Position numbers and translations under genes: made by a program. The notes below the pieces were generated by a model. The model worked only from the letters and a program-made list of their open reading frames with translations, did no database searches and had not been told where the DNA came from. This document shows, in pieces, positions 1 to 64,000 of a stretch of 64,000 bases of DNA. Source of the DNA: a virus; the IMG/VR virus record IMGVR_UViG_3300004184_000006, positions 1-64,000 of that record. One strand, written 5' to 3'. Positions within the stretch are counted from its first letter, which is position 1; every line of letters starts with the position of its first letter.

Positions 1-1225
1 CACCGAGACCATATAGAGACTGCAAATAGGTGTGCGTGCCTGATTGCGTCCCTGTCGTTATTACACGCGTACAAACGCCAAAAATCGACGTTGTTAAATA
101 AAAAGTATTAGCATCTATTGGCTCAACAAAATAATCAGTCCCCGTGCTTAAGCCTGTTGGCAGTGCGCCCGTGGTAAAAAGCCTTAACCGCTCGCCCCCT
201 GTAAAGCCATGCGTTGTTTTTGTAAACACACCTGGGCTTGCGATTGTGCAAGTGAATGTTTGCGCCGTAAATCCTTGGCTCGTTACCCACAAGTCGAATA
301 AATCCGCATAAGTGGTGCGAGACAATACAGACCCGTCAAAAACATAACCAGCGGGCGCAACAGTAGAGCTTCCAGTATAAGGGAAAATAGTGCCCACAGG
401 AACAGCCGAGCTGGACTCATCAGGGTTTTGCAGGATAACCTTATCGAGCGTCGAGCTGTATTTAAACTGAGCAATCATGCCAGTCACTAAATTAGCTGCT
501 CTTAATGCCGTACCGCCTATTTTTACAATAGTCTTGGCCGCTAATCCGCTTGGACTAACTGTTGGTGTAGTCGTCGTGTTATTTGCCGTGATTTTGGCAA
601 AAAATGTCATCCCGTCAACCCATGCACTATAAGCAGGTGTATATGTTGCTGTAATAGCGTTTGCCGTGCCGCCAGCGATAGCGTGATTATAAATGCAGTT
701 CTGCACACCTGCTTTAGTTGCCCATGCCGCCGCTCCATGTGCATTAACATCGTTGTTATGCGCGGTAATGGCATTGGTTACATATTGAAACGTAGCCAGA
801 TTTGCAGTATCAAAATTTAACGTGACAGTTGATGTATTAACCCGCTTAATCGGGAATATGATTTGCGTTTCAATCGCCTGCCCAGAGGATAAAATGGATT
901 TTGATATTTCACAGTTTCCTGTGTACATGACAACGCCAGCATTGTCTAAAATCCTAAACTCTCGAATAGTCCAGCCGCCGATGTTATACGGCAAAACGAC
1001 CTCGACATTATCAATAGTCGAGTCTAGCGGATCAACGGTTATTGAGTTGATGCTTGCTAAATGAACTTGGTGGACAATCGCGCCGTCATTGATAGACGGG
1101 GTGAAAAAAACGCCGTTATTGTCGCCTAGTGCCACTTGAGATAGCACGGTAGCCAAAGCGTTCGCTTCATTGTAGGCGTATTTCGCCGCACCTGTTGTTG
1201 TTAATAAAGAGCTGTAAATACTCAT
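1..1225 (-). CDS. Tail fibre protein with collar domain (3' end outside window)
   Basis: The minus frame is open from an ATG at 1225 to the window edge, giving at least 408 residues. The N-terminus (MSIYSSLLTTTGAAKYAYNE) is typical of phage tail fibre N-terminal domains that attach to the baseplate. Around residues 270-310 GTIFPYTGSSTVAPAGYVF followed by DGSVLSRTTYADLF matches the phage tail collar domain (GtI.y.G..aP.gy..cdG..lsr..Ya.LF). The ATG overlaps the stop of the preceding gene (ATGA), so it is the last visible gene of the baseplate operon. It probably binds the host receptor. The C-terminal receptor-binding part is not in the window. Confidence 0.82.
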   Translation of the reverse strand, partial: MSIYSSLLTTTGAAKYAYNEANALATVLSQVALGDNNGVFFTPSINDGAIVHQVHLASINSITVDPLDSTIDNVEVVLPYNIGGWTIREFRILDNAGVVMYTGNCEISKSILSSGQAIETQIIFPIKRVNTSTVTLNFDTANLATFQYVTNAITAHNNDVNAHGAAAWATKAGVQNCIYNHAIAGGTANAITATYTPAYSAWVDGMTFFAKITANNTTTTPTVSPSGLAAKTIVKIGGTALRAANLVTGMIAQFKYSSTLDKVILQNPDESSSAVPVGTIFPYTGSSTVAPAGYVFDGSVLSRTTYADLFDLWVTSQGFTAQTFTCTIASPGVFTKTTHGFTGGERLRLFTTGALPTGLSTGTDYFVEPIDANTFYLTTSIFGVCTRVITTGTQSGTHTYLQSLYGLG

Positions 1226-1935
1226 ACGCTTGTGCTTAATTTAATGGTTGAAATTACTTTAATTGATGATGCTATGTGCAAGCCCACCGCTTCTACTGAT
1301 TGAATTGGGTCGGTCTCTCTAATGACTATCTTCTGCCTGATTTTTATTCCGCACGCCACATAGTATTTACATGGAATCTCTGCTAATAGTGCTAGATTCA
1401 ACAGCATCCGCGCTGGAATAACGGAGCGCAAAACTGGATTCATTGCGATAACCGACTCAGGCGTTACTTGGTGGTAATCAAGCGATATTCTTATTCTGCT
1501 GGTCAGAAAATAATTAGCGTCAGCCGATGCAGACGGTATTAACTTGGTCGGGTATGGGTATGATTTGTGCTGGGCTAACTGATTTAAAACCCATGCGTTA
1601 GGGAACAACAACTGCAAGTAAGTACGCAAAAAATGCAGTCCGCGCCCTTGGTTGTTGCGAGACTTCCAAGCGCGGTATAAGTAGCGCGTTGCCGTTTCCT
1701 CTCTATCACCCGCTAACAGCACAAGGCCGTCATAATTAACCGCCTTACGCACTAAATTAAGCGACCCAATGTGCGCCATGCCAAGTACGTTTGCATCAAA
1801 AACCGTTTCTGCCATCGAGTCGGTGAACAGCTTAATAAACAGATTTCTAAGCTCGTTTTCAATATCAAAATTTGACTGCCCTGCACTGTTGGCAAGTGGC
1901 TTTAAGGCAGGTAGCTTGGCATTAGGAAAATCCAT
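1222..1935 (-). CDS. Baseplate/tail protein, P2 gpI-like position
   Basis: 237 residues from the ATG at 1935, which has GGGGGAA upstream; an ATG 18 bp earlier has no spaced Shine-Dalgarno and lies inside the end of the baseplate J gene. It sits between baseplate J and the tail fibre, the slot of P2 gene I (tail protein I) in contractile-tail phages. I see no diagnostic motif, so the assignment rests on position and size. It is translationally coupled to the fibre gene through an ATGA overlap. Confidence 0.6.
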   Translation of the reverse strand: MDFPNAKLPALKPLANSAGQSNFDIENELRNLFIKLFTDSMAETVFDANVLGMAHIGSLNLVRKAVNYDGLVLLAGDREETATRYLYRAWKSRNNQGRGLHFLRTYLQLLFPNAWVLNQLAQHKSYPYPTKLIPSASADANYFLTSRIRISLDYHQVTPESVIAMNPVLRSVIPARMLLNLALLAEIPCKYYVACGIKIRQKIVIRETDPIQSVEAVGLHIASSIKVISTIKLSTSV

Positions 1936-1937
1936 GC

Positions 1938-3428
1938 TTAGCGATTCCCCCATCCGCCTACGGTGATGTTTTTCGTGGTCACGGTAACGGTTAGGCTGTC
2001 AGTTGAAATATAACGCCACAGTTCAGGGCGTAAATTACCAATAGGCGCGGCAATGGCTACCGTTAAATCAGCTCTACCGTCTGATAATTCAGGAATTTTA
2101 GACTTCAACAGCGCGTAAACTTCACGATAAAGCGGCTCATTGCTACCGCGTTTTGAGGCCGCCGCAGTTTCGCCGTATTCTGTCAGTATCGCGGTAATAA
2201 TCTTTGCTCGCACATCGCTGGCAACATAACTGGTTGATACAACTGCCGTTATCGTGGTCGCTATTTTTGAGCGTACAGGCGTATAAAAAACAACCTTATA
2301 TGAATCATCGGCATTTTTAATCGCCGTTTTGATCGCGGTTTGGGTGGCTGTTAAGCTGGTTATTACTGTCGGGGCAACGGGGGCGGCTGGGTTAGGTTCG
2401 GTCAATACGGTCTCTGTACCATCAGCCGATAAAACAGCGACAAATAACGCATTAATATTATCAACGCTTGCTGTCCGCGCAACCTCCTCAATCGACTCAT
2501 TCCAAACAGACAGGAATTGCACGGTAGGGAACTGGTAACGCACTAAAAAATCGAACTCACCAAGGAAAACAGCATTGTGGTCATACACGCTAGGATATTT
2601 TGCTAAGTCGCGTAACGAGGTCATATCTATAGGATTTTGCCCACCATAAACAAGCGTGTTCATTTTTAGCGTAACCAGTGAGTCATTAACCGTTTGCGTA
2701 TATTCAAAGCTAAACGGCGACTGATAAACAGGGGCAAGCTCACCCATTGAGCGATAAACAATAATAGTAATCGCCACGCCGTCAAGCGGTTGAGTGCCTA
2801 CAATGTCTTTTTGCCCGAAACGCACATAAACACGCTGATTATCATCGGCTTCAACGTGATAAATACGCTCACCTGGAAATGTATTGGTGTAGCGTTCCCG
2901 ATATGTGTATTCACCATCTACGTCATAAACGGATAGCGAGCTTAAAAAGCTGCCGTCGTCCGATGCTGGAATCTCAATGGCATAATAAGGAACGCTGCCC
3001 GTTACCGTGTGCGTGACGGTTTCGCTTTTTAACTGCAAAGCATCAAAGTAACCCGTTGCACCTGCGGCAATTGTTGCCGATGTTTCAGCGATATAGGCAT
3101 TACCTACTGAGTCAAGCAGGGTTCTACCTGTATCAACGGTGTACGGGGTTAGGTTGTCGTTCTTTACGCTGATATTAACGCGAGCTGGATTAGCCTTACG
3201 GATAATTCCACGCATGGCAGCATCGGCAAGAATGGTAGCATCCCGCGCCTTGTCGAAAGGCTCTGTCATTGCAACTTCAATCTGTGCTGATAGCGCGGAA
3301 AGCATGGCCGCCATAGAGTCAAGGTGTTGCAATATGCGAGGATCGCCAGCGTTGTAATACGGGGCAACCGATGGGAAATTGGCGATTGAATCAGCTATTT
3401 TTTGCTGAAAATCCGATTTAGTTAGCAT
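1938..3428 (-). CDS. Baseplate J-like protein
   Basis: 496 residues. Placed directly after a gp25/gpW-type gene and before the gpI-position gene, the conserved W-J-I order of contractile tails. The N-terminus (DFQQKIADSIANFPSVAPYYN) and the central YRERYTNTFPGERIYHVEADDNQRVYVRFG segment, split here by family habit, look like J-type baseplate wedge proteins, which link the hub to the fibres. Start and stop abut the neighbours with a 1-bp overlap at 3428. Family assignment is by eye plus synteny. Confidence 0.75.
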   Translation of the reverse strand: MLTKSDFQQKIADSIANFPSVAPYYNAGDPRILQHLDSMAAMLSALSAQIEVAMTEPFDKARDATILADAAMRGIIRKANPARVNISVKNDNLTPYTVDTGRTLLDSVGNAYIAETSATIAAGATGYFDALQLKSETVTHTVTGSVPYYAIEIPASDDGSFLSSLSVYDVDGEYTYRERYTNTFPGERIYHVEADDNQRVYVRFGQKDIVGTQPLDGVAITIIVYRSMGELAPVYQSPFSFEYTQTVNDSLVTLKMNTLVYGGQNPIDMTSLRDLAKYPSVYDHNAVFLGEFDFLVRYQFPTVQFLSVWNESIEEVARTASVDNINALFVAVLSADGTETVLTEPNPAAPVAPTVITSLTATQTAIKTAIKNADDSYKVVFYTPVRSKIATTITAVVSTSYVASDVRAKIITAILTEYGETAAASKRGSNEPLYREVYALLKSKIPELSDGRADLTVAIAAPIGNLRPELWRYISTDSLTVTVTTKNITVGGWGNR

Positions 3429-3721
3429 TATGCACCATCCACAGAAAACGCCGTACCAGCGACTTCAACAATTAAATCCATGCGATCAACACCCGATGTA
3501 ACGGCGTAAATATTAGTAGTGCCACTGGGCATGATTTGCAAAACAGGCACATCACCGAGCATCTTGTTTATTTGCTCATCGGCACGACCGTCATTTTGGG
3601 CGCGTTGAAGCAGGGACTTTAAATCCTGTCCGTAATCTGAACCGAAGTAGGCGTTAGTTGGCGTTGATAGCCAATGCCCAACCATGTCCTGAATGTCTGT
3701 GCCTGTAATTTGTGTATTCAT
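3428..3721 (-). CDS. Baseplate wedge protein, gp25/gpW lysozyme-like family
   Basis: 97 residues, the usual size of GPW/gp25 proteins. The pattern IQDMVGHWLSTPTN...FGSDYGQDL...VAGTAF agrees with that family, a small wedge protein at the sheath-baseplate interface. First gene of its operon. The ATG at 3721 is only 7 bp below a TAAACT -10, with no Shine-Dalgarno, so the mRNA may be leaderless. Confidence 0.75.
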   Translation of the reverse strand: MNTQITGTDIQDMVGHWLSTPTNAYFGSDYGQDLKSLLQRAQNDGRADEQINKMLGDVPVLQIMPSGTTNIYAVTSGVDRMDLIVEVAGTAFSVDGA

Positions 3722-3728
3722 GGCACAT

Positions 3729-3767
3729 AGTTTAATCAGTGCCTAGTCGGTTATTAGGTGGGTTTTT
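3729..3767 (-). promoter_or_regulatory. Late promoter, copy 1
   Basis: Reading the minus strand: AAAAACCC (3767-3760) plus AC, 23 bp, then -10 TAAACT (3734-3729). It has the same layout as the copies before the portal, DarB-like, 1279-aa, lysis, tail and capsid operons. It drives the baseplate/fibre operon. Confidence 0.75.
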
Positions 3768-3778
3768 CCTGATTTTAT

Positions 3779-3807
3779 TTGACAGAGTTAATTATCGGGA
3801 ATATGCT
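3779..3807 (+). promoter_or_regulatory. Sigma70-type promoter reading right
   Basis: TTGACA (3779-3784), 17-bp spacer, TATGCT (3802-3807). Near-consensus, divergent from the adjacent late promoter. It probably drives the secreted-protein genes at 4.0-4.9 kb and the short transcript described next. Confidence 0.65.
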
Positions 3808-3813
3808 TATCTC

Positions 3814-4020
3814 GCTTTCACCGCATTGTGGAAGTCGGGAATGCAACCCCGCAATTACAAAACGGATGCCAGCGCATCACGCGCTTTTTTTATGCCCGTC
3901 AGTTTATGATGGTCTGGCACAGGCTCACTTCGCGGTGAGGCCGCTTCTGTTTTGGCGGTAGTTGCATCCTGTGTCAGATTGTCGCCCAACGCAACACCAA
4001 GCGACAGTCTTCTTAAATCA
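3814..4020 (+). other. Structured segment resembling ash/Icd-like prophage leader
   Basis: About 210 bp between the rightward promoter and the first secreted gene. A hairpin AGCGC-ATCAC-GCGCT followed by seven T (3871-3891) is a good intrinsic terminator, so a transcript of roughly 80 nt may end there. All three frames are partly open; one reads MQPRNYKTDASASRAFFMPV up to a TGA and continues beyond it. The string AFFMPVSL reminds me of the ash/Icd-like ORFs of enterobacterial prophages and P4-like satellites, but this is recall without alignment. No convincing intact gene. Confidence 0.35.
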
Positions 4021-4034
4021 AAACAGGAACAACA

Positions 4035-4463
4035 ATGAAAAAGCTAATTTTATGTTTAGCGTTATTAACCGCTACACCATCAATCGCATTCGCCGATGAG
4101 TCAGTTGATTTTAACGCGGTATCGAATGAAATGCTGGGCGCATACAGTATGTACGAAAATGGCTCTACCGCTATGTTGAGTGTTGAAAACAAGTGCTGGA
4201 ACTCGCTACGAAGCGTTGACATGGCGAAGGCTAAAGCCTGTGTTTCGTACACGCTTGCAGGCGGCATTATTGAGGCTACTTATGCAAGATCACAGGGAAG
4301 ACAACCAACGCCAGATTACACGGGTGAGTTTACCGTACCTAGATTCACAAAAAACCTTAAAGCCGCTGGATTTTCAGCATCACAAATAGAAGAAGCAACC
4401 GATTACGTTCATGGCAACAGTAATTTAATTATTATTGGACTTGCTAACGCTGGAATGCGCTAA
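4035..4463 (+). CDS. Secreted protein of unknown function (lysogenic cargo)
   Basis: 142 residues. Begins with a clear signal peptide (MKKLILCLALLTATPSIAFA) with likely cleavage after AFA, so the mature protein is periplasmic or secreted. The mature part has two cysteines (KCWN and KACVS) that could form a disulphide. AGGAACA lies 7 bp before the ATG. It is co-oriented with the LprI-type gene 23 bp downstream and opposite to the flanking virion operons, the mark of a moron expressed in the lysogen. I do not recognise the family. Confidence 0.7.
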   Translation: MKKLILCLALLTATPSIAFADESVDFNAVSNEMLGAYSMYENGSTAMLSVENKCWNSLRSVDMAKAKACVSYTLAGGIIEATYARSQGRQPTPDYTGEFTVPRFTKNLKAAGFSASQIEEATDYVHGNSNLIIIGLANAGMR

Positions 4464-4486
4464 CCTTTAAATCAAAGAGAAAAACA

Positions 4487-4852
4487 ATGAAAAAATTAAT
4501 AGTTTTACTGGGCTTGCTTGTTGCGTTTTCGGCTAGTGCCAAGGATTGTGAAAAAGAAGCTTATGATGGCGGTATGGCAGCCGTTCGAGACTGTATTGCA
4601 TCTCAAAATGAAGATCAAGTAAATAAGGCTTATCAACAGTTATTGCTGGCTCACAAAGGAAGCGATGCAGCCATTCAAGCAGCTAAAGAAGCGCAAGACT
4701 CATGGGGAAAATTCAGGTTTTCCACTTGTGAGTATATTGGAGAAACAGTTAATAAGGACGAACAGGCTGGCTGTATTGATGACTTCAACAAAGCCCGCGT
4801 AAAGATGCTTAATCAGTATGCAAAACAAGCTAAAGAAAACAAATCAAAATAG
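4487..4852 (+). CDS. LprI-type (DUF1311) secreted protein, possible lysozyme inhibitor
   Basis: 121 residues with signal peptide MKKLIVLLGLLVAFSASA. The mature part has the DUF1311/LprI layout: early Cys (KDCEKEA), Cys after the first helix (RDCIAS), an N-x-x-Y helix (NKAYQQLL), an aromatic-Cys motif (WGKFRFSTCEYIG) and a late Cys (AGCIDD). LprI of Mycobacterium inhibits lysozyme, and many homologues have no known role. As prophage cargo it could protect the lysogen envelope; that is inference. The gene is followed by a bidirectional terminator. Confidence 0.65.
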   Translation: MKKLIVLLGLLVAFSASAKDCEKEAYDGGMAAVRDCIASQNEDQVNKAYQQLLLAHKGSDAAIQAAKEAQDSWGKFRFSTCEYIGETVNKDEQAGCIDDFNKARVKMLNQYAKQAKENKSK

Positions 4853-4942
4853 CTGATTAGCTCAAGATAGTGTAAAATTATTTTTCAGTATGAAAAACGG
4901 AACTCAACACCGTAAAAGTTGAAGCACGAGTGAACCTGACAT

Positions 4943-4979
4943 AAAAAACCCGCAAGTCGAAAGGCTTAGCGGGTTTTTT
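4943..4979. terminator. Bidirectional intrinsic terminator
   Basis: AAAAAACCCGC ... GCGGGTTTTTT with a loop of about 15 nt. It separates the rightward cargo genes from the end of the leftward portal/tape-measure operon. Confidence 0.85.
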
Positions 4980-5010
4980 ATTGCCTATCAATTTGTGACT
5001 AGATGGCTAT

Positions 5011-7569
5011 TTATATCCCGCCAATACCGCCTTGCGCAATGTGAGCTAAAGACCTATCTGGCAAGCCCTGCCCAATATCACTAACCATGATAGGCATAGG
5101 TGTACCTCGTGAATCGCCCCCTGTTAGCGGCATAATGGTTGGTGTGGATTCGGCTATCTTTGGCACTCTAGGCATGGAAGGCATGGAAGGGGATGGGTTG
5201 CTTACTGATACCGTTTGCGGGGCTACAGATGTTGATTTTGGAGCGGCGGCGGCTATTTGTTCTGCGGTTGCCGCTGTATTTTGTTGAGATATTACGCTTA
5301 AATTTTCTTTCTCTCTACCAACGCTACCAACTAAGGTGTTTAGCTTATTATAATACCCAGCTCGTCTATTATCATGCGATCTCCAATCAAATTTAGCCCC
5401 GCTTCGTAATGTATCTTGACCATACGCCCATTTAATGTATCCCTTGCCAAGTTGTTTGGCCGCAGTTTCAGAATCGACATTTTTATTATCCATAAAATTA
5501 CCTAATCCTTTGTATTGACCACTCTCCATTTCTTCTTTGGCGAATTTAGCTTGTTCGTTCAATGCTTCTTGAGAGCGAACAATATTACCTGAGCTATCTA
5601 ACAAGCCTTTTTCTGCCAATCGTTTTTTTAATGCTGTAGAGCGAATACCCTGCCAACTAAAAAAACCTGTGTTAGTCGCACCATTTGCGGCATCTGTATG
5701 TGAACCAAAAACATTTTTAGGATTATAAGCATTCTCCCTGCCAACTTCCGCCGTCAACGCCTTAGCTTGATCTTCGCTAAAGCCAGCATTTGTAAACGAC
5801 GAATAAACTCCTTTCATCATGTCACTTTGTTTCTCACTAACTTTAGCTACTGAGGTATTGCCTTCGCTTGCATTAGCGGAAGAAACAATAGCATTGCCTA
5901 TTTTTCCTGCTACATCACCTATTCCACCAACAACAGCACTGCCTATTCCCTTAGCACTATCCCACATTTTAGCAGTGAAACCCTTAACGGTATCGGTAGC
6001 TTCTGTGGCTGATTTTTTAGCACTTTCGGCAAAATCGGTTACTGCTTGTTTAGCTTTGTCTGCTTGGTCTATTGCTGGCTGCGCTAATTCTTTTGCCTTA
6101 TTGCTAACCGTATCAATTGCTGCTGGTATGTCGATACCAAACTTATCTTTCATAAAGGTTGAAAATGAGGTAAATACCTCACCAGCAAACTTCATTACTG
6201 CATCGAATTTATCCCCAACAAAGCCGAATATTGATTTTGCAAAATTGGCTACGGGTTCGAATTTTTTAATAAACCAGTCGAATGCCGACGCACCAACAGC
6301 AACAATTTGATTCCATCCAGCGGTGAGCATAGGCATGATTGCACCCGCCAACCATTCTGTAAAAGCACCCCATCCATTAATAACTGACTGACCAACTGCA
6401 TTGCTTAAATCAATAAATACACCGCTGATAACGCCAAGAGCATCAATAGTAAGCTGTCCGACATTATTTATCAGGTCTATAAGTGCTTGCCCTGGGTCAT
6501 TGATAACCCCCATTACAGGAGCGACAATATTCTCGCTAGTCCAGTCTACCGCTTTGTTATAGCCAGCACTTTCTTTTAACCATCCGCCGATTGAATCAAC
6601 AACGGGGTCAATAAAATTCGCTTTAAGTCCCTCAAAAAATTTGCCACCATCTTTGGTAAACAAGCCCCAACCAGCTATAGCCGCTGTAGCAACACCTTGA
6701 ATTAGCCCCATCAAACTAAAACCGCTATCCCCGCCACCAGAATTTTCTGAGGTATTTTTCTCGGTTTTTTTCAGCGTGGAAAATATTTTCTTTAACCAGC
6801 CAATCATCGGCTTGTCTTGTTTATTGCCACTGCCAAACAGGAATTGATAGCCTTTAGCCAATGGTTCAACGGTTTCCTGAAAAGCTTTAACCGTCGGATC
6901 AACTTCCTCTAGCCCTTGGGTATCCAATGCGGCGGTTATTCTGTCGCCTAGACCATCAAACATACCTCCTAGTCTGGACTCATTGCCGCCATCTTTGGTG
7001 TCTTTGTCTAATCCGTTGCCAGAAAATTGACCGCGTGAATTTCTGATGCGCCCGCCGCCGCCCGCACTTTCTCCCGCATCGGTAGTGCCTTCATTGTTAC
7101 TTAAAAACCGACCTCTTGAGTCGCGGGCGCGGGCTTCTGAATGAGCATTTAATTCTTGGTTATCCGCTGATAATGGGGCAGGGCTTACCGATGGCGAGCT
7201 ATTATCAGTCGGGGGGATATTATTTTGAGTATTTGCTGAATTAGCAGAAGGTGTGTCGCTATTTTGCAAACCTAAATTTTGAGAGCCATGATTGCCCGCT
7301 TCCCCACTGGATTCATTGCCAGTATTTCGACTGCGGTTATGCCGTGTATTGCTTTGTTGCTCGCCATTTATAGATTCTGAGTTGCTTGCTTGGGCAGGTG
7401 GGGCAGGTGGATTAACAGGGCGCGGCTGCGTATCACTAGGCTTGCTGCCCAGCATTTTTTTAATTTCCCTGACTTCCTTGAGCAATAAAGCGGTATTTTT
7501 ATTAGCCCGCTTAATGTCTTGTATGGTTTCTCCAACTAAAAAGCCGTGTTCATCTTGTTGCAATGCCAT
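5011..7569 (-). CDS. Tape measure-like tail protein with C-terminal tail lysozyme domain
   Basis: 852 residues. The N-terminal part is helical and then low-complexity, rich in N, S, G and P (about 50-200). The middle has long hydrophobic and helical stretches typical of tape measure proteins. From about residue 590 a phage tail lysozyme-like domain follows: FSEDQAKALTAEVGREN, FFSWQGIRS, and a WAYGQDTLRSG segment, with E of AEVGREN the likely acid. The protein probably sets tail length and opens peptidoglycan during injection. Last gene of the operon from the promoter at 11.15 kb. C-terminal Pro/Ser/Met linker unexplained. Confidence 0.7.
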   Translation of the reverse strand: MALQQDEHGFLVGETIQDIKRANKNTALLLKEVREIKKMLGSKPSDTQPRPVNPPAPPAQASNSESINGEQQSNTRHNRSRNTGNESSGEAGNHGSQNLGLQNSDTPSANSANTQNNIPPTDNSSPSVSPAPLSADNQELNAHSEARARDSRGRFLSNNEGTTDAGESAGGGGRIRNSRGQFSGNGLDKDTKDGGNESRLGGMFDGLGDRITAALDTQGLEEVDPTVKAFQETVEPLAKGYQFLFGSGNKQDKPMIGWLKKIFSTLKKTEKNTSENSGGGDSGFSLMGLIQGVATAAIAGWGLFTKDGGKFFEGLKANFIDPVVDSIGGWLKESAGYNKAVDWTSENIVAPVMGVINDPGQALIDLINNVGQLTIDALGVISGVFIDLSNAVGQSVINGWGAFTEWLAGAIMPMLTAGWNQIVAVGASAFDWFIKKFEPVANFAKSIFGFVGDKFDAVMKFAGEVFTSFSTFMKDKFGIDIPAAIDTVSNKAKELAQPAIDQADKAKQAVTDFAESAKKSATEATDTVKGFTAKMWDSAKGIGSAVVGGIGDVAGKIGNAIVSSANASEGNTSVAKVSEKQSDMMKGVYSSFTNAGFSEDQAKALTAEVGRENAYNPKNVFGSHTDAANGATNTGFFSWQGIRSTALKKRLAEKGLLDSSGNIVRSQEALNEQAKFAKEEMESGQYKGLGNFMDNKNVDSETAAKQLGKGYIKWAYGQDTLRSGAKFDWRSHDNRRAGYYNKLNTLVGSVGREKENLSVISQQNTAATAEQIAAAAPKSTSVAPQTVSVSNPSPSMPSMPRVPKIAESTPTIMPLTGGDSRGTPMPIMVSDIGQGLPDRSLAHIAQGGIGGI

Positions 7570-7574
7570 CTACC

Positions 7575-7775
7575 CTACTCCTGACTTTCTATTTTTTTAA
7601 TCCCAGTCATTTCGGAAACAGCATCATCAACTGCTTTTAAATCTGGGTATAGTCTAATATGTCCACTGGCATTTGTTAGCGCATAAGCTTCTATCGCGCT
7701 TAGCGTATAACCCTTATTCAGCGCATTTTTCTCTACTTTTTTAAAATATTCCCTTGGCACGCGCTTATGATCCAC
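7575..7775 (-). CDS. Small tail-module protein, unknown
   Basis: 66 residues, mostly helical and charged, with an 11-bp overlap with the upstream gene and 5 bp before the tape measure-like gene. The position just before a tape measure gene suggests a tail assembly chaperone or wedge role, but no motif supports this. Confidence 0.55.
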   Translation of the reverse strand: MDHKRVPREYFKKVEKNALNKGYTLSAIEAYALTNASGHIRLYPDLKAVDDAVSEMTGIKKIESQE

Positions 7776-8508
7776 CCATAAATGTATCTAGCTGAACAAA
7801 ACTCATTGTTATCTCTGCCATTGCTATTTCGCTACGCGACAATCCGATAGTAATGTTTCCAGCACGAAACAGCCCTTTTGACTGATAGCCGCCCTTGTTG
7901 GTTTCACTGGAACTAAAAGCGTGAGTTACCTTTATTTTAATTGCGTAGTCATTAGGCAATCCAACCGTGCCATCACTTGCAGAACACGCAACCGCATGGG
8001 CTTCAAACCAGCGTTTTATTGAGCCGTTCACGTCATCCAGCGTGGTAATTGACATTTCAACTGGATCGCCAGAATTAACCAGATCAACGTGGGCCGAACC
8101 GATTTGCTTCTTTTCTCCAGTTATTGTAAATGGCGAGAAATCCACGTTATAGGCATACATATTGAAGATGTCAAAATCACCTTTTAATGCGCTTGACACT
8201 TCAAGTAGCCACAGGTTTTTATAGGCAAAATCAATACCAGCGTGTTGTCGGTATCGGTTAAGGGCCTCGGCTGGCGATAATCCGCCAAGCATTGCCGTTG
8301 GGGTGTTGAAGTGGTTATTGCCAAACCTTCCACCGCCACGCGCATTTAAAAGACGCTGCCCCGCGCCTATCAGATTCCCATCCTGAATATCCTGAAAAAC
8401 ACTTGTGCCTGTACTGATTGCCTGTCTAGCCACCGATGGTATTGCGCTGGAAATTGACTGACCGAATCCGCCGCCTATTTTTTTCTGTACATCACTGAAT
8501 AGTGACAC
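7765..8508 (-). CDS. Tail tube/baseplate-like structural protein
   Basis: 247 residues. Gly/Ala-rich N-terminus, then a beta-rich C-terminal domain ending in IAMAEITMSFVQLDTFMGGS, reminiscent of tail tube-fold proteins (T4 gp19, gp48/gp54 group). It lies between a dCTP deaminase and the tape measure-like gene. A baseplate or tube-cap role is inferred from position and fold impression only. Confidence 0.5.
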   Translation of the reverse strand: MSLFSDVQKKIGGGFGQSISSAIPSVARQAISTGTSVFQDIQDGNLIGAGQRLLNARGGGRFGNNHFNTPTAMLGGLSPAEALNRYRQHAGIDFAYKNLWLLEVSSALKGDFDIFNMYAYNVDFSPFTITGEKKQIGSAHVDLVNSGDPVEMSITTLDDVNGSIKRWFEAHAVACSASDGTVGLPNDYAIKIKVTHAFSSSETNKGGYQSKGLFRAGNITIGLSRSEIAMAEITMSFVQLDTFMGGS

Positions 8509-9134
8509 TACTTAACTCCCTTTGATGGTTGCGCTTTATCCTGACCGTTATACTGCCCATGAACTGCGTAACTCTTATTGAGCGGGACAGGGTCATGCTT
8601 AAAAAACTTTACCTGACCTATTTTCATTCCCTCAGTCAGTATTAATTTATGAAACTGAGTGTTATTTTTTAATTCAAGCGTTACTTTTCCACTAAAACAT
8701 GGGTCTATCCATCCAGCTAATTCATGCCCCAAAAAATTACGCCCTAAACTTGATTTAAGCGAGTATTCTGCACTCAACCAGCTTGGCATGTTGAGTGTTT
8801 CATGGGTACTGGCAAGTAGCACGGTATCGGGCATCATATAGCCGCTTGAATCCAATTCAAACGGTTCAGTGAGCTTGATATTTTCACCATTAACTAAATC
8901 CACTTTATCCATGCCGCCGCTTAAATCTTCAACACAGATAAACTTGTCCAGCGTTACGTCTATGCTTGTGCCGTTAATGTTTTTTCGTGGAAATTCAGTG
9001 TGGTACGGATAGCCTTGTTTTGTAACTGTAATAACCCCTAAGTCAACCAATACGCACAAATCGTTATAACTCAACAATCCGTTTGGAATAAACCAGCGTG
9101 GGTATTTTCGTTTTAACCAATTAAGAAGCGACAT
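8508..9134 (-). CDS. dcd: dCTP deaminase family protein
   Basis: 208 residues, the size of Dcd. It converts dCTP to dUTP for thymidylate supply; some members also hydrolyse dUTP. Visible signature: NGTSIDVTLD (54-63), then SLKSSLGRNFLGHELAGWID (125-144) with the Ser and Arg of the active site, E154 in VTLELKN as the expected catalytic acid, GMKIGQVKFF (169-178) and YNGQDKAQPSKG near the C-terminus. It lies inside a virion operon between portal-side and tail genes, so it is probably expressed late. Deaminase versus dUTPase specificity cannot be settled by eye. Confidence 0.82.
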   Translation of the reverse strand: MSLLNWLKRKYPRWFIPNGLLSYNDLCVLVDLGVITVTKQGYPYHTEFPRKNINGTSIDVTLDKFICVEDLSGGMDKVDLVNGENIKLTEPFELDSSGYMMPDTVLLASTHETLNMPSWLSAEYSLKSSLGRNFLGHELAGWIDPCFSGKVTLELKNNTQFHKLILTEGMKIGQVKFFKHDPVPLNKSYAVHGQYNGQDKAQPSKGVK

Positions 9135-9138
9135 TTAG

Positions 9139-18200: not shown

Positions 18201-21200
18201 GTATTTTTAATCGAATTGCGTAACATCGCTACGTTATCCAAGCCCTTGAATACTGATATTACCCGCTCGATACCATCAATACTAACGTCTTCCTCATCTT
18301 CACGGGTACAAACGATTTCAAGGAAACTATCCGCCCCAGCCGCGCCCATCATGAGGTTATTAACCTTATCCTGACCGACTGACAAAGAAAGCATTGAGTA
18401 AACTTCTAACGGGCTATTAGTTATCGGTGTCGCAGTGAGCAACAGCACGCCGTCATTAAGCGGTGTTTTTCCGCGAATAACCCACAGCTTAGCCTGTGCA
18501 TCAATAGCCCGTTTAGCGGCTTTTGGCATGGACAAATATTTAGCTTCTTTGGTGTTGGTAGCGGTTGACGCGTTTTTAAGTAAATGCGCCTCGTCAATAA
18601 CAATTGAGTCAATGCCTAGGTCTTCCAAGTTTGGCACATTCGACTTTTTATCATTCAAAACCGTAGTGATTTGCGTTAAAAAATACTTAACCTTTTCATC
18701 GGTCTTTTTATCGCCTGTCAGTTGAATACTGTCATCGTTACGGCGCAAGTAGTCGTAATATCCCTCAACACTTTCAACCTTAAGCCTAATCATCTGGAAC
18801 GCTTCATAGGTCATGAATATCTTGCTATGATTGTTTTCCATAATGCGGCTTAAATCAACAGCGTATTCGCTGGATTTAACAGACTCATTGCCGTCTTTAT
18901 CAGCACGCAAGCCGATAAACAGCGTGTTATCCATTGATTCATACGCCTTGCCCGCCTCTTTTTTCCAGTTGGATAAGGTGCTGCTTGGCACTACGAACAG
19001 GGTTTTGCTTTTAACGCCCATGTTGTGAGCATATTGGACGGCGGCTAATGCAGTGAAAGTGTTGTGAGTGACAACAAAGTCATCGGTAACATAAAGATGG
19101 TCGGGTGCATCAACTGAGATACATTGAGCAGGTTTATTGCCGATTGATTTAACTTTTTTGATGTAACGGATAGGCGAATACTTAGTTTTTGGCAAAACTT
19201 TATCGCGCTTTCTTTGGCAGTAGAACGGGTTAATATCGCCGCTTAATTTCAGTGAAACAGTGTAGTGCAAGGCACAATAAACACGCTTGCCATCAATATC
19301 AACGTAGGACGGTAATTTTTCTGTTATGGTCGCATTGCCGCCCAAACTTTGAGCGATAAATACCACGCCATCGGCTAACTGTTTTGATGAGCTTGAAAAT
19401 TGTACCGTGATACCGTCTTTTGAAACGTAGCCGTCTGTGTCCATTAATCCGCGTAGCAGTTCAATTCTATCGTCTACACTTGATAGCAGGTAATCAGTTG
19501 GAATGAATTTAGTTAGCGAGCTTGCACCATCTAAGCCATAGTCATTTAATGCTTGTCTTACGCTGTTTTTAACGCAACTAGATAACTTTGCTATTCCGTA
19601 ACGGGTGCAATGCGTTTCTTTGTTGTTTTTATTGGTGTTTAGTGAAACATCATCAGGTAATAACCCGCTTAACTTTTCAGCAATATCCAAATCATCATTG
19701 CAAATTGTTAGTGAGATAGATTTATGCGTTATATTACCATCACCAAGTATAACGCCTAGCGCGTACGGGTGAATTAGCAATTCACCGCGACTAGAGAACT
19801 CAACGGGTTCAACCATAGGAATTGAATAATTAACCGTGCCATTATGCGGCAAGAAAAGGGATTGCCTAATCTCATTAAGGCTCTTAACTTGGTAGCCCAT
19901 ACGCCCATCTTTTGGGAACGGTATCAAGCCTTTTTTAACCTTGCCTATGTAGTTTCTATCAACTTGCGTTCTAACTGCCCACAAGTGTTCATCGCAACAT
20001 TCACTTTTTGCGCCATCATTAAAAGTGACTTCAAAAATCTCTTTTTCGCCTTGCGGATAAACGCCTGTAACTTTCGTAGGTTTGCCATTAGATCCGATAA
20101 CGTAATCACCAACCTTAATGTCACCCATTAATACCCATCCATTAGGCGTTAGAATCTTTGCATCTAACGGATTTGCTTTACCTAGTCCGACATCAAACCC
20201 ATTGACACCCTTAAATTCCCGCGACATTTGACGCACGAATGAGCATTGATAACCATGTAGCTTAAGTGCTGGATTCATGCCTGCAATGTTTAATTCAGCT
20301 TCATCATCAATAGGTCTAAATTGTAGCTTGCTTGCATCGGTAGATTGCTGATTTAACCGCGCTTGAATATCAGGACGCGCCTTAACCCATGAATCAAATT
20401 GCGTATTTGCAGTAACTGCCATTTTGCGCAATTCTCGCAGGGCTTCAATGTCACTTAAGTTATCGAACTTTGTACCGCCTGTACTTAGAGTACGCTTAAC
20501 AAGGTAATCACCGAACCGCTTATTAAGCTTGTCCTGATCGCTTAACTTGCTACCGTTAATTTCAATATCAACAACTTTTTGCCCTTTGTCATTAACAACA
20601 ATCATTGCATCGGGGTGTACGAACTGCTTAACAAACTCCAGTTTTTCTTCTGCGGTCACATAGGGACTAAACAAGGTAAAGTTCATTTGCGTTACATCTA
20701 TGGTGTCAACGCGCTTTAAGGCCTCTGCACGTTGCCATGACAGCTTACCGATTAACTCATCATTGCCCTGTGCTTTTTCAATATCAGCATCTAACTTGGT
20801 TAAAAAATCAGCCAAGTTACCGACAAAATAATCATCTGCTTTGATGATGCTTTTCCCGTCACCCGATACACAGTAATCTGTACTTTCAAACTCGTTAAAA
20901 TCATCACCTAACGCGACCTTGGCATCATCAAGGCTAATCCATTTTGACTTAGCCTTGTACATCATGCCTTCAAAAGATTTATCAGCGTCAGTGGCCTTTA
21001 ATTCAATTGATGACACCTCGCCACGCCAATACTTGGTAAAGCCAGTTTTCATATCGTACTGGTTGCGCACCGATTTAAGCGCATCCTTGACCGAACTGCC
21101 AAGGCTTGATTTTGGGCTTTTTGCCAGCTTAGCGATAACCTGAATTTCAGTGGATAGCGCGGGATACTCTTCAAGGTAATTGAAGCCGCGTGTACCAACA

Positions 21201-22720
21201 TGCTGCCCAATGGCTTGCTGCATGGACATTGCCACAACGGTTGCCTGCCAGTATTTTTCCTGCTCGCCATCGTCTAAACTGGATTTAATCTGACTGGTAA
21301 CTCCGCGCAACCATGCTGGAATATCCAAGCCGCGTGATGTGTTGCGCATGAACTCAGATACAGCATCAACATCTTGCCATGAAACCTTGCTTTCAAACGC
21401 CGCGTAGGGTGTGTCGCACTTGGACATAACCTGACTAGCAAAATTACTATCCTCATTATGTGGTAACGCTTCCCATGTGCCGTTTTTATAGCGCAATGTT
21501 TGACCTGACTGAATAACTGTATCGCCATTTTTATAAACAATAGGGTCGGTTTCAGTGGTATTAAGCAATGCCCAATCAATGCGTGAAGTCGGGAACTTTT
21601 TAAGCATCTTTGCCAGGTCTGGCATGGTTGCACTATTGGTTACGCGGTCGCGCCCCTCTGGGCTTAAATGGTGGGCATTAGGGTCTTTAGCGATAAAGTC
21701 GCCCAGTATAAAACGCTCATTCGCGCCTTTGTACCAGTGGCCATCTAGGAACGTGTCCCATTGCACTTTTGCATCAATCAGGGTTTGCGGGGATTGCTCG
21801 CGCACTTCGGCAATCTTTTCAGACGCTTCTTTGCTGAATTTGCGGAATACAATAACGTCCGTCATGGTATCAGCCGCCGCCGTGCCGAACACCTCATTAG
21901 GCAAGCGATACGCACCTAAGAACTCGGCCATTAAAGAGGCTTTTTGTCGCACTGATACGCTTTTGGCATCCAAGCCAGTGACTACGGACGGGGGGACGAT
22001 AAACGCGGCCAAGCCACGCGGTTTAAGCTTTTCCAGCGAGCGCAAAATGAAATAGCCCTGTAGGGTTTCTTTTTGGTATTTTGGATCGTGCATAAAGTTA
22101 TCGCCACGCGCCGATAATTCGCCGAATGGTACGTTCGTCACTACCGCATCATAAATTTCATCGGGGTTTGCTGCTGCCACCTTTTCAAACGGGGCAATCG
22201 TTGTGCTGTAAAACTCGTTATCATTAACAAGCTTTTGTACCATGCCGCTGGTTTCCGACAATTCCACCGCGTCAATAACTGAGTTTTTGGGGCTTGTTGC
22301 TCCAAAAATACCAGTACCACCACACGGGTCGAGTACCTTACCACCACTAAAGCCAAGCTCAGACAATAATGCCCACATACCTTCGGCTATAGGCGTAGGG
22401 GTGTAGTATTCGTATTGGCTACCTTTCATGCCGTCCGCGCCTGTCAATGCCCCGCCTTGACCTGAATACTTGGCCAATACAGCTTTATCAGCATCGGTTA
22501 CTTGATAATTTTCGTTTTTAACCTTGGCAAGTATTAACTCAGCGGCAGCGTTCGCGGCTTTGCGCTGCTTAGGCGTGCGCTTATCGTCATACTCGTACAG
22601 GTGTGCGGTTGATACGCGCTCAATTTCAAGGGATTCAATCAATAGGTTTTTGAGTAAATCAAAGGCATCAAGCCCAGATTTAACAGACAGAACAGCGGTT
22701 TTTAGCGTTTGGGTATTCAT
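15209..22720 (-). CDS. DarB-like DNA methyltransferase/SNF2 helicase polyvalent protein with intein
   Basis: 2503 residues. An adenine-methyltransferase-like fold comes first: YSGQGGALTG (85-94), EYYTPTPIAEGMW (104-116), SAM-binding DPCGGTG (131-137), and NVPFG (196-200) where N6-adenine enzymes usually have NPPF/Y. An SNF2-type helicase follows: Walker A GLGK-T split by an intein (849-1220), DEAH (1376-1379), LLTATP (about 1427-1432), and motif VI QQRNGRGQR (1841-1849). The last 600 residues are unassigned. P1 DarB has the same methyltransferase-helicase plan and protects incoming DNA in cis from type I restriction, so a similar role is inferred. First gene after a late promoter. Confidence 0.82.
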   Translation of the reverse strand: MNTQTLKTAVLSVKSGLDAFDLLKNLLIESLEIERVSTAHLYEYDDKRTPKQRKAANAAAELILAKVKNENYQVTDADKAVLAKYSGQGGALTGADGMKGSQYEYYTPTPIAEGMWALLSELGFSGGKVLDPCGGTGIFGATSPKNSVIDAVELSETSGMVQKLVNDNEFYSTTIAPFEKVAAANPDEIYDAVVTNVPFGELSARGDNFMHDPKYQKETLQGYFILRSLEKLKPRGLAAFIVPPSVVTGLDAKSVSVRQKASLMAEFLGAYRLPNEVFGTAAADTMTDVIVFRKFSKEASEKIAEVREQSPQTLIDAKVQWDTFLDGHWYKGANERFILGDFIAKDPNAHHLSPEGRDRVTNSATMPDLAKMLKKFPTSRIDWALLNTTETDPIVYKNGDTVIQSGQTLRYKNGTWEALPHNEDSNFASQVMSKCDTPYAAFESKVSWQDVDAVSEFMRNTSRGLDIPAWLRGVTSQIKSSLDDGEQEKYWQATVVAMSMQQAIGQHVGTRGFNYLEEYPALSTEIQVIAKLAKSPKSSLGSSVKDALKSVRNQYDMKTGFTKYWRGEVSSIELKATDADKSFEGMMYKAKSKWISLDDAKVALGDDFNEFESTDYCVSGDGKSIIKADDYFVGNLADFLTKLDADIEKAQGNDELIGKLSWQRAEALKRVDTIDVTQMNFTLFSPYVTAEEKLEFVKQFVHPDAMIVVNDKGQKVVDIEINGSKLSDQDKLNKRFGDYLVKRTLSTGGTKFDNLSDIEALRELRKMAVTANTQFDSWVKARPDIQARLNQQSTDASKLQFRPIDDEAELNIAGMNPALKLHGYQCSFVRQMSREFKGVNGFDVGLGKANPLDAKILTPNGWVLMGDIKVGDYVIGSNGKPTKVTGVYPQGEKEIFEVTFNDGAKSECCDEHLWAVRTQVDRNYIGKVKKGLIPFPKDGRMGYQVKSLNEIRQSLFLPHNGTVNYSIPMVEPVEFSSRGELLIHPYALGVILGDGNITHKSISLTICNDDLDIAEKLSGLLPDDVSLNTNKNNKETHCTRYGIAKLSSCVKNSVRQALNDYGLDGASSLTKFIPTDYLLSSVDDRIELLRGLMDTDGYVSKDGITVQFSSSSKQLADGVVFIAQSLGGNATITEKLPSYVDIDGKRVYCALHYTVSLKLSGDINPFYCQRKRDKVLPKTKYSPIRYIKKVKSIGNKPAQCISVDAPDHLYVTDDFVVTHNTFTALAAVQYAHNMGVKSKTLFVVPSSTLSNWKKEAGKAYESMDNTLFIGLRADKDGNESVKSSEYAVDLSRIMENNHSKIFMTYEAFQMIRLKVESVEGYYDYLRRNDDSIQLTGDKKTDEKVKYFLTQITTVLNDKKSNVPNLEDLGIDSIVIDEAHLLKNASTATNTKEAKYLSMPKAAKRAIDAQAKLWVIRGKTPLNDGVLLLTATPITNSPLEVYSMLSLSVGQDKVNNLMMGAAGADSFLEIVCTREDEEDVSIDGIERVISVFKGLDNVAMLRNSIKNTCVIKTAKDVGDQIIVPEADTAIQDLQLGDDIIDMLKDYKGAFRYAIDSLNTAKNDPSKNRGDQQAFVRTMEKFDLTVELMAHPFNLLKNMELLVMDSELDDRATFFTFPKEQLALAKQVIEKFNSKKIKSVRPRMNPYTRDGAITDNISKTDEVTGTIKEWIELNIESYLIDSDTRIVIDTMETLEITAFEDLADTEGLTLNCTIPPKIAALLDNVSKEIMNPRGMVKDGDTVKKSSVVKQIIFCDILATHNKIRRLLTQKCGIPASKIATVTGKTNNEADDILDVQNGFNADGDDNKYQIILANKKAEVGINLQIGTQAIHHLTIGWTPDSLQQRNGRGQRQGNRTAKVNIFFYDADGTFDKQKRSMVERKGDWIGSLMSDQSTNKIDVQGGMSREQMEALMESVGDKDAMERYQENLQAKEAEARAKSTRERQLINLTTIAKQTEWLQANPTAVAYVQAALNDLNNLTLARDKIKKREAKTETAKIKNASALSDLNDSIRVLEEKIDGSCDFFKIDYSGEIDKSYPDAIGAGIIVREVKNWSYNTKGKSFLEILKGYDYIRYDITSGGPIATQWQDNKTMAEGMIESSVKAVETQAADKGAFPASIARAIANGTGVILAGIPIVVGAFVLDADDTEEAPSFNIVTEVSKDYANVIYVYDFKKGGMASSNNFRLHAANIASVKVILPDDNGYTDMCKRAAKLEDTQAYATESGVKLYSDYSSEVSGYRTKAQKFVFYSKSYTLPPPYFSIILNDTLATTPLLKKIAKEQSKVVKVVDTTSSRYDVKVSVDKSLTLADSGKSYVSGISELDIIAALMHYAKAHGLTIGEDDFVGIDAGFKDRSYGFLDDIMEKYFDYSPVIPALEEAVKSVNKVADIEPFVHEHLLKELSFLSPEIADKMVKSGNYAFRIIEKASKALVDSEIDKLTPVFEKILLNAGFPATDHEMIVYAIKRIITSTYMTNPARESSIAGKLAGNLNAANQIMKAAANAGVLPNE
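19061..20176 (-). other. Class 3 intein with LAGLIDADG endonuclease domain
   Basis: 372 residues (849-1220 of the host protein). It interrupts the helicase Walker A between GLGK and T. Residue 1 is Ala rather than Cys/Ser. The class 3 WCT set is visible: W914 in DEHLWAV (block B), C1200 in QCISVDAPDH (block F) and T1218 in VTHN (block G). The C-terminal His-Asn is followed by Thr. LAGLIDADG motifs are at 985-998 (ALGVILGDGN) and 1088-1098 (LLRGLMDTDGY), both with their acidic residues, so homing may be active. The Deinococcus radiodurans Snf2 intein is a known class 3 example in a related protein type. Confidence 0.88.
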
Positions 22721-22721
22721 A

Positions 22722-22748
22722 ACTAGCCTCGTGTGTAATTGAGGCTAG
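22722..22748. repeat. Inverted repeat at the DarB-like gene start
   Basis: CTAGCCTC and GAGGCTAG with a 10-bp loop. The distal arm touches the -10 and the proximal arm contains the GAGG that would serve as Shine-Dalgarno for the DarB-like gene. It could be an operator over the start site or, if transcription starts early enough, a hairpin hiding the ribosome site. Confidence 0.7.
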
Positions 22749-22785
22749 TTTATAGGGGTGTTAGCGGGTGTTTTATTGGGTTTTT
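22747..22785 (-). promoter_or_regulatory. Late promoter, copy 3
   Basis: Minus strand: AAAAACCC (22785-22778) plus AA, 23 bp, -10 TAAACT (22752-22747), also readable as extended TATAAACT. It lies inside the 3' end of the TSCPD gene. Drives the DarB-like operon. Confidence 0.78.
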
Positions 22786-23201
22786 ACAGTGTTGATATGC
22801 TTCTCAATTACAATCCCTATGTGAGCTACCACGCTAGGACATAGACCACCACCTTTCGGTAAAAAATACCCGCCTTTAGGTGAGAAAATTGACCGCATGG
22901 ATTGAACTATAAAAGAGCTGTCTCCATCGCTTTGCCATATCGCGCTTATCAAGCGGGTAACGCACATGACCCACTCATGTGACTCCAAGTGCGAACAGTT
23001 GATAAATATCTCATAGGGCTTTCCATTGAGATTATTAATGGTTATGTACATAGCACACTCTAAACCAGTTGGCTTAATTTTGTAGGTGTAGCCCTGTAGC
23101 ACATCTTCGCGGTCTGGCTTTGGGACGGCAATAACGACCACTTCTTTTTTATCGCCTGCCACCGCATAGCCTGTAATTTTTTTAGTTATTGCCTTAGTCA
23201 T
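22773..23201 (-). CDS. TSCPD-domain protein (ribonucleotide reductase-associated type)
   Basis: 142 residues. MYITINNLNGKPYEIFIN, SHLESHEWVMCVTRLISAIW, SFIVQSMRSIFSPKGGY and VVAHIGIVIEKHI match the TSCPD domain found at the C-terminus of class II ribonucleotide reductases (NrdJ/NrdJb) and as stand-alone phage proteins. The usual Cys-rich tail seems absent. No reductase gene is visible here, so it may act with the host enzyme; that is inference. Small Cys-rich genes precede it. Confidence 0.72.
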   Translation of the reverse strand: MTKAITKKITGYAVAGDKKEVVVIAVPKPDREDVLQGYTYKIKPTGLECAMYITINNLNGKPYEIFINCSHLESHEWVMCVTRLISAIWQSDGDSSFIVQSMRSIFSPKGGYFLPKGGGLCPSVVAHIGIVIEKHINTVKTQ

Positions 23202-23356
23202 TTTTTGCCGCCTTTATAGGCTTTTTTATTCAAATGTTCCCAGTGCTTCTTTGGCTTTTTCTTTAATTCGATTGGCTTAATATCACAATAGTGATGTCTT
23301 AAAAAAAAGGTTGTTTTTGGATATTGCTGATAAGGGAATCCATTAGCTATGCTCAT
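23198..23356 (-). CDS. Small basic protein, unknown
   Basis: 52 residues, found by reading the strand: an ATG at 23356 inside the end of the upstream gene, stop overlapping the TSCPD start (ATGA). Lys-rich C-terminus (LKKKPKKHWEHLNKKAYKGG). Tight coupling on both sides supports it as real. No family recognised. Confidence 0.5.
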   Translation of the reverse strand: MSIANGFPYQQYPKTTFFLRHHYCDIKPIELKKKPKKHWEHLNKKAYKGGKK

Positions 23357-23543
23357 TCTTTACCACCTTGATAGTGTGCGTTAGTAGTGGGCATTCAGCG
23401 TGCCTTGTATCTGCATCAACATTGTCCTTAATAGGCAAGTCCTTATCTAAGTAACAATAATACAAATACCCATTGGTTTCATGAGAAAAAGGGCATTTAT
23501 GACACCCGCTGGAAACTATTACTTTTTCTGGCAATTCACTCAT
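23343..23543 (-). CDS. Small four-Cys protein, possible zinc ribbon
   Basis: 66 residues. Cys at CHKC, YYCY and ECPL could form a zinc site. Overlaps the neighbouring small genes. Function unknown; typical of accessory genes beside phage nucleotide metabolism. Confidence 0.5.
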   Translation of the reverse strand: MSELPEKVIVSSGCHKCPFSHETNGYLYYCYLDKDLPIKDNVDADTRHAECPLLTHTIKVVKNEHS

Positions 23544-23758
23544 GATTGCACCTCTGAAACCGATATTGTTAATTCAATTGCAATATTGGCACGGCTGCTA
23601 TTGCTTTTTATGCCGCTAATGTTGTTTAGCTTGCCGCACCATTCTTGGCAGTCTTCTTTATCAGCCCACAATTGTTCGCCTAAAAATCCTTTTAATGGGT
23701 TTTTAGCTTCACATTTTTCTCTGATTATGTACAGGGTGATTGATGATGGGTTTTGCAT
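23540..23758 (-). CDS. Small unknown protein
   Basis: 72 residues with an EDCQEWCGKL motif and a beta-like C-terminus (RANIAIELTISVSE). Its stop overlaps the next start. The 120 bp upstream hold a hairpin and a possible TATAAT (23872-23867, minus strand). Confidence 0.5.
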   Translation of the reverse strand: MQNPSSITLYIIREKCEAKNPLKGFLGEQLWADKEDCQEWCGKLNNISGIKSNSSRANIAIELTISVSEVQS

Positions 23759-23830
23759 TTTTGAAATCCTTAAGCGTGGATAAAAGTGATAAGCGTATGG
23801 TGTTGTGGCAATACTTGCTTAAGGCACTTT

Positions 23831-23852
23831 AACGCGGGTAATTAATCCGCGT
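23831..23852. repeat. Hairpin upstream of the small-gene cluster
   Basis: ACGCGG and CCGCGT with a 9-bp loop, without a following T-run on either strand. It lies in the 120-bp gap between the repeat fibre gene and the small genes. Could be a weak terminator, processing site or operator. Confidence 0.5.
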
Positions 23853-23879
23853 ACAGCCACAACGAGGTAAATTATAACA

Positions 23880-26165
23880 TCAATCCGTAGAATAAATAAC
23901 GCACTTATTGGTTAAATTCCCCACCAATGAGGCTGGGTGAGTTGCCGACGGTGATAAATTAACCGATATATCAGACCAAAAAACAAACGCATTATTATCT
24001 GGACTCCAAGCTCTGTGAAGGTAAGTATTGGCAGAATTAACAACAAATGATACCTGCTCCTGTATCGACTGACAGACACCATAAACTGAAATAGATTCAA
24101 TGCTGGCAATGGCTATACTATCCTGTCCCTGCCACGATAACCCTGCGGCATTAACAACAATAGAGCCTACCGCGCCGCAATAATTATCCTGTACTGAAAT
24201 ACCTATGGCATTAATGATAATGCCAGTCGAAAGCCCTATTGCCTTTGCGCTCTGAGATTGCTCAGACTTACCTATAGCATTAACAGCAGTGTACGAAACA
24301 GAACTAATAGCACGCGAAAACTGAGATTGTTCAGACTTGCCTACGCCACTTACAATAATTCCTAATGATGATCCTATTGCTTTTGTGCTTTGATACTGCT
24401 CAGACAGGGCCGTAGCATTAACGATAATAGATGAAACTGTGCCTATTGCTTTTGTGCTTTGCGCTTGAATAGAACTGCCTACGACACCAGATAATGCAAT
24501 TGTACCAATTGCGGTAGTCGATTGCGCCTGCTCAGATTGCCCAGCACTATTAACGCCTAAAAATGCAACCGATGCTAATGCTTTTGATACCTGACTTTGT
24601 GCCGAATAACCAATGCCGTTTACATTCGCAAAGATAACAGAGGCTACCGCGCTTAAGCCCTGTGTTTGTTCTGATTTTCCTATGCCATTGATGGCTAATG
24701 ACGCAACATTAGGAGAGGCTTGTGTACTTTGTTGCTGTAAGCTGTTACCAACACCGTTGCAATTAACCAAGCCTGTGGCATAAGTAGATTGTAATTGCGT
24801 GCTATATCCTATTCCACTACTTCCTGCCAATGATACCGTGCCAATTGCGCTGGCTACCTGAGATTGATTACTTTGACCTGTGCCATTAATCGCAAGGAAT
24901 GATAATGAACCTACGGCGGTAATATTTTGGGCTTGATTACTGCTACCTATTCCGCTAATAGTGGCAAAGGAAACGCTGCCAACAGCCTGCGTAACTTGCT
25001 TCTGACTGCTCGCTGAAATACCACTAACGCCTGAAAAGCTAACCGATGGAACGGCTCGCGTATCTTGCTGCTGCCAGCTCTGCCCTGTACAAAAAACACT
25101 TAATGTTGCTATTGAAGCTATAGCACTGGAGGCGTGCCGCTGATTGCTTACCGCAATGCCGTTAAGCATTAAATTAGCAACAGAGCCAACCGCGTTTACT
25201 AATTGACCCTGCTCTGATTTTGCTACGCCATTAACCGTAGCAAATGACAATGAGCCTACGGCATAAGATGCTTGTTGTTGAACACTGCCCGCAATGCAGT
25301 TAATTGTTAAATTAGCAACAGAACTTACAGCACTAGACGATTGTTTTTGCTCTGACTTTGCTACGCCATTAACGGCAATAGATGAAACGGTGGCAACAGC
25401 ACTAGATAATTGACTCTGAACGCTTAATACTGAACCATTAACACTAATAGGACCGCTGGATGGTAATGATGGAACAAAGGTTTTATATGGTTTAAAAACC
25501 TGCCACGGATTAGCTGAAATGCTTTTAATTTCAGATAACGATAGCTCTCTATTCCATACTAAAACTAAATCCAGTTCACTTTGGCAATACTCGCTAGCAT
25601 GTCCGAAGCCAATATCAAAAGTTCGTGCAGTCCACGTTCCGCTAATAATGCCCGTTGGAGTTTGAACCACCCCATCTATATAAGCTTTACCGACCGTACC
25701 GTTTTTTGTAATAACAATGGTTTGCGGTTTTCCCGCAACAACTGAACCTGTCGCAGAAAATTGTCTATCCGCATCAGATAATGTACTTCCCCATATCTGC
25801 TTATTGGTCAGATTAGATGGTGCGTAGACTGTAAAGTCATCGCCCATTCCAAAAAGTGACTGTGCATTTTGATCAACAGCTTTGTAATTCTGAATAACAA
25901 GAACAGTAAAGTTCTCGCTATTTATTGGGGTATTAGATTTTGATAATCGATAGGCTGCATTAGCGAATAACTTGCCATGCAAGCCATTTGAGGACGATGG
26001 AGTTGCGGCTGTACCTGTTAATACCGCTAATTCACCGTTCACGGCATTTCTAACAATGCCGTTTTGCAGGTTTACAGCAACTAAAAGTCCTCTGCCTAGT
26101 CCTGTAGTAATAGTGTTTACATAGGCTTTAGGTTGTATACGCCGTTTATTATTAACGGGAAACAT
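23880..26165 (-). CDS. Tail fibre-like protein with LamG-like head and 23-residue repeats
   Basis: 761 residues. Residues about 25-215 look like a concanavalin/laminin-G-type domain (NGLHGKLFANAAYRLS, TVLVIQNYKAVD, AYIDGVVQTPTG, LVLVWNRELSLSEIKSIS). Residues 242-716 are 21 copies of a 23-residue repeat of the form (V/I)NGxGxSxQxQxxxAxxSxxxxx. A 45-residue C-terminal tail follows. The regular spacing suggests a beta-solenoid shaft. It is the last of a run of small tail-type genes, so an adhesin or decoration fibre is likely. Not a recognised named fibre. Confidence 0.65.
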   Translation of the reverse strand: MFPVNNKRRIQPKAYVNTITTGLGRGLLVAVNLQNGIVRNAVNGELAVLTGTAATPSSSNGLHGKLFANAAYRLSKSNTPINSENFTVLVIQNYKAVDQNAQSLFGMGDDFTVYAPSNLTNKQIWGSTLSDADRQFSATGSVVAGKPQTIVITKNGTVGKAYIDGVVQTPTGIISGTWTARTFDIGFGHASEYCQSELDLVLVWNRELSLSEIKSISANPWQVFKPYKTFVPSLPSSGPISVNGSVLSVQSQLSSAVATVSSIAVNGVAKSEQKQSSSAVSSVANLTINCIAGSVQQQASYAVGSLSFATVNGVAKSEQGQLVNAVGSVANLMLNGIAVSNQRHASSAIASIATLSVFCTGQSWQQQDTRAVPSVSFSGVSGISASSQKQVTQAVGSVSFATISGIGSSNQAQNITAVGSLSFLAINGTGQSNQSQVASAIGTVSLAGSSGIGYSTQLQSTYATGLVNCNGVGNSLQQQSTQASPNVASLAINGIGKSEQTQGLSAVASVIFANVNGIGYSAQSQVSKALASVAFLGVNSAGQSEQAQSTTAIGTIALSGVVGSSIQAQSTKAIGTVSSIIVNATALSEQYQSTKAIGSSLGIIVSGVGKSEQSQFSRAISSVSYTAVNAIGKSEQSQSAKAIGLSTGIIINAIGISVQDNYCGAVGSIVVNAAGLSWQGQDSIAIASIESISVYGVCQSIQEQVSFVVNSANTYLHRAWSPDNNAFVFWSDISVNLSPSATHPASLVGNLTNKCVIYSTD
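24018..25442 (-). repeat. Coding repeat array, 21 units of about 69 bp
   Basis: The units encode 23 residues each, with three shorter ones (20, 21 and 20). The invariant core is S-x-Q-x-Q followed four residues later by A. DNA copies have diverged, so this is an old amplification rather than recent slippage. Confidence 0.85.
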
Positions 26166-26167
26166 AA

Positions 26168-26689
26168 TTAGGCGTTAGTGAAAGTGATTGCTCTATAAGA
26201 TACTACACAACCTGTGCCTAATGCCGCCCCACTGTTGTTTCTAATGACTACGCTAAATGCGTCTGGTAATGCCCCATTGCACAATTCACTTAGCTTAAAC
26301 AACTTCTGAATGCGTTGAGAAGTAATGACATAAGGCACGGCAATAGGCCCCAACATGCTGTTTGGGTCTGACATTGATGCTATCCCCTCTGTCCCTGTCG
26401 GTAATGTAGTTGTGCCGAAGTTGCCGCCGCAAAGCCACGTTGTACCGCCGTCTGTAGACATCCAAGGCACAATATATACATAAACAGCTTGATCGTTAGC
26501 AGGCGCGGTTGCTGCTGTTGACAAGTCTACGGTTATCTCATAATCGACTGCAAACGTACCTACAGCAATATTACTCACTCTAGCCGATTGCCAGCCCGCA
26601 TAAGGTGCGGTCGTGTCAATGGCTAAAGACTGCAAGTTGGTCACAGTCAGTACAGTATATGTACCATAGGCTTGATTGACTGTGGTCAT
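26168..26689 (-). CDS. Tail-associated structural protein, unknown
   Basis: 173 residues from the ATG at 26689, which overlaps the previous stop (ATGA). Beta-rich with Thr/Ala-rich strands (VLTVTNLQSL, YEITVDLSTAATAPANDQAV), as in virion decoration proteins. It lies 2 bp before the repeat fibre gene. No family recognised. Confidence 0.6.
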   Translation of the reverse strand: MTTVNQAYGTYTVLTVTNLQSLAIDTTAPYAGWQSARVSNIAVGTFAVDYEITVDLSTAATAPANDQAVYVYIVPWMSTDGGTTWLCGGNFGTTTLPTGTEGIASMSDPNSMLGPIAVPYVITSQRIQKLFKLSELCNGALPDAFSVVIRNNSGAALGTGCVVSYRAITFTNA

Positions 26690-27261
26690 GGCAATAATCC
26701 CCAAATATCAGATAATTCTTGTATGCCGATTACCCCCTGAACAGTATAAATAACAGCTGTTACTGGCCCTGTTGTTGCTGGCGCATTAGCAAACAATATT
26801 TCAAGGCGTGATGATAATCGTGTACAAGCATTCAAAACAGTAACACCGCCAGCACCACCTGCACTAAGATTAGCTCCTAATGTGCCAGATGGTAAAGCAA
26901 TAACAGCGTCTCTCAAACCTGCTCTGATACCTGCTTTAGACGCATCAATAAATTCTCTTCCACTAATAATATTTTGGAAGTTGAATTGTTTGATACCAAT
27001 AATAAGCGCACGATTAGTTTGTATAGCTGTGCCGTCTGTAGTGTCTGTTGGCGTGTAAGCCGTCCATGTCACTGCATCAATAATTGCATTACTAGGGGTT
27101 ACTGTGTTCCACCCAATAACAGGTGTTACAGGTTTCCCGTTGTAATAATCAGCGATGACTTGCCAGTTTTCGGTTGCTATTGCCTCCTGAAGCGGTTGCC
27201 CTGCTTGTGATAGTGCAACCATATCTACCCTAAGTGCTGCTCTTTGCGTGCTATTTAACAT
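26686..27261 (-). CDS. Tail-associated protein, unknown
   Basis: 191 residues from the ATG at 27261 (GAGAG upstream); an ATG four codons earlier is possible. The N-terminus (MLNSTQRAALRVDMVALSQ) is helical and the C-terminus rich in Gly/Ala/Val. Part of the fibre gene run. No family recognised. Confidence 0.6.
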   Translation of the reverse strand: MLNSTQRAALRVDMVALSQAGQPLQEAIATENWQVIADYYNGKPVTPVIGWNTVTPSNAIIDAVTWTAYTPTDTTDGTAIQTNRALIIGIKQFNFQNIISGREFIDASKAGIRAGLRDAVIALPSGTLGANLSAGGAGGVTVLNACTRLSSRLEILFANAPATTGPVTAVIYTVQGVIGIQELSDIWGLLP

Positions 27262-27337
27262 TACTACTCTCAACCATGTGTATAGATTAACTTGCCGTCT
27301 GCAATCGATTAATAATCAGTTGCTTGGTAAATTTTCA

Positions 27338-27979
27338 TTATTTATCAACTTTAACAGTCATTTGACCAATAGCAATCGAAAAGGTGTTGGTGTTAAGTAC
27401 AGATTGCGCAACGGTAAAGCCGCCGTACCGTATTAAGTTACCAACAGTCGCGGCATCGTAAAGTGCAAAACCCCAGATTTTTTCGGGGTCAGTTGTCCAG
27501 TTGGCGTTGGCCTGCGTCCAATTGATCGCTCCGTTATTAGACGTTGTTCCAGTTGTGCCGCTTGAAGCTGTCGTTGTGCCTGCGCCTTGTGTGCCTGCCC
27601 ACGCCGCCAAAGTCCCAGCAACCGCTACCCTAGCATACGCACCGCCAGATACCTCATTCATGGCAGTGTTAGCTGCCAGTGCCGCTGATTGCTCAGTCAA
27701 AACTGCCGTGCCATCGGTAATCGCTTCATCTGTTACACCCAAATAAGATGGCGCACCAGCGGCTGTTGTACCCCCTGTTGTTACCTTGTAAAGATGATTG
27801 GCTCCATCGGCTGTTACAACACACACGGTATCATTCAAAGCATACAGTGTTGAACGCGCTACCGTGCCTTTTGTACATTTAAGCAATGCCACATAGAGGT
27901 TAGACACAGGTGTATAAGCTTGTCCGCGCAATTGCGCATCAATAAGTCTGTTTTTTTCGTAATTTGATATAGCTGTCAT
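27338..27979 (-). CDS. Phage tail fibre/structural protein
   Basis: 213 residues. The pattern IDAQLRGQAYTPVSNLYVAL ... EVSGGAYARVAVAG ... FALYDA is one I associate with a family of phage tail-fibre-type structural proteins. Gly/Thr-rich centre. It lies 2 bp from its neighbour, in the same operon. Confidence 0.62.
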   Translation of the reverse strand: MTAISNYEKNRLIDAQLRGQAYTPVSNLYVALLKCTKGTVARSTLYALNDTVCVVTADGANHLYKVTTGGTTAAGAPSYLGVTDEAITDGTAVLTEQSAALAANTAMNEVSGGAYARVAVAGTLAAWAGTQGAGTTTASSGTTGTTSNNGAINWTQANANWTTDPEKIWGFALYDAATVGNLIRYGGFTVAQSVLNTNTFSIAIGQMTVKVDK

Positions 27980-27980
27980 G

Positions 27981-28400
27981 TTAATAAATTCCTAGGTTAA
28001 AAATGTATGATTGTGTTGTTGTTAAATCGCCGTGCAAATAAAACCCAACTAGCGTATCAGTTGCCAAGACAAAGCCGTCTGTCGCTACCTGCAATGGGGT
28101 TCCTGTTCTTGTAAGTGTTTTTATCACCGTGCCATCTGGCTTTTTTATATCCAGAGTGGCAATGGTTGTTTCGAGTGATGTGCCGAAAGCTGCTGTAAAT
28201 ACGGTATAAGTTCCAGCGGGGAGCATAAACTCATCGACCAACAATGGTGAGACACCAGCAACCCCACGATTTAAGGCGCGGCTGTTGTAATAATTACCCG
28301 CATCACCCTTGTCGCCTTTGTCACCTTTTATGCCAATATTAACCTGTGCCATTACAACGGTTTTTCCTCCGTCTGGAGCTTGAACTAAAAACTTGCTCAT
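27981..28400 (-). CDS. Tail structural protein with short collagen-like segment
   Basis: 139 residues. GIKGDKGDKGDAG at about 23-35 is a collagen-like Gly-X-Y run, common in phage fibres as a trimerising stalk. The C-terminal part is beta-rich. It overlaps the upstream gene by 4 bp. Confidence 0.65.
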   Translation of the reverse strand: MSKFLVQAPDGGKTVVMAQVNIGIKGDKGDKGDAGNYYNSRALNRGVAGVSPLLVDEFMLPAGTYTVFTAAFGTSLETTIATLDIKKPDGTVIKTLTRTGTPLQVATDGFVLATDTLVGFYLHGDLTTTQSYIFNLGIY

Positions 28401-28717
28401 TGAGTAATTGACCTCACTACGTTAATTGTCGCTGTCTCTGTGTGCCTTACCACGCCACCTACAATTTCCTTTAAATCCCAGCTAAGCAAGCCAATTGGCC
28501 AGCTACCAGTTCCGTCAGTTGCCGTAATCGTAAACGTGCCAGCGGGCGAACTTAAAACTGCTATCGTCAAAGTGGCTACCAATTTATCACCCTTTTCTCT
28601 AACTTGAGAGGTTAGCGTAACGCCCGATAGTGACTTTGGCGTTACGCCGTCATTCTCAAGATACTGGCAAGTCAAAACAAATGTTTCACCCCTTTTTATC
28701 TCGATAGTTTCTGGCAT
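28397..28717 (-). CDS. Ig-like tail protein (BppU-type N-terminal fold)
   Basis: 106 residues. IEIKRGETFVLTCQYLEND ... LTSQVREKG ... FTITATDG ... GLLSWDLKEIV ... ATINVVRSI resembles the immunoglobulin-like domains of baseplate upper proteins and similar tail decorations. Assigned by pattern only. Confidence 0.6.
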   Translation of the reverse strand: MPETIEIKRGETFVLTCQYLENDGVTPKSLSGVTLTSQVREKGDKLVATLTIAVLSSPAGTFTITATDGTGSWPIGLLSWDLKEIVGGVVRHTETATINVVRSITQ

Positions 28718-28719
28718 TA

Positions 28720-29079
28720 CTAAGCGACTCCCTCAATTTCAGCCAAGTCTGCACATTTGATGCAGGCGGCTTTTAATGCCGCATCAAGCAGGCTATCACC
28801 ACTTATCACCTCACGGCTTAGTCGGTCTACCTCGGCTTTAATCTTTGTGAATACGCCAATTGCACCTAGGGCATCGTGTATGCCGTTGGCTATTTGCTGA
28901 AATAGGTTTTGCTCTGCTTCGGGAACCGATACCGACTCACCTAGCTTCTTAAGGCATACGATTACCTCGCTTTGCGATGATCTTTTGTCCGAAAAAGTAA
29001 GTTTTCCACTGGCGATTTTAGATAAGTTATCGGCAATAGTTTTTTGTAATGCTCTTTTTTCACTAAATGACAATGCCAT
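28720..29079 (-). CDS. Helical protein of unknown function
   Basis: 119 residues, helical throughout (LSFSEKRALQKTIADNLSKI; NLFQQIANGIHDALGAIGVF). It lies between the 1279-aa protein and the tail genes with gaps of 2-3 bp. Unknown. Confidence 0.55.
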   Translation of the reverse strand: MALSFSEKRALQKTIADNLSKIASGKLTFSDKRSSQSEVIVCLKKLGESVSVPEAEQNLFQQIANGIHDALGAIGVFTKIKAEVDRLSREVISGDSLLDAALKAACIKCADLAEIEGVA

Positions 29080-29082
29080 GAC

Positions 29083-32000
29083 TTATGCCGCCTTTTTCAG
29101 TAGTTCGGTTAGTAAATCGGCCAGCTCATTAAGCTGTGTGTCGTATTGCTCCATGAGTCCAGCGGCTTCTAATTTTCCAGCCAGTTCATCTAACTTGTCA
29201 TTGAATACCGTGTAGTCGGTTTCACCCCGCAACGCTTCAATATCGGCATCGAATGAGTTTACAGGCGTTTCGACTACTGGCAACTCTGGTTGTGGCTCTG
29301 GTGTTGGTGTTGGTGTAGGTTCTGGCATATTAGCCCTCTTGTTTTCCAGGTCATAAGCAAGCTGACTGGCAGTTTTAATCTCAGTGCCTAACAGAAGGTT
29401 AGTTGAGTAAATGGCATTATCGGTCAACTGTCTTTGCCATGCGCTGTTAGTTGGCGACCACTTAAAGCCGCTTGATTTTAGCTTGGCAATCATCTCTCTA
29501 TCTGGCTTGGTGTCGAAATTAACTCGTAGCCTGTCATCGCCATAATCAAGGTCAACCGTGCCGCCGTCAAAGTCGTAGCTAGTTTCACGATCACCGCTTG
29601 CCGCCATTGATGCTGATAATTCACGTTTTTTAAGTTCATCAATACGGTTTTTGGTGTTTTTGATGGTGGCGTTGTTGTTGGTTAGCTCGTAAGCCGCATA
29701 GCCGTTAGCCATCCCATCCTTCCATCGCTCTGAAATATCCAGCTTAGATGCTTCCGCACCAAAGCCCGCGTCAGTCAACTTAGCGCGTTTTTGGTCATCG
29801 CTTAGCGTTTTGCTTTTGATGATTTTATTAACGGCTTTCATGCGGTCCTGCATTCCCTGCAATCGGCTTAGCTTAAGTTCTTGCTGTTGGATTTCAGTTA
29901 GCGGTTTGGCGGGTTCTACTGCTGCCGCTGGCACTACCGTTACCGCTGGTTTTGTTTTCCAATCAGGAAAATCACCCTCAACAACTTCCGATTCAACAAA
30001 TGAGGCATAAGCGTCATCAATCTGGCTTTTAATCTTGCCGATCTCGTCGGTCATGATGTTTTCAGGCGGACGGACAGCACTGCCCTTGCTGTTAATGCTG
30101 ATTGCCGCCTCGCCATTGTCGTTAATTTCAACATAGCCAACCACACCCCCATCTTTAGTGCCAAATTGACCGACCACGCCATTTAAGACTGAATCAAAGA
30201 TACTTTCACTAACAGCACCGTTAAAATCGCCCCATGACACTACACCATCATGCTGTTTGATTATTTTCTCGATAATCCACGCGGTTCTGGTTTTTTCTGA
30301 TACTTGGTCAATATCAAGGGTTTCTTTTTCGTCGTCGTCATCATTGACGGCTTCAAACATTGAGTAAAACTCAAATGGTATGGGTATGCTCTCAGAACCC
30401 TCAGTGAACGCCACCAATTCATAAGCCTGTCTGAGTTTTTCAGGCGTTATGTTTTTGTTCTTTGTTAATCCAGCATAAACATCCGTTTCGTCAAGTTCGC
30501 TATCAATGCCAAAATAATCACCTACCAACAGCATTAAATCGGTATCTCTATGTCCGTCAATAATAGCTTTTTTGACTTCTTCGTCTGACATTGTAGGCGT
30601 GGTTTTATCCATTTCAGGATAAACAGCCGATTGCTTACTTAAAAACTCATCCACAACAGGCTTAATCACATTAGCCACGAATGCTTTAACGTCCAAGTCG
30701 AAAGGTAGCGCAAAACCCCATGATTTAAGGTCTTCTAGGGTTTTGGTTGAGTCGAAGTGATTGCGATTAATGCCAGTCGTTTCATCCATTGTTTCAAATG
30801 TTACTTTATATCCATATCTATCTTGAACTTCAATTTGCACCCAGCTATTGTTATCAAGCACTATTGCTACGCCTTGACCTGCAAGTGTCTCTTGCCTTTC
30901 AAACAATGGATTTATAGATAATATTTCAGCAAAAAAAGCTTCTTTTACACTTTCCATAATCGCCTTTAAAGACTTATGCGCAATATCCTTAATTTCATGA
31001 CTTGTCGGATTAGCCGATAAATAAGCAATCGCTTTTTTCTTAATCGCTGCGCTGATATTTGCGGCTTCGATGTTCGACTTGGCAACGGGGTCTATGCCTT
31101 GAGCTGGTTGTGCAGGATTTATTTCGCCTTTAATCTGATTAATTTCTGGTATTTCACCGTTATTTATATTAATAAGCATATCTACAATTGCTTTATCAGG
31201 TGTTTCAAACGAAGCAGAGTAATAACTATTACCTTCATTATCAACAAATCTTATGCTGTAATCTTTTGATTTTGGTGAGTAATTGCAAGTAAATACCGCG
31301 TCAATCATTCTGTATCTGAATGATATTGACTCGTCGCTAATTGTTTTTAGCTGCTCATTTCCAGAGCTAACAACAGCATCAATCATATTTTGAACAATGT
31401 TTTTTTGCTCAGATAGCTCTGGGGAAACCTCTGGATTAACTACCTCCTCTGGAAACCCATTACCATAATCAACACCATAATCAGGAAAGTTAGGATCGTC
31501 CTTAATAGCTACAACCTCATTATCAATATCAAGGTATTCAGTACCATCTGCACTTTGCCAATTGCCATCTTCATTGCGCATTATTTCAACAGTGCCGTTG
31601 TCTGGATCGTTATAAGTATGCGTGGCAATAAATCCGCCGCCAGCCGTAGCAGGGTTAATGACTTGCTCAACCTCTTTATCATCGGCGGCTTGCTTAGCTA
31701 TCTCATAATCAGCTTGTGCCTGTGCCAATTCTGATTCCAGTGTACCGATTTCGGTTTTTAGGTCAGTGATAGCCTGATTTTGCTCGGAAACTTTCCCGTT
31801 TGCACGCTGGAACGCCGCGCTGTTCTTTTCTGCCAGAATCATAATGCGCTTTGCTACATCCATAGGCTTTAAATCTTCGCCTTTTTCTGGAGCAACAATG
31901 ATAGTAATGTCCTTTTTATTCAGCATCCACTTCCATGCAATAACGGTATCTGCTGGGGTTATTTTTGCAGGGGTTGAATCTGGGTTGTGAAAAACGATTG

Positions 32001-32922
32001 AAATTGTCTGCCCATCGGTTAGATTGAACAGTGCGGTAAGCATGGTAACGCCGTCTTTTTTATATGGCCCGATAATCTGCGGCGATGCTTCGCCTTCTGC
32101 TGGCTCAGCTACCTTTAACTCAGTGCCAGCACGATTAAACGCTCCACGCACCACGCCCATTCTGCGCTCCAATTGAGCATAGGGCATATTCAGAGAGTCA
32201 AGGAATGCGCTTTCTGGCAACATGCAGTCGCCATAATCATGATAAATGTCGTCTGCATTAATGGAATCCAACAGCAAGCCGTCATCTTTATCAATAGCCT
32301 GCATTTCATAAACGATGCGAGCGGTAGTTGTGCCAATCGGCATACCTTCTGGAGTCCAGTGAATCTGTTTCATTTGTTCGATCTCTGTAATTGGTAAATT
32401 ATCGGCGGCAATCGGCTTGGTCATATCGCCGTGCTTAAGCCATTGCTTGAATTGTTTAATCGTTAGTTCAACCATGCTATGTAATCCGTTCCAATCACGG
32501 CTATAACTCAACTGGTAATCACTTTTTGCAAAGGATTCACCAAGATAGCAAAGCATTACCTTGTGTTCGTCGAATTTGCCATTGACGTATTGGTTAATCA
32601 CATAAATACGGTCTGATTGCGGGTAACTGCCGATAAAGCAATCAAGATGATCGCCGTCATTGCCAGTTGTATTAAGTATGTAGCCATAATTAGCGGCCAA
32701 TCTACATGCCCAGCTTTTGCCGTTTTTGTCTACGCCAGTTCGCAACGAGTATTGCGGTTGCTCAATGGCAATGCGTAACCCGTGCAGGTTGAACTTGCCT
32801 TTTTTATAGTTCCCAGCTTCAACTTGCTTATCAGTTGGCAATGGCAATGGGTTATTGCCAAATGCCCCACTGTGGGCAGCGTTGTCTATTTTTATGAATG
32901 TATCTGAACTAGGAGCTGCCAT
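29083..32922 (-). CDS. Large polyvalent protein with inorganic pyrophosphatase-like domain
   Basis: 1279 residues. Residues about 41-165 match the pyrophosphatase-like domain of phage and plasmid polyvalent proteins: HGLRIAIEQP, ANYGYIL, DGDHLDCFIG (89-98) and FDEHKVML (117-124). A coiled coil lies at about 360-410. The C-terminal region contains WKDGMANGYAAYELTNNN, then KNRIDELKKRE and SSGFKWSPTNSAWQRQLT, segments I associate with the end modules of such proteins, then a Pro-Thr linker and a helical tail. Such proteins are thought to enter with the DNA and counter host defences. First gene after a late promoter. Confidence 0.7.
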   Translation of the reverse strand: MAAPSSDTFIKIDNAAHSGAFGNNPLPLPTDKQVEAGNYKKGKFNLHGLRIAIEQPQYSLRTGVDKNGKSWACRLAANYGYILNTTGNDGDHLDCFIGSYPQSDRIYVINQYVNGKFDEHKVMLCYLGESFAKSDYQLSYSRDWNGLHSMVELTIKQFKQWLKHGDMTKPIAADNLPITEIEQMKQIHWTPEGMPIGTTTARIVYEMQAIDKDDGLLLDSINADDIYHDYGDCMLPESAFLDSLNMPYAQLERRMGVVRGAFNRAGTELKVAEPAEGEASPQIIGPYKKDGVTMLTALFNLTDGQTISIVFHNPDSTPAKITPADTVIAWKWMLNKKDITIIVAPEKGEDLKPMDVAKRIMILAEKNSAAFQRANGKVSEQNQAITDLKTEIGTLESELAQAQADYEIAKQAADDKEVEQVINPATAGGGFIATHTYNDPDNGTVEIMRNEDGNWQSADGTEYLDIDNEVVAIKDDPNFPDYGVDYGNGFPEEVVNPEVSPELSEQKNIVQNMIDAVVSSGNEQLKTISDESISFRYRMIDAVFTCNYSPKSKDYSIRFVDNEGNSYYSASFETPDKAIVDMLININNGEIPEINQIKGEINPAQPAQGIDPVAKSNIEAANISAAIKKKAIAYLSANPTSHEIKDIAHKSLKAIMESVKEAFFAEILSINPLFERQETLAGQGVAIVLDNNSWVQIEVQDRYGYKVTFETMDETTGINRNHFDSTKTLEDLKSWGFALPFDLDVKAFVANVIKPVVDEFLSKQSAVYPEMDKTTPTMSDEEVKKAIIDGHRDTDLMLLVGDYFGIDSELDETDVYAGLTKNKNITPEKLRQAYELVAFTEGSESIPIPFEFYSMFEAVNDDDDEKETLDIDQVSEKTRTAWIIEKIIKQHDGVVSWGDFNGAVSESIFDSVLNGVVGQFGTKDGGVVGYVEINDNGEAAISINSKGSAVRPPENIMTDEIGKIKSQIDDAYASFVESEVVEGDFPDWKTKPAVTVVPAAAVEPAKPLTEIQQQELKLSRLQGMQDRMKAVNKIIKSKTLSDDQKRAKLTDAGFGAEASKLDISERWKDGMANGYAAYELTNNNATIKNTKNRIDELKKRELSASMAASGDRETSYDFDGGTVDLDYGDDRLRVNFDTKPDREMIAKLKSSGFKWSPTNSAWQRQLTDNAIYSTNLLLGTEIKTASQLAYDLENKRANMPEPTPTPTPEPQPELPVVETPVNSFDADIEALRGETDYTVFNDKLDELAGKLEAAGLMEQYDTQLNELADLLTELLKKAA

Positions 32923-32952
32923 GATGTACTATCGCCTTAATATTGTGACGAT

Positions 32953-32991
32953 ATTTTAGGCATTATGAGAGGGGTGGAATGATGGGTTTTT
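32953..32991 (-). promoter_or_regulatory. Late promoter, copy 4
   Basis: Minus strand: AAAAACCC (32991-32984) plus AT, 23 bp, -10 TAAAAT (32958-32953). Drives the 1279-aa gene and the tail genes downstream. Shares ATTCCACC after the box with copy 5. Confidence 0.8.
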
Positions 32992-33007
32992 CTTTTTCAA
33001 CAGACAC

Positions 33008-33038
33008 AAAAAACCGCCTTGTTATCAGCGGTTTTTTT
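33008..33038. terminator. Bidirectional intrinsic terminator
   Basis: AAAAAACCGC ... GCGGTTTTTTT. It ends the lysis/spike/DarA-like operon just ahead of late promoter copy 4. Confidence 0.85.
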
Positions 33039-33073
33039 AATATGTTAGTGATTTTTTATTATCACTTACGCCA

Positions 33074-33613
33074 CTAAGCGGCTTTTTTTTCAGGATCAAC
33101 CAGCTTAGCCGTCTCCTCTTTAACAATGGCAATCTGCTCTTTAAGACCATCGCGCTTTTCAGTCAGTTGAACAATCTGCTGTTTTTTTGACGTGGTTGTA
33201 CTGGTGCGTGGCGTTGGGTCTTTCTTTTTAGCCATTGCCGCCTGAAACTTGGTGCGGCCAGCATTCATAATGCCGATAATTTCATCAACCGCCTTTTTCT
33301 GGTCATCCTGATTTTTAATAGGGGTGATCTTTTTGTTAATCACCACCTGAAAGACATCGCCGCTTTCTTTGATTCTGAGTACCAAAGATTGAGAGTCCAG
33401 AAATGCAATAGCAATCTCTCGATACTTAACGCCATTGGTACGTTTAACCTTGCTTATTTCAGCACTGGCGGCCTTTTCGTCTTCCTGCATGGTCTTGTTG
33501 CCAGCGCGGGTAAAGATGCCTGTAATCTGCTTTAGAGCCTTAGCCGCACCCTGTTCTGTTGCCAAGTCCGTCCATGAGAAAAGCGGGGTTTTGTCGTGTT
33601 TTACTGTATTCAT
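33074..33613 (-). CDS. DarA N-terminal-like antirestriction protein
   Basis: 179 residues. The first 115 residues (FSWTDLATEQGAAKALKQI, KRTNGVKYREIAIAFLDSQS, SGDVFQVVINKKITPIKNQD) resemble the DarA N-terminal domain of P1-type defence-against-restriction proteins. A Lys/Thr-rich linker and a coiled coil follow. In P1, Dar proteins are packaged in the head and protect DNA on entry. Here the gene is separate from the DarB-like gene, being the last gene of the lysis/spike operon. Assigned by eye; moderate certainty. Confidence 0.6.
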   Translation of the reverse strand: MNTVKHDKTPLFSWTDLATEQGAAKALKQITGIFTRAGNKTMQEDEKAASAEISKVKRTNGVKYREIAIAFLDSQSLVLRIKESGDVFQVVINKKITPIKNQDDQKKAVDEIIGIMNAGRTKFQAAMAKKKDPTPRTSTTTSKKQQIVQLTEKRDGLKEQIAIVKEETAKLVDPEKKAA

Positions 33614-34128
33614 TAGATTGGATTTCCTGTGTTTCCGCCGCCCGTTTGAACGCCACTATGCTTGTGTGCCGAACCTACGCTCACGCCGTTATGTTTAAGT
33701 GTCGCGCTATTTATTGCTACATTGCCAGTTGCATTGATTGTCAAATCGCCTGACAAGGTAACGGTCAAATTAACCGCATTAAATGCCATTTCAGCATCGG
33801 CAACCAACTGTATGTTTTGATGGTGGAATCGCCGCCATCCGACATCGTTACCCGCTTTTGGGCAGCGATACCCAACTATGACGGGGTGGTTCTGATCGCC
33901 GTTGATAAACTCTACCCATATTAAATCATCGGGCAACAGTTCAATCTCAGTTGGCACAGTGCCTACCTTGGTTCGCGACTTATCACCAAGCGGGTAGCAT
34001 ATTTGCGCCTCTGGCAATACATCGCCGCCGTCCGTTATTTGCGGTATTTCTACCCGCGCAAGGCGAGTTGCCGCATCGTACACGCGAACTACGGCGGGGT
34101 ATTTGCCTAAAAACTGCTGTTCGCTCAT
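33613..34128 (-). CDS. Baseplate spike protein, P2 gpV-like
   Basis: 171 residues. An N-terminal OB-like region (VVRVYDAATRLARVEIPQI) is followed by DLIWVEFINGDQNHPVIVGY and a C-terminal beta-helical needle with regularly spaced strands. It ends in SAHKHSGVQTGGGNTGNPI (153-171); the H-x-H pair is the metal-binding tip signature of gpV-type spikes. It pierces the outer membrane. Confidence 0.8.
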   Translation of the reverse strand: MSEQQFLGKYPAVVRVYDAATRLARVEIPQITDGGDVLPEAQICYPLGDKSRTKVGTVPTEIELLPDDLIWVEFINGDQNHPVIVGYRCPKAGNDVGWRRFHHQNIQLVADAEMAFNAVNLTVTLSGDLTINATGNVAINSATLKHNGVSVGSAHKHSGVQTGGGNTGNPI

Positions 34129-34132
34129 GCTA

Positions 34133-34381
34133 TTAAGCGGCCTTTGACCGTAGCCACATTACAGCAACACTGATTGCCGCATCTAGTACGCACTCAAACA
34201 CATCACCAAAAATGACTCTCAGGTCTTTTTTTACCTTGGCGTGCTTTTCGGCATTTGATAGCCCTGCTAGGTTTTCTGAGTCTTTAACAAACATCCGCAC
34301 ATCATTCCATAACCGCGCACCCAGTACGCCTTTCGCTAACTGGCTGATTGCCGCCTGCTTTAATTCAGGTATTAATTGCAT
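34133..34381 (-). CDS. Small unknown protein between lysis and spike genes
   Basis: 82 residues from the ATG at 34381 (GAGG 9 bp upstream); a TTG one codon earlier is less likely. C-terminal hydrophobic stretch (VLDAAISVAVMWLRS). Could be a lysis accessory or baseplate protein. Confidence 0.55.
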   Translation of the reverse strand: MQLIPELKQAAISQLAKGVLGARLWNDVRMFVKDSENLAGLSNAEKHAKVKKDLRVIFGDVFECVLDAAISVAVMWLRSKAA

Positions 34382-34500
34382 CAAAACCTCACATCAATAA
34401 TAGTAATGACAGGCACATCAAATGCACCTGTCTGAATATCGGATTGCGTTGTAGCACAGCCGCTAAGTAGTAAAGCCAGGCTATACGCCCACTTTTTCAC
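34381..34500 (-). CDS. Small lipoprotein, Rz1/o-spanin-like
   Basis: 39 residues from a GTG at 34500 lying inside the 3' end of the holin gene in another frame. MKKWAYSLALLLSGCATTQS carries a signal sequence with lipobox LLSGC, so the mature lipoprotein is about 25 residues. Position directly after holin and endolysin suggests an outer-membrane spanin subunit, but no Rz partner of the usual size is adjacent. The stop overlaps the next start. Confidence 0.6.
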   Translation of the reverse strand: MKKWAYSLALLLSGCATTQSDIQTGAFDVPVITIIDVRF

Positions 34501-34726
34501 TGGTTGCAGCCGTTAAATAGGCGTTCACCGCGCCGCCTAGGGTAGCCAATCCGTAGGCGATAGAGTTTAAATCGGTTTCTGGAATTTCGATATTGCCAAA
34601 CTTTAACCCCGCGCCGATGATAATTAGTAGTGCGTTCATCACCAACTGTCTGTTCTTCCATGCTGCCGATGACTTAAGGCTTTCGCCTGCTTTTAATGCG
34701 TCTAACGCTAAAAATATTTTTCCCAT
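34481..34726 (-). CDS. Holin-like protein
   Basis: 81 residues with two hydrophobic helices (LVMNALLIIIGAGLKFG; IAYGLATLGGAVNAYLTA) separated by an acidic loop, a short charged C-terminus, and position 9 bp after the endolysin gene. It would form the membrane lesion releasing endolysin. Confidence 0.7.
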   Translation of the reverse strand: MGKIFLALDALKAGESLKSSAAWKNRQLVMNALLIIIGAGLKFGNIEIPETDLNSIAYGLATLGGAVNAYLTAATSEKVGV

Positions 34727-34735
34727 TTAATACAC

Positions 34736-35332
34736 CTACTTCAATAATTTGTAATACTTTTTAAAAAGGGCGATACGGTTATCTAAACCATGTGTCCTAC
34801 CGTTTACCCGCTTAGTCACAGCGGTAATAACTTCCACTCGATCCCCTTTGTCGCAAATTGGTAAAATCTCTTTGATATGGAAAAACCAAGCGGCTGATAA
34901 CAAGGGGTATTTAGTGGCAACCAAATCAGGATTTTTAACTAAATTGTCCATAGTTATATCGCTGAATAACCTGAAACTTTCTTTTCCAGTTAGCTGAATA
35001 TAACCTTTTCCAGAATAGTGAAAGCCATCGCCGCTCGCTTCATTGCCGTTGCCCATGCGGTTAGCGTAAGCAATATTAGCAATCCGAACTGGCTTGCGAG
35101 CGCATTCATTGGCTAATTGACGATTAAAGTATTTAGGAAACACCTTAAGCAAGCCCTCTGCTGAATAGTTAAGGTTTTCTCTAATAGCAGTAAACCCAGC
35201 ACTTTCGTGATGACACTGACTTAAAAAGTGTGCCAGTCGCAATGGGGTATTGATTTTGAATTTATCAATGACGGCGGGCAATTCTGCCATTACCGATTTA
35301 GGGGCAACGCCCTGTAGTCCTTCGATGTTCAT
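34736..35332 (-). CDS. Endolysin, glycoside hydrolase family 19
   Basis: 198 residues, normal for phage GH19 lysins. LAHFLSQCHHESAGF (33-47) with E43 and RENLNYSAEGLLKVFPKYF with E52 provide the acid pair; ANRMGNGNEASGDGFHYSGKGYIQLTGK is the hallmark substrate-cleft segment (split here: 90-117). No signal peptide, so export depends on the holin. First gene of its operon. Confidence 0.88.
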   Translation of the reverse strand: MNIEGLQGVAPKSVMAELPAVIDKFKINTPLRLAHFLSQCHHESAGFTAIRENLNYSAEGLLKVFPKYFNRQLANECARKPVRIANIAYANRMGNGNEASGDGFHYSGKGYIQLTGKESFRLFSDITMDNLVKNPDLVATKYPLLSAAWFFHIKEILPICDKGDRVEVITAVTKRVNGRTHGLDNRIALFKKYYKLLK

Positions 35333-35361
35333 GCTAATACCGATAGTTTTTTGTTAGCGGT

Positions 35362-35400
35362 ATTTTATGGTGACTTTTGTAGGTGGAATGGTGGGTTTTT
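35362..35400 (-). promoter_or_regulatory. Late promoter, copy 5
   Basis: Minus strand: AAAAACCC (35400-35393) plus AC, 23 bp, -10 TAAAAT (35367-35362). Drives endolysin, holin, lipoprotein, spike and DarA-like genes. Confidence 0.8.
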
Positions 35401-35405
35401 CCTGA

Positions 35406-36299
35406 TTAACTCGCTACATCCCCTAGCCATAATTTTGTATATTGCTCACTACCACTTGAGTCTAGGCCGCCCTCGAACACATGAGCTGCTGTAATAACTG
35501 CATATTGACCAACGCCCTGTATGTCTATCACATCTCCCGCACAAATACGGGTATCAAAGGCTATTTTATTAATCTCCTTACGCCTTACCAGTACGCGCCC
35601 CATGTTCTGTAACTGCCTTTCATCCTTATTGGGTACAAAGGTAGATTTGCGGGTTTTTGTCTTGTTGCCATAAATGAAATTGCCGTTATCATCAATCGAG
35701 TAAAACGTAGGAATTTCATGACGCTCTAAAAATCCGCTGTCAAAGTCCTTTACTGAGCTGTTTGGCAAGCTCATGACAGGGGTTTGCTTCATCAAATCCT
35801 GCAATCTGAACAATGCCATTTTGCCATTTTTCCACCGAACAACCGCACCTTCTTCCTGTAAGGTCTTGGCAATATCAACCGTAGGATAATGGCCTGCATA
35901 GCAATAAAATCGCTTCACTGGCAGGTCGTTGTCGATAGCCTTTAAGGCTGCCCCGCTTGCTCGATAAATAGCCTGTATCGTGGTTTTTTCTTTGAGTATG
36001 GCGGTCTTTAGAATGAATGAAGCCTTGTAGACAGACTCCAGATAGGCGAATATCTCAATGAATGACATCTCATGTTCGCCTTGGCTTTGCCTGCCCGTTG
36101 GGGCTGCTGACTTGACGATATAAAATCGGTCGCTACCTGCGGTTATTGTTTGCCCTTCTGATAACAGCTTTCGCAATTCATTATCCACGCGAATGATCGC
36201 GTGCAATGTAGCAGGAATGGGAACTAGGTCTGAACGCAGGACGGCTGATTTTATTAAATCGCCGCGAATTTGTTTACCGTTCGATGGTATTAGTATCAT
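35406..36299 (-). CDS. Baseplate hub/tail protein
   Basis: 297 residues, beta-rich (RFYIVKSAAPTGRQSQGEHE; FYSIDDNGNFIYGNKT; RICAGDVIDIQGVGQYAVIT). Size and position next to spike and tail genes suggest a hub protein of the gp27/gpD type. The C-terminal NKIAFDTRICAGDVIDI segment resembles the end domain of such hubs. Inferred, not certain. Confidence 0.55.
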   Translation of the reverse strand: MILIPSNGKQIRGDLIKSAVLRSDLVPIPATLHAIIRVDNELRKLLSEGQTITAGSDRFYIVKSAAPTGRQSQGEHEMSFIEIFAYLESVYKASFILKTAILKEKTTIQAIYRASGAALKAIDNDLPVKRFYCYAGHYPTVDIAKTLQEEGAVVRWKNGKMALFRLQDLMKQTPVMSLPNSSVKDFDSGFLERHEIPTFYSIDDNGNFIYGNKTKTRKSTFVPNKDERQLQNMGRVLVRRKEINKIAFDTRICAGDVIDIQGVGQYAVITAAHVFEGGLDSSGSEQYTKLWLGDVAS

Positions 36300-36459
36300 T
36301 ATTCACAGCAATAGGTTCAAAATCAGGGCAGTCTGCCGCCCGTTTCCCTTGCCCTTGCCCTTGGATAATCACCTTATCGGTTGTAAATACCTGAGTATGC
36401 TTAACGCAATCCATTTTTACAGGGCATGAGCCGTTAGTACAGAAAAACCTGCTTTTCAT
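36274..36459 (-). CDS. Small Cys-rich protein
   Basis: 61 residues, four Cys (FFCTNGSCPVKMDCVKHTQ, ADCPDF), suggesting a zinc site. Its ATG overlaps the previous stop (ATGA) and it runs 26 bp into the hub-like gene. Confidence 0.5.
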   Translation of the reverse strand: MKSRFFCTNGSCPVKMDCVKHTQVFTTDKVIIQGQGQGKRAADCPDFEPIAVNNDTNTIER

Positions 36460-36572
36460 TGGTAACGCCTTTTTTTCCAGTTGCTATATGTCTTTTCACG
36501 CCCGCTAAATATAAAAAATATCAGCGTACAAAAGAGCAATACTATGAATATTGCAGTAGGGAAAAGCCTCAT
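36456..36572 (-). CDS. Small single-span membrane protein
   Basis: 38 residues. The ATG at 36572 overlaps the stop of the upstream gene (ATGA) and the stop overlaps the next ATG. One membrane helix (FPTAIFIVLLFCTLIFFIF) then a basic tail. Possible lysis accessory; unknown. Confidence 0.5.
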   Translation of the reverse strand: MRLFPTAIFIVLLFCTLIFFIFSGREKTYSNWKKRRYQ

Positions 36573-36982
36573 AAAATACTCACGACTGAGCATGAAAAAG
36601 CCTCGCGCTGCATATTCATCTCACACTGATTTATATCGCCTTGTATCTCAGCAACCGACCGACCGTAAACATCAACACCCAATGACCGACTGGCCTCAAG
36701 CAATACGGCATTTTCTTTCTCAACGTAATAGACAAACAGCGGGCTAATAATCGACCACTCACCAAGACTAATATCGGTTGCGCTGGTTATCGCTGGATAT
36801 GGCGTAGGTGGCACAGGAGCAGGTACGGAAATTGGAATCAATAAATGCACGTCCAATGCCGCGTACCCCTGATAAAAGCGCACAGCCTTTAAAGCAACGG
36901 CGGTTAAATCAGGAGTCTCAAGCATATTACCAGCTAGATGCTCTTCCATGTACCGCGTTACTAAATCAGCTATGGTAGCCAT
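36569..36982 (-). CDS. Head-tail connector-like protein, unknown
   Basis: 137 residues. Helical N-terminus (IADLVTRYMEEHLAGNM), a Pro-rich centre (PAPVPPTPYPAITS) and an acidic helical end. The size and the next-door tube-like gene fit a neck or completion protein. Assignment weak. Confidence 0.5.
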   Translation of the reverse strand: MATIADLVTRYMEEHLAGNMLETPDLTAVALKAVRFYQGYAALDVHLLIPISVPAPVPPTPYPAITSATDISLGEWSIISPLFVYYVEKENAVLLEASRSLGVDVYGRSVAEIQGDINQCEMNMQREAFSCSVVSIL

Positions 36983-37491
36983 TAGATGAACTGTGATGTA
37001 GCAGGGATGGTTTCACCGAAATAGTGATAGAACAATGTGCCGCTAATCATCAATGCTTGACTGCGGTTTTCCCAGTCTGTATCGGGGCTATCTGGCACAA
37101 AGAAACAGCCAGTGTAGCGTTTGCCGCCAACATGACGATCAGGCGTGCCGTGATACGCGATACAATCAAATTTACCCGCATTCTGCCCGCTGGTAGCAAG
37201 AATATCCAAGAAAGCCTGCTCAATAACATGCTTTTGCGTTTCGTAAAATGCCAAAGGCCCTTGCATTGCAACTTTTTGTTGTTGCTTTTCCCACCGATTA
37301 AAGCCAACAGGCATGGCTAGGTCAATTTCACCTGCCGCGCCCGCTTCTGCCCAAGGGCATTGCTTGGTTAAAACCCACAGGCTTTCATGACCTGCAATCT
37401 GTAAAGAAAAATCGGATGATATGGCGACCTGCCCAGCGGCAACTGACCTGTCATATAATAGTTTGGCATCGCTTAAAGAATTGTTCGCCAT
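36982..37491 (-). CDS. Tail tube-like protein
   Basis: 169 residues, the size of contractile tail tube proteins. Beta-rich with DFSLQIAGHESLWVLTKQCP, GEIDLAMPVGFNRWEK and SQALMISGTLFYHYFGE, an arrangement like gp19-type tube subunits. It lies in the tail operon. The 247-aa protein at 7.8 kb is an alternative tube candidate. Confidence 0.55.
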   Translation of the reverse strand: MANNSLSDAKLLYDRSVAAGQVAISSDFSLQIAGHESLWVLTKQCPWAEAGAAGEIDLAMPVGFNRWEKQQQKVAMQGPLAFYETQKHVIEQAFLDILATSGQNAGKFDCIAYHGTPDRHVGGKRYTGCFFVPDSPDTDWENRSQALMISGTLFYHYFGETIPATSQFI

Positions 37492-37510
37492 GTTTAAATC
37501 TCGCTTATGT

Positions 37511-37711
37511 TTAATGTTTCATGCAATTTGCAATCGTTTTGCAAATATTGTTAGTTCCGCTTATCACGCTGTTTAGTCGGTCTAAAACCTCCTTAACCAG
37601 CTTGTAATCGCCTTCTTTGTTCTTTTTCCACCCTTCGTAGGCCTTGCTATTGAATGCCTTATCGACAATGCTCATAGGTAATTCCAATGCGCTATTTATC
37701 GGGGTATTCAT
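37511..37711 (-). CDS. Small unknown protein
   Basis: 66 residues, helical and Lys-rich, no clear Shine-Dalgarno. Position between tail genes supports it weakly. Confidence 0.42.
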   Translation of the reverse strand: MNTPINSALELPMSIVDKAFNSKAYEGWKKNKEGDYKLVKEVLDRLNSVISGTNNICKTIANCMKH

Positions 37712-37736
37712 GTACAGGCTAAGATTAACTACTGCG

Positions 37737-38510
37737 TTAATTTGATCGCTTAGCCAGCTCTCTCGCTGACTTCGATAAACAGGAATGGGGGCGAAATCGT
37801 GTTGGCATTAAATCCAACTCACCCCCTTGCTCATCGCTTGTTTTTGCGGGTAATACGCAAATTCCGTACTGGTCAAAATCAATGGAAACCATGTGGTCCA
37901 GTTTTGGCCTATGGATTCGATAGGCCAGCATCAATGTCTCAAAATCGCTATCTGGATAGGCTAGAAAGGTATTGATGCGATTCTCTAGCCAGTTGTCCAA
38001 GTCCTGTTCTAAATCAAATTTAACGGGCTTTTCATTTTCAGCTATCAGTTGCGCAGCCATACCGCCGACCAACCAGTGCAAGTAACCATCATGGCTAAAT
38101 GAGGTAGTAAGGCGTTCAATTGATTCCGCCATTGCGCCTGTCAAGTGCTGGATAAACCATTTATCACCGCCGTGTTCACCCAACTCAACGCGGGTAAAAT
38201 CAGGCGATAGGTTTAATTCAAAGTCCAGATAGTCATGATAAAAACTATTGTTGCTTGCAGGGAAATTAGGGCCATCCAATCTGGTGTAGGACATATACCA
38301 ACTAACCGCTGTTATGCGCTCCTGAGCTGTCCAATTAATGGGGTCATCATCAACACCCTTAACTGACTTAATCGCATGTCTTAGTAACTGTGTCGTGGTG
38401 GACTCAAGTTTGGTGGCATCAATGCCAGCTAATTCAATCGCTTGGTTAAAGGTCAATTCCTTTAGCTCTATCGTGAATCGGTTGGTGCGCAATTGAGGTA
38501 GGGTTATCAC
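37737..38510 (-). CDS. Tail-module protein, possible assembly factor
   Basis: 257 residues, first gene of the operon. N-terminus MITLPQLRTNRFTIELKELT, then helical and acidic. Such acidic proteins near the tail genes are often assembly chaperones. No motif confirms it. Confidence 0.55.
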   Translation of the reverse strand: MITLPQLRTNRFTIELKELTFNQAIELAGIDATKLESTTTQLLRHAIKSVKGVDDDPINWTAQERITAVSWYMSYTRLDGPNFPASNNSFYHDYLDFELNLSPDFTRVELGEHGGDKWFIQHLTGAMAESIERLTTSFSHDGYLHWLVGGMAAQLIAENEKPVKFDLEQDLDNWLENRINTFLAYPDSDFETLMLAYRIHRPKLDHMVSIDFDQYGICVLPAKTSDEQGGELDLMPTRFRPHSCLSKSARELAKRSN

Positions 38511-38542
38511 AGGATTCCGTTACTAAGGTTTGGATTAGCAAC

Positions 38543-38581
38543 AGTTTAATGAATGGATACATGGATAAATGGCGGGTTTTT
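38543..38581 (-). promoter_or_regulatory. Late promoter, copy 6
   Basis: Minus strand: AAAAACCC (38581-38574) plus GC, 23 bp, -10 TAAACT (38548-38543). Drives the tail operon to 35.4 kb. Confidence 0.8.
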
Positions 38582-38596
38582 CTTTTTTGGCGGGCA

Positions 38597-38624
38597 TAAA
38601 AAAACCGCCGTGAAGCGGTTTCTT
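38597..38624. terminator. Intrinsic terminator after the Rha gene
   Basis: AAAAAAACCGC-CGTGAA-GCGGTTTCTTT, symmetric. It insulates the Rha gene from the tail operon promoter 16 bp downstream of it. Confidence 0.8.
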
Positions 38625-38637
38625 TAGTTTGATTAAG

Positions 38638-39327
38638 CTATGCAACTGCTTCCAGCTTGGCTACGCGATAGCGTTTTTCAAAATACACCTGTCCCTTCCC
38701 TGTGATAAGTGTTTTAAAGCTTGGGTGCGATACGCCGTTATTATCAACGTGAGGCGTTTGCTCAATGGAAACCAGTAGCCCCCTGTCAATTGCGCTTTGA
38801 TACGGGCGGTTGTTTGCCATTAAGAATTTATCATTGCGTAGCAGCATGAACAGCCTATTCTGGCCTGTACCGATAACCTTGGCGAAATCACCAACTGATA
38901 CCTTGCCATCGGTATTGCGCACCGCTTCGGCAAACTCAACTTTTGGCTTGTCTGATTCTATTTTTAATTGCAGGGATTGTTTTTCGGTTTCTGATTGCAC
39001 TAATGCAGTAAGTGCTTCAAGGTAGCTTGTGGGTAGTTTTGGCTGTACGGCCTCAAGCTCTAGCCATCTATCAACTATAGCCGCCCTATATTTGACTGAA
39101 TAACCGCTAACCAGAATATCGCATTCTCTGCGCGGAAGGTTAAAACATGGTAAATCCTTGTTTTGCTTTGATTTATAAGAGCCGCGAAAAACCGCGTGTC
39201 CTATTTCAAGCTCATCAAGCATTTTGCGAATATCGACAAGAACCTTGTCATGGTCTTTTTCTGTCAGCTTAGCAATCTCTAAAGATGACATGGTTTGTGT
39301 GGCCGTGGTGCTTAGTAAATTTTGCAT
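38638..39327 (-). CDS. Rha-type antirepressor/regulator with KilA-C-like C-terminus
   Basis: 229 residues. Residues about 10-95 match the Rha domain (MSSLEIAKLTEKDHDKVLVD, CFNLPRRECDILVSGYSVKYR, RAAIVDRWLELE). Residues about 115-225 match the phage antirepressor KilAC domain (VEFAEAVRNTDGKVSVGDFAKV, ...RLFMLLRN, KTLITGKGQVYFEKRY). Rha proteins interfere with lysogeny or host regulation. It stands alone between two late operons with its own upstream region and terminator, so it is a moron likely controlled separately. Confidence 0.85.
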   Translation of the reverse strand: MQNLLSTTATQTMSSLEIAKLTEKDHDKVLVDIRKMLDELEIGHAVFRGSYKSKQNKDLPCFNLPRRECDILVSGYSVKYRAAIVDRWLELEAVQPKLPTSYLEALTALVQSETEKQSLQLKIESDKPKVEFAEAVRNTDGKVSVGDFAKVIGTGQNRLFMLLRNDKFLMANNRPYQSAIDRGLLVSIEQTPHVDNNGVSHPSFKTLITGKGQVYFEKRYRVAKLEAVA

Positions 39328-39338
39328 TTGATAACCTT

Positions 39339-39390
39339 TTGAACGATAGGTTGTTGAACGATAGTGGAGTACGGAGGTCCTTGTTCAAGG
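39339..39390. promoter_or_regulatory. Repeat-rich upstream region of the Rha gene
   Basis: TTGAACGATAG occurs twice, 15 bp apart (39339-39349 and 39354-39364), then the inverted repeat CCTTG-TT-CAAGG (39379-39390). No late promoter box is present. Likely operator sites. Confidence 0.5.
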
Positions 39391-39440
39391 GATTTTCAGC
39401 CGCTAAGCCTATCCGTACAGGTTTATTGTATCACTAAAGC

Positions 39441-40226
39441 TTATTTTTTGTTTCTAAATTTAGACCAATCATCTTTATCAATGGCTGTTAATGAATTTAG
39501 CTTAATTTGCACGGTTAAACTGGTAAAGTCGCCGTTCTTATCAACTGGTGACGCGGTGTCAAAGCTAACGCTCTCGATTACCATAGGGCTTATGGTCATG
39601 CCCTTATAATTCAAGGCAATCATTACAGGTGACTTAGAAGGCAACAGCACATTAATTGCATCCTCTTTGCCTTTTATGCCATCAATACCCCTGCTTAATA
39701 GCGTGGATTGGTCAGCTAGTTTTTGTGGAAGCGACCATGCCATAATTTGCGACAGTGGTGACATAACTTCCATCTTTGGATCACGCCACGCCCTAAAGAA
39801 CAGGTTTATCGGGTAATCTAAAGGCGGCATTCCACTGAAAACTTGGACGCTGTTCAGTTTTGTAATGCCCGTGCGCCCCTCAAACTGCTTAAGGAAGTCA
39901 CCTGCTTCTTTGCCAGATTTTGACTCCTTACCCTGCAATGCATCAACAACGGGTTGCAATGCCCCGCTTTGTAACATCGCCAAGAGCATGGGGGCTTTAG
40001 ATTCAGCCCCCGAACTTTCAAAAGGCGATTGCCAGTTCAAAGAAACACTTAACTGTGCGCCGTCCACTAGCGGTGCTTTTACAGTTATGTCCTCAGTCCC
40101 TTTGGGACGCTTACCATCACGATCAACCTCATAGATAGTAGCAATCAAATGAGGCGATAAGCCATCCCACAACGAACTCAGTGCTGGAGTAGTAGGCTTA
40201 TCTTGTTGACCGTTTTGAACTGGCAT
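39441..40226 (-). CDS. Tail/baseplate structural protein
   Basis: 261 residues, last gene of the capsid/sheath operon. C-terminal part beta-rich (SPVMIALNYKGMTISPMVIE, SLTVQIKLNSLTAI) like tube or baseplate-cap proteins. Exact role not assignable. Confidence 0.5.
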   Translation of the reverse strand: MPVQNGQQDKPTTPALSSLWDGLSPHLIATIYEVDRDGKRPKGTEDITVKAPLVDGAQLSVSLNWQSPFESSGAESKAPMLLAMLQSGALQPVVDALQGKESKSGKEAGDFLKQFEGRTGITKLNSVQVFSGMPPLDYPINLFFRAWRDPKMEVMSPLSQIMAWSLPQKLADQSTLLSRGIDGIKGKEDAINVLLPSKSPVMIALNYKGMTISPMVIESVSFDTASPVDKNGDFTSLTVQIKLNSLTAIDKDDWSKFRNKK

Positions 40227-40232
40227 AAACCG

Positions 40233-40937
40233 TTATTTCAAGCCAGTTTTAACGCGCATACGCATTGACTTAGCTCGCTTCATCATCGCGCCCGCGCTAT
40301 GGCTTTTCATGCCAGCTTTGCGGATTGCCGCTTTTTGTGCGCCTGACAAATGAACAGAACCGCTGATACGCTTGTTAATGCGTACTTTTTTGCCGCCGCG
40401 AATCACTGTACGTTTTTTGTACACTGCATCAAGAATTTCATCTTCAACGCTACGCGAACCCGCCTTATCAAGAAAAGCGAATGAGTCCATATCGTCACCC
40501 GCCGCGTCGTCATCTGGCAGTTCTTCAATGAGCAAATCACGAACACGGTTAGCCGTTTCTTCGTCATCTAGTACATTAATCGCATCAGCCTCATCAACGC
40601 CGTGTAACAGCATATAATCAACTGCAAACCCAGCAACAATATCAAAAGCGTCAGCTTCGTCTTCGTCGATTTCGCCATTTTTGTTAGCATCAATAATGCC
40701 GATAAGTAATGCCTGCAATCTGTCTGCAAACGTCTCGCCTTCTGCTAACGGAACATCCGCGTCTGCCCATTGCTGGATAGCCGCCGCCGCTTTCAGCTTT
40801 AAGTCTGAAACAGCATAATCCGCTACGCCATCTAAAAATGGCTGTTCTTTTTCTTTTTTACCAGTGTCACAGCCATCCAAGATAGGCTTATCCTTTCTTA
40901 GTAGTCTGGCTCTGGCTTCTTCCGTTAAAAATCCCAT
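40233..40937 (-). CDS. Virion-operon protein with a canonical EF-hand loop
   Basis: 234 residues between sheath and a tail gene. Residues 83-94 (DANKNGEIDEDE) satisfy the EF-hand calcium loop: D1, N3, N5, G6, I8 and E12. A very acidic middle follows (LPDDDAAGDDMDSF), then a very basic C-terminal third (170-234) full of Lys and Arg. The layout suggests a calcium-sensitive scaffold or assembly protein or a packaged basic protein; function unknown. Confidence 0.6.
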   Translation of the reverse strand: MGFLTEEARARLLRKDKPILDGCDTGKKEKEQPFLDGVADYAVSDLKLKAAAAIQQWADADVPLAEGETFADRLQALLIGIIDANKNGEIDEDEADAFDIVAGFAVDYMLLHGVDEADAINVLDDEETANRVRDLLIEELPDDDAAGDDMDSFAFLDKAGSRSVEDEILDAVYKKRTVIRGGKKVRINKRISGSVHLSGAQKAAIRKAGMKSHSAGAMMKRAKSMRMRVKTGLK

Positions 40938-40940
40938 CTG

Positions 40941-42797
40941 TTACACCAATGTTTGAGTTAGGTAAATTTGTCTGGTCGTGCCGACAAAGCAGGGGTAAAT
41001 GTTTATGACAACCGCATCAACCAGTACGCCATGCGGTGCAACTTCATAGGCAAAGTAGTCAGTCGCAAATGACGGATTAGTTTCGCTTGGTTCAGTCACC
41101 CAGCCAGCGGCATATAAGTCAGCTCGCATTTGATGCAGGAACTCACCCATTTTTTTAACAACGGTATTGATGTCTTTTTGCAGAATGTCTTTACCGTAAC
41201 GGGTAATTCTTTCCTGTACATCAACCGACATATCAATGACTGAGAATAGCTTGCGCTTGCTGTTAGATACCGCCGCGCCTGTTAATGAGTCAAAGAATAC
41301 ATAACGGAATCCGCCTGTGTAAGTCTCACCAATGACAGGGTTGATATGCGCCTTTGCCAAGTCGTTTTTATCAAAGTTTGTAACCTGAACAAGTTGCGTG
41401 ATGTTTTGGTTGTACAAAGGATAATCGCGCCCTGCAATCGGGTTTTTCTTATTTTCACAGTAGCCACGCGCGTTTTTCATCGCGTTTCTACGACATGCGT
41501 AAGCAATCAGCAACGTGGCCCTACCAATGATGGTCTTGCCATTAATACCTGTTGGATCGGTCAACTTTAAAGGCGACCAATAAGCAGGCACTAAATCGGA
41601 TGATTCGTAGTTGCCACCGATGTTCAATTGCTCATAAAACGCAATAGCGGCATCTTTTGTTAAGCTACCTGAAATATCAATCGCCAGAATACGGTTTGTG
41701 TCATACGCCAACTGGACCAATTGAGCAATCAAAGCGGGGGCTTGTGAGCCGCCAGAACTGATATAGCCGTAGTTCAGGTTAGTGTTGTGCAACAAGACAC
41801 GCGCTGCCGAATAATCGGCTGTCGTGTAGCCTGTACCGCCCTCAGTGAAGCAAACCAGCACGCCAGATTTTGACCATGCAGGTTGACCGCTGACACCATA
41901 CCCGTAAGCTGGAGAGCCAACAGGAATACTGGTAATGGTTGCACCAACACTAACCTCTACCGCGTCAGTTTGCTGACTAACAACATCAGGAAGGTAAATG
42001 GAGTTTTGATAATCATCAAGTGCCGCTGGATCAAGTGAGCCAGTGAAGTCATACAGCGGGTTATTGTCTTTGTCTTTAATAACGAGACGAATAACACCGT
42101 TGGCCGCGCTTACACCGCCTACCCGTTTATCTTCGGCATGAATTTCACACTGAATGCCGTCGTTAAAGCACTCAAGATGCTTAATGGCTAAAAGATAAGG
42201 CGTTACTGGAATAGTTGTTACTGCCGACCATGCAATAGGGTTAGCAATACTAATAGTAGGGGCAACTGTATAGCCTGTGCCGCCCGCTGAAATAGTCACG
42301 CCAGTAATAACGCCAGCCGTAGCGGTAATAGTACCCACTGCGCCCGTGCCAACACCTGTAAAGGTCAGTGTTTGACCTGTCACATAGCCCGTACCACCAT
42401 TAGTGATGGTAACGGATGACTGAACAACGCCAGCAAGCACGGTTGGCGTTAGAACAGCTCCAACACCCATAGTCGCTACAGCATACTTAACGACCGCCGA
42501 ACTGGTTACTAACCGCTGAACGACTGCCTCATACGCACCTTTGTTCAAGGCCTCTATGATATGCACCCACGCTTCATTTAGCGCGGATAATCGCATAGTT
42601 TCGCCTTTGCCTAATTTCTTGTAGGCATTAGACCGATTAACAGCAAACGGTTTGTCTATGCGACCGCGTGTCAATCGACACATGATCGCAAAGTTTTGGT
42701 CATAATTATCAACCGTTGGCGTTTCTGAGCGATCTTGGAGCGGGTTGTACTGGACACCCGACTCCGCGCCTAATTGTCTAACAAATGATACTGTCAT
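40941..42797 (-). CDS. Tail sheath protein
   Basis: 618 residues. C-terminal two thirds are sheath-like (LLIAYACRRNAMKNARGYCE, YRYVFFDSLTG-type strand, FSVIDMSVDVQERITRYGKD, MRADLYAAGWVTEPSE). An insert at about 125-185 has two GGTGY units (ITNGGTGYVTGQTLTFTGVG and VTISAGGTGYTVAPTISI), a Gly-rich beta motif common in virion surface domains, probably exposed on the sheath. It contracts to drive the tube. It lies between capsid and tail genes. Confidence 0.72.
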   Translation of the reverse strand: MTVSFVRQLGAESGVQYNPLQDRSETPTVDNYDQNFAIMCRLTRGRIDKPFAVNRSNAYKKLGKGETMRLSALNEAWVHIIEALNKGAYEAVVQRLVTSSAVVKYAVATMGVGAVLTPTVLAGVVQSSVTITNGGTGYVTGQTLTFTGVGTGAVGTITATAGVITGVTISAGGTGYTVAPTISIANPIAWSAVTTIPVTPYLLAIKHLECFNDGIQCEIHAEDKRVGGVSAANGVIRLVIKDKDNNPLYDFTGSLDPAALDDYQNSIYLPDVVSQQTDAVEVSVGATITSIPVGSPAYGYGVSGQPAWSKSGVLVCFTEGGTGYTTADYSAARVLLHNTNLNYGYISSGGSQAPALIAQLVQLAYDTNRILAIDISGSLTKDAAIAFYEQLNIGGNYESSDLVPAYWSPLKLTDPTGINGKTIIGRATLLIAYACRRNAMKNARGYCENKKNPIAGRDYPLYNQNITQLVQVTNFDKNDLAKAHINPVIGETYTGGFRYVFFDSLTGAAVSNSKRKLFSVIDMSVDVQERITRYGKDILQKDINTVVKKMGEFLHQMRADLYAAGWVTEPSETNPSFATDYFAYEVAPHGVLVDAVVINIYPCFVGTTRQIYLTQTLV

Positions 42798-42799
42798 TG

Positions 42800-43201
42800 T
42801 TATTTAGCCTTGGCTTTTACACCTGTTGTAACGCCGCTTTCAACTACTGGATCGACCACTGGGTCAACCACGTCTAACACAGGGGCGGCATCTTCCATTA
42901 AGCTGATTTCAATCAACGCCTCGCGTCGATTTAGCTCGGCGATTGCCTCTGCATCACTGACAAAGCGGTGTAGCTCGTCAATAGATGCAAAATTAATCAG
43001 CGTGCTTTTGCCGCTGTCGTCATAACAGGGTGTTAAATGCACACCTTTGAAAACGACAGGGAAATCAGCCAGATTCGTCACCGTAAGCGACAAAGGGAAG
43101 CTTTCTGGAGAAAATGACTTGTTGACGCTTTCACTTGCACTAATGCCAGCAAGTGCCGCAAGACCAATAATCAGAGAGATTTTTTTATATTTTGTATTCA
43201 T
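42800..43201 (-). CDS. Head-tail region protein with hydrophobic N-terminus
   Basis: 133 residues following the capsid gene. N-terminal hydrophobic stretch (KISLIIGLAALAGISASES) could be a signal or anchor, unusual for a virion protein. C-terminus carries the short repeat VVDPVVDPVV. Function unknown. Confidence 0.5.
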   Translation of the reverse strand: MNTKYKKISLIIGLAALAGISASESVNKSFSPESFPLSLTVTNLADFPVVFKGVHLTPCYDDSGKSTLINFASIDELHRFVSDAEAIAELNRREALIEISLMEDAAPVLDVVDPVVDPVVESGVTTGVKAKAK

Positions 43202-43202
43202 G

Positions 43203-44954
43203 TTACTTCATACCTGTCAGCGTCAATTTAGCGAAAGCTAACGCGCTTTGTTTGTGTGGGTTTACACGCATGAAGTCTTTGCGGAAATAATGAACACCGC
43301 TGTCAGCATTCTTTGTTTTCCCGACTTCAATCATGATTGGCGAAACTGACTGACCAGCGACCAAACCTGAGCGAGCAACATCTTGAGATTGACCGATTAA
43401 CAGAACTTCTGCACTGGTAACTCCGCTGCTGGTAGTTTCTGGTTGATCTGGGTCATAGTAGACTTCAAACTGACCATCAAGAGTACCTAAGCGATAGATA
43501 GATGCACGCGCTCTGATACCAGACGGAACAAAACGACCACCCATAACCAGATTATTTAGCCATGCTGCAACGGTTTTGTTTACATACAAGTGAGTTACGC
43601 CCGTGACGTTAGTTCTTACCGCCATATCTTGAGACGCTACCGCCAAAGGAATGGAAATGTCCTGCATGTTTTGTCCACGAGTTTGTGCGCCCGTGTCTAA
43701 CCACAAGCCCATATCCCATGTGTACGGGTAGCTTGCTGCAATACGTCTTGCATACTGCAATGCAGATTTATGATCTTCGTTACCAAGCTGTAACTGCATT
43801 GAACCCATCAGGTTAGACATTGAGTCCAGGCCAACTTCTCGCGCTAACTGTGCGCTTGCATCGATACCAACGGTAACATTACCGCGTGTTACATTAGCTA
43901 GAAACGTGTAATCAGTAGCGATTAAATCAATTTCAGAAATCAATTCAGGCTGTCTGTTGAAGTCAATTTGACCTTCTACCAAAACAGCTACGCCCACATC
44001 AAGATTAGGTGTTGAAGTAAGCGAATACACACCTGTGTCGTTGTTGATCGTACCGCCGATTTGATAAGTAGTGCTTGCCAGCGTTACCGAACCACTGATA
44101 GTCGATGATGTGTCGGTTTTGCTAATTTCTTTAGCGACTGGAATACCGCCAACATAAACAACCGCCTGACCTTTAACCAGCTTTGCCGCAGTCGCGCCAT
44201 TGGCTACTGTTTCGCATGTTTCGCTGGTTAATTGCACGCTGGTAATTTGACCAGCATGAGTACCTACGCCTAACGCTACAGTGTTTGCCGCTGTTGAAAT
44301 TCTGTTGCTTTTGAAAAAGCGTTTACCAGAATGTACGCCATCCATGTTTTCATTGGCTGCATAACCACCGTTTTTTAGGTGCGATTGATGCTCAACGATG
44401 ATTAACTTACCTTCACCCGATTGAATATCAGTAGGAACCTGCATAATCCAAGGAATAGCGCATGTAAATGTGTTTTGCAATGAAACGATTGCGCGATTAA
44501 TCTGCAATGAGCCGTTGTCTGGCGATACGTTGGTCGCGCTGTCCAAGAAGCTGTCAGTAAATCCCGTTGCAATTTGAACCTTGCGCTGACCTTCGTGTGT
44601 AAACTGATATGCAACATCGACCGCTTGAGCGATTAAGTCAGGAGAAGGCTCTTGACCGTGTGCATCTTCATAACGAGTGATTGAGTCCAGCAACGCCGTA
44701 GTTAAGCGCAACCGATCACCAGGATCCAGTTCTTCGTAAAGTTTTGATAGCTTTTCAGGCATGACGATAGAGCCGTGACCAGCAATAGACTCATTGATTG
44801 CTGTGTTCGCGGTCTCTACGCTGTCTAAAAAGTCGCCTGTGTTGTTTACCTCGCCTAATTTTGAGGTATCACGCAAAGAAGAATAAAAGGCAACCGCCCC
44901 AGTCTTCATGCTTTCAAGATTAGTTTTTCGCGGGGCTTTAATATGTTTACCCAT
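43203..44954 (-). CDS. Major capsid protein
   Basis: 583 residues. N-terminal region helical (possible scaffold-like delta domain, 1-150), then PWIMQVPTDIQSGEGKLIIV, an inserted beta domain (about 240-330) with short Thr/Ser-rich strands, and a HK97-like end with RREVGL-type helix (ASAQLAREVGLDSMSNLMGS), YEVYYDP-type beta hairpin (DGQFEVYYDPDQ) and a terminal YFRKDFMRVNPHKQSAL. The gp23-like size suits a large myovirus head. First gene after a late promoter, with a GCCC-ACAAA-GGGC hairpin near the mRNA 5' end and AGGT before the ATG. Confidence 0.8.
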   Translation of the reverse strand: MGKHIKAPRKTNLESMKTGAVAFYSSLRDTSKLGEVNNTGDFLDSVETANTAINESIAGHGSIVMPEKLSKLYEELDPGDRLRLTTALLDSITRYEDAHGQEPSPDLIAQAVDVAYQFTHEGQRKVQIATGFTDSFLDSATNVSPDNGSLQINRAIVSLQNTFTCAIPWIMQVPTDIQSGEGKLIIVEHQSHLKNGGYAANENMDGVHSGKRFFKSNRISTAANTVALGVGTHAGQITSVQLTSETCETVANGATAAKLVKGQAVVYVGGIPVAKEISKTDTSSTISGSVTLASTTYQIGGTINNDTGVYSLTSTPNLDVGVAVLVEGQIDFNRQPELISEIDLIATDYTFLANVTRGNVTVGIDASAQLAREVGLDSMSNLMGSMQLQLGNEDHKSALQYARRIAASYPYTWDMGLWLDTGAQTRGQNMQDISIPLAVASQDMAVRTNVTGVTHLYVNKTVAAWLNNLVMGGRFVPSGIRARASIYRLGTLDGQFEVYYDPDQPETTSSGVTSAEVLLIGQSQDVARSGLVAGQSVSPIMIEVGKTKNADSGVHYFRKDFMRVNPHKQSALAFAKLTLTGMK

Positions 44955-45004
44955 TTTATTTACCTGTGTGTGTGAAAATTTGAGGCCCTTTGTGGGCTAG
45001 GTAA

Positions 45005-45043
45005 ATTATGAGCGGGTGGTATACGGGCAAAATGCGGGTTTTT
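45005..45043 (-). promoter_or_regulatory. Late promoter, copy 7
   Basis: Minus strand: AAAAACCC (45043-45036) plus GC, 23 bp, -10 CATAAT (45010-45005). Drives capsid through the 39.4-kb gene. Confidence 0.8.
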
Positions 45044-45059
45044 CTTTTTCGATGGGCAT

Positions 45060-45091
45060 AAAAAAGCCCGTGCTGTGACGGGCTTTTGTTT
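45060..45091. terminator. Intrinsic terminator after the terminase operon
   Basis: AAAAAAGCCCGT-GCTGTG-ACGGGCTTTTGTTT. Separates the early/terminase transcript from the capsid promoter. Confidence 0.85.
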
Positions 45092-45152
45092 CTTTATCTC
45101 ACGGCTTGTATTCAAGCCGTTAGATTAGGCGGCAATGTCTTTGTCAATAATA

Positions 45153-45542
45153 TCAAATATAAAAAGCAAGTGACTCAAGCACTGACCACACGCCGATACC
45201 TGCTAAGCACGCCAACCCTATTATGAATGAGGCTACCTGAACGCCATATAGAAGCGTAGGGCTTTTGATTTTAACTCCAGTTGGCTTGATAACCTCGCTC
45301 TCAATAGTAATTCTGCTTATGTTTACCGAGGCCCATGTTGACAATATGCTGATAAAAAACAGCACAATGCCCGTTATGTAAGCGATTGCCAGTTGATAGC
45401 AGTCAATGCCGCCGTCCTTGGCCAGTATGAGTAGCATGGCCAAGCCCGCCATTGATAAGTTCATGATGCACTTATCTTGCTCAATATTTATTTTGTGCCA
45501 CGCCAAGCACCCCGCGTGATGTAGTGATGTTTCTCTGTCCAA
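45153..45542 (-). CDS. Membrane protein of unknown function
   Basis: 129 residues with three hydrophobic segments (MNLSMAGLAMLLILA, LAIAYITGIVLFFISIL, YGVQVASFIIGLACLAGIGV). The ATG at position 27 is an alternative start. It ends the terminase operon. Possible holin or superinfection-exclusion protein. Confidence 0.5.
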   Translation of the reverse strand: MDRETSLHHAGCLAWHKINIEQDKCIMNLSMAGLAMLLILAKDGGIDCYQLAIAYITGIVLFFISILSTWASVNISRITIESEVIKPTGVKIKSPTLLYGVQVASFIIGLACLAGIGVWSVLESLAFYI

Positions 45543-45559
45543 TGTAAAACTCCAATTAG

Positions 45560-47068
45560 TTATGCGACATCGGCAAACAAGTCACCGACCTTTGTCATTA
45601 ATGACTCGACCTGTGATCCTTTCCCGCTTACTTCGCTTTGTATATATGCAACGCCCTCAAGAAAAAGTTGTGCTATCGCATCCCAACTATCAGGACTAGA
45701 TAGTCCCTGCCTTCTCATTTCTTCTTTACTTTCTATTCTGTACCTAGCCCTTTCATCAAAATGATACGGGATGCGTGACGCTTGGTCTAAAATCTCTTTG
45801 CGACACGGCACATCTGCGGCAATGCCTAAACGCCCCTCTTTAGCCGCCCGTGAAGCGCAAACAATAGCTTGACTTCTTAAGTTAAAAAAACGCTCTCTAT
45901 TGTTATTCTGAAAACACGGCTTACCCCAATAAACCCGCTTAATATCTGGTAGCCCAAGTGTCTCTAATTGCTGACAAACAGCAACCCCCATGCCGCCAGC
46001 ATCAACGATAGTGGTGCAATTTTCTAATTCAGCGGTTGCCCTAAAAATATCTCCCGTTAAATCCTGAATGTTTCGCGTGTTTGACCATATCGGCACTGAA
46101 ATAATCTGTACACGCCGTGCATCCGAGCCTGTATCACCATAACCAGACACTAACGCGACAATCGCTACCGATTTATCACGGTATTCACCCGCCCCAACGT
46201 CCACCGACATAATCACGCCGTAAGCATCCGATTCACGCATGACGTTACGCCCAAAACACGCCTCAATCTCTTTTCTGCCTAACAGGTTGCCATCTGTTTT
46301 ATCGGGGAACTGCCCTAATACCTTAATGGTGTACTCAATTTCAGTATATTCGAGCTTCTTTTCACGGCAAAAATCCAAAGATACCCGTGGGGATTCCTCT
46401 GAACTCATCACAAAGGTATTCCATGCCCCACCCTCTTTTTTACTTAATGAGTGATGGGTATCGTAAAAATACCCGCTTGATTTAGTTGGCTGACTGGTTA
46501 ATAACATACGGTTTCGTTTATCAGTCAACGCGCCCGTTAGCACCTTATAATGCTCATCTGGAATACCCGATGCTTCATCTGCAATAAGTAAATACCAATC
46601 CCTGTGTTGCCCTGCTAAATTCTCACTGCTACCACGCGGCGCGGTCTTAGCAAAGATGAACCATGTTGCCTTGAATCCAATAACATAAACTCGTTCTGCT
46701 TCAATAACAAAATACTGACATACCCACGCATGGGGAGTTTTTTCAACGTGGTTCTTAATGTCGTTTATTTCTTTCCAAGCAATATTGCGCACCTGTTCTA
46801 TTTTAGGTGCTGTTAGCATGGTATTTGAACCGTGATAGCACAATAAATGCCATAACGCCGCAACCGCTATTAATCTGGATTTACCTATACCATGCCCTGA
46901 ACTAACCGAAGTACGAGAGCCAACAGGGACTACAGAATTATTCAAATCATATTGTTGCGGCGTAGGTATTGTTCCGCATACTTCAATTGAAAAGGCGTTT
47001 AGGTTATTAGCATACCTTTTTACAAATTCAATATAACGAATATCACTAAGGATTGTTTTTACTGCCAT
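45560..47068 (-). CDS. terL: Terminase large subunit
   Basis: 502 residues. ATPase: Walker A GHGIGKS (58-64), Walker B YLLIADEAS (159-167) with D164-E165, and coupling LLTSQPT (189-195). Nuclease: MSVDVGAG with D290 and a later TTIVDAGGMG. It cuts and pumps DNA into the prohead. It follows the small subunit by 2 bp. Confidence 0.9.
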   Translation of the reverse strand: MAVKTILSDIRYIEFVKRYANNLNAFSIEVCGTIPTPQQYDLNNSVVPVGSRTSVSSGHGIGKSRLIAVAALWHLLCYHGSNTMLTAPKIEQVRNIAWKEINDIKNHVEKTPHAWVCQYFVIEAERVYVIGFKATWFIFAKTAPRGSSENLAGQHRDWYLLIADEASGIPDEHYKVLTGALTDKRNRMLLTSQPTKSSGYFYDTHHSLSKKEGGAWNTFVMSSEESPRVSLDFCREKKLEYTEIEYTIKVLGQFPDKTDGNLLGRKEIEACFGRNVMRESDAYGVIMSVDVGAGEYRDKSVAIVALVSGYGDTGSDARRVQIISVPIWSNTRNIQDLTGDIFRATAELENCTTIVDAGGMGVAVCQQLETLGLPDIKRVYWGKPCFQNNNRERFFNLRSQAIVCASRAAKEGRLGIAADVPCRKEILDQASRIPYHFDERARYRIESKEEMRRQGLSSPDSWDAIAQLFLEGVAYIQSEVSGKGSQVESLMTKVGDLFADVA

Positions 47069-47070
47069 AT

Positions 47071-47670
47071 TTAATTAATCCATTCACCACTTTTTAATTG
47101 CGCCAATCGCTCAGGTAATTCATCGCGTTGTTGTTGTATTTTTTCAAGCCCTTCTTGTAGTATTAAATCCAATTCATCTAGCGAAACAACCATATCAACA
47201 TCTCCCGATACCTCAACAGTTTGCGCTGGTCTTCCAAAGCCGCGATCCAGTAATTCTTTACCTGCTTGTATTCTTTCGCTTATGCGTGGAGGCTCATCTG
47301 ATTCTACTGTGCAATTTAAAACTGACACGAAAAAATCTATAACATCATCACCATATTGCGCGGCATACTCTTTCATTGAACGCGTTAGCTTGTTGGGAGA
47401 ACCAGCAGGTCTACCCATACTCACAGGTACTATTTTTTTTGGATTTCCGCTAATTGACTCCTTATTATCCCCTGTGCGTTCGTGTGCGTTTTTCGCTGGT
47501 TCTGTGCGTTTTTTTTCGCTTTTCTTTACCCATCCTTCTTTAGTTGAACGGCGAGATACGGTAGTATGGGAAACGCCTAAAAACCTTCCTATCGATACAT
47601 AATCTTCCTTGCTAGACCCCTCCCATTTTTCCCTTGCTTTTGCCCACTCATCGCTTGATAATTTTGCCAT
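47071..47670 (-). CDS. terS: Terminase small subunit
   Basis: 199 residues. N-terminal helix-turn-helix (SIGRFLGVSHTTVSRRSTKEGW, about 26-48, split by family habit), a Lys-rich linker, RPAGSPNKLTRSMKEYAAQYG and an acidic C-terminal helix. Fits a DNA-recognising packaging subunit directly before terL. Confidence 0.8.
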   Translation of the reverse strand: MAKLSSDEWAKAREKWEGSSKEDYVSIGRFLGVSHTTVSRRSTKEGWVKKSEKKRTEPAKNAHERTGDNKESISGNPKKIVPVSMGRPAGSPNKLTRSMKEYAAQYGDDVIDFFVSVLNCTVESDEPPRISERIQAGKELLDRGFGRPAQTVEVSGDVDMVVSLDELDLILQEGLEKIQQQRDELPERLAQLKSGEWIN

Positions 47671-48347
47671 TAAATTACCCCAAATTCATGAAGCCGTCTC
47701 TTTGCTAAAATATAGGCATTACTAGCCAGTTCTGGAGTTTCAAAATAACCTAAATGCTTTAGTTTTTTATCTATCCCTATAACGGCTTGAAATTTATTAT
47801 GACTTTTTTTAAAGCTAACACCAAGAAAGCCAGTTTTATTATTTTTAGCGCATCTTCTTTGGTTTTGCTGATTCTCAGCATGATTCGCTAATCTCAAATT
47901 AACCATCCTATTATCGTCTGTAATTCCGTTAATATGATCTATTTGTTTGTCAGGCATAACGCCATGAATATAAAACCATGCCAATCTATGTGCAAAATAT
48001 TGTCCATAATATATTCCAATAACTAAATAACCTTTTCTATTAGACGATGCTACTTTACCGCAATATTTTGAGTTCCATGTATTAAATCCTCTTTCACTTG
48101 CAAAATGATGTAAAGGTCTTTTTTTCCAAATAAAAATACCTGTATCTTTGTTATAATCTATACATTCCTTTAGATAATCATGTGTTATTTCAATTACCTT
48201 TTCTTTTCTTACAATTTTTTTTCTATTTGCGGATATTTTTTCCTTATTTTTTATTCTATATTCCGCATTTTTGGCAGATATTTTTTCTTTGTTGGCAATT
48301 CGATATTCTTTTTTTGCTATAGCCTTTTCTTCTTTTGTCTTAGCCAC
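47670..48347 (-). CDS. HNH homing endonuclease with AP2 domain
   Basis: 225 residues from the GTG at 48347 (AGGAGG 4 bp upstream). N-terminal Lys/Glu-rich repeats (EYRIANKEKISAKNAEYRIK). HNH core: KQIDHINGITDDNRMVNLRL. AP2 DNA-binding domain: GFLGVSFKKSHNKFQAVIGI, then HLGYFETPELASNAYILAK. A free-standing selfish endonuclease inserted between the terminase genes and unknown genes, clearly more AT-rich than terL. Confidence 0.85.
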   Translation of the reverse strand: MAKTKEEKAIAKKEYRIANKEKISAKNAEYRIKNKEKISANRKKIVRKEKVIEITHDYLKECIDYNKDTGIFIWKKRPLHHFASERGFNTWNSKYCGKVASSNRKGYLVIGIYYGQYFAHRLAWFYIHGVMPDKQIDHINGITDDNRMVNLRLANHAENQQNQRRCAKNNKTGFLGVSFKKSHNKFQAVIGIDKKLKHLGYFETPELASNAYILAKRRLHEFGVI

Positions 48348-48870
48348 GCTTCCTCCTTTCAAGGATGCTCATATCAATCTGCTTGGCTTTTAATGGCGCA
48401 CGGCTTTTTGTTTCCCTGCTATGAAACCTGTAAAACATTGGGTTAGTCTCCCAGTCAACACGAGCAGTTGAAATAAGGTTGATAGGGGTTGATTCTGTGG
48501 CCTGCCTAGCATAAAGCAACGCAGATTCTAAGTAATGAAAGCAACCGCTTTGAGCGAATAACAGAATATGTCTTGCTGACTTATATGCACTGGTATCTTT
48601 GCTTTGAAACGCATCGTTATACCTGCCCATAATTTCATCAATTAGGCTTGCCTTGGCGGTTTTTTGTAAGTGATATTTTGAGACATCCTTAATAGCTCTC
48701 TCAATGCTGTAGACAGCCTCTTTATAGTCCTGATTAGCTGATTTAAGTCTGCCATCAATTCCGCCGCACGTTAGCTTCTTAAATGCTTCCGCCAAACAAA
48801 ATGGCAGGCTGAATACATTGCTGACACCAAACGGATCGTACTCGCCAAGTTTAGAATAAGGACTGCTCAT
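48340..48870 (-). CDS. Unknown protein upstream of the endonuclease
   Basis: 176 residues, largely helical, ending in Lys/Arg (ILERRKRG). Coupled by a 1-bp overlap to the HTH gene. Not recognised. Confidence 0.55.
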   Translation of the reverse strand: MSSPYSKLGEYDPFGVSNVFSLPFCLAEAFKKLTCGGIDGRLKSANQDYKEAVYSIERAIKDVSKYHLQKTAKASLIDEIMGRYNDAFQSKDTSAYKSARHILLFAQSGCFHYLESALLYARQATESTPINLISTARVDWETNPMFYRFHSRETKSRAPLKAKQIDMSILERRKRG

Positions 48871-49766
48871 TAATTACCCCCATCTATTTTAAAAATATCA
48901 ACATTAACGCCTGTTGATTTCTTTGCAACATCACGAAAACAATTAAATCGTCTTAATTGAGAATTAATTGATCCTGACTCCATCGCAAAATCATCAACAA
49001 CCCTTACTAGAGATGCTCCAGATTTAATATCATTGTCAAAATCTGGATTTATATCCCTTACCTTATCCAATGATGATTTTATAACACTGGCATATTTAAT
49101 TAATTCATTTGCAACAGTGCCAATAGTTATTATTTTACCATGAATAACCCGCATGACATTCATTTGCTCAATAGTATTATGCTCTAATTGGTCATATATC
49201 CATGCGCCAATCTGTCTATCGTTTTTAATATCAATATCTGTTTCAAAGTCATCTGATAATCCAAGCAAATAATCGGCTGCTACTTTGTATATGGTTGCCG
49301 CGCCTCTGATAATCTTAATGTCTGGAATAAGTCCGTCGGTACAATGCTCAAACTGACAGAGTTTTTTTTGGCTAATTCCCAGTAATTTAGCCGCCTTACC
49401 CTGGCTCATACTGCATAACTCCTCGCGGGCTTTTTTCATTCTATAACCAATAATTACCAGCGAATCCTTACTTACAGTGTCGCCATCCTTGCCCTTTTTT
49501 AATTCAAGAATCTTTGCTTTTCGCTTTGCTAAATCCAGTGTTGGAAGGAACGCCTCATAATCGCTTGCAGAGCATCTTATTAAAAATCCCGATATTTCTG
49601 AGATGGTTATCTCACTGTTAGATATACCCACTTTTTTATCTTCTTTTTTAAGATATTTTGATTTTCTATCGGCTCTAAATTTATCAACAGCATACCCAAT
49701 CTTTCCGCTGCTGCTTTCAATAAAATAACCTTGTGATTCTACAATTGTAATGCTTGACTCTGCCAT
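48870..49766 (-). CDS. HTH (XRE-type) domain protein
   Basis: 298 residues. Residues about 108-170 form a Cro/CI-type helix-turn-helix (YRMKKAREELCSMSQGKAAK, LLGISQKKLCQFE). The N-terminal 100 residues and the helical C-terminus are unassigned. Likely a DNA-binding regulator or effector in the pre-packaging operon; target unknown. Confidence 0.62.
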   Translation of the reverse strand: MAESSITIVESQGYFIESSSGKIGYAVDKFRADRKSKYLKKEDKKVGISNSEITISEISGFLIRCSASDYEAFLPTLDLAKRKAKILELKKGKDGDTVSKDSLVIIGYRMKKAREELCSMSQGKAAKLLGISQKKLCQFEHCTDGLIPDIKIIRGAATIYKVAADYLLGLSDDFETDIDIKNDRQIGAWIYDQLEHNTIEQMNVMRVIHGKIITIGTVANELIKYASVIKSSLDKVRDINPDFDNDIKSGASLVRVVDDFAMESGSINSQLRRFNCFRDVAKKSTGVNVDIFKIDGGN

Positions 49767-49770
49767 TATT

Positions 49771-49947
49771 TTAACCCTCTTGATTATTATTGATTTTTTC
49801 TAATGTTTTATCTAAATCCAATCTATCTTGATACTTTATTTTTAATATCTCAATTAAGCTATCAATAGTATCTTCGTGATCTCCGATGATAAAACCGCTA
49901 TCACCTTCCTTTAGGTGGTAGCGGATATTTACAGAAAACGAACTCAC
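49771..49947 (-). CDS. Small acidic protein, GTG start
   Basis: 58 residues. GTG at 49947 overlaps the upstream stop by one base (TAGTG) and GAGG lies upstream. Beta N-terminus (VSSFSVNIRYHLKEGDSGFI) then a helix. Unknown. Confidence 0.5.
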   Translation of the reverse strand: MSSFSVNIRYHLKEGDSGFIIGDHEDTIDSLIEILKIKYQDRLDLDKTLEKINNNQEG

Positions 49948-50189
49948 TACAAGGCCTCAAAATCGCTGTTTAAGGCGTTTTCTTTATCAGTCGGTGCATT
50001 GAGCTTATCCAGATAGCTTTTAATCGCCTGAGCGTCGTATTGTGCCTCCATAGCATCAAAAAACTCATCGACCGCATCATCTAGTGCAATACTGGCTTGC
50101 TGAACCCCTTTTTTATCAACAACTGCATTATTAAAATTTTCTTGAGCGATATTCAGCGCATTACGCGCTTTTTCTACTCTATCGGTCAT
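49947..50189 (-). CDS. Small helical protein
   Basis: 80 residues, coiled-coil-like (VEKARNALNIAQENFNNAVV), acidic C-terminus. ATGA overlap with the upstream gene. Unknown. Confidence 0.55.
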   Translation of the reverse strand: MTDRVEKARNALNIAQENFNNAVVDKKGVQQASIALDDAVDEFFDAMEAQYDAQAIKSYLDKLNAPTDKENALNSDFEAL

Positions 50190-50719
50190 GCTTCACCTCG
50201 ATTAATCATGCTGTCCCTTATGTGAGTCCTGCAATTCGCCGCACTTTCGCCAATCCATTTATCGGCATTCCTTAACGCTATGCCTTTGTGAAAAAATAAG
50301 TATTTCCCCTTGGCCTTGACGTTTAGCATCTCACCCTGTGCCGAAAAGTATTCATGCGGGCATAGCTCTGACAACATGCACTTGTAATTTCCATCCACCC
50401 CGTACCACTCGCAAAAATAGTTATTCAGCTCTTTCGCCGCGTAAATATCACGACCATCCGCGCCGTATCTGCTGATAAATTCACTGGGATCGGCAATCAG
50501 CTCATCAAAAAATCGTCTCACTATGTGCTTAAAATCAGCATACCTATCACTCGCCCCATCTTCTGTTTTCTTGATGTTTCGGCGACGTATAGCCTGATGG
50601 TCTGATGGTTGCCATAAAAGCCACCAGTTACGACGACCAATCACGCCAAGCAGATGCTCGACAGTACCCGAATAAATAACCCCAACATTGGGGCGTTCTG
50701 ATTGATACGTTTCTATCAT
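50186..50719 (-). CDS. Unknown protein of the replication operon
   Basis: 177 residues with NWWLLWQPSDHQAIRRRNIK, FCEWYGVDGNYKCMLSELCP and three to four Cys. Coupled to both neighbours by ATGA. Family not recognised. Confidence 0.55.
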   Translation of the reverse strand: MIETYQSERPNVGVIYSGTVEHLLGVIGRRNWWLLWQPSDHQAIRRRNIKKTEDGASDRYADFKHIVRRFFDELIADPSEFISRYGADGRDIYAAKELNNYFCEWYGVDGNYKCMLSELCPHEYFSAQGEMLNVKAKGKYLFFHKGIALRNADKWIGESAANCRTHIRDSMINRGEA

Positions 50720-50922
50720 GCTACCTCCACGCTCATTACTTCCTCGTAAACCTGCATCTCTAATTTGTGCTTAATCGCACCATTCAGCCTTTCAAAAGCC
50801 ATTTGCACAGAGTCCCATTCGCTAAAAGTCACATTGATTTTGTGCTTGTGGGCATACGCCATGATTTGACGTAGCGTTGGGGCAGGATGTTCTTTTGGGT
50901 GGTTTACAGTAATCGTACTCAT
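50716..50922 (-). CDS. Small unknown protein
   Basis: 68 residues; HPKEHPAPTLRQIMAYAHKH then an amphipathic end. Coupled by short overlaps. Unknown. Confidence 0.5.
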   Translation of the reverse strand: MSTITVNHPKEHPAPTLRQIMAYAHKHKINVTFSEWDSVQMAFERLNGAIKHKLEMQVYEEVMSVEVA

Positions 50923-51761
50923 TGCTTAACTACCTCGATTTGTTGTTTTGCATTAGCCAGAATATCCCGTTTATGAGCCTGTGTTTCTCTATTACGAGCC
51001 ATAATGTCCTGTTTTATTTCTTCCTTTGTTGCTACAATTTCCTTAGACGGGCAATCATTCACTAGCCCTAAATCAGCTTTAAGTTCTGACAACACAGACA
51101 ATCCTAGTCCGCTTGTTTGCTTCAACGGCTTGGCAATGGCTTTTTGCTCCTCGTAGTGTTCTGGCAAAAACTCATCCCAGCCGCTTTGCACTAAATGTTC
51201 ATAAATTGGTCTCACCATCTCTACGCATTGCTTGGTTGATGAAGTCTTGAACAGAAAAGAATCAAAGCCTTCTGACTTGGCAACTGCAAACACCATCGGG
51301 TGTTGATAGCGACTTGCAATACCGCCTTGTCTTGGCACTGAGTTAGCAAGGATGTTTACTATTTGCTCAACAGGGAGTGCGTCAGACTGAGTGGCACATA
51401 TTTTTCTAAATTCAGGTAATGATGGCGGCCATTCATAGGCTTTTAAAATCAGCACATCAAAACCGTGCTTAATATGCCCAACTGTCATTCCAGCTAATCC
51501 AGCTTGCCAAGTTTTTGCTGCATCGGTTAAAAATCCGTTTTCATCCACTGCCTGCCCTAAGTGCGAATGCCATTTATGCCCGTAAATTGATAACATTCGT
51601 TTCCAGACATGCGCTATGATCTTGTCGCTGGGCGGTTGAGTCGATGTACTCTCGCCGCTCACTGGCTTCGATTCGTTCAATGCCTCGCTGTGCTTCATCG
51701 ACGAGTGAAGGTTTTCTACCAGTGACAGGATAGGTTTCATTGTTTCGATTTTTTGTGGCAT
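50919..51761 (-). CDS. Replication protein P-like helicase loader
   Basis: 280 residues from the ATG at 51761 (GGTGAG 4 bp upstream); the frame is open further up. Residues VWKRMLSIYGHKWHSHLGQA, AKTWQAGLAGMTVGHIKHGF and YEWPPSLPEFRKIC carry the pattern of lambda P family proteins, which deliver DnaB to the origin. It overlaps the O-like gene by 188 bp in another frame, a large overlap. Confidence 0.72.
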   Translation of the reverse strand: MPQKIETMKPILSLVENLHSSMKHSEALNESKPVSGESTSTQPPSDKIIAHVWKRMLSIYGHKWHSHLGQAVDENGFLTDAAKTWQAGLAGMTVGHIKHGFDVLILKAYEWPPSLPEFRKICATQSDALPVEQIVNILANSVPRQGGIASRYQHPMVFAVAKSEGFDSFLFKTSSTKQCVEMVRPIYEHLVQSGWDEFLPEHYEEQKAIAKPLKQTSGLGLSVLSELKADLGLVNDCPSKEIVATKEEIKQDIMARNRETQAHKRDILANAKQQIEVVKQ

Positions 51762-52530
51762 AATTCTCACCGTTATTTTTTGAATTGATTTTTGAGCCTC
51801 GATTGGTGTTCGCTGCACTATCGGGGCTTTTTTGTGCCTGTAGTTTTTTGTTTCTGCTTACCCAGATTTTTACAGTGGCTTTCCAGCTTTTCATTTTGTT
51901 TTTAGCAACCATCCAGCCATTCGACTCGTAGTAATTCATGAAGTCACCCGCGTCTATGTGTGATTCAAGACCCTCGGTCACGATGAACTCAATAACCTCT
52001 GTCAGAGTTGGCGGCTTAAAAATTTCACGCTTAGGTTTTTCAATTTTCTCTTGCGGCGATTTATCGCCTATCTCTTGATTTTTAATATCTGTATTTGTAT
52101 CTGTATTTGTATCTGTTTCTTTATGGTTACAATTCCGTTGTAACGTTTCGATAACGTCCGTTGTAACGTTCGCTATAACGTCCGTTACTTTTTCCCTGTT
52201 TTTCCATCTTGCCTCGGCTGATTTCTTGCCAGCGTCGGATGCTTTGGTTGATTTTTCTCTAACTTTTTCTAAATCAGCCTCAATTCTTTTGTGAAACCAC
52301 ATTCCGTTATCGTCTACGTTAAAGAAGTGTTGTAACGTTTCGATAACGTCCGCATAACGTTCGTTACTTATTCGCGTGATTGCCTTAATGTGTTTTTGGT
52401 TAATCGGCTTCCCTGTTTGCCAATAATTCATGATTAAAAGCAGGTACGCACCATGCTCATCAGTCTCTAAGTGCATGGTGTCCGACAGGTAATCAGCAAC
52501 ATAGAGCTGGATGTATGGTAAAGCGGCCAT
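51574..52530 (-). CDS. Replication initiator-like protein (DUF1376/O-like)
   Basis: 318 residues from the ATG at 52530 (GGGGGT upstream). N-terminal MAALPYIQLYVADYLSDTMH and EHGAYLLLIMNYWQTGKPI match the DUF1376/replisome-organiser domain. A low-complexity (TDTN)n segment, two copies of DVIETLQ and a helical C-terminus follow. Seven DNA iterons lie inside the coding region, as in lambda O. Partner of the P-like gene. Confidence 0.75.
   Translation of the reverse strand: MAALPYIQLYVADYLSDTMHLETDEHGAYLLLIMNYWQTGKPINQKHIKAITRISNERYADVIETLQHFFNVDDNGMWFHKRIEADLEKVREKSTKASDAGKKSAEARWKNREKVTDVIANVTTDVIETLQRNCNHKETDTNTDTNTDIKNQEIGDKSPQEKIEKPKREIFKPPTLTEVIEFIVTEGLESHIDAGDFMNYYESNGWMVAKNKMKSWKATVKIWVSRNKKLQAQKSPDSAANTNRGSKINSKNNGENYATKNRNNETYPVTGRKPSLVDEAQRGIERIEASERREYIDSTAQRQDHSACLETNVINLRA
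52090..52363. repeat. Iterons and AT-rich segment, probable replication origin
   Basis: Plus-strand iterons (consensus RTAACGTYCG): 52140, 52151, 52163, 52175, 52332, 52343 and 52354. The stretch 52137-52160 is repeated exactly at 52329-52352 (24 bp). Beside them, 52090-52120 is AT-rich with repeated GTATTTGTATCT. Iterons plus AT-rich DNA inside the initiator gene is the lambda ori arrangement. Confidence 0.65.
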
Positions 52531-52532
52531 AA

Positions 52533-52709
52533 TTACCCCCAAACCGCATTAGGATTAACGCGGCATTTTGATTTGTGTGTTGCGCTAAACCTTGTGTCAT
52601 TGCATCTAGGGCAAATTCTCATCCCGACCGATACATGACCGACGCCAATAGCCTCTCTTTTCGCTATTGCCATGTGGTTTCCCATTTGTGCAACCCTTTT
52701 TTTAGTCAT
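52533..52709 (-). CDS. Small two-CxxC-like protein
   Basis: 58 residues from the ATG at 52709; CPRCN and KCRVN give three Cys. The start lies next to the upstream stop and its stop precedes the O-like start by 2 bp. Unknown. Confidence 0.5.
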   Translation of the reverse strand: MTKKRVAQMGNHMAIAKREAIGVGHVSVGMRICPRCNDTRFSATHKSKCRVNPNAVWG

Positions 52710-52952
52710 TTAGTCACCCACTACAAAGGAATACTTGCCATTAAATTTCTTGCACTTACGCGGGGCTTCGTCACTCAATGGGCGACCACCAAGCTCATAG
52801 TTAAAAAACGCCGAATTGATGACGATTGACTCTCTTTGGGCTAGTTTTTCATCCCATACGGAACAGGTCCCGTTATCGCCAAAATCGTCATAATGCCCAT
52901 TGCTGGAAAAGCTCTGGCACTGCCCGCAGGTTACTTCTGCCAATTCGCTCAT
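52710..52952 (-). CDS. Small Cys-rich protein
   Basis: 80 residues. CGQCQSF, TCSVW and RKCKKF provide four Cys for a zinc site. ATGA overlap with upstream gene. Typical small phage early protein of unknown role. Confidence 0.6.
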   Translation of the reverse strand: MSELAEVTCGQCQSFSSNGHYDDFGDNGTCSVWDEKLAQRESIVINSAFFNYELGGRPLSDEAPRKCKKFNGKYSFVVGD

Positions 52953-53089
52953 ACCGCACCACCAAAAACATCATCCAGCGTGGTGTTAGCTCCTTTTTCA
53001 ATTTCGTCTGCCAAGTATAAAATCGGTACGATGACGGCGAAAATGAACAGCGATAGCGACCAAATGCCTAACTTCATTAATGGATTCAT
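52949..53089 (-). CDS. Small single-span membrane protein
   Basis: 46 residues, ATG at 53089 overlapping the upstream stop and stop overlapping the next ATG. One membrane helix (LGIWSLSLFIFAVIVPILYL) and a short acidic tail. Unknown. Confidence 0.55.
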   Translation of the reverse strand: MNPLMKLGIWSLSLFIFAVIVPILYLADEIEKGANTTLDDVFGGAV

Positions 53090-53280
53090 ATTGCCGCCTT
53101 ATTTCTTGCCAATTTGCGCAGACGTTTTTCTTCTGCCTTGGCGTTAAGTTCTTTGTTTTTTGTTTTTGATGGTCTTGGCGGCTGTCTTTTATAAAAGACG
53201 GTCCCGCGCATGATTGGCGTAGCAAAGACTGACCTCATTAATGCCATGTGCAGCCCTATTGCTTTTCTGTCGATTTTCAT
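53086..53280 (-). CDS. Small basic protein
   Basis: 64 residues, Lys/Arg-rich C-terminus (KTKNKELNAKAEEKRLRKLA). GAGGTG precedes the ATG. Preferred over the overlapping frame 52998-53225. Unknown. Confidence 0.5.
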   Translation of the reverse strand: MKIDRKAIGLHMALMRSVFATPIMRGTVFYKRQPPRPSKTKNKELNAKAEEKRLRKLARNKAAI

Positions 53281-53420
53281 TTCAACACCTCAGTTTTCAG
53301 TAATTTCATAACAGCGATTAACGCCCTCTTCTTTGCTTTTTCGATAAGTAGCCGTGCGATTACTACTTGAATTTCGATTCCTATCGGGAGGTACGGCATT
53401 CTTCTATTAGTCAAGTGCAT
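53277..53420 (-). CDS. Small basic helical protein
   Basis: 47 residues, ATG at 53420 with AAGGA upstream and a stop overlapping the next ATG. Helical Ile/Val/Lys-rich. Unknown. Confidence 0.5.
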   Translation of the reverse strand: MHLTNRRMPYLPIGIEIQVVIARLLIEKAKKRALIAVMKLLKTEVLK

Positions 53421-53422
53421 GG

Positions 53423-53662
53423 TTAATCCTTGATTCCAAGTGCGATTAATACCGCCATTATGCGTTCTGAGTTTTCACCACGCTCCAGGTCGAGTTCACG
53501 ATATAAACGCCCTAGGTGAGCCTCTACTGTGTTTTCACTGATATTCAAATCACGCGCGATACCTTTGTTTGATTTGCCCATACAAACAGCAACCCAAACA
53601 TCTATAACGCGCGGCGTAAGTCGCTTGTATGACTTCAAAATATCTTCTTCGATTACTGCCAT
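53423..53662 (-). CDS. LuxR-type HTH regulator, candidate late activator
   Basis: 79 residues, essentially only a LuxR/GerE helix-turn-helix: RLTPRVIDVWVAVCMGKSNK, GIARDLNISENTVEAHLGRL and a C-terminal helix. No receiver or sensor domain. Directly upstream lies a degenerate copy of the late promoter box, so it may control itself. As the only free-standing positive-type regulator in the early operon it is my candidate for switching on the late promoters. Confidence 0.75.
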   Translation of the reverse strand: MAVIEEDILKSYKRLTPRVIDVWVAVCMGKSNKGIARDLNISENTVEAHLGRLYRELDLERGENSERIMAVLIALGIKD

Positions 53663-53693
53663 TGTCTTGCTCCTCTTTGGGGTTTCCCGTTAA

Positions 53694-53732
53694 TGAATAT
53701 TGCGTAACGGTTAAGTGGAATTGTTGGTTTTT
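53694..53732 (-). promoter_or_regulatory. Degenerate late-type promoter, copy 8
   Basis: Minus strand: AAAAACCA (53732-53725) plus AC, 23 bp, then TATTCA (53699-53694). Box near-identical, -10 poor. Lies before the LuxR-type gene. Confidence 0.4.
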
Positions 53733-53753
53733 GTAAAACGCCTAGAATATTTG

Positions 53754-53990
53754 CTAAGCGTTTAGAGAATTTATTTTTGGACGCAATGATTCTTTAGCTA
53801 CTAAGCCGTTACATGATTTTTCTAAGGATTCTGCGTAGTTGGTTTCACCAGTGTATTCAGTTCTAGGGGGTTTTCCGTTCTTATGCCATTTCATTACAGC
53901 CTTGCCAGACACGCCACAGGCTCTACCTATAGCGTCATAGCTTCCAAGGATGTCCTTAACTTTCGTTAGGTTTTCTGAGTATGTGTTCAT
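53754..53990 (-). CDS. cro: Cro-like repressor
   Basis: 78 residues from the ATG at 53990; the frame is open 45 bp further. KVKDILGSYDAIGRACGVSG then KAVMKWHKNGKPPRTEYTGE is a Cro/YdaS-type helix-turn-helix. Divergent to the CI-like gene with shared operators between. Confidence 0.8.
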   Translation of the reverse strand: MNTYSENLTKVKDILGSYDAIGRACGVSGKAVMKWHKNGKPPRTEYTGETNYAESLEKSCNGLVAKESLRPKINSLNA

Positions 53991-54022
53991 GAATAAATCC
54001 GATTTAATAAAAAACAGTGCAA

Positions 54023-54052
54023 ATATTAGAACCAATAGTTACCTTTTGTCAA
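54023..54052 (-). promoter_or_regulatory. PR-like promoter for cro and the leftward early operon
   Basis: Minus strand: TTGACA (54052-54047), 18-bp spacer, TAATAT (54028-54023). An operator AACCAATAGTT (54030-54040) fills the spacer. Confidence 0.8.
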
Positions 54053-54096
54053 GAACTGATTATTACCATGCTTTAGCGTAAACTGAACCAATGGTT
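54030..54096. promoter_or_regulatory. Left operator cluster of the immunity region
   Basis: Sites of the form AACY-N3-RGTT: AACCAATAGTT (54030-54040), a half-matching AACTGATTATT (54054-54064) beside the -35, and AACCAATGGTT (54086-54096) over the cI start codon. A TAAACT (54079-54084) 7 bp before the cI ATG may be its -10, giving a leaderless mRNA as for lambda PRM. Confidence 0.65.
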
Positions 54097-54789
54097 ACTG
54101 ATAATGAAAAACAAGCGTTTTCTAAACGATTAAACGCAATACTCGATAAAGCAGGAGTCCCGCCAAAAGGAAAGGGACGACAGCTTGAGCTTGGAAAAAT
54201 GTTCGGGGTATCTGATAAAGGTGCTAGAAAGTGGATAGAAGCCGAAGCAATACCAGCCATGACAAAGCTGACTGAGATAGTCGCTAGGTTTAAAGATACT
54301 GGCGTTACTATCGAATGGTTATTGACTGGAAATGACGCTTATTCGCCAAATCAGACTTTTGAAATAGCTCCAAGACTAGCGATTGCAAAGAGAATACCTA
54401 TAGTCGGAACGGCTAAACTGGGTGATAACGGATATTTTGTGGAACTGGAAACACCAACAGGATTTGGCGATGGATTTATCGAACACGCAACACGCGATGA
54501 AAACGCCTATGCGGTCCGTTGTGTCGGTGATTCGATGAAACCAAGGATTAGAAACGGTGAATTCGTGATCGTCTCACCGAATCAACAACCGATTAGTGGC
54601 GATGATGTGTTGATTCGGGATAAATCAGGTCGGGTGATGGTGAAAACACTGCTTTATATTCGTGATGACAAAGTTCATTTGCTGTCGATTAATGAGGCGC
54701 ATCCACCACAATACATTGAGTTGTCGCAGGTTGAAATTATGCACTATGTCACTGCGATTGCCCCAAAGACCGCGTTTATTCGTGAGTAA
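54091..54789 (+). CDS. cI: CI-like repressor with S24 (LexA-type) protease domain
   Basis: 232 residues. HTH at about 31-53 (LELGKMFGVSDKGARKWIEA). Self-cleavage domain with S148 in GDSMKP and K185 in RVMVKTLL. The hinge IVGTAKLGDNG is where cleavage is expected, but an Ala-Lys replaces the usual Ala-Gly. It should hold lysogeny and be cleaved during SOS. No Shine-Dalgarno; the ATG sits in an operator. Confidence 0.9.
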   Translation: MVTDNEKQAFSKRLNAILDKAGVPPKGKGRQLELGKMFGVSDKGARKWIEAEAIPAMTKLTEIVARFKDTGVTIEWLLTGNDAYSPNQTFEIAPRLAIAKRIPIVGTAKLGDNGYFVELETPTGFGDGFIEHATRDENAYAVRCVGDSMKPRIRNGEFVIVSPNQQPISGDDVLIRDKSGRVMVKTLLYIRDDKVHLLSINEAHPPQYIELSQVEIMHYVTAIAPKTAFIRE

Positions 54790-54916
54790 TATTAGAAAAC
54801 TGCATGATTAGACTGGCTCGAATTGTTAGCGTATTGGGAAAAGCGGGCGAATAATTGACAGCATGGCTATTTGCAGCCAAACTAACTTCTTTTAAACTCA
54901 GCTAACTGGCAACACT

Positions 54917-55840
54917 ATGACCCCAGCCTCCTTTCAGATTATTTATGATGGTTCGGCACTAGAGAATCATGAAATGGATGTGAATGACCTTGCCCCTGCA
55001 TTATTGGCTATTGGTGGCTTAATGGAGGAAGTAGGTAATAGCCTGTATGGTGAAAAATTTAAAATATCTGTCAGCGTCAAAGGATCATTTAAAACAGGTT
55101 GTTTTGGTGTCGAGATGATTGCTCATGCCAATAGCCTTATCCTTGAAGCCATTGATATATTTAATAATGCCAACACCACGGCGGTATTAAGTGCAGCAGG
55201 TCTTATTGGTTTGGTTAAATCATCAGGCGGCACATTGATTGGGTTTTTACGTTGGGCAAAAGGACGCAAGGTAGCCAGCACAGAAGTTATTAGTGACGGC
55301 ATAGTCAGAGTGTTCATTGACAGTGAACATTATGATATTGAGCAAACCGCTTTGGAAATGCTCAAAAATTACAAAATTCGTAAGGCATTTGACGCATTGA
55401 TCAACGTTCCCTTAAGTAGGGATGGCATAGATTCATTTGCTGTTATTGACCCGCAACACCCACAACAGCCAATTTTGCATATTGAACGTGCAGAAGCGAA
55501 TTACTTTGTCGCTCCTATGCCTGCTGATGAAGAAATTAACGACCAGACAACCATCGTTAGCCTGCAAATTATCAGTGCGGCATTCGCTGAGGGGCACAAG
55601 TGGAAGTTTTCCGATGGAACATCAACATTTTATGCGGAAATTTTAGATGAAGGCTTTATCCAGCGCGTACAAGCCAGTCAGGAAGTGTTCGCTAAAAATG
55701 ACATCCTAAAAGTAAAACTGCATATTAGCCAATGGCTCACAGGACGCGGAATGCGCACCGATTACACCATAAAAGAAGTTATTGAGCATCGCTTAGCGCA
55801 ACGACAAATTGATTTGTTTGTGCAATTACCACCAGAATAA
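54917..55840 (+). CDS. Unknown protein in the rex position
   Basis: 307 residues, transcribed with cI and followed by a terminator, i.e. the place of lambda rex genes. N-terminal FQIIYDGSALENHEMDVNDL (6-25), a hydrophobic stretch (TTAVLSAAGLIGLVKSSGG, about 91-109, and TLIGFLRWAKG), then mixed alpha/beta to the end (VEHRLAQRQIDLFVQLPPE-type tail). Weak ribosome site. Probably made in the lysogen. No family assigned; superinfection exclusion or other defence is inferred from position only. Confidence 0.6.
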   Translation: MTPASFQIIYDGSALENHEMDVNDLAPALLAIGGLMEEVGNSLYGEKFKISVSVKGSFKTGCFGVEMIAHANSLILEAIDIFNNANTTAVLSAAGLIGLVKSSGGTLIGFLRWAKGRKVASTEVISDGIVRVFIDSEHYDIEQTALEMLKNYKIRKAFDALINVPLSRDGIDSFAVIDPQHPQQPILHIERAEANYFVAPMPADEEINDQTTIVSLQIISAAFAEGHKWKFSDGTSTFYAEILDEGFIQRVQASQEVFAKNDILKVKLHISQWLTGRGMRTDYTIKEVIEHRLAQRQIDLFVQLPPE

Positions 55841-55867
55841 TTAAAAATTATTTCACCAACCTAACCA

Positions 55868-55892
55868 AACCAGCCTAACCGCTGGTTTTTTT
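55868..55892 (+). terminator. Terminator after the rex-position gene
   Basis: AACCAGC-CTAACC-GCTGGTT then T-run. Confidence 0.8.
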
Positions 55893-55934
55893 GTGCCTGA
55901 AAATCTAGGTAGGTAACTTTTTGTGCCAAAAGGT

Positions 55935-55976
55935 AACTTTTAGTTCTTGACATTAAGTAACTAACAGTTCTATACT
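55935..55976 (+). promoter_or_regulatory. PL-like promoter with operators
   Basis: TTGACA (55947-55952), 18-bp spacer, TATACT (55971-55976). Operator AACTTTTAGTT (55935-55945) abuts the -35 and AACTAACAGTT (55959-55969) fills the spacer, mirroring the cro promoter. A further AGGTAACTTTTT lies at 55911. Drives rdgC to integrase. Confidence 0.82.
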
Positions 55977-55982
55977 TTACCC

Positions 55983-56259
55983 GTGCTTGAGATTATTCAA
56001 ATACGGCTCTTTAACATCGCTAAACAGATTCAAATACATTGCTTGTAATCCTTTGCGCCCAACTAAATGATTTAGTAGGTGTATCAATCCGAAGATGGAT
56101 AGGCAACCGCATTACACACTGGTGTTTGTATCGTCACGGACGAATAGAAATTTAATCGCTACCCATTCTAGCGGGTGGGTAGTGAGATTAAGTTTTTAAA
56201 ACATAGTCGATGCGCGATTATGCTTATATCTAGCCCACTGGCGACGGTGGGCATTTTTT
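55983..56259 (+). ncRNA. Noncoding leader RNA ending in a terminator
   Basis: About 275 nt from the PL-like start to GCCCAC-TGGCGACG-GTGGGC plus T6 (56233-56259). It contains CTACCCA ... TGGGTAG (about 56160-56188) and no convincing ORF. Either a stable small RNA or a leader with antitermination (nut-like) control, since the early operon continues beyond the terminator. From 56260 to 56446 I see no gene. Confidence 0.5.
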
Positions 56260-56446
56260 ACGCTAAACAGAATAACAAAAGACTTAACTTCCAAGATATT
56301 TGCTTGGTATCTATGTAATAAAAATTTCACAGGGGTCTCTAATCCTTGACTAATTTAGCCAAAAGCTAAGTTAGATGGGTCACGGTTGCAGGCTCAATAA
56401 ACTATCAATCCATTCTAGGCCTGTCCCTGACATATTACGCGGCTTA

Positions 56447-56533
56447 ATGATGGCAATCCCTAGAGACTTAAAAGGTGTAGGGAAAATTGATGGAGCAACC
56501 AAATCACAATTCAATCACATTATGAAGTATTAG
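56447..56533 (+). CDS. Possible 28-residue leader peptide of rdgC
   Basis: MMAIPRDLKGVGKIDGATKS and eight more residues. Its stop lies in the rdgC ribosome site, allowing coupling. The same frame is open about 45 bp further upstream. May be a decayed gene end. Confidence 0.25.
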   Translation: MMAIPRDLKGVGKIDGATKSQFNHIMKY

Positions 56534-56541
56534 GAGACATT

Positions 56542-57441
56542 ATGTTTTTCAAAAATCTAAGCGTGTTCAGATTAACTGAGCAGTTTGATCGCACTGCCGA
56601 TGAGCTGGCAGAAAAATTACAGGCATTCGCATTTAAGCCGTGCGGACCTCATGACGAAGTATCGGCGGGGTTTGTGCCTCCTGTTGGTAGTGAGTCACTG
56701 ATTCACTCAGTAAGCGACTACATGATGGTTTGCCTTAAAAAGCAAACCAAAGTGTTGCCGTCATCAGCAGTGACGGAGGCCTTTAGTGAAAGATTAAAAT
56801 CGCTTGAAGACGAACAAAAAAAGTTATCAGCAAAAGAGCGACGCGAGCTAAAGGATGAAGTTGTTTTTGAATTGCTCGCAAAGGCATTGACGACCTCAAA
56901 GCTTATTTATGCCTATATTGATGTAAATAGTGGTTTTATCGTCATTGACTCAGCATCCAGTGGCGTAACAGAGGACATACTTAGTATGTTACGCCGAAGC
57001 TTGGGGTCGCTGCCGTGTACAGCGTTAAATCCTGTTTTAAATCCGTCAGTGGTAATGACTGATTGGCTTAATGCAGGCACTTACCCTCAATTAGTTAATA
57101 TTGATATGGATGCGGTTTTCAAGTCAGTAGACGACGAAGATAAAAGCGTTATTAGATGCAAGCATCAGGAGATGTTCTGCGATGAAATTATTGGCCATTT
57201 AACTGCGGGCAAAATGGTTGCAAGCATTGCACTTACTTACAACGACCGCATGAGTTTCATGCTGGATGATACGCTGACCATTAAAAAACTGAAGTTTCTT
57301 GATGCTGTTTACGATGACGTATCGGTTGACGACATTGAAACACCTGAACAACGCTTTGATGCCGATTTTGCAATTATGACGGGGGAATTAACGCCACTTA
57401 TTAATGCAGTGATTAGCTGGTTTGGCGGCATCGTAGAATAG
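56542..57441 (+). CDS. rdgC: Recombination-associated protein RdgC
   Basis: 299 residues, the normal RdgC length. MFFKNLSVFRLTEQFDRTAD at the start, KFLDAVYDDVSVDD near residue 250 and FDADFAIMTGELTPLI near the end follow the family. RdgC is a ring-shaped DNA-binding protein that restrains RecA. First real gene of the rightward early operon; GGAG 8 bp upstream. Confidence 0.9.
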   Translation: MFFKNLSVFRLTEQFDRTADELAEKLQAFAFKPCGPHDEVSAGFVPPVGSESLIHSVSDYMMVCLKKQTKVLPSSAVTEAFSERLKSLEDEQKKLSAKERRELKDEVVFELLAKALTTSKLIYAYIDVNSGFIVIDSASSGVTEDILSMLRRSLGSLPCTALNPVLNPSVVMTDWLNAGTYPQLVNIDMDAVFKSVDDEDKSVIRCKHQEMFCDEIIGHLTAGKMVASIALTYNDRMSFMLDDTLTIKKLKFLDAVYDDVSVDDIETPEQRFDADFAIMTGELTPLINAVISWFGGIVE

Positions 57442-57482
57442 CCGCTAAATATACATGGTCGGCATATCCGACACAACACCAC

Positions 57483-57509
57483 AACCGCTGATAGCAAGGC
57501 GGTTTTTTT
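57483..57509 (+). terminator. Intrinsic terminator after rdgC
   Basis: AACCGC ... GCGGTT with T7. Partial, as the operon appears to continue. Confidence 0.7.
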
Positions 57510-57525
57510 ATGTCTGGAGTTTTTT

Positions 57526-57642
57526 ATGCTTGGAAAAATTCACGGCTTCAAATTTTCACAACGCCGCCGCCGAAACCATATTTTAACGTGGCTTTCAACA
57601 CGGTCTTACCAATCAGATTTACACAGGGTGACTTATGAGTGA
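57526..57642 (+). CDS. Possible small ORF after rdgC
   Basis: 38 residues, basic (QRRRRNHILTWLS), with GGAG 7 bp before the ATG at 57526. A competing 42-residue frame starts at 57510 and ends with an ATGA overlap at 57638. Only one can be real. Confidence 0.35.
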   Translation: MLGKIHGFKFSQRRRRNHILTWLSTRSYQSDLHRVTYE

Positions 57643-57787
57643 CATAAAACTAGATGAACATGAGCAGTCTTTATGCAAAGACGATCCAATTGATAACCCG
57701 ATTCCAGACTGTATTGTAATAGCAGCAATACTTATTCTTATCTCGGCTTTCATGTTTTTACCAATGGCAATATTCGGAGGTGAGTGA
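57635..57787 (+). CDS. Small membrane protein A
   Basis: 50 residues; acidic N-terminus, one membrane helix (IPDCIVIAAILILISAFMFL). Stop overlaps the next ATG. Confidence 0.5.
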   Translation: MSDIKLDEHEQSLCKDDPIDNPIPDCIVIAAILILISAFMFLPMAIFGGE

Positions 57788-57933
57788 TGTACCAAACCAT
57801 AGCAGAGCGCAAAAAATTGGCCATGCACTTAGCTGGTCTGGACCATAAAAACAACCCAGTGAAACATTATAGTCCGCCATATATTGAACGGATTATTTTC
57901 GTGTCATTGATAGCTTTGATTATTGCGTCATGA
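57787..57933 (+). CDS. Small membrane protein B
   Basis: 48 residues; basic N-terminus and C-terminal membrane helix (RIIFVSLIALIIAS). Its stop overlaps the next ATG (ATGA). A tail-anchored partner of A is possible. Confidence 0.5.
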   Translation: MYQTIAERKKLAMHLAGLDHKNNPVKHYSPPYIERIIFVSLIALIIAS

Positions 57934-58919
57934 AACCGATTGAGCGGCCCGACGGTGAGAGACAAAAGGCAACGGGCTTTGATATTGCCAAGTTCAAGGC
58001 AGCAATGGCGGATAAGGGCATTCCAGTAAAAGAAGATTATTTAAGCAATGGCAAGGCGTACCGACTTGGGGAAATTGACCATAAAAACGGCGTGCTTCCA
58101 AGGTATCAAGATAATGCAAGTTACATGGATGGCTGGAATAGCTACGAGCCGATAATTATCGCGCGAACCGTAGGCGGTAAAAAAAAGCAATACTCGCTCG
58201 CAGAAGTCACTTATCACCATAAATTACCAGAATGGTATTCAAGCATTTCGGATGCCCTTTATTACTCACGGGTAACTGAAAACACTTTGTTTATTGACAG
58301 GATAAATGAGCATCACATAAAGCTTGGTACATTTGAAGAAAAAATAGCGCGTGATTCCCTGATTAAGCCCGATGTTAAGCGACTTTATCAGTCAACGATA
58401 GACGGCGGTATATCAACATCAACAGACGGCGGCATTACTTGGCTTAACGGCGGGGTTATGAGTTCGTCGCTCATTCCCGTTATTGAGCGTCGAATCGAAT
58501 ACCTTGCTGGCACTTCATATAGACGATGGATAACAGTCGGGCATAAGGCTACCGAGGCTGAGCTTAAAAAAGGCTCATTAACAAAACTAAAGCCGCCACC
58601 ACCCACAAAGCCCGCTGAGTTCAATGAGTTTGAGTGGTGGATTAGGCACATAAAAAGCAGCGAGCGAGCGGGAAACACGTTAGCACTATCAAAAAGAGTC
58701 GATGACTACCCTCAGGATGAGCAGGAATACCTGCTTAAAAAAAGCAGTTGCTTTAATGAGTGGGAGCTTGAACAGCTACACGCCAATAGAGAGCTTTATT
58801 ATAGCGACTATGGCGAGGTTATTGGATGGCGATGCCCCTGCTATTACGCAAGGCTTTCAGCACACCAAAAAGCAGTTAAACAATACGAAAAGGCCCTTGA
58901 AAAGTGGGCAAAACTTTAA
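57930..58919 (+). CDS. Unknown early protein before recT
   Basis: 329 residues with no domain I recognise. Visible: a WYSSISDALYYSRVTENTLF segment (about 101-120), a KPPPPTKPAEFNEFEWWIRH linker (about 219-238), and a C-terminal helix (KQYEKALEKW). Position before recT invites an exonuclease role, but I see no D-E-x-K-type nuclease site. Confidence 0.55.
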   Translation: MKPIERPDGERQKATGFDIAKFKAAMADKGIPVKEDYLSNGKAYRLGEIDHKNGVLPRYQDNASYMDGWNSYEPIIIARTVGGKKKQYSLAEVTYHHKLPEWYSSISDALYYSRVTENTLFIDRINEHHIKLGTFEEKIARDSLIKPDVKRLYQSTIDGGISTSTDGGITWLNGGVMSSSLIPVIERRIEYLAGTSYRRWITVGHKATEAELKKGSLTKLKPPPPTKPAEFNEFEWWIRHIKSSERAGNTLALSKRVDDYPQDEQEYLLKKSSCFNEWELEQLHANRELYYSDYGEVIGWRCPCYYARLSAHQKAVKQYEKALEKWAKL

Positions 58920-58934
58920 ATTTAGGAGTTAGTT

Positions 58935-60188
58935 ATGTCAGCAGTAATGAAACAACAACAGCAACAACAAGCAACCGCGCTTGCACCGTTAGAATCATTA
59001 AAGCGGTCCCTGTTCCCGCAAATTAAAGCTCTCGTCCCTGATGATGAGGCTATGGCAAAGTCACTATTTGCATCCGCTGTGCGCCTTGCCAGTGACCCAA
59101 AAATCATGGCGTGTACGCAAAACAGTATTATCAATTGCTTTACCCGCGCCATTGACCTTGATTTAAACCTAGACCCTGCCTATGGCGAGGTTTATTTCAT
59201 CCCTTACAAAGACTGGCGTGACGGTAGCGTAACAGAGCTAACCGTACAGCTTGGTGCAAAAGGTCTGGCAGCTATGGCGCAAAGTCTTGGCGGCTGGCAA
59301 ATACAGATTATTCCCGTGTTCAACTGTGACACTTACGAGGTTAAAAAAGTATTTAAAAATGGATGGATGGAAACGGAAACCACCCTTGAATTTAACGAAG
59401 CAGAGCGTGAGCTGCACATACATGACCAAGCATGGGTTCACTTGAACCTGCGGGCCATTGTCGCCACCGCACGGCGCAAAGAAAATGGTGAGTGGGTAAC
59501 AATCAGTCTTGAGCCAGCGATTACACGGAATGAAATTGAACGTCGTCGCATGATGTCAAATAATCAAAAGTCATACCCAAAAATGGAAGCTGGTAAAAGG
59601 GCCAGACTAGAGAGCGGTCTGCCCATAGGCGTATGGCAAGATCATTATCTGGCGATGGCAGAAAAAACCGCATTAGCGGCAATGGCCAGAAAACTGCCGA
59701 AAAATAAAGGCACTGAAAAACTGTTGAATACGCTTAATAGCGATGCAATTGACTCTACATCAACCGTTATTGATGACAGGCAGGTTGCTTTGCCAGTCCC
59801 TGCGAATCAAGACAAACCCATCGAGCATCTTATTCCTGCTCCTGAACCTGCACCTGCACCTGATTCAGTACAAGATCACTCTTCACGCGACGAAATGGCC
59901 GATGATGCTGAATTTACCGATGTGCAGAACTTTGACAGCCCTGTCAATGTTGACATTGAAACGGGTGAGATACTTGCTCAGTCGGGCGGTGAAAAAACCG
60001 CCGATGATGTGGCCAATGAGGTTATAAGCAAGCCGCTAATCACATTTACCGAAGAAAAATACCTCAAAGGCGCGTTGGCTGCCTGCAAAAACAACAAGCA
60101 GTTGACAGAGCTTTGGGAAACGGTCCCCGCCGAACTGCAACAAAAGTACCAAGAGCAGTTTAACGAACGCCAGGACTTGATGCGCTAG
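58935..60188 (+). CDS. recT: RecT-family single-strand annealing protein
   Basis: 417 residues. Gln-rich start, then the RecT core: AIDLDLNLDPAYGEVYFIPY, VQLGAKGLAAMAQSLGGWQI, EMEAGKRARLESG-type helix and YLAMAEKTALAAMARKLPK. The C-terminal 130 residues are an added acidic, Pro-rich linker and a helical tail. It anneals strands for recombination. AGGAG 7 bp upstream. Confidence 0.9.
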   Translation: MSAVMKQQQQQQATALAPLESLKRSLFPQIKALVPDDEAMAKSLFASAVRLASDPKIMACTQNSIINCFTRAIDLDLNLDPAYGEVYFIPYKDWRDGSVTELTVQLGAKGLAAMAQSLGGWQIQIIPVFNCDTYEVKKVFKNGWMETETTLEFNEAERELHIHDQAWVHLNLRAIVATARRKENGEWVTISLEPAITRNEIERRRMMSNNQKSYPKMEAGKRARLESGLPIGVWQDHYLAMAEKTALAAMARKLPKNKGTEKLLNTLNSDAIDSTSTVIDDRQVALPVPANQDKPIEHLIPAPEPAPAPDSVQDHSSRDEMADDAEFTDVQNFDSPVNVDIETGEILAQSGGEKTADDVANEVISKPLITFTEEKYLKGALAACKNNKQLTELWETVPAELQQKYQEQFNERQDLMR

Positions 60189-60237
60189 TTAATTGACCTA
60201 ATCAGCCCGCAGACGCGGGCGCAACCAAGGTAATGCA

Positions 60238-60444
60238 ATGGGTAAAAAAATAATCATTCACTCATGTGAAAATCAAGCTGAAATGCTTGATATTGCCAAG
60301 AACTATATTGGTGATAATCCTGTCGTGCAGTGCAAAAGCAATGGGTATCATGGATTGGTAGCAATAATGCGTAATAACAAGTATGTGGGCAGTGTTCAGG
60401 AGTCCAGTGTATCAATTATTTTTAAAGGTATTGAAAATGGATAA
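60238..60444 (+). CDS. Small unknown protein
   Basis: 68 residues (KKIIIHSCENQAEMLDIAKN ...). Alpha/beta; overlaps the next gene by 8 bp. Unknown. Confidence 0.55.
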   Translation: MGKKIIIHSCENQAEMLDIAKNYIGDNPVVQCKSNGYHGLVAIMRNNKYVGSVQESSVSIIFKGIENG

Positions 60445-61477
60445 TAACAACCAAATTGCTGAATACAGCAAAACTGAAGCTGAATTGAGCGCGTTGCGAG
60501 AAGTTTGCGCGACAACGGTATTCGATGTCAAAACACCTTCTGGTATGAAGCAAGCTGTAAGTTTACGCGCTAAGGTGCGTGGACTAAGAACAAGTGTTGA
60601 AAAGTTACGCAAAGAAACTAAAGCTCCTGTTTTGGCTCTTGGAAAGCTTATTGATAGCGAAGCCAATAGAATAACTAACGCGCTTTTCGATTTAGAAAAG
60701 CCAATTGATGGTGCTATAAAAGCAGAGGAATCGCGCAAGGCGGAAGAAAAAAAGATTGAAGCTGAACGGGAGGCCAAGGTTCAAGAATGGTTTGATTCTA
60801 TTAATCAGATACCAATTTGCTACATAGGCGTTTCATCACTGCTAATTAAAGAAAAAATTGAATGGCTTAGCGGCAATGACGACCTACATCCTGATTTGTT
60901 TAAATCTCGACTTAATGAGGCAAAAGCAGCAATACTATCAATCATCGAAAAGCTAACGGTTATGCTGCATTTTGCCGAGAAAGGCGAAAATGATAGAGCC
61001 GAACTTGCCGAAAAAACCAAACAGCTTGATGAGCTGAGTGTTAAGCCCGATCCAGTCCATGAATCAACGGTATCAGTTGATAGTGTTACCAAACCAGCGA
61101 TTGTTAGCAATGACGATTATCAAGATACGATGTTCGGCCTGTCAAATAGCCAGCTAACGTTTATCAGTACCATTCAAAACTCCAGTGATGTTGCGGTTCG
61201 TAACATACGACGCATGGCAGGTGAATTACTTGCATTGCGAACTTCTTATGAGCATCTTTTATGGCTAACCACATCAAGGCCGATTGAGACAGCCCCAAGG
61301 CACGGTAAAAACATCCTGTTATCAAATGGCAGAATATGGAAACAGGGCTATCACCATGATAGCGACGGCTGGATAGGCGTTGATAAACCTACCCACTGGC
61401 AACCACTGCCAAACACACCAATGCCTCAGGCTGAGGAATCTAACTTAAAAATCGCGGATGACGCGCTAGGAATGTAA
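60437..61477 (+). CDS. Coiled-coil recombination-module protein with DUF551-like end
   Basis: 346 residues from the ATG at 60437 (AAAGG upstream); an upstream in-frame ATG at 60383 lies inside the previous gene. Residues about 30-130 form a charged coiled coil typical of phage proteins beside recT (SLRAKVRGLRTSVEKLRKET). The C-terminus (RPIETAPRHGKNILLSNGRI ... DGWIGVDKPTHWQPLP) resembles DUF551. Confidence 0.6.
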   Translation: MDNNNQIAEYSKTEAELSALREVCATTVFDVKTPSGMKQAVSLRAKVRGLRTSVEKLRKETKAPVLALGKLIDSEANRITNALFDLEKPIDGAIKAEESRKAEEKKIEAEREAKVQEWFDSINQIPICYIGVSSLLIKEKIEWLSGNDDLHPDLFKSRLNEAKAAILSIIEKLTVMLHFAEKGENDRAELAEKTKQLDELSVKPDPVHESTVSVDSVTKPAIVSNDDYQDTMFGLSNSQLTFISTIQNSSDVAVRNIRRMAGELLALRTSYEHLLWLTTSRPIETAPRHGKNILLSNGRIWKQGYHHDSDGWIGVDKPTHWQPLPNTPMPQAEESNLKIADDALGM

Positions 61478-61714
61478 ATGACTGTACACAGAGATATACC
61501 AGAAGTGATTGAAAGATGTAAAGAAAGCACATCGGTTTTGGCAATTTTCCAAGCACCAGAACCACATAAGTTTAATGTACTGTTTGCTGATACCGTGCAA
61601 ACAACAAAAGACATTAAAGCTGGTCATGACGATAGAGGCAATAAGCTGATTTGTATCGTTAATGTGGGTGATGGCATGGCTGAGTTGGCCGAAAAATTGA
61701 AGGCAGAGATATGA
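61478..61714 (+). CDS. Small unknown protein
   Basis: 78 residues, starting right after the previous stop and overlapping ssb by ATGA. Mixed alpha/beta. Unknown. Confidence 0.55.
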   Translation: MTVHRDIPEVIERCKESTSVLAIFQAPEPHKFNVLFADTVQTTKDIKAGHDDRGNKLICIVNVGDGMAELAEKLKAEI

Positions 61715-62139
61715 GCAATGTCTTTAGTTTTACAGGCCGCGTAGGTCGTGACGCGGAGGTGAGGTATATCCCGTCAGGTGCGGCTGTTTTGAATGTGAAC
61801 GTAGCACATGATGTTGGTTATGGCGATAGAGCGCAGACGATATGGGTAGAGTGCGCGGTATGGGGTAAGCGTGCCGAAGGGCAGCTTGTAACGTACCTTA
61901 AAAAAGGTCAGCAGGTTTTTGTCTCAGGGGAATTGTCACAAAGCACATACAAGGCCAATGATGGCACTGAAAAAACCAAGCTGGTTTTAAATGCCAATAT
62001 CCTTGATCTGGTCGGCAGCAATGCGCCGCAATCACAAGCCGCGCCGCAATCACAGCACCATACTGATAGAACCCCATCGCCTAATGCACCACCAAGAGAT
62101 AATTTTGATGAGCCATTTGATGGCGATATGCCATTTTAG
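61711..62139 (+). CDS. ssb: Single-stranded DNA-binding protein
   Basis: 142 residues. OB fold: FSFTGRVGRDAEVRYIPSGA, WVECAVWGKRAEGQLVTYLK, KGQQVFVSGELSQSTYKAND. Disordered linker with APQSQ repeats and acidic tip FDGDMPF for partner binding. Acts with RecT. Confidence 0.92.
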   Translation: MSNVFSFTGRVGRDAEVRYIPSGAAVLNVNVAHDVGYGDRAQTIWVECAVWGKRAEGQLVTYLKKGQQVFVSGELSQSTYKANDGTEKTKLVLNANILDLVGSNAPQSQAAPQSQHHTDRTPSPNAPPRDNFDEPFDGDMPF

Positions 62140-62178
62140 GAGTCAGTTGTTAAGTAATCCTTAACAACTCAACAACCA

Positions 62179-62202
62179 AGCCCTGCTAGTCGGGGCTTTT
62201 TT
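62179..62202 (+). terminator. Intrinsic terminator after ssb
   Basis: AGCCC ... GGGCT with T6. Confidence 0.8.
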
Positions 62203-62223
62203 ATGTCAAACAAGAGGCAATTT

Positions 62224-62532
62224 ATGGCTGAATCGCTAACAACAAAGCAAGCCGCCAAATTTTTGGGCTGTCACGAAGACACAGTTTATAAGCTGGTTCG
62301 TGAGGGTAAAATTAAGGCCTGCAATATCGGGCGTGGGTATCGTTTTTTAATAGATGACCTAAAAGCGCAATTTGATTATGCTATCAACGGCGATAACAGC
62401 AACGTGGTTGATTTTGGTAAACGCAAACTGGAGGATAAAAAATGCCAATCTATCAACGCGGGGAAACGTGGTGTCTCGACTATACCGACGCAAGCGGGAG
62501 GCGAGTACGCGAGTCTGCTGGGACTAAAATAA
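62224..62532 (+). CDS. Excisionase-type MerR-like HTH protein
   Basis: 102 residues from the ATG at 62224 (GAGG upstream); an earlier ATG at 62203 falls in the terminator. SLTTKQAAKFLGCHEDTVYK LVREGKIKA is the excisionase/helix_turn_helix_17 pattern. Its last 91 bp overlap the integrase gene. Likely directs excision. Confidence 0.75.
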   Translation: MAESLTTKQAAKFLGCHEDTVYKLVREGKIKACNIGRGYRFLIDDLKAQFDYAINGDNSNVVDFGKRKLEDKKCQSINAGKRGVSTIPTQAGGEYASLLGLK

Positions 62533-63470
62533 AAAAAGAAGCACAAGAGTTACTCAATAAAAAAGTAGCTCAGGTGTTTGAAGAAAAGCGGCTAGGCATA
62601 ATAACCAAGCCGCGTTACACATGGCAAGAGGCGGTTGTTCGGTGGCTATCTGAACAATCGCACAAGAAAAGTATTCACGAAGATAAAAACCATTTGCGTT
62701 GGCTTCATCCACATTTGCATGATACCAAACTGGACGAAATCAATAAAACCATGATTGATAATATCAGGCTTGCCAAGCTGCAAACAGGCGTAGCGAATGC
62801 GACTGTTAATAGAATGCTGGCGGTTTTGAGGTCGATATTGAACAGGGCTAAGGATGACTGGGAGTGGTTAGATAACACGCCACGCATTAAGGCAATGCCG
62901 ATTAAATCAGATCGGGTTCGGTGGCTAACTAGGGCGGAAGCTGAAAGGCTTATGAGTGAGTTGCCTCCACACCTTGAGGCAATGGCGCGGTTCACCCTTG
63001 AAACGGGGCTGCGTGAATCTAACGTGGTCAACTTGCAACGCTCACAGATTGACATGATTAGGCGGTGTGCGTGGATTCATGCTGAAAACTCAAAGAGTGG
63101 CAAGGCGATACCCGTCGCACTAAGTAAAGAAGCCTATCGCATAGTCAGTGAGCAATTGTCGGTAAATGAAACCTATGTGTTCACCTACGAAAATCACCCC
63201 GTTACCCGCGCCAATAATCACGCATGGCGTAAGGCACTAATCAGGGCGGGTATTAAAGATTTTCGCTGGCACGATTTAAGGCATACATGGGCTAGTTGGC
63301 ACGTTCAGAATGGCACGCCGTTGAATGTGCTTAAAGAGTTAGGAGGGTGGTCTGATTTATCCATCGTCATGCGTTACGCGCATTTATCCAGTGAGCATTT
63401 ATCGGGTTATGCGGACAATGCAGGTGGGCTATGTGTCACAAATCCGTCACAGTCTGCAAAAAAGGCGTAA
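62442..63470 (+). CDS. int: Tyrosine recombinase, phage integrase
   Basis: 342 residues. Catalytic set: R191 (ETGLRESN), K218, H277-x-x-R280 (WHDLRHTW), W303 and Y312 (MRYAHLS). N-terminal arm-binding (MPIYQRGETWCLDY) and core-binding domain (60-150). It ends 29 bp before a tRNA-Thr 3' segment. Confidence 0.93.
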   Translation: MPIYQRGETWCLDYTDASGRRVRESAGTKIKKEAQELLNKKVAQVFEEKRLGIITKPRYTWQEAVVRWLSEQSHKKSIHEDKNHLRWLHPHLHDTKLDEINKTMIDNIRLAKLQTGVANATVNRMLAVLRSILNRAKDDWEWLDNTPRIKAMPIKSDRVRWLTRAEAERLMSELPPHLEAMARFTLETGLRESNVVNLQRSQIDMIRRCAWIHAENSKSGKAIPVALSKEAYRIVSEQLSVNETYVFTYENHPVTRANNHAWRKALIRAGIKDFRWHDLRHTWASWHVQNGTPLNVLKELGGWSDLSIVMRYAHLSSEHLSGYADNAGGLCVTNPSQSAKKA

Positions 63471-63676
63471 ATCGTTTTTGTAAGTGCATGATTTTTAAAG
63501 CCGATGGGCGGAATCGAACCGCCGACCCACACATTACGAATCTTATACTTATTAAATTAACATAACATAATCAATAACTTGCGGTTATCGCCATTCCTGC
63601 AAACCCGTCACAAGCCGACACAACACGATACGACCATAATGCAACCCTACGACACTGTGTCACAAATTTGTCACAC
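63433..63676. other. Attachment-site region (att) with arm-type repeats
   Basis: The core is the tRNA segment at 63500-63542. Related GTCACA repeats flank it: GTGTCACAAATCCGTCACAG (63433-63452, inside int), CCGTCACAAG (63604-63613) and GTGTCACAAATTTGTCACAC (63657-63676). Arm sites on both sides of the core fit attP rather than a host junction. Confidence 0.6.
63500..63542 (-). tRNA. tRNA-Thr(CGT) 3' half (att core, not a full gene)
   Basis: On the minus strand the sequence has anticodon loop TTCGTAA, T-arm GGTTCGATTCCGCC and the acceptor end CATCGGC. It matches the 3' half of thrW-type tRNA. The 5' half is absent beyond 63542 and no CCA is encoded. Confidence 0.8.
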
Positions 63677-63734
63677 CTAAGATTATTTAGTTTATGGCTC
63701 GCGTGAGTCATAAAGAAAATTATTTTAACCAACG

Positions 63735-63757
63735 AACCCGCTATATGCGGGTTTTTT
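63735..63757 (+). terminator. Intrinsic terminator
   Basis: ACCCGC-TATAT-GCGGGT with T-run. Ends transcripts passing the att region. Confidence 0.8.
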
Positions 63758-63776
63758 ATTGAGCATAGGAAAGAGA

Positions 63777-64000
63777 ATGACATTTCAGGCAATTGTTAGA
63801 GAAAGAGAGGATGGCGATTTTGATGTTATTGCTGCAATACAAGTAAGTGGCTTGCAAGATGAGCTAAATTACATCCCTACCCAGTGGGCGAATGAGATTA
63901 TCGAGTACATGAATAAATGCGCTCCAAATGAAACATTTTCCACGCTTGAACTTGAAAATGTGACGGATGTTATTGAGGGCGACTTAACGGGTATTAATGA
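63777..64000 (+). CDS. Unknown small protein, cut by window end
   Basis: Open from the ATG at 63777 (AGGAAAGAG upstream) to the edge, at least 74 residues, acidic (MTFQAIVREREDGDFDVIAA ...). Phage-like size. No family recognised. Confidence 0.5.
   Translation, partial: MTFQAIVREREDGDFDVIAAIQVSGLQDELNYIPTQWANEIIEYMNKCAPNETFSTLELENVTDVIEGDLTGIN

What the first reader, a model, noticed from the sequence alone, without database searches (positions are those of the whole stretch)
3729..53732. Eight-copy late promoter with fixed AAAAACCC-NN-N23-(-10) layout
Seven operon starts (3.7, 11.2, 22.8, 33.0, 35.4, 38.6 and 45.0 kb) carry AAAAACCC plus two bases, then exactly 23 bp, then TAAACT, TAAAAT or CATAAT. 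An eighth weak copy is at 53.7 kb. The constant spacing places the box at about -45 to -36, where an activator would replace the -35. The copies lie in front of different genes, so they are not duplicates. The motif is not one I know from P2 Ogr, Mu C or T4 MotA systems.
Basis: seen in the sequence. Interest (0 to 1): 0.85.

Follow-up and report, generated by a model that had tools for sequence, protein, structure and literature searches.

The report
Late-gene switch of P1-like phages
Seven operons of this P1-like prophage start with the same spaced promoter motif, which recurs in about a hundred related phages together with one DNA-binding protein gene that P1 itself lacks, so it looks like an undescribed on-switch for the genes that build the virus particle.

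Summary
AAAAACCC-N25-(T/C)A(A/T)A(A/C)T occurs seven times, all on the minus strand in front of late operons (expected about 0.02). The eighth copy, at 53.7 kb, scores below in-gene matches and is rejected.

The window is a P1-like myovirus prophage (72,992-bp virus record). The motif is one local version of a box shared by about 100 relatives in Beta- and Gammaproteobacteria: cGGAAAA(A/C)nnCC at about -47 to -36, no -35 element, and a -10 at a fixed offset of 36 (sometimes 35). In sheath-gene loci the counts at offsets 36 and 35 are 207 and 103, against a mean of 22 elsewhere. P1 has a different late box (AAGTGACTT at -22) and the activator Lpa; these phages lack Lpa. They share an XRE-type helix-turn-helix protein (window 48870-49766) near the terminase genes, where P1 has lpa. 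It is the only recognisably DNA-binding gene found in all seven relatives compared and missing from P1.

Two extra signs support real promoters: 27 have an ATG exactly 6-7 nt after the -10 (leaderless mRNAs), and in the window five of six leaders pair with the bases directly after the -10, as in T4 gene e.

Verdict: a new late regulon with a strong candidate activator, unproven at the bench.

The parts
3729..3769 (-). Late promoter 1 (GGAAAAACCC box, -10 TAAACT) before the baseplate gene 3428-3721. The ATG lies 7 nt after the -10, so the predicted mRNA is leaderless
   Evidence: same layout in Rb1 and Ideonella
11148..11188 (-). Late promoter 2 (GGAAAAACCC, CATAAT) before the portal gene 9545-11116
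22747..22785 (-). Late promoter 3 (AAAAACCC, TAAACT) before the DarB-like gene 15209-22720
32953..32993 (-). Late promoter 4 (AGAAAAACCC, TAAAAT) before the internal-head-like gene 29083-32922; terminator-like hairpin just upstream (33037-33008)
35362..35402 (-). Late promoter 5 (GGAAAAACCC, TAAAAT) before the endolysin gene 34736-35332
38543..38583 (-). Late promoter 6 (AGAAAAACCC, TAAACT) before the PmgB-like/tail tube operon (37737-38510 onward)
45005..45045 (-). Late promoter 7 (AGAAAAACCC, CATAAT) before the capsid-sheath operon (43203-44954, 40941-42797)
   Evidence: orthologous promoter found in about 80 loci
48870..49766 (-). Candidate late activator, 298 aa: XRE-type helix-turn-helix followed by a long helical hairpin, near the terminase genes (position of lpa in P1)
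49263..49451 (-). Helix-turn-helix domain of the candidate activator (residues 106-168)
45560..47670 (-). Terminase genes (large 45560-47068; small-subunit-like 47071-47670) downstream of the candidate activator
22721..22746 (-). Leader inverted repeat AGCCTC...GAGGCT: 5' arm starts at the first base after the -10, 3' arm covers the likely ribosome-binding site
   Evidence: p 0.006
32923..32952 (-). Leader inverted repeat ATCGTC...GGCGAT
   Evidence: p 0.02
35333..35361 (-). Leader inverted repeat ACCG...CGGT
   Evidence: p 0.046
38511..38542 (-). Leader inverted repeat GTTGCTAA...TTAGTAAC
   Evidence: p 0.006
44955..45004 (-). Leader inverted repeat TTACCT...AGGTAA enclosing GCCC...GGGC
   Evidence: p 0.016
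53694..53732 (-).

Best explanation
The seven sites are the late promoters of a P1-like temperate myovirus. They have a -10 but no -35 and are switched on by a phage-made activator that binds the A/C-rich box at about -47 to -36 and helps the host sigma-70 RNA polymerase. The activator is most likely the XRE-type helix-turn-helix protein encoded at 48870-49766 near the terminase genes, in the place where P1 keeps its unrelated activator Lpa. Shown: the motif, its fixed spacing, its conservation in front of orthologous late operons in many phages, the lack of Lpa and of P1-type boxes in the window, and the presence of the helix-turn-helix gene in nearly all relatives searched. Inferred: that these are active promoters, that they need an activator, and that this protein is it.
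For: Motif: seven sites against about 0.02 expected, all in front of late operons. Conservation: in 58 non-redundant capsid-gene upstream regions the best -10 starts 35 or 36 nt from the first G of GGAAAA in 41, against at most 11 in 500 shuffles. In all sheath loci GGAAAA has a -10 at offset 36 in 207 and at 35 in 103 cases, against a mean of 22 at other offsets; control hexamers show no peak. In the Ideonella prophage 9 of 9 CGGAAAA sites have it; P1 shows no peak. Relatives use drifted boxes at the same or nearly the same distance (GGAAAGT, GCAAAC, AGGAATAT..GAAAA). No -35: observed mean -1.52 against -0.39 in shuffles. Independent sign of start sites: ATG exactly 6 or 7 nt after the -10 in 27 promoters, none at 4, 5, 8 or 9. 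Activator: the helix-turn-helix gene is found in 26 of 29 further records, the three misses being fragments of 45, 20 and 17 kb; it is in all box-bearing phages first compared except a 30-kb fragment, and absent from P1; it is the only regulator-like gene shared by all seven relatives and absent from P1. Lpa is found only in P1. The predicted fold is an XRE domain like SinR, P22 c2 and C.AhdI, plus a long helical hairpin.
Against: No transcript data and no binding data. The link between box and protein is co-occurrence in a related set of phages, so ancestry alone could give it. Five other genes are also in all seven relatives and not in P1; two are annotated or weakly matched as tail/baseplate, the others have no known function. 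XRE proteins are often repressors. The A-tract at -45 could in part be an UP element contacted by the RNA polymerase alpha subunit. The regulator in the window carries an extra 100-residue N-terminus of unknown role with low model confidence.
Confidence: 0.74

Rival explanations
1. The late promoters are real and activator-dependent, but the activator is another phage protein (one of the other shared genes, or one too diverged to detect), and the helix-turn-helix protein does something else, such as regulating packaging or lysogeny.
For: Five other genes are shared by all seven relatives and absent from P1; three have no known function. P1 Lpa has no recognisable relation to this family.
Against: The others lie in structural gene blocks or have no recognisable DNA-binding domain. 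The helix-turn-helix gene sits near terminase, in the lpa position, in the window, Rb1, Ideonella and the Acinetobacter plasmid.
Confidence: 0.15
2. The promoters need no phage activator: the A-tract at -45 is an UP element bound by the RNA polymerase alpha subunit, which with the -10 is enough for the host polymerase.
For: AAAA at -45 to -42 falls on the proximal UP-element position, and a second A-rich stretch lies upstream at columns -5 to -3. UP-element position is from general knowledge.
Against: The GG before and the CC after the A-tract are conserved, and the box differs by phage lineage (GGAAAA, GGAAAGT, GCAAAC, AGGAATAT), which fits a co-evolving phage protein better than a fixed host subunit. 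Constitutive late genes would be harmful to a lysogen.
Confidence: 0.06
3. The box is the -35 of an alternative sigma factor, for example an ECF type whose -35 begins GGAAC.
For: GGAAAA resembles GGAAC (general knowledge).
Against: The gap between box and -10 is 29 bp, far too long for a -35 to -10 spacer, and the -10 is sigma-70-like.
Confidence: 0.02
4. The box is an operator at which the helix-turn-helix protein represses late genes in the lysogen.
For: XRE proteins such as P22 c2 and SinR, among the nearest folds, are repressors.
Against: The site lies upstream of the polymerase core contacts in a promoter with no -35; repression would usually overlap -35 to +1. The gene lies near terminase, not in the cI immunity region at 54 kb.
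Confidence: 0.05

Closest known systems
Phage P1 Lpa late promoters (11 promoters, 9-bp box at -22 plus -10; host SspA also needed)
   Same: Same kind of phage and late operon set (portal, lysis, DarA/DarB, tube-PmgB); many scattered late promoters lacking a -35; activator gene near the terminase genes
   Different: Different box (GGAAAA.. or AAAAACCC at -47 to -36, against AAGTGACTT at -22) and a different regulator gene; no Lpa in any of 33 relatives
Lambda CII-activated promoters
   Same: A phage helix-turn-helix activator at -35 with direct-repeat contacts about one turn apart; here CC repeats after 11 bp
   Different: TTGC-N6-TTGC absent from the sites; this is a late regulon of dispersed operons, not an establishment switch
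P2 Ogr / P4 Delta late promoters
   Same: Box upstream of the -35 region of late promoters, activated by a phage protein
   Different: TGT-N12-ACA with a -10 not found; the candidate activator is XRE-type, not zinc-finger
T4 gene e leader (PMC3014915)
   Same: The late promoter lies in the 5' arm of a hairpin that hides the start site in read-through RNA
   Different: In T4 it is described for genes such as e, soc, 49 and I-TevI; here it looks repeated across several late operons of one phage and is unproven

Membership tests
P1 Lpa late regulon | 9-bp AAGTGACTT-like box at -22, 4 bp before the -10 | tested here: not met
   P1 boxes read directly; in the window only 2-mismatch hits, 12 against 14 expected by chance
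P1 Lpa late regulon | Lpa homologue (PF25716) | tested here: not met
   Match only in P1 among 34 records
P1 Lpa late regulon | Dispersed late operons for portal, lysis, head and tail genes of a P1-type myovirus | tested here: met
   PHROG matches and shared core genes
P1 Lpa late regulon | Activator gene next to pacA-pacB terminase | tested here: inconclusive
   Met by position only: a helix-turn-helix gene, not an Lpa homologue, sits near terminase in the window, Rb1, Ideonella and Acinetobacter
P1 Lpa late regulon | Dependence on host SspA | not testable with these tools
   Needs an experiment
P2 Ogr / Delta late promoters | TGT-N12-ACA centred near -55 | tested here: not met
   No match at one fixed distance from a -10
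Lambda CII promoters | TTGC-N6-TTGC straddling -35 | tested here: not met
   5 chance-level matches, none at the seven sites
T4 MotA middle promoters | MotA box at -30 with AsiA appropriation | not tested
   Box here is at -47 to -36; no search for MotA or AsiA was made
Mu C late promoters | Mor/C-type activator and its dyad site | not tested
   No Mor/C family appeared among PHROG matches of the genes scanned, but the site was not searched
XRE helix-turn-helix proteins | XRE fold | tested here: met
   HTH_3/HTH_31 matches for homologues; confident model and matches to SinR, P22 c2, C.AhdI
Sigma-70 late promoters without -35 | Good -10, no -35 | tested here: met

The most novel reading that the evidence does not exclude
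A previously undescribed family of phage late activators (XRE domain plus helical hairpin) controls late genes in the wider P1-like group, and several of its promoters carry a built-in fail-safe: the bases just downstream of the -10 pair with the ribosome-binding region, so any read-through RNA from outside folds up and is silent, while RNA started at the late promoter lacks most of that arm and is translated. In other operons the RNA starts at the ATG itself.
Probability: 0.35. Interest if true: 0.76.

Novelty: new variant of a known kind. Interest (0 to 1): 0.62.

Why it matters
P1's late switch is the textbook case for this virion type, yet the relatives examined here appear to use another switch at the same place in the genome. 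That makes the replacement of one late activator by an unrelated one directly testable, gives annotators a motif to call late operons in many prophages and phage-plasmids of Pseudomonas, Burkholderia, Nitrosomonas, Acinetobacter and others, and flags leaderless virion-gene mRNAs as an unusual, checkable feature.

Tried and rejected
The eighth copy was rejected. An alternative sigma factor was rejected because the 29-bp gap is too long. P1-type, CII-type and Ogr-type boxes were searched and are not there. A first pan-genome comparison dropped real genes in GC-rich phages because of overlapping false frames; it was redone with all frames. A first spacing scan used a shifted box and was redone. 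Of two own-record pattern scans the first used a wrong gap and the second found the seven sites. A search for regulator loci with the widest alignment failed for lack of conserved stretches; a narrower one worked. In the pooled family the leader-hairpin signal is only about twofold (26 against 13 in shuffles for arms starting -4 to +4 from the -10), so that idea is kept as a lead, not a finding. No paper describing this motif or regulon was found, but the held library is open-access only.

Full report
What the window is. The window is most of a 72,992-bp virus record. Its genes match P1-type families: sheath, baseplate, portal, PmgG- and PmgB-like head genes, Hdf- and DarB-like anti-restriction genes, an anti-repressor, a large terminase, and at the right end cI, RecT, single-strand-binding protein and integrase. 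It is an integrase-bearing relative of P1.

The observation. Seven minus-strand sites read AAAAACCC-N25-TAAACT/TAAAAT/CATAAT with no change in spacing. With one mismatch allowed nothing else appears; the exact pattern is expected 0.017 times. The -10 ends 7 to 50 nt before the start codon of a late gene: baseplate, portal, DarB, a large internal-head-like protein, endolysin, PmgB-like/tube operon and capsid-sheath operon. CC is also invariant 11 bp after the first CC. The eighth copy fails.

It is family-wide. The tail sheath protein led to relatives in phage Rb1, plasmids of Ideonella, Burkholderia and Pseudomonas, and about 115 further loci. Upstream of the capsid operon nearly all carry cGGAAAA(A/C)nnCC. 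In 58 non-redundant cases the best -10 starts at offset 35 (13) or 36 (28) from the first G; shuffles never exceed 11 for two neighbouring offsets. Over all sheath loci the counts are 103 and 207 against a mean of 22, and four control hexamers (GGAAAG, CCTTTT, AAAAGG, GGTTTT) show no peak. In complete phages the peak is at 36, including 9 of 9 sites in Ideonella and 7 of 12 GGAAAGT sites in a Pseudomonas plasmid; Burkholderia splits between 36 and 37; P1 has none. The window's sites are at 36 in these coordinates. Some lineages have their own box: GCAAAC in P. putida and P. atacamensis plasmids, and AGGAATAT..GAAAA with the -10 at about 34-35 in an Acinetobacter plasmid. The spacing is kept while the letters drift.

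Promoter character. There is no -35: the best match at usual spacing averages -1.52 against -0.39 in shuffles. An independent sign of the start point came from start codons: in 27 promoters an ATG opening a frame of 60 or more codons begins exactly 6 (18) or 7 (9) nt after the -10, with none at 4, 5, 8 or 9. Those mRNAs would be leaderless. Of twenty checked, most lead to the orthologue of the window's 29083-32922 protein, and one to the baseplate gene; in the window itself the baseplate gene at 3721 is so arranged.

The activator. P1 drives its late promoters with Lpa from an AAGTGACTT box at -22 (PMC10695390; PMC8201110). Lpa is found in P1 only, not in 33 relatives, and its box is not in the window above chance. 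Instead window ORF 48870-49766 is homologous to helix-turn-helix proteins near terminase in Rb1 and Ideonella (E 2e-23 and 6e-25). A profile finds it in Burkholderia, three Pseudomonas plasmids and a further contig but not in P1, then in 26 of 29 more records, the misses being fragments; the Acinetobacter plasmid has one next to terminase. Of the window genes tested, six are in all seven relatives and absent from P1; this is the only one with a regulator-type domain. The 204-residue core folds with confidence (mean pLDDT 87) into an XRE domain and a long helical hairpin; nearest solved folds are SinR, ImmR, P22 c2 and the controller proteins C.BclI and C.AhdI, all through the XRE domain only. 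Lineages with a different box also have a different recognition helix, but that could be common descent.

Leader hairpins. In the window five of six non-leaderless leaders have a stem whose 5' arm begins within three bases after the -10 and whose 3' arm ends 4-8 nt before the start codon; the summed stem score is 81 against 46 (sd 5.5, maximum 67 of 500 shuffles). In the Acinetobacter plasmid the sum is 134 against 76 (maximum 110), with arms of 8-11 bp next to the ATG in three leaders. With transcription starting about 7 nt after the -10, the 5' arm is largely missing from late RNA but present in read-through RNA. This is the arrangement reported for T4 gene e (PMC3014915). Family-wide the enrichment is only about twofold. 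I treat it as a lead.

What is shown and what is inferred. Shown: motif, spacing, conservation, lack of Lpa and of its box, and the near-constant presence of the helix-turn-helix gene. Inferred: activity, activator need, and the identity of the activator.

Noticed in passing
window 3902-3989 (+): C4 antisense RNA (Rfam RF01695, E 1.7e-7), the P1/P4 immunity RNA, just outside the first late promoter; an anti-repressor-like gene lies at 38638-39327, far from it.
   Followed up: no
L014-L127 loci (list) and window 3721: Predicted leaderless mRNAs: ATG 6-7 nt after the -10 in 27 late promoters, mostly of the large internal-head-like gene and, in the window, the baseplate gene.
   Followed up: partly
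window leaders 22721-22746, 32923-32952, 35333-35361, 38511-38542, 44955-45004; Acinetobacter plasmid NZ_CP032280 upstream of 14660, 16085, 69623: Inverted repeats starting right after the -10 and ending at the ribosome-binding region, like T4 gene e.
   Followed up: partly
L197 (5291-6007 and 9974-10543), L198 (6821-7447 and 9968-10552): Two copies of the helix-turn-helix protein family in one phage contig.
   Followed up: no
L007 1-1775 (Ideonella NZ_CP088082, about 565 kb): Diversity-generating retroelement (two avd genes and a reverse transcriptase) annotated beside the tail genes of the P1-like prophage.
   Followed up: no
window 8508-9134 (-): dCTP deaminase-like gene between tube and portal genes, not found in the eight compared phages.
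   Followed up: no
L012 upstream of 17241 and L013 upstream of 17187: In P. putida-type plasmids the capsid promoter box overlaps a hairpin followed by a T run (GCAAACCCCCCGAAATTCGGGGTTTTTTT), so a terminator and a late promoter seem to share sequence.
   Followed up: no
window 48870-49766, residues 1-100: The window protein and the one in L052 carry a roughly 100-residue N-terminal extension missing from most relatives; its model is low-confidence.
   Followed up: no
window 22773-23201 (-): Ribonucleotide-reductase-like fragment whose 3' end overlaps the DarB late promoter box.
   Followed up: no
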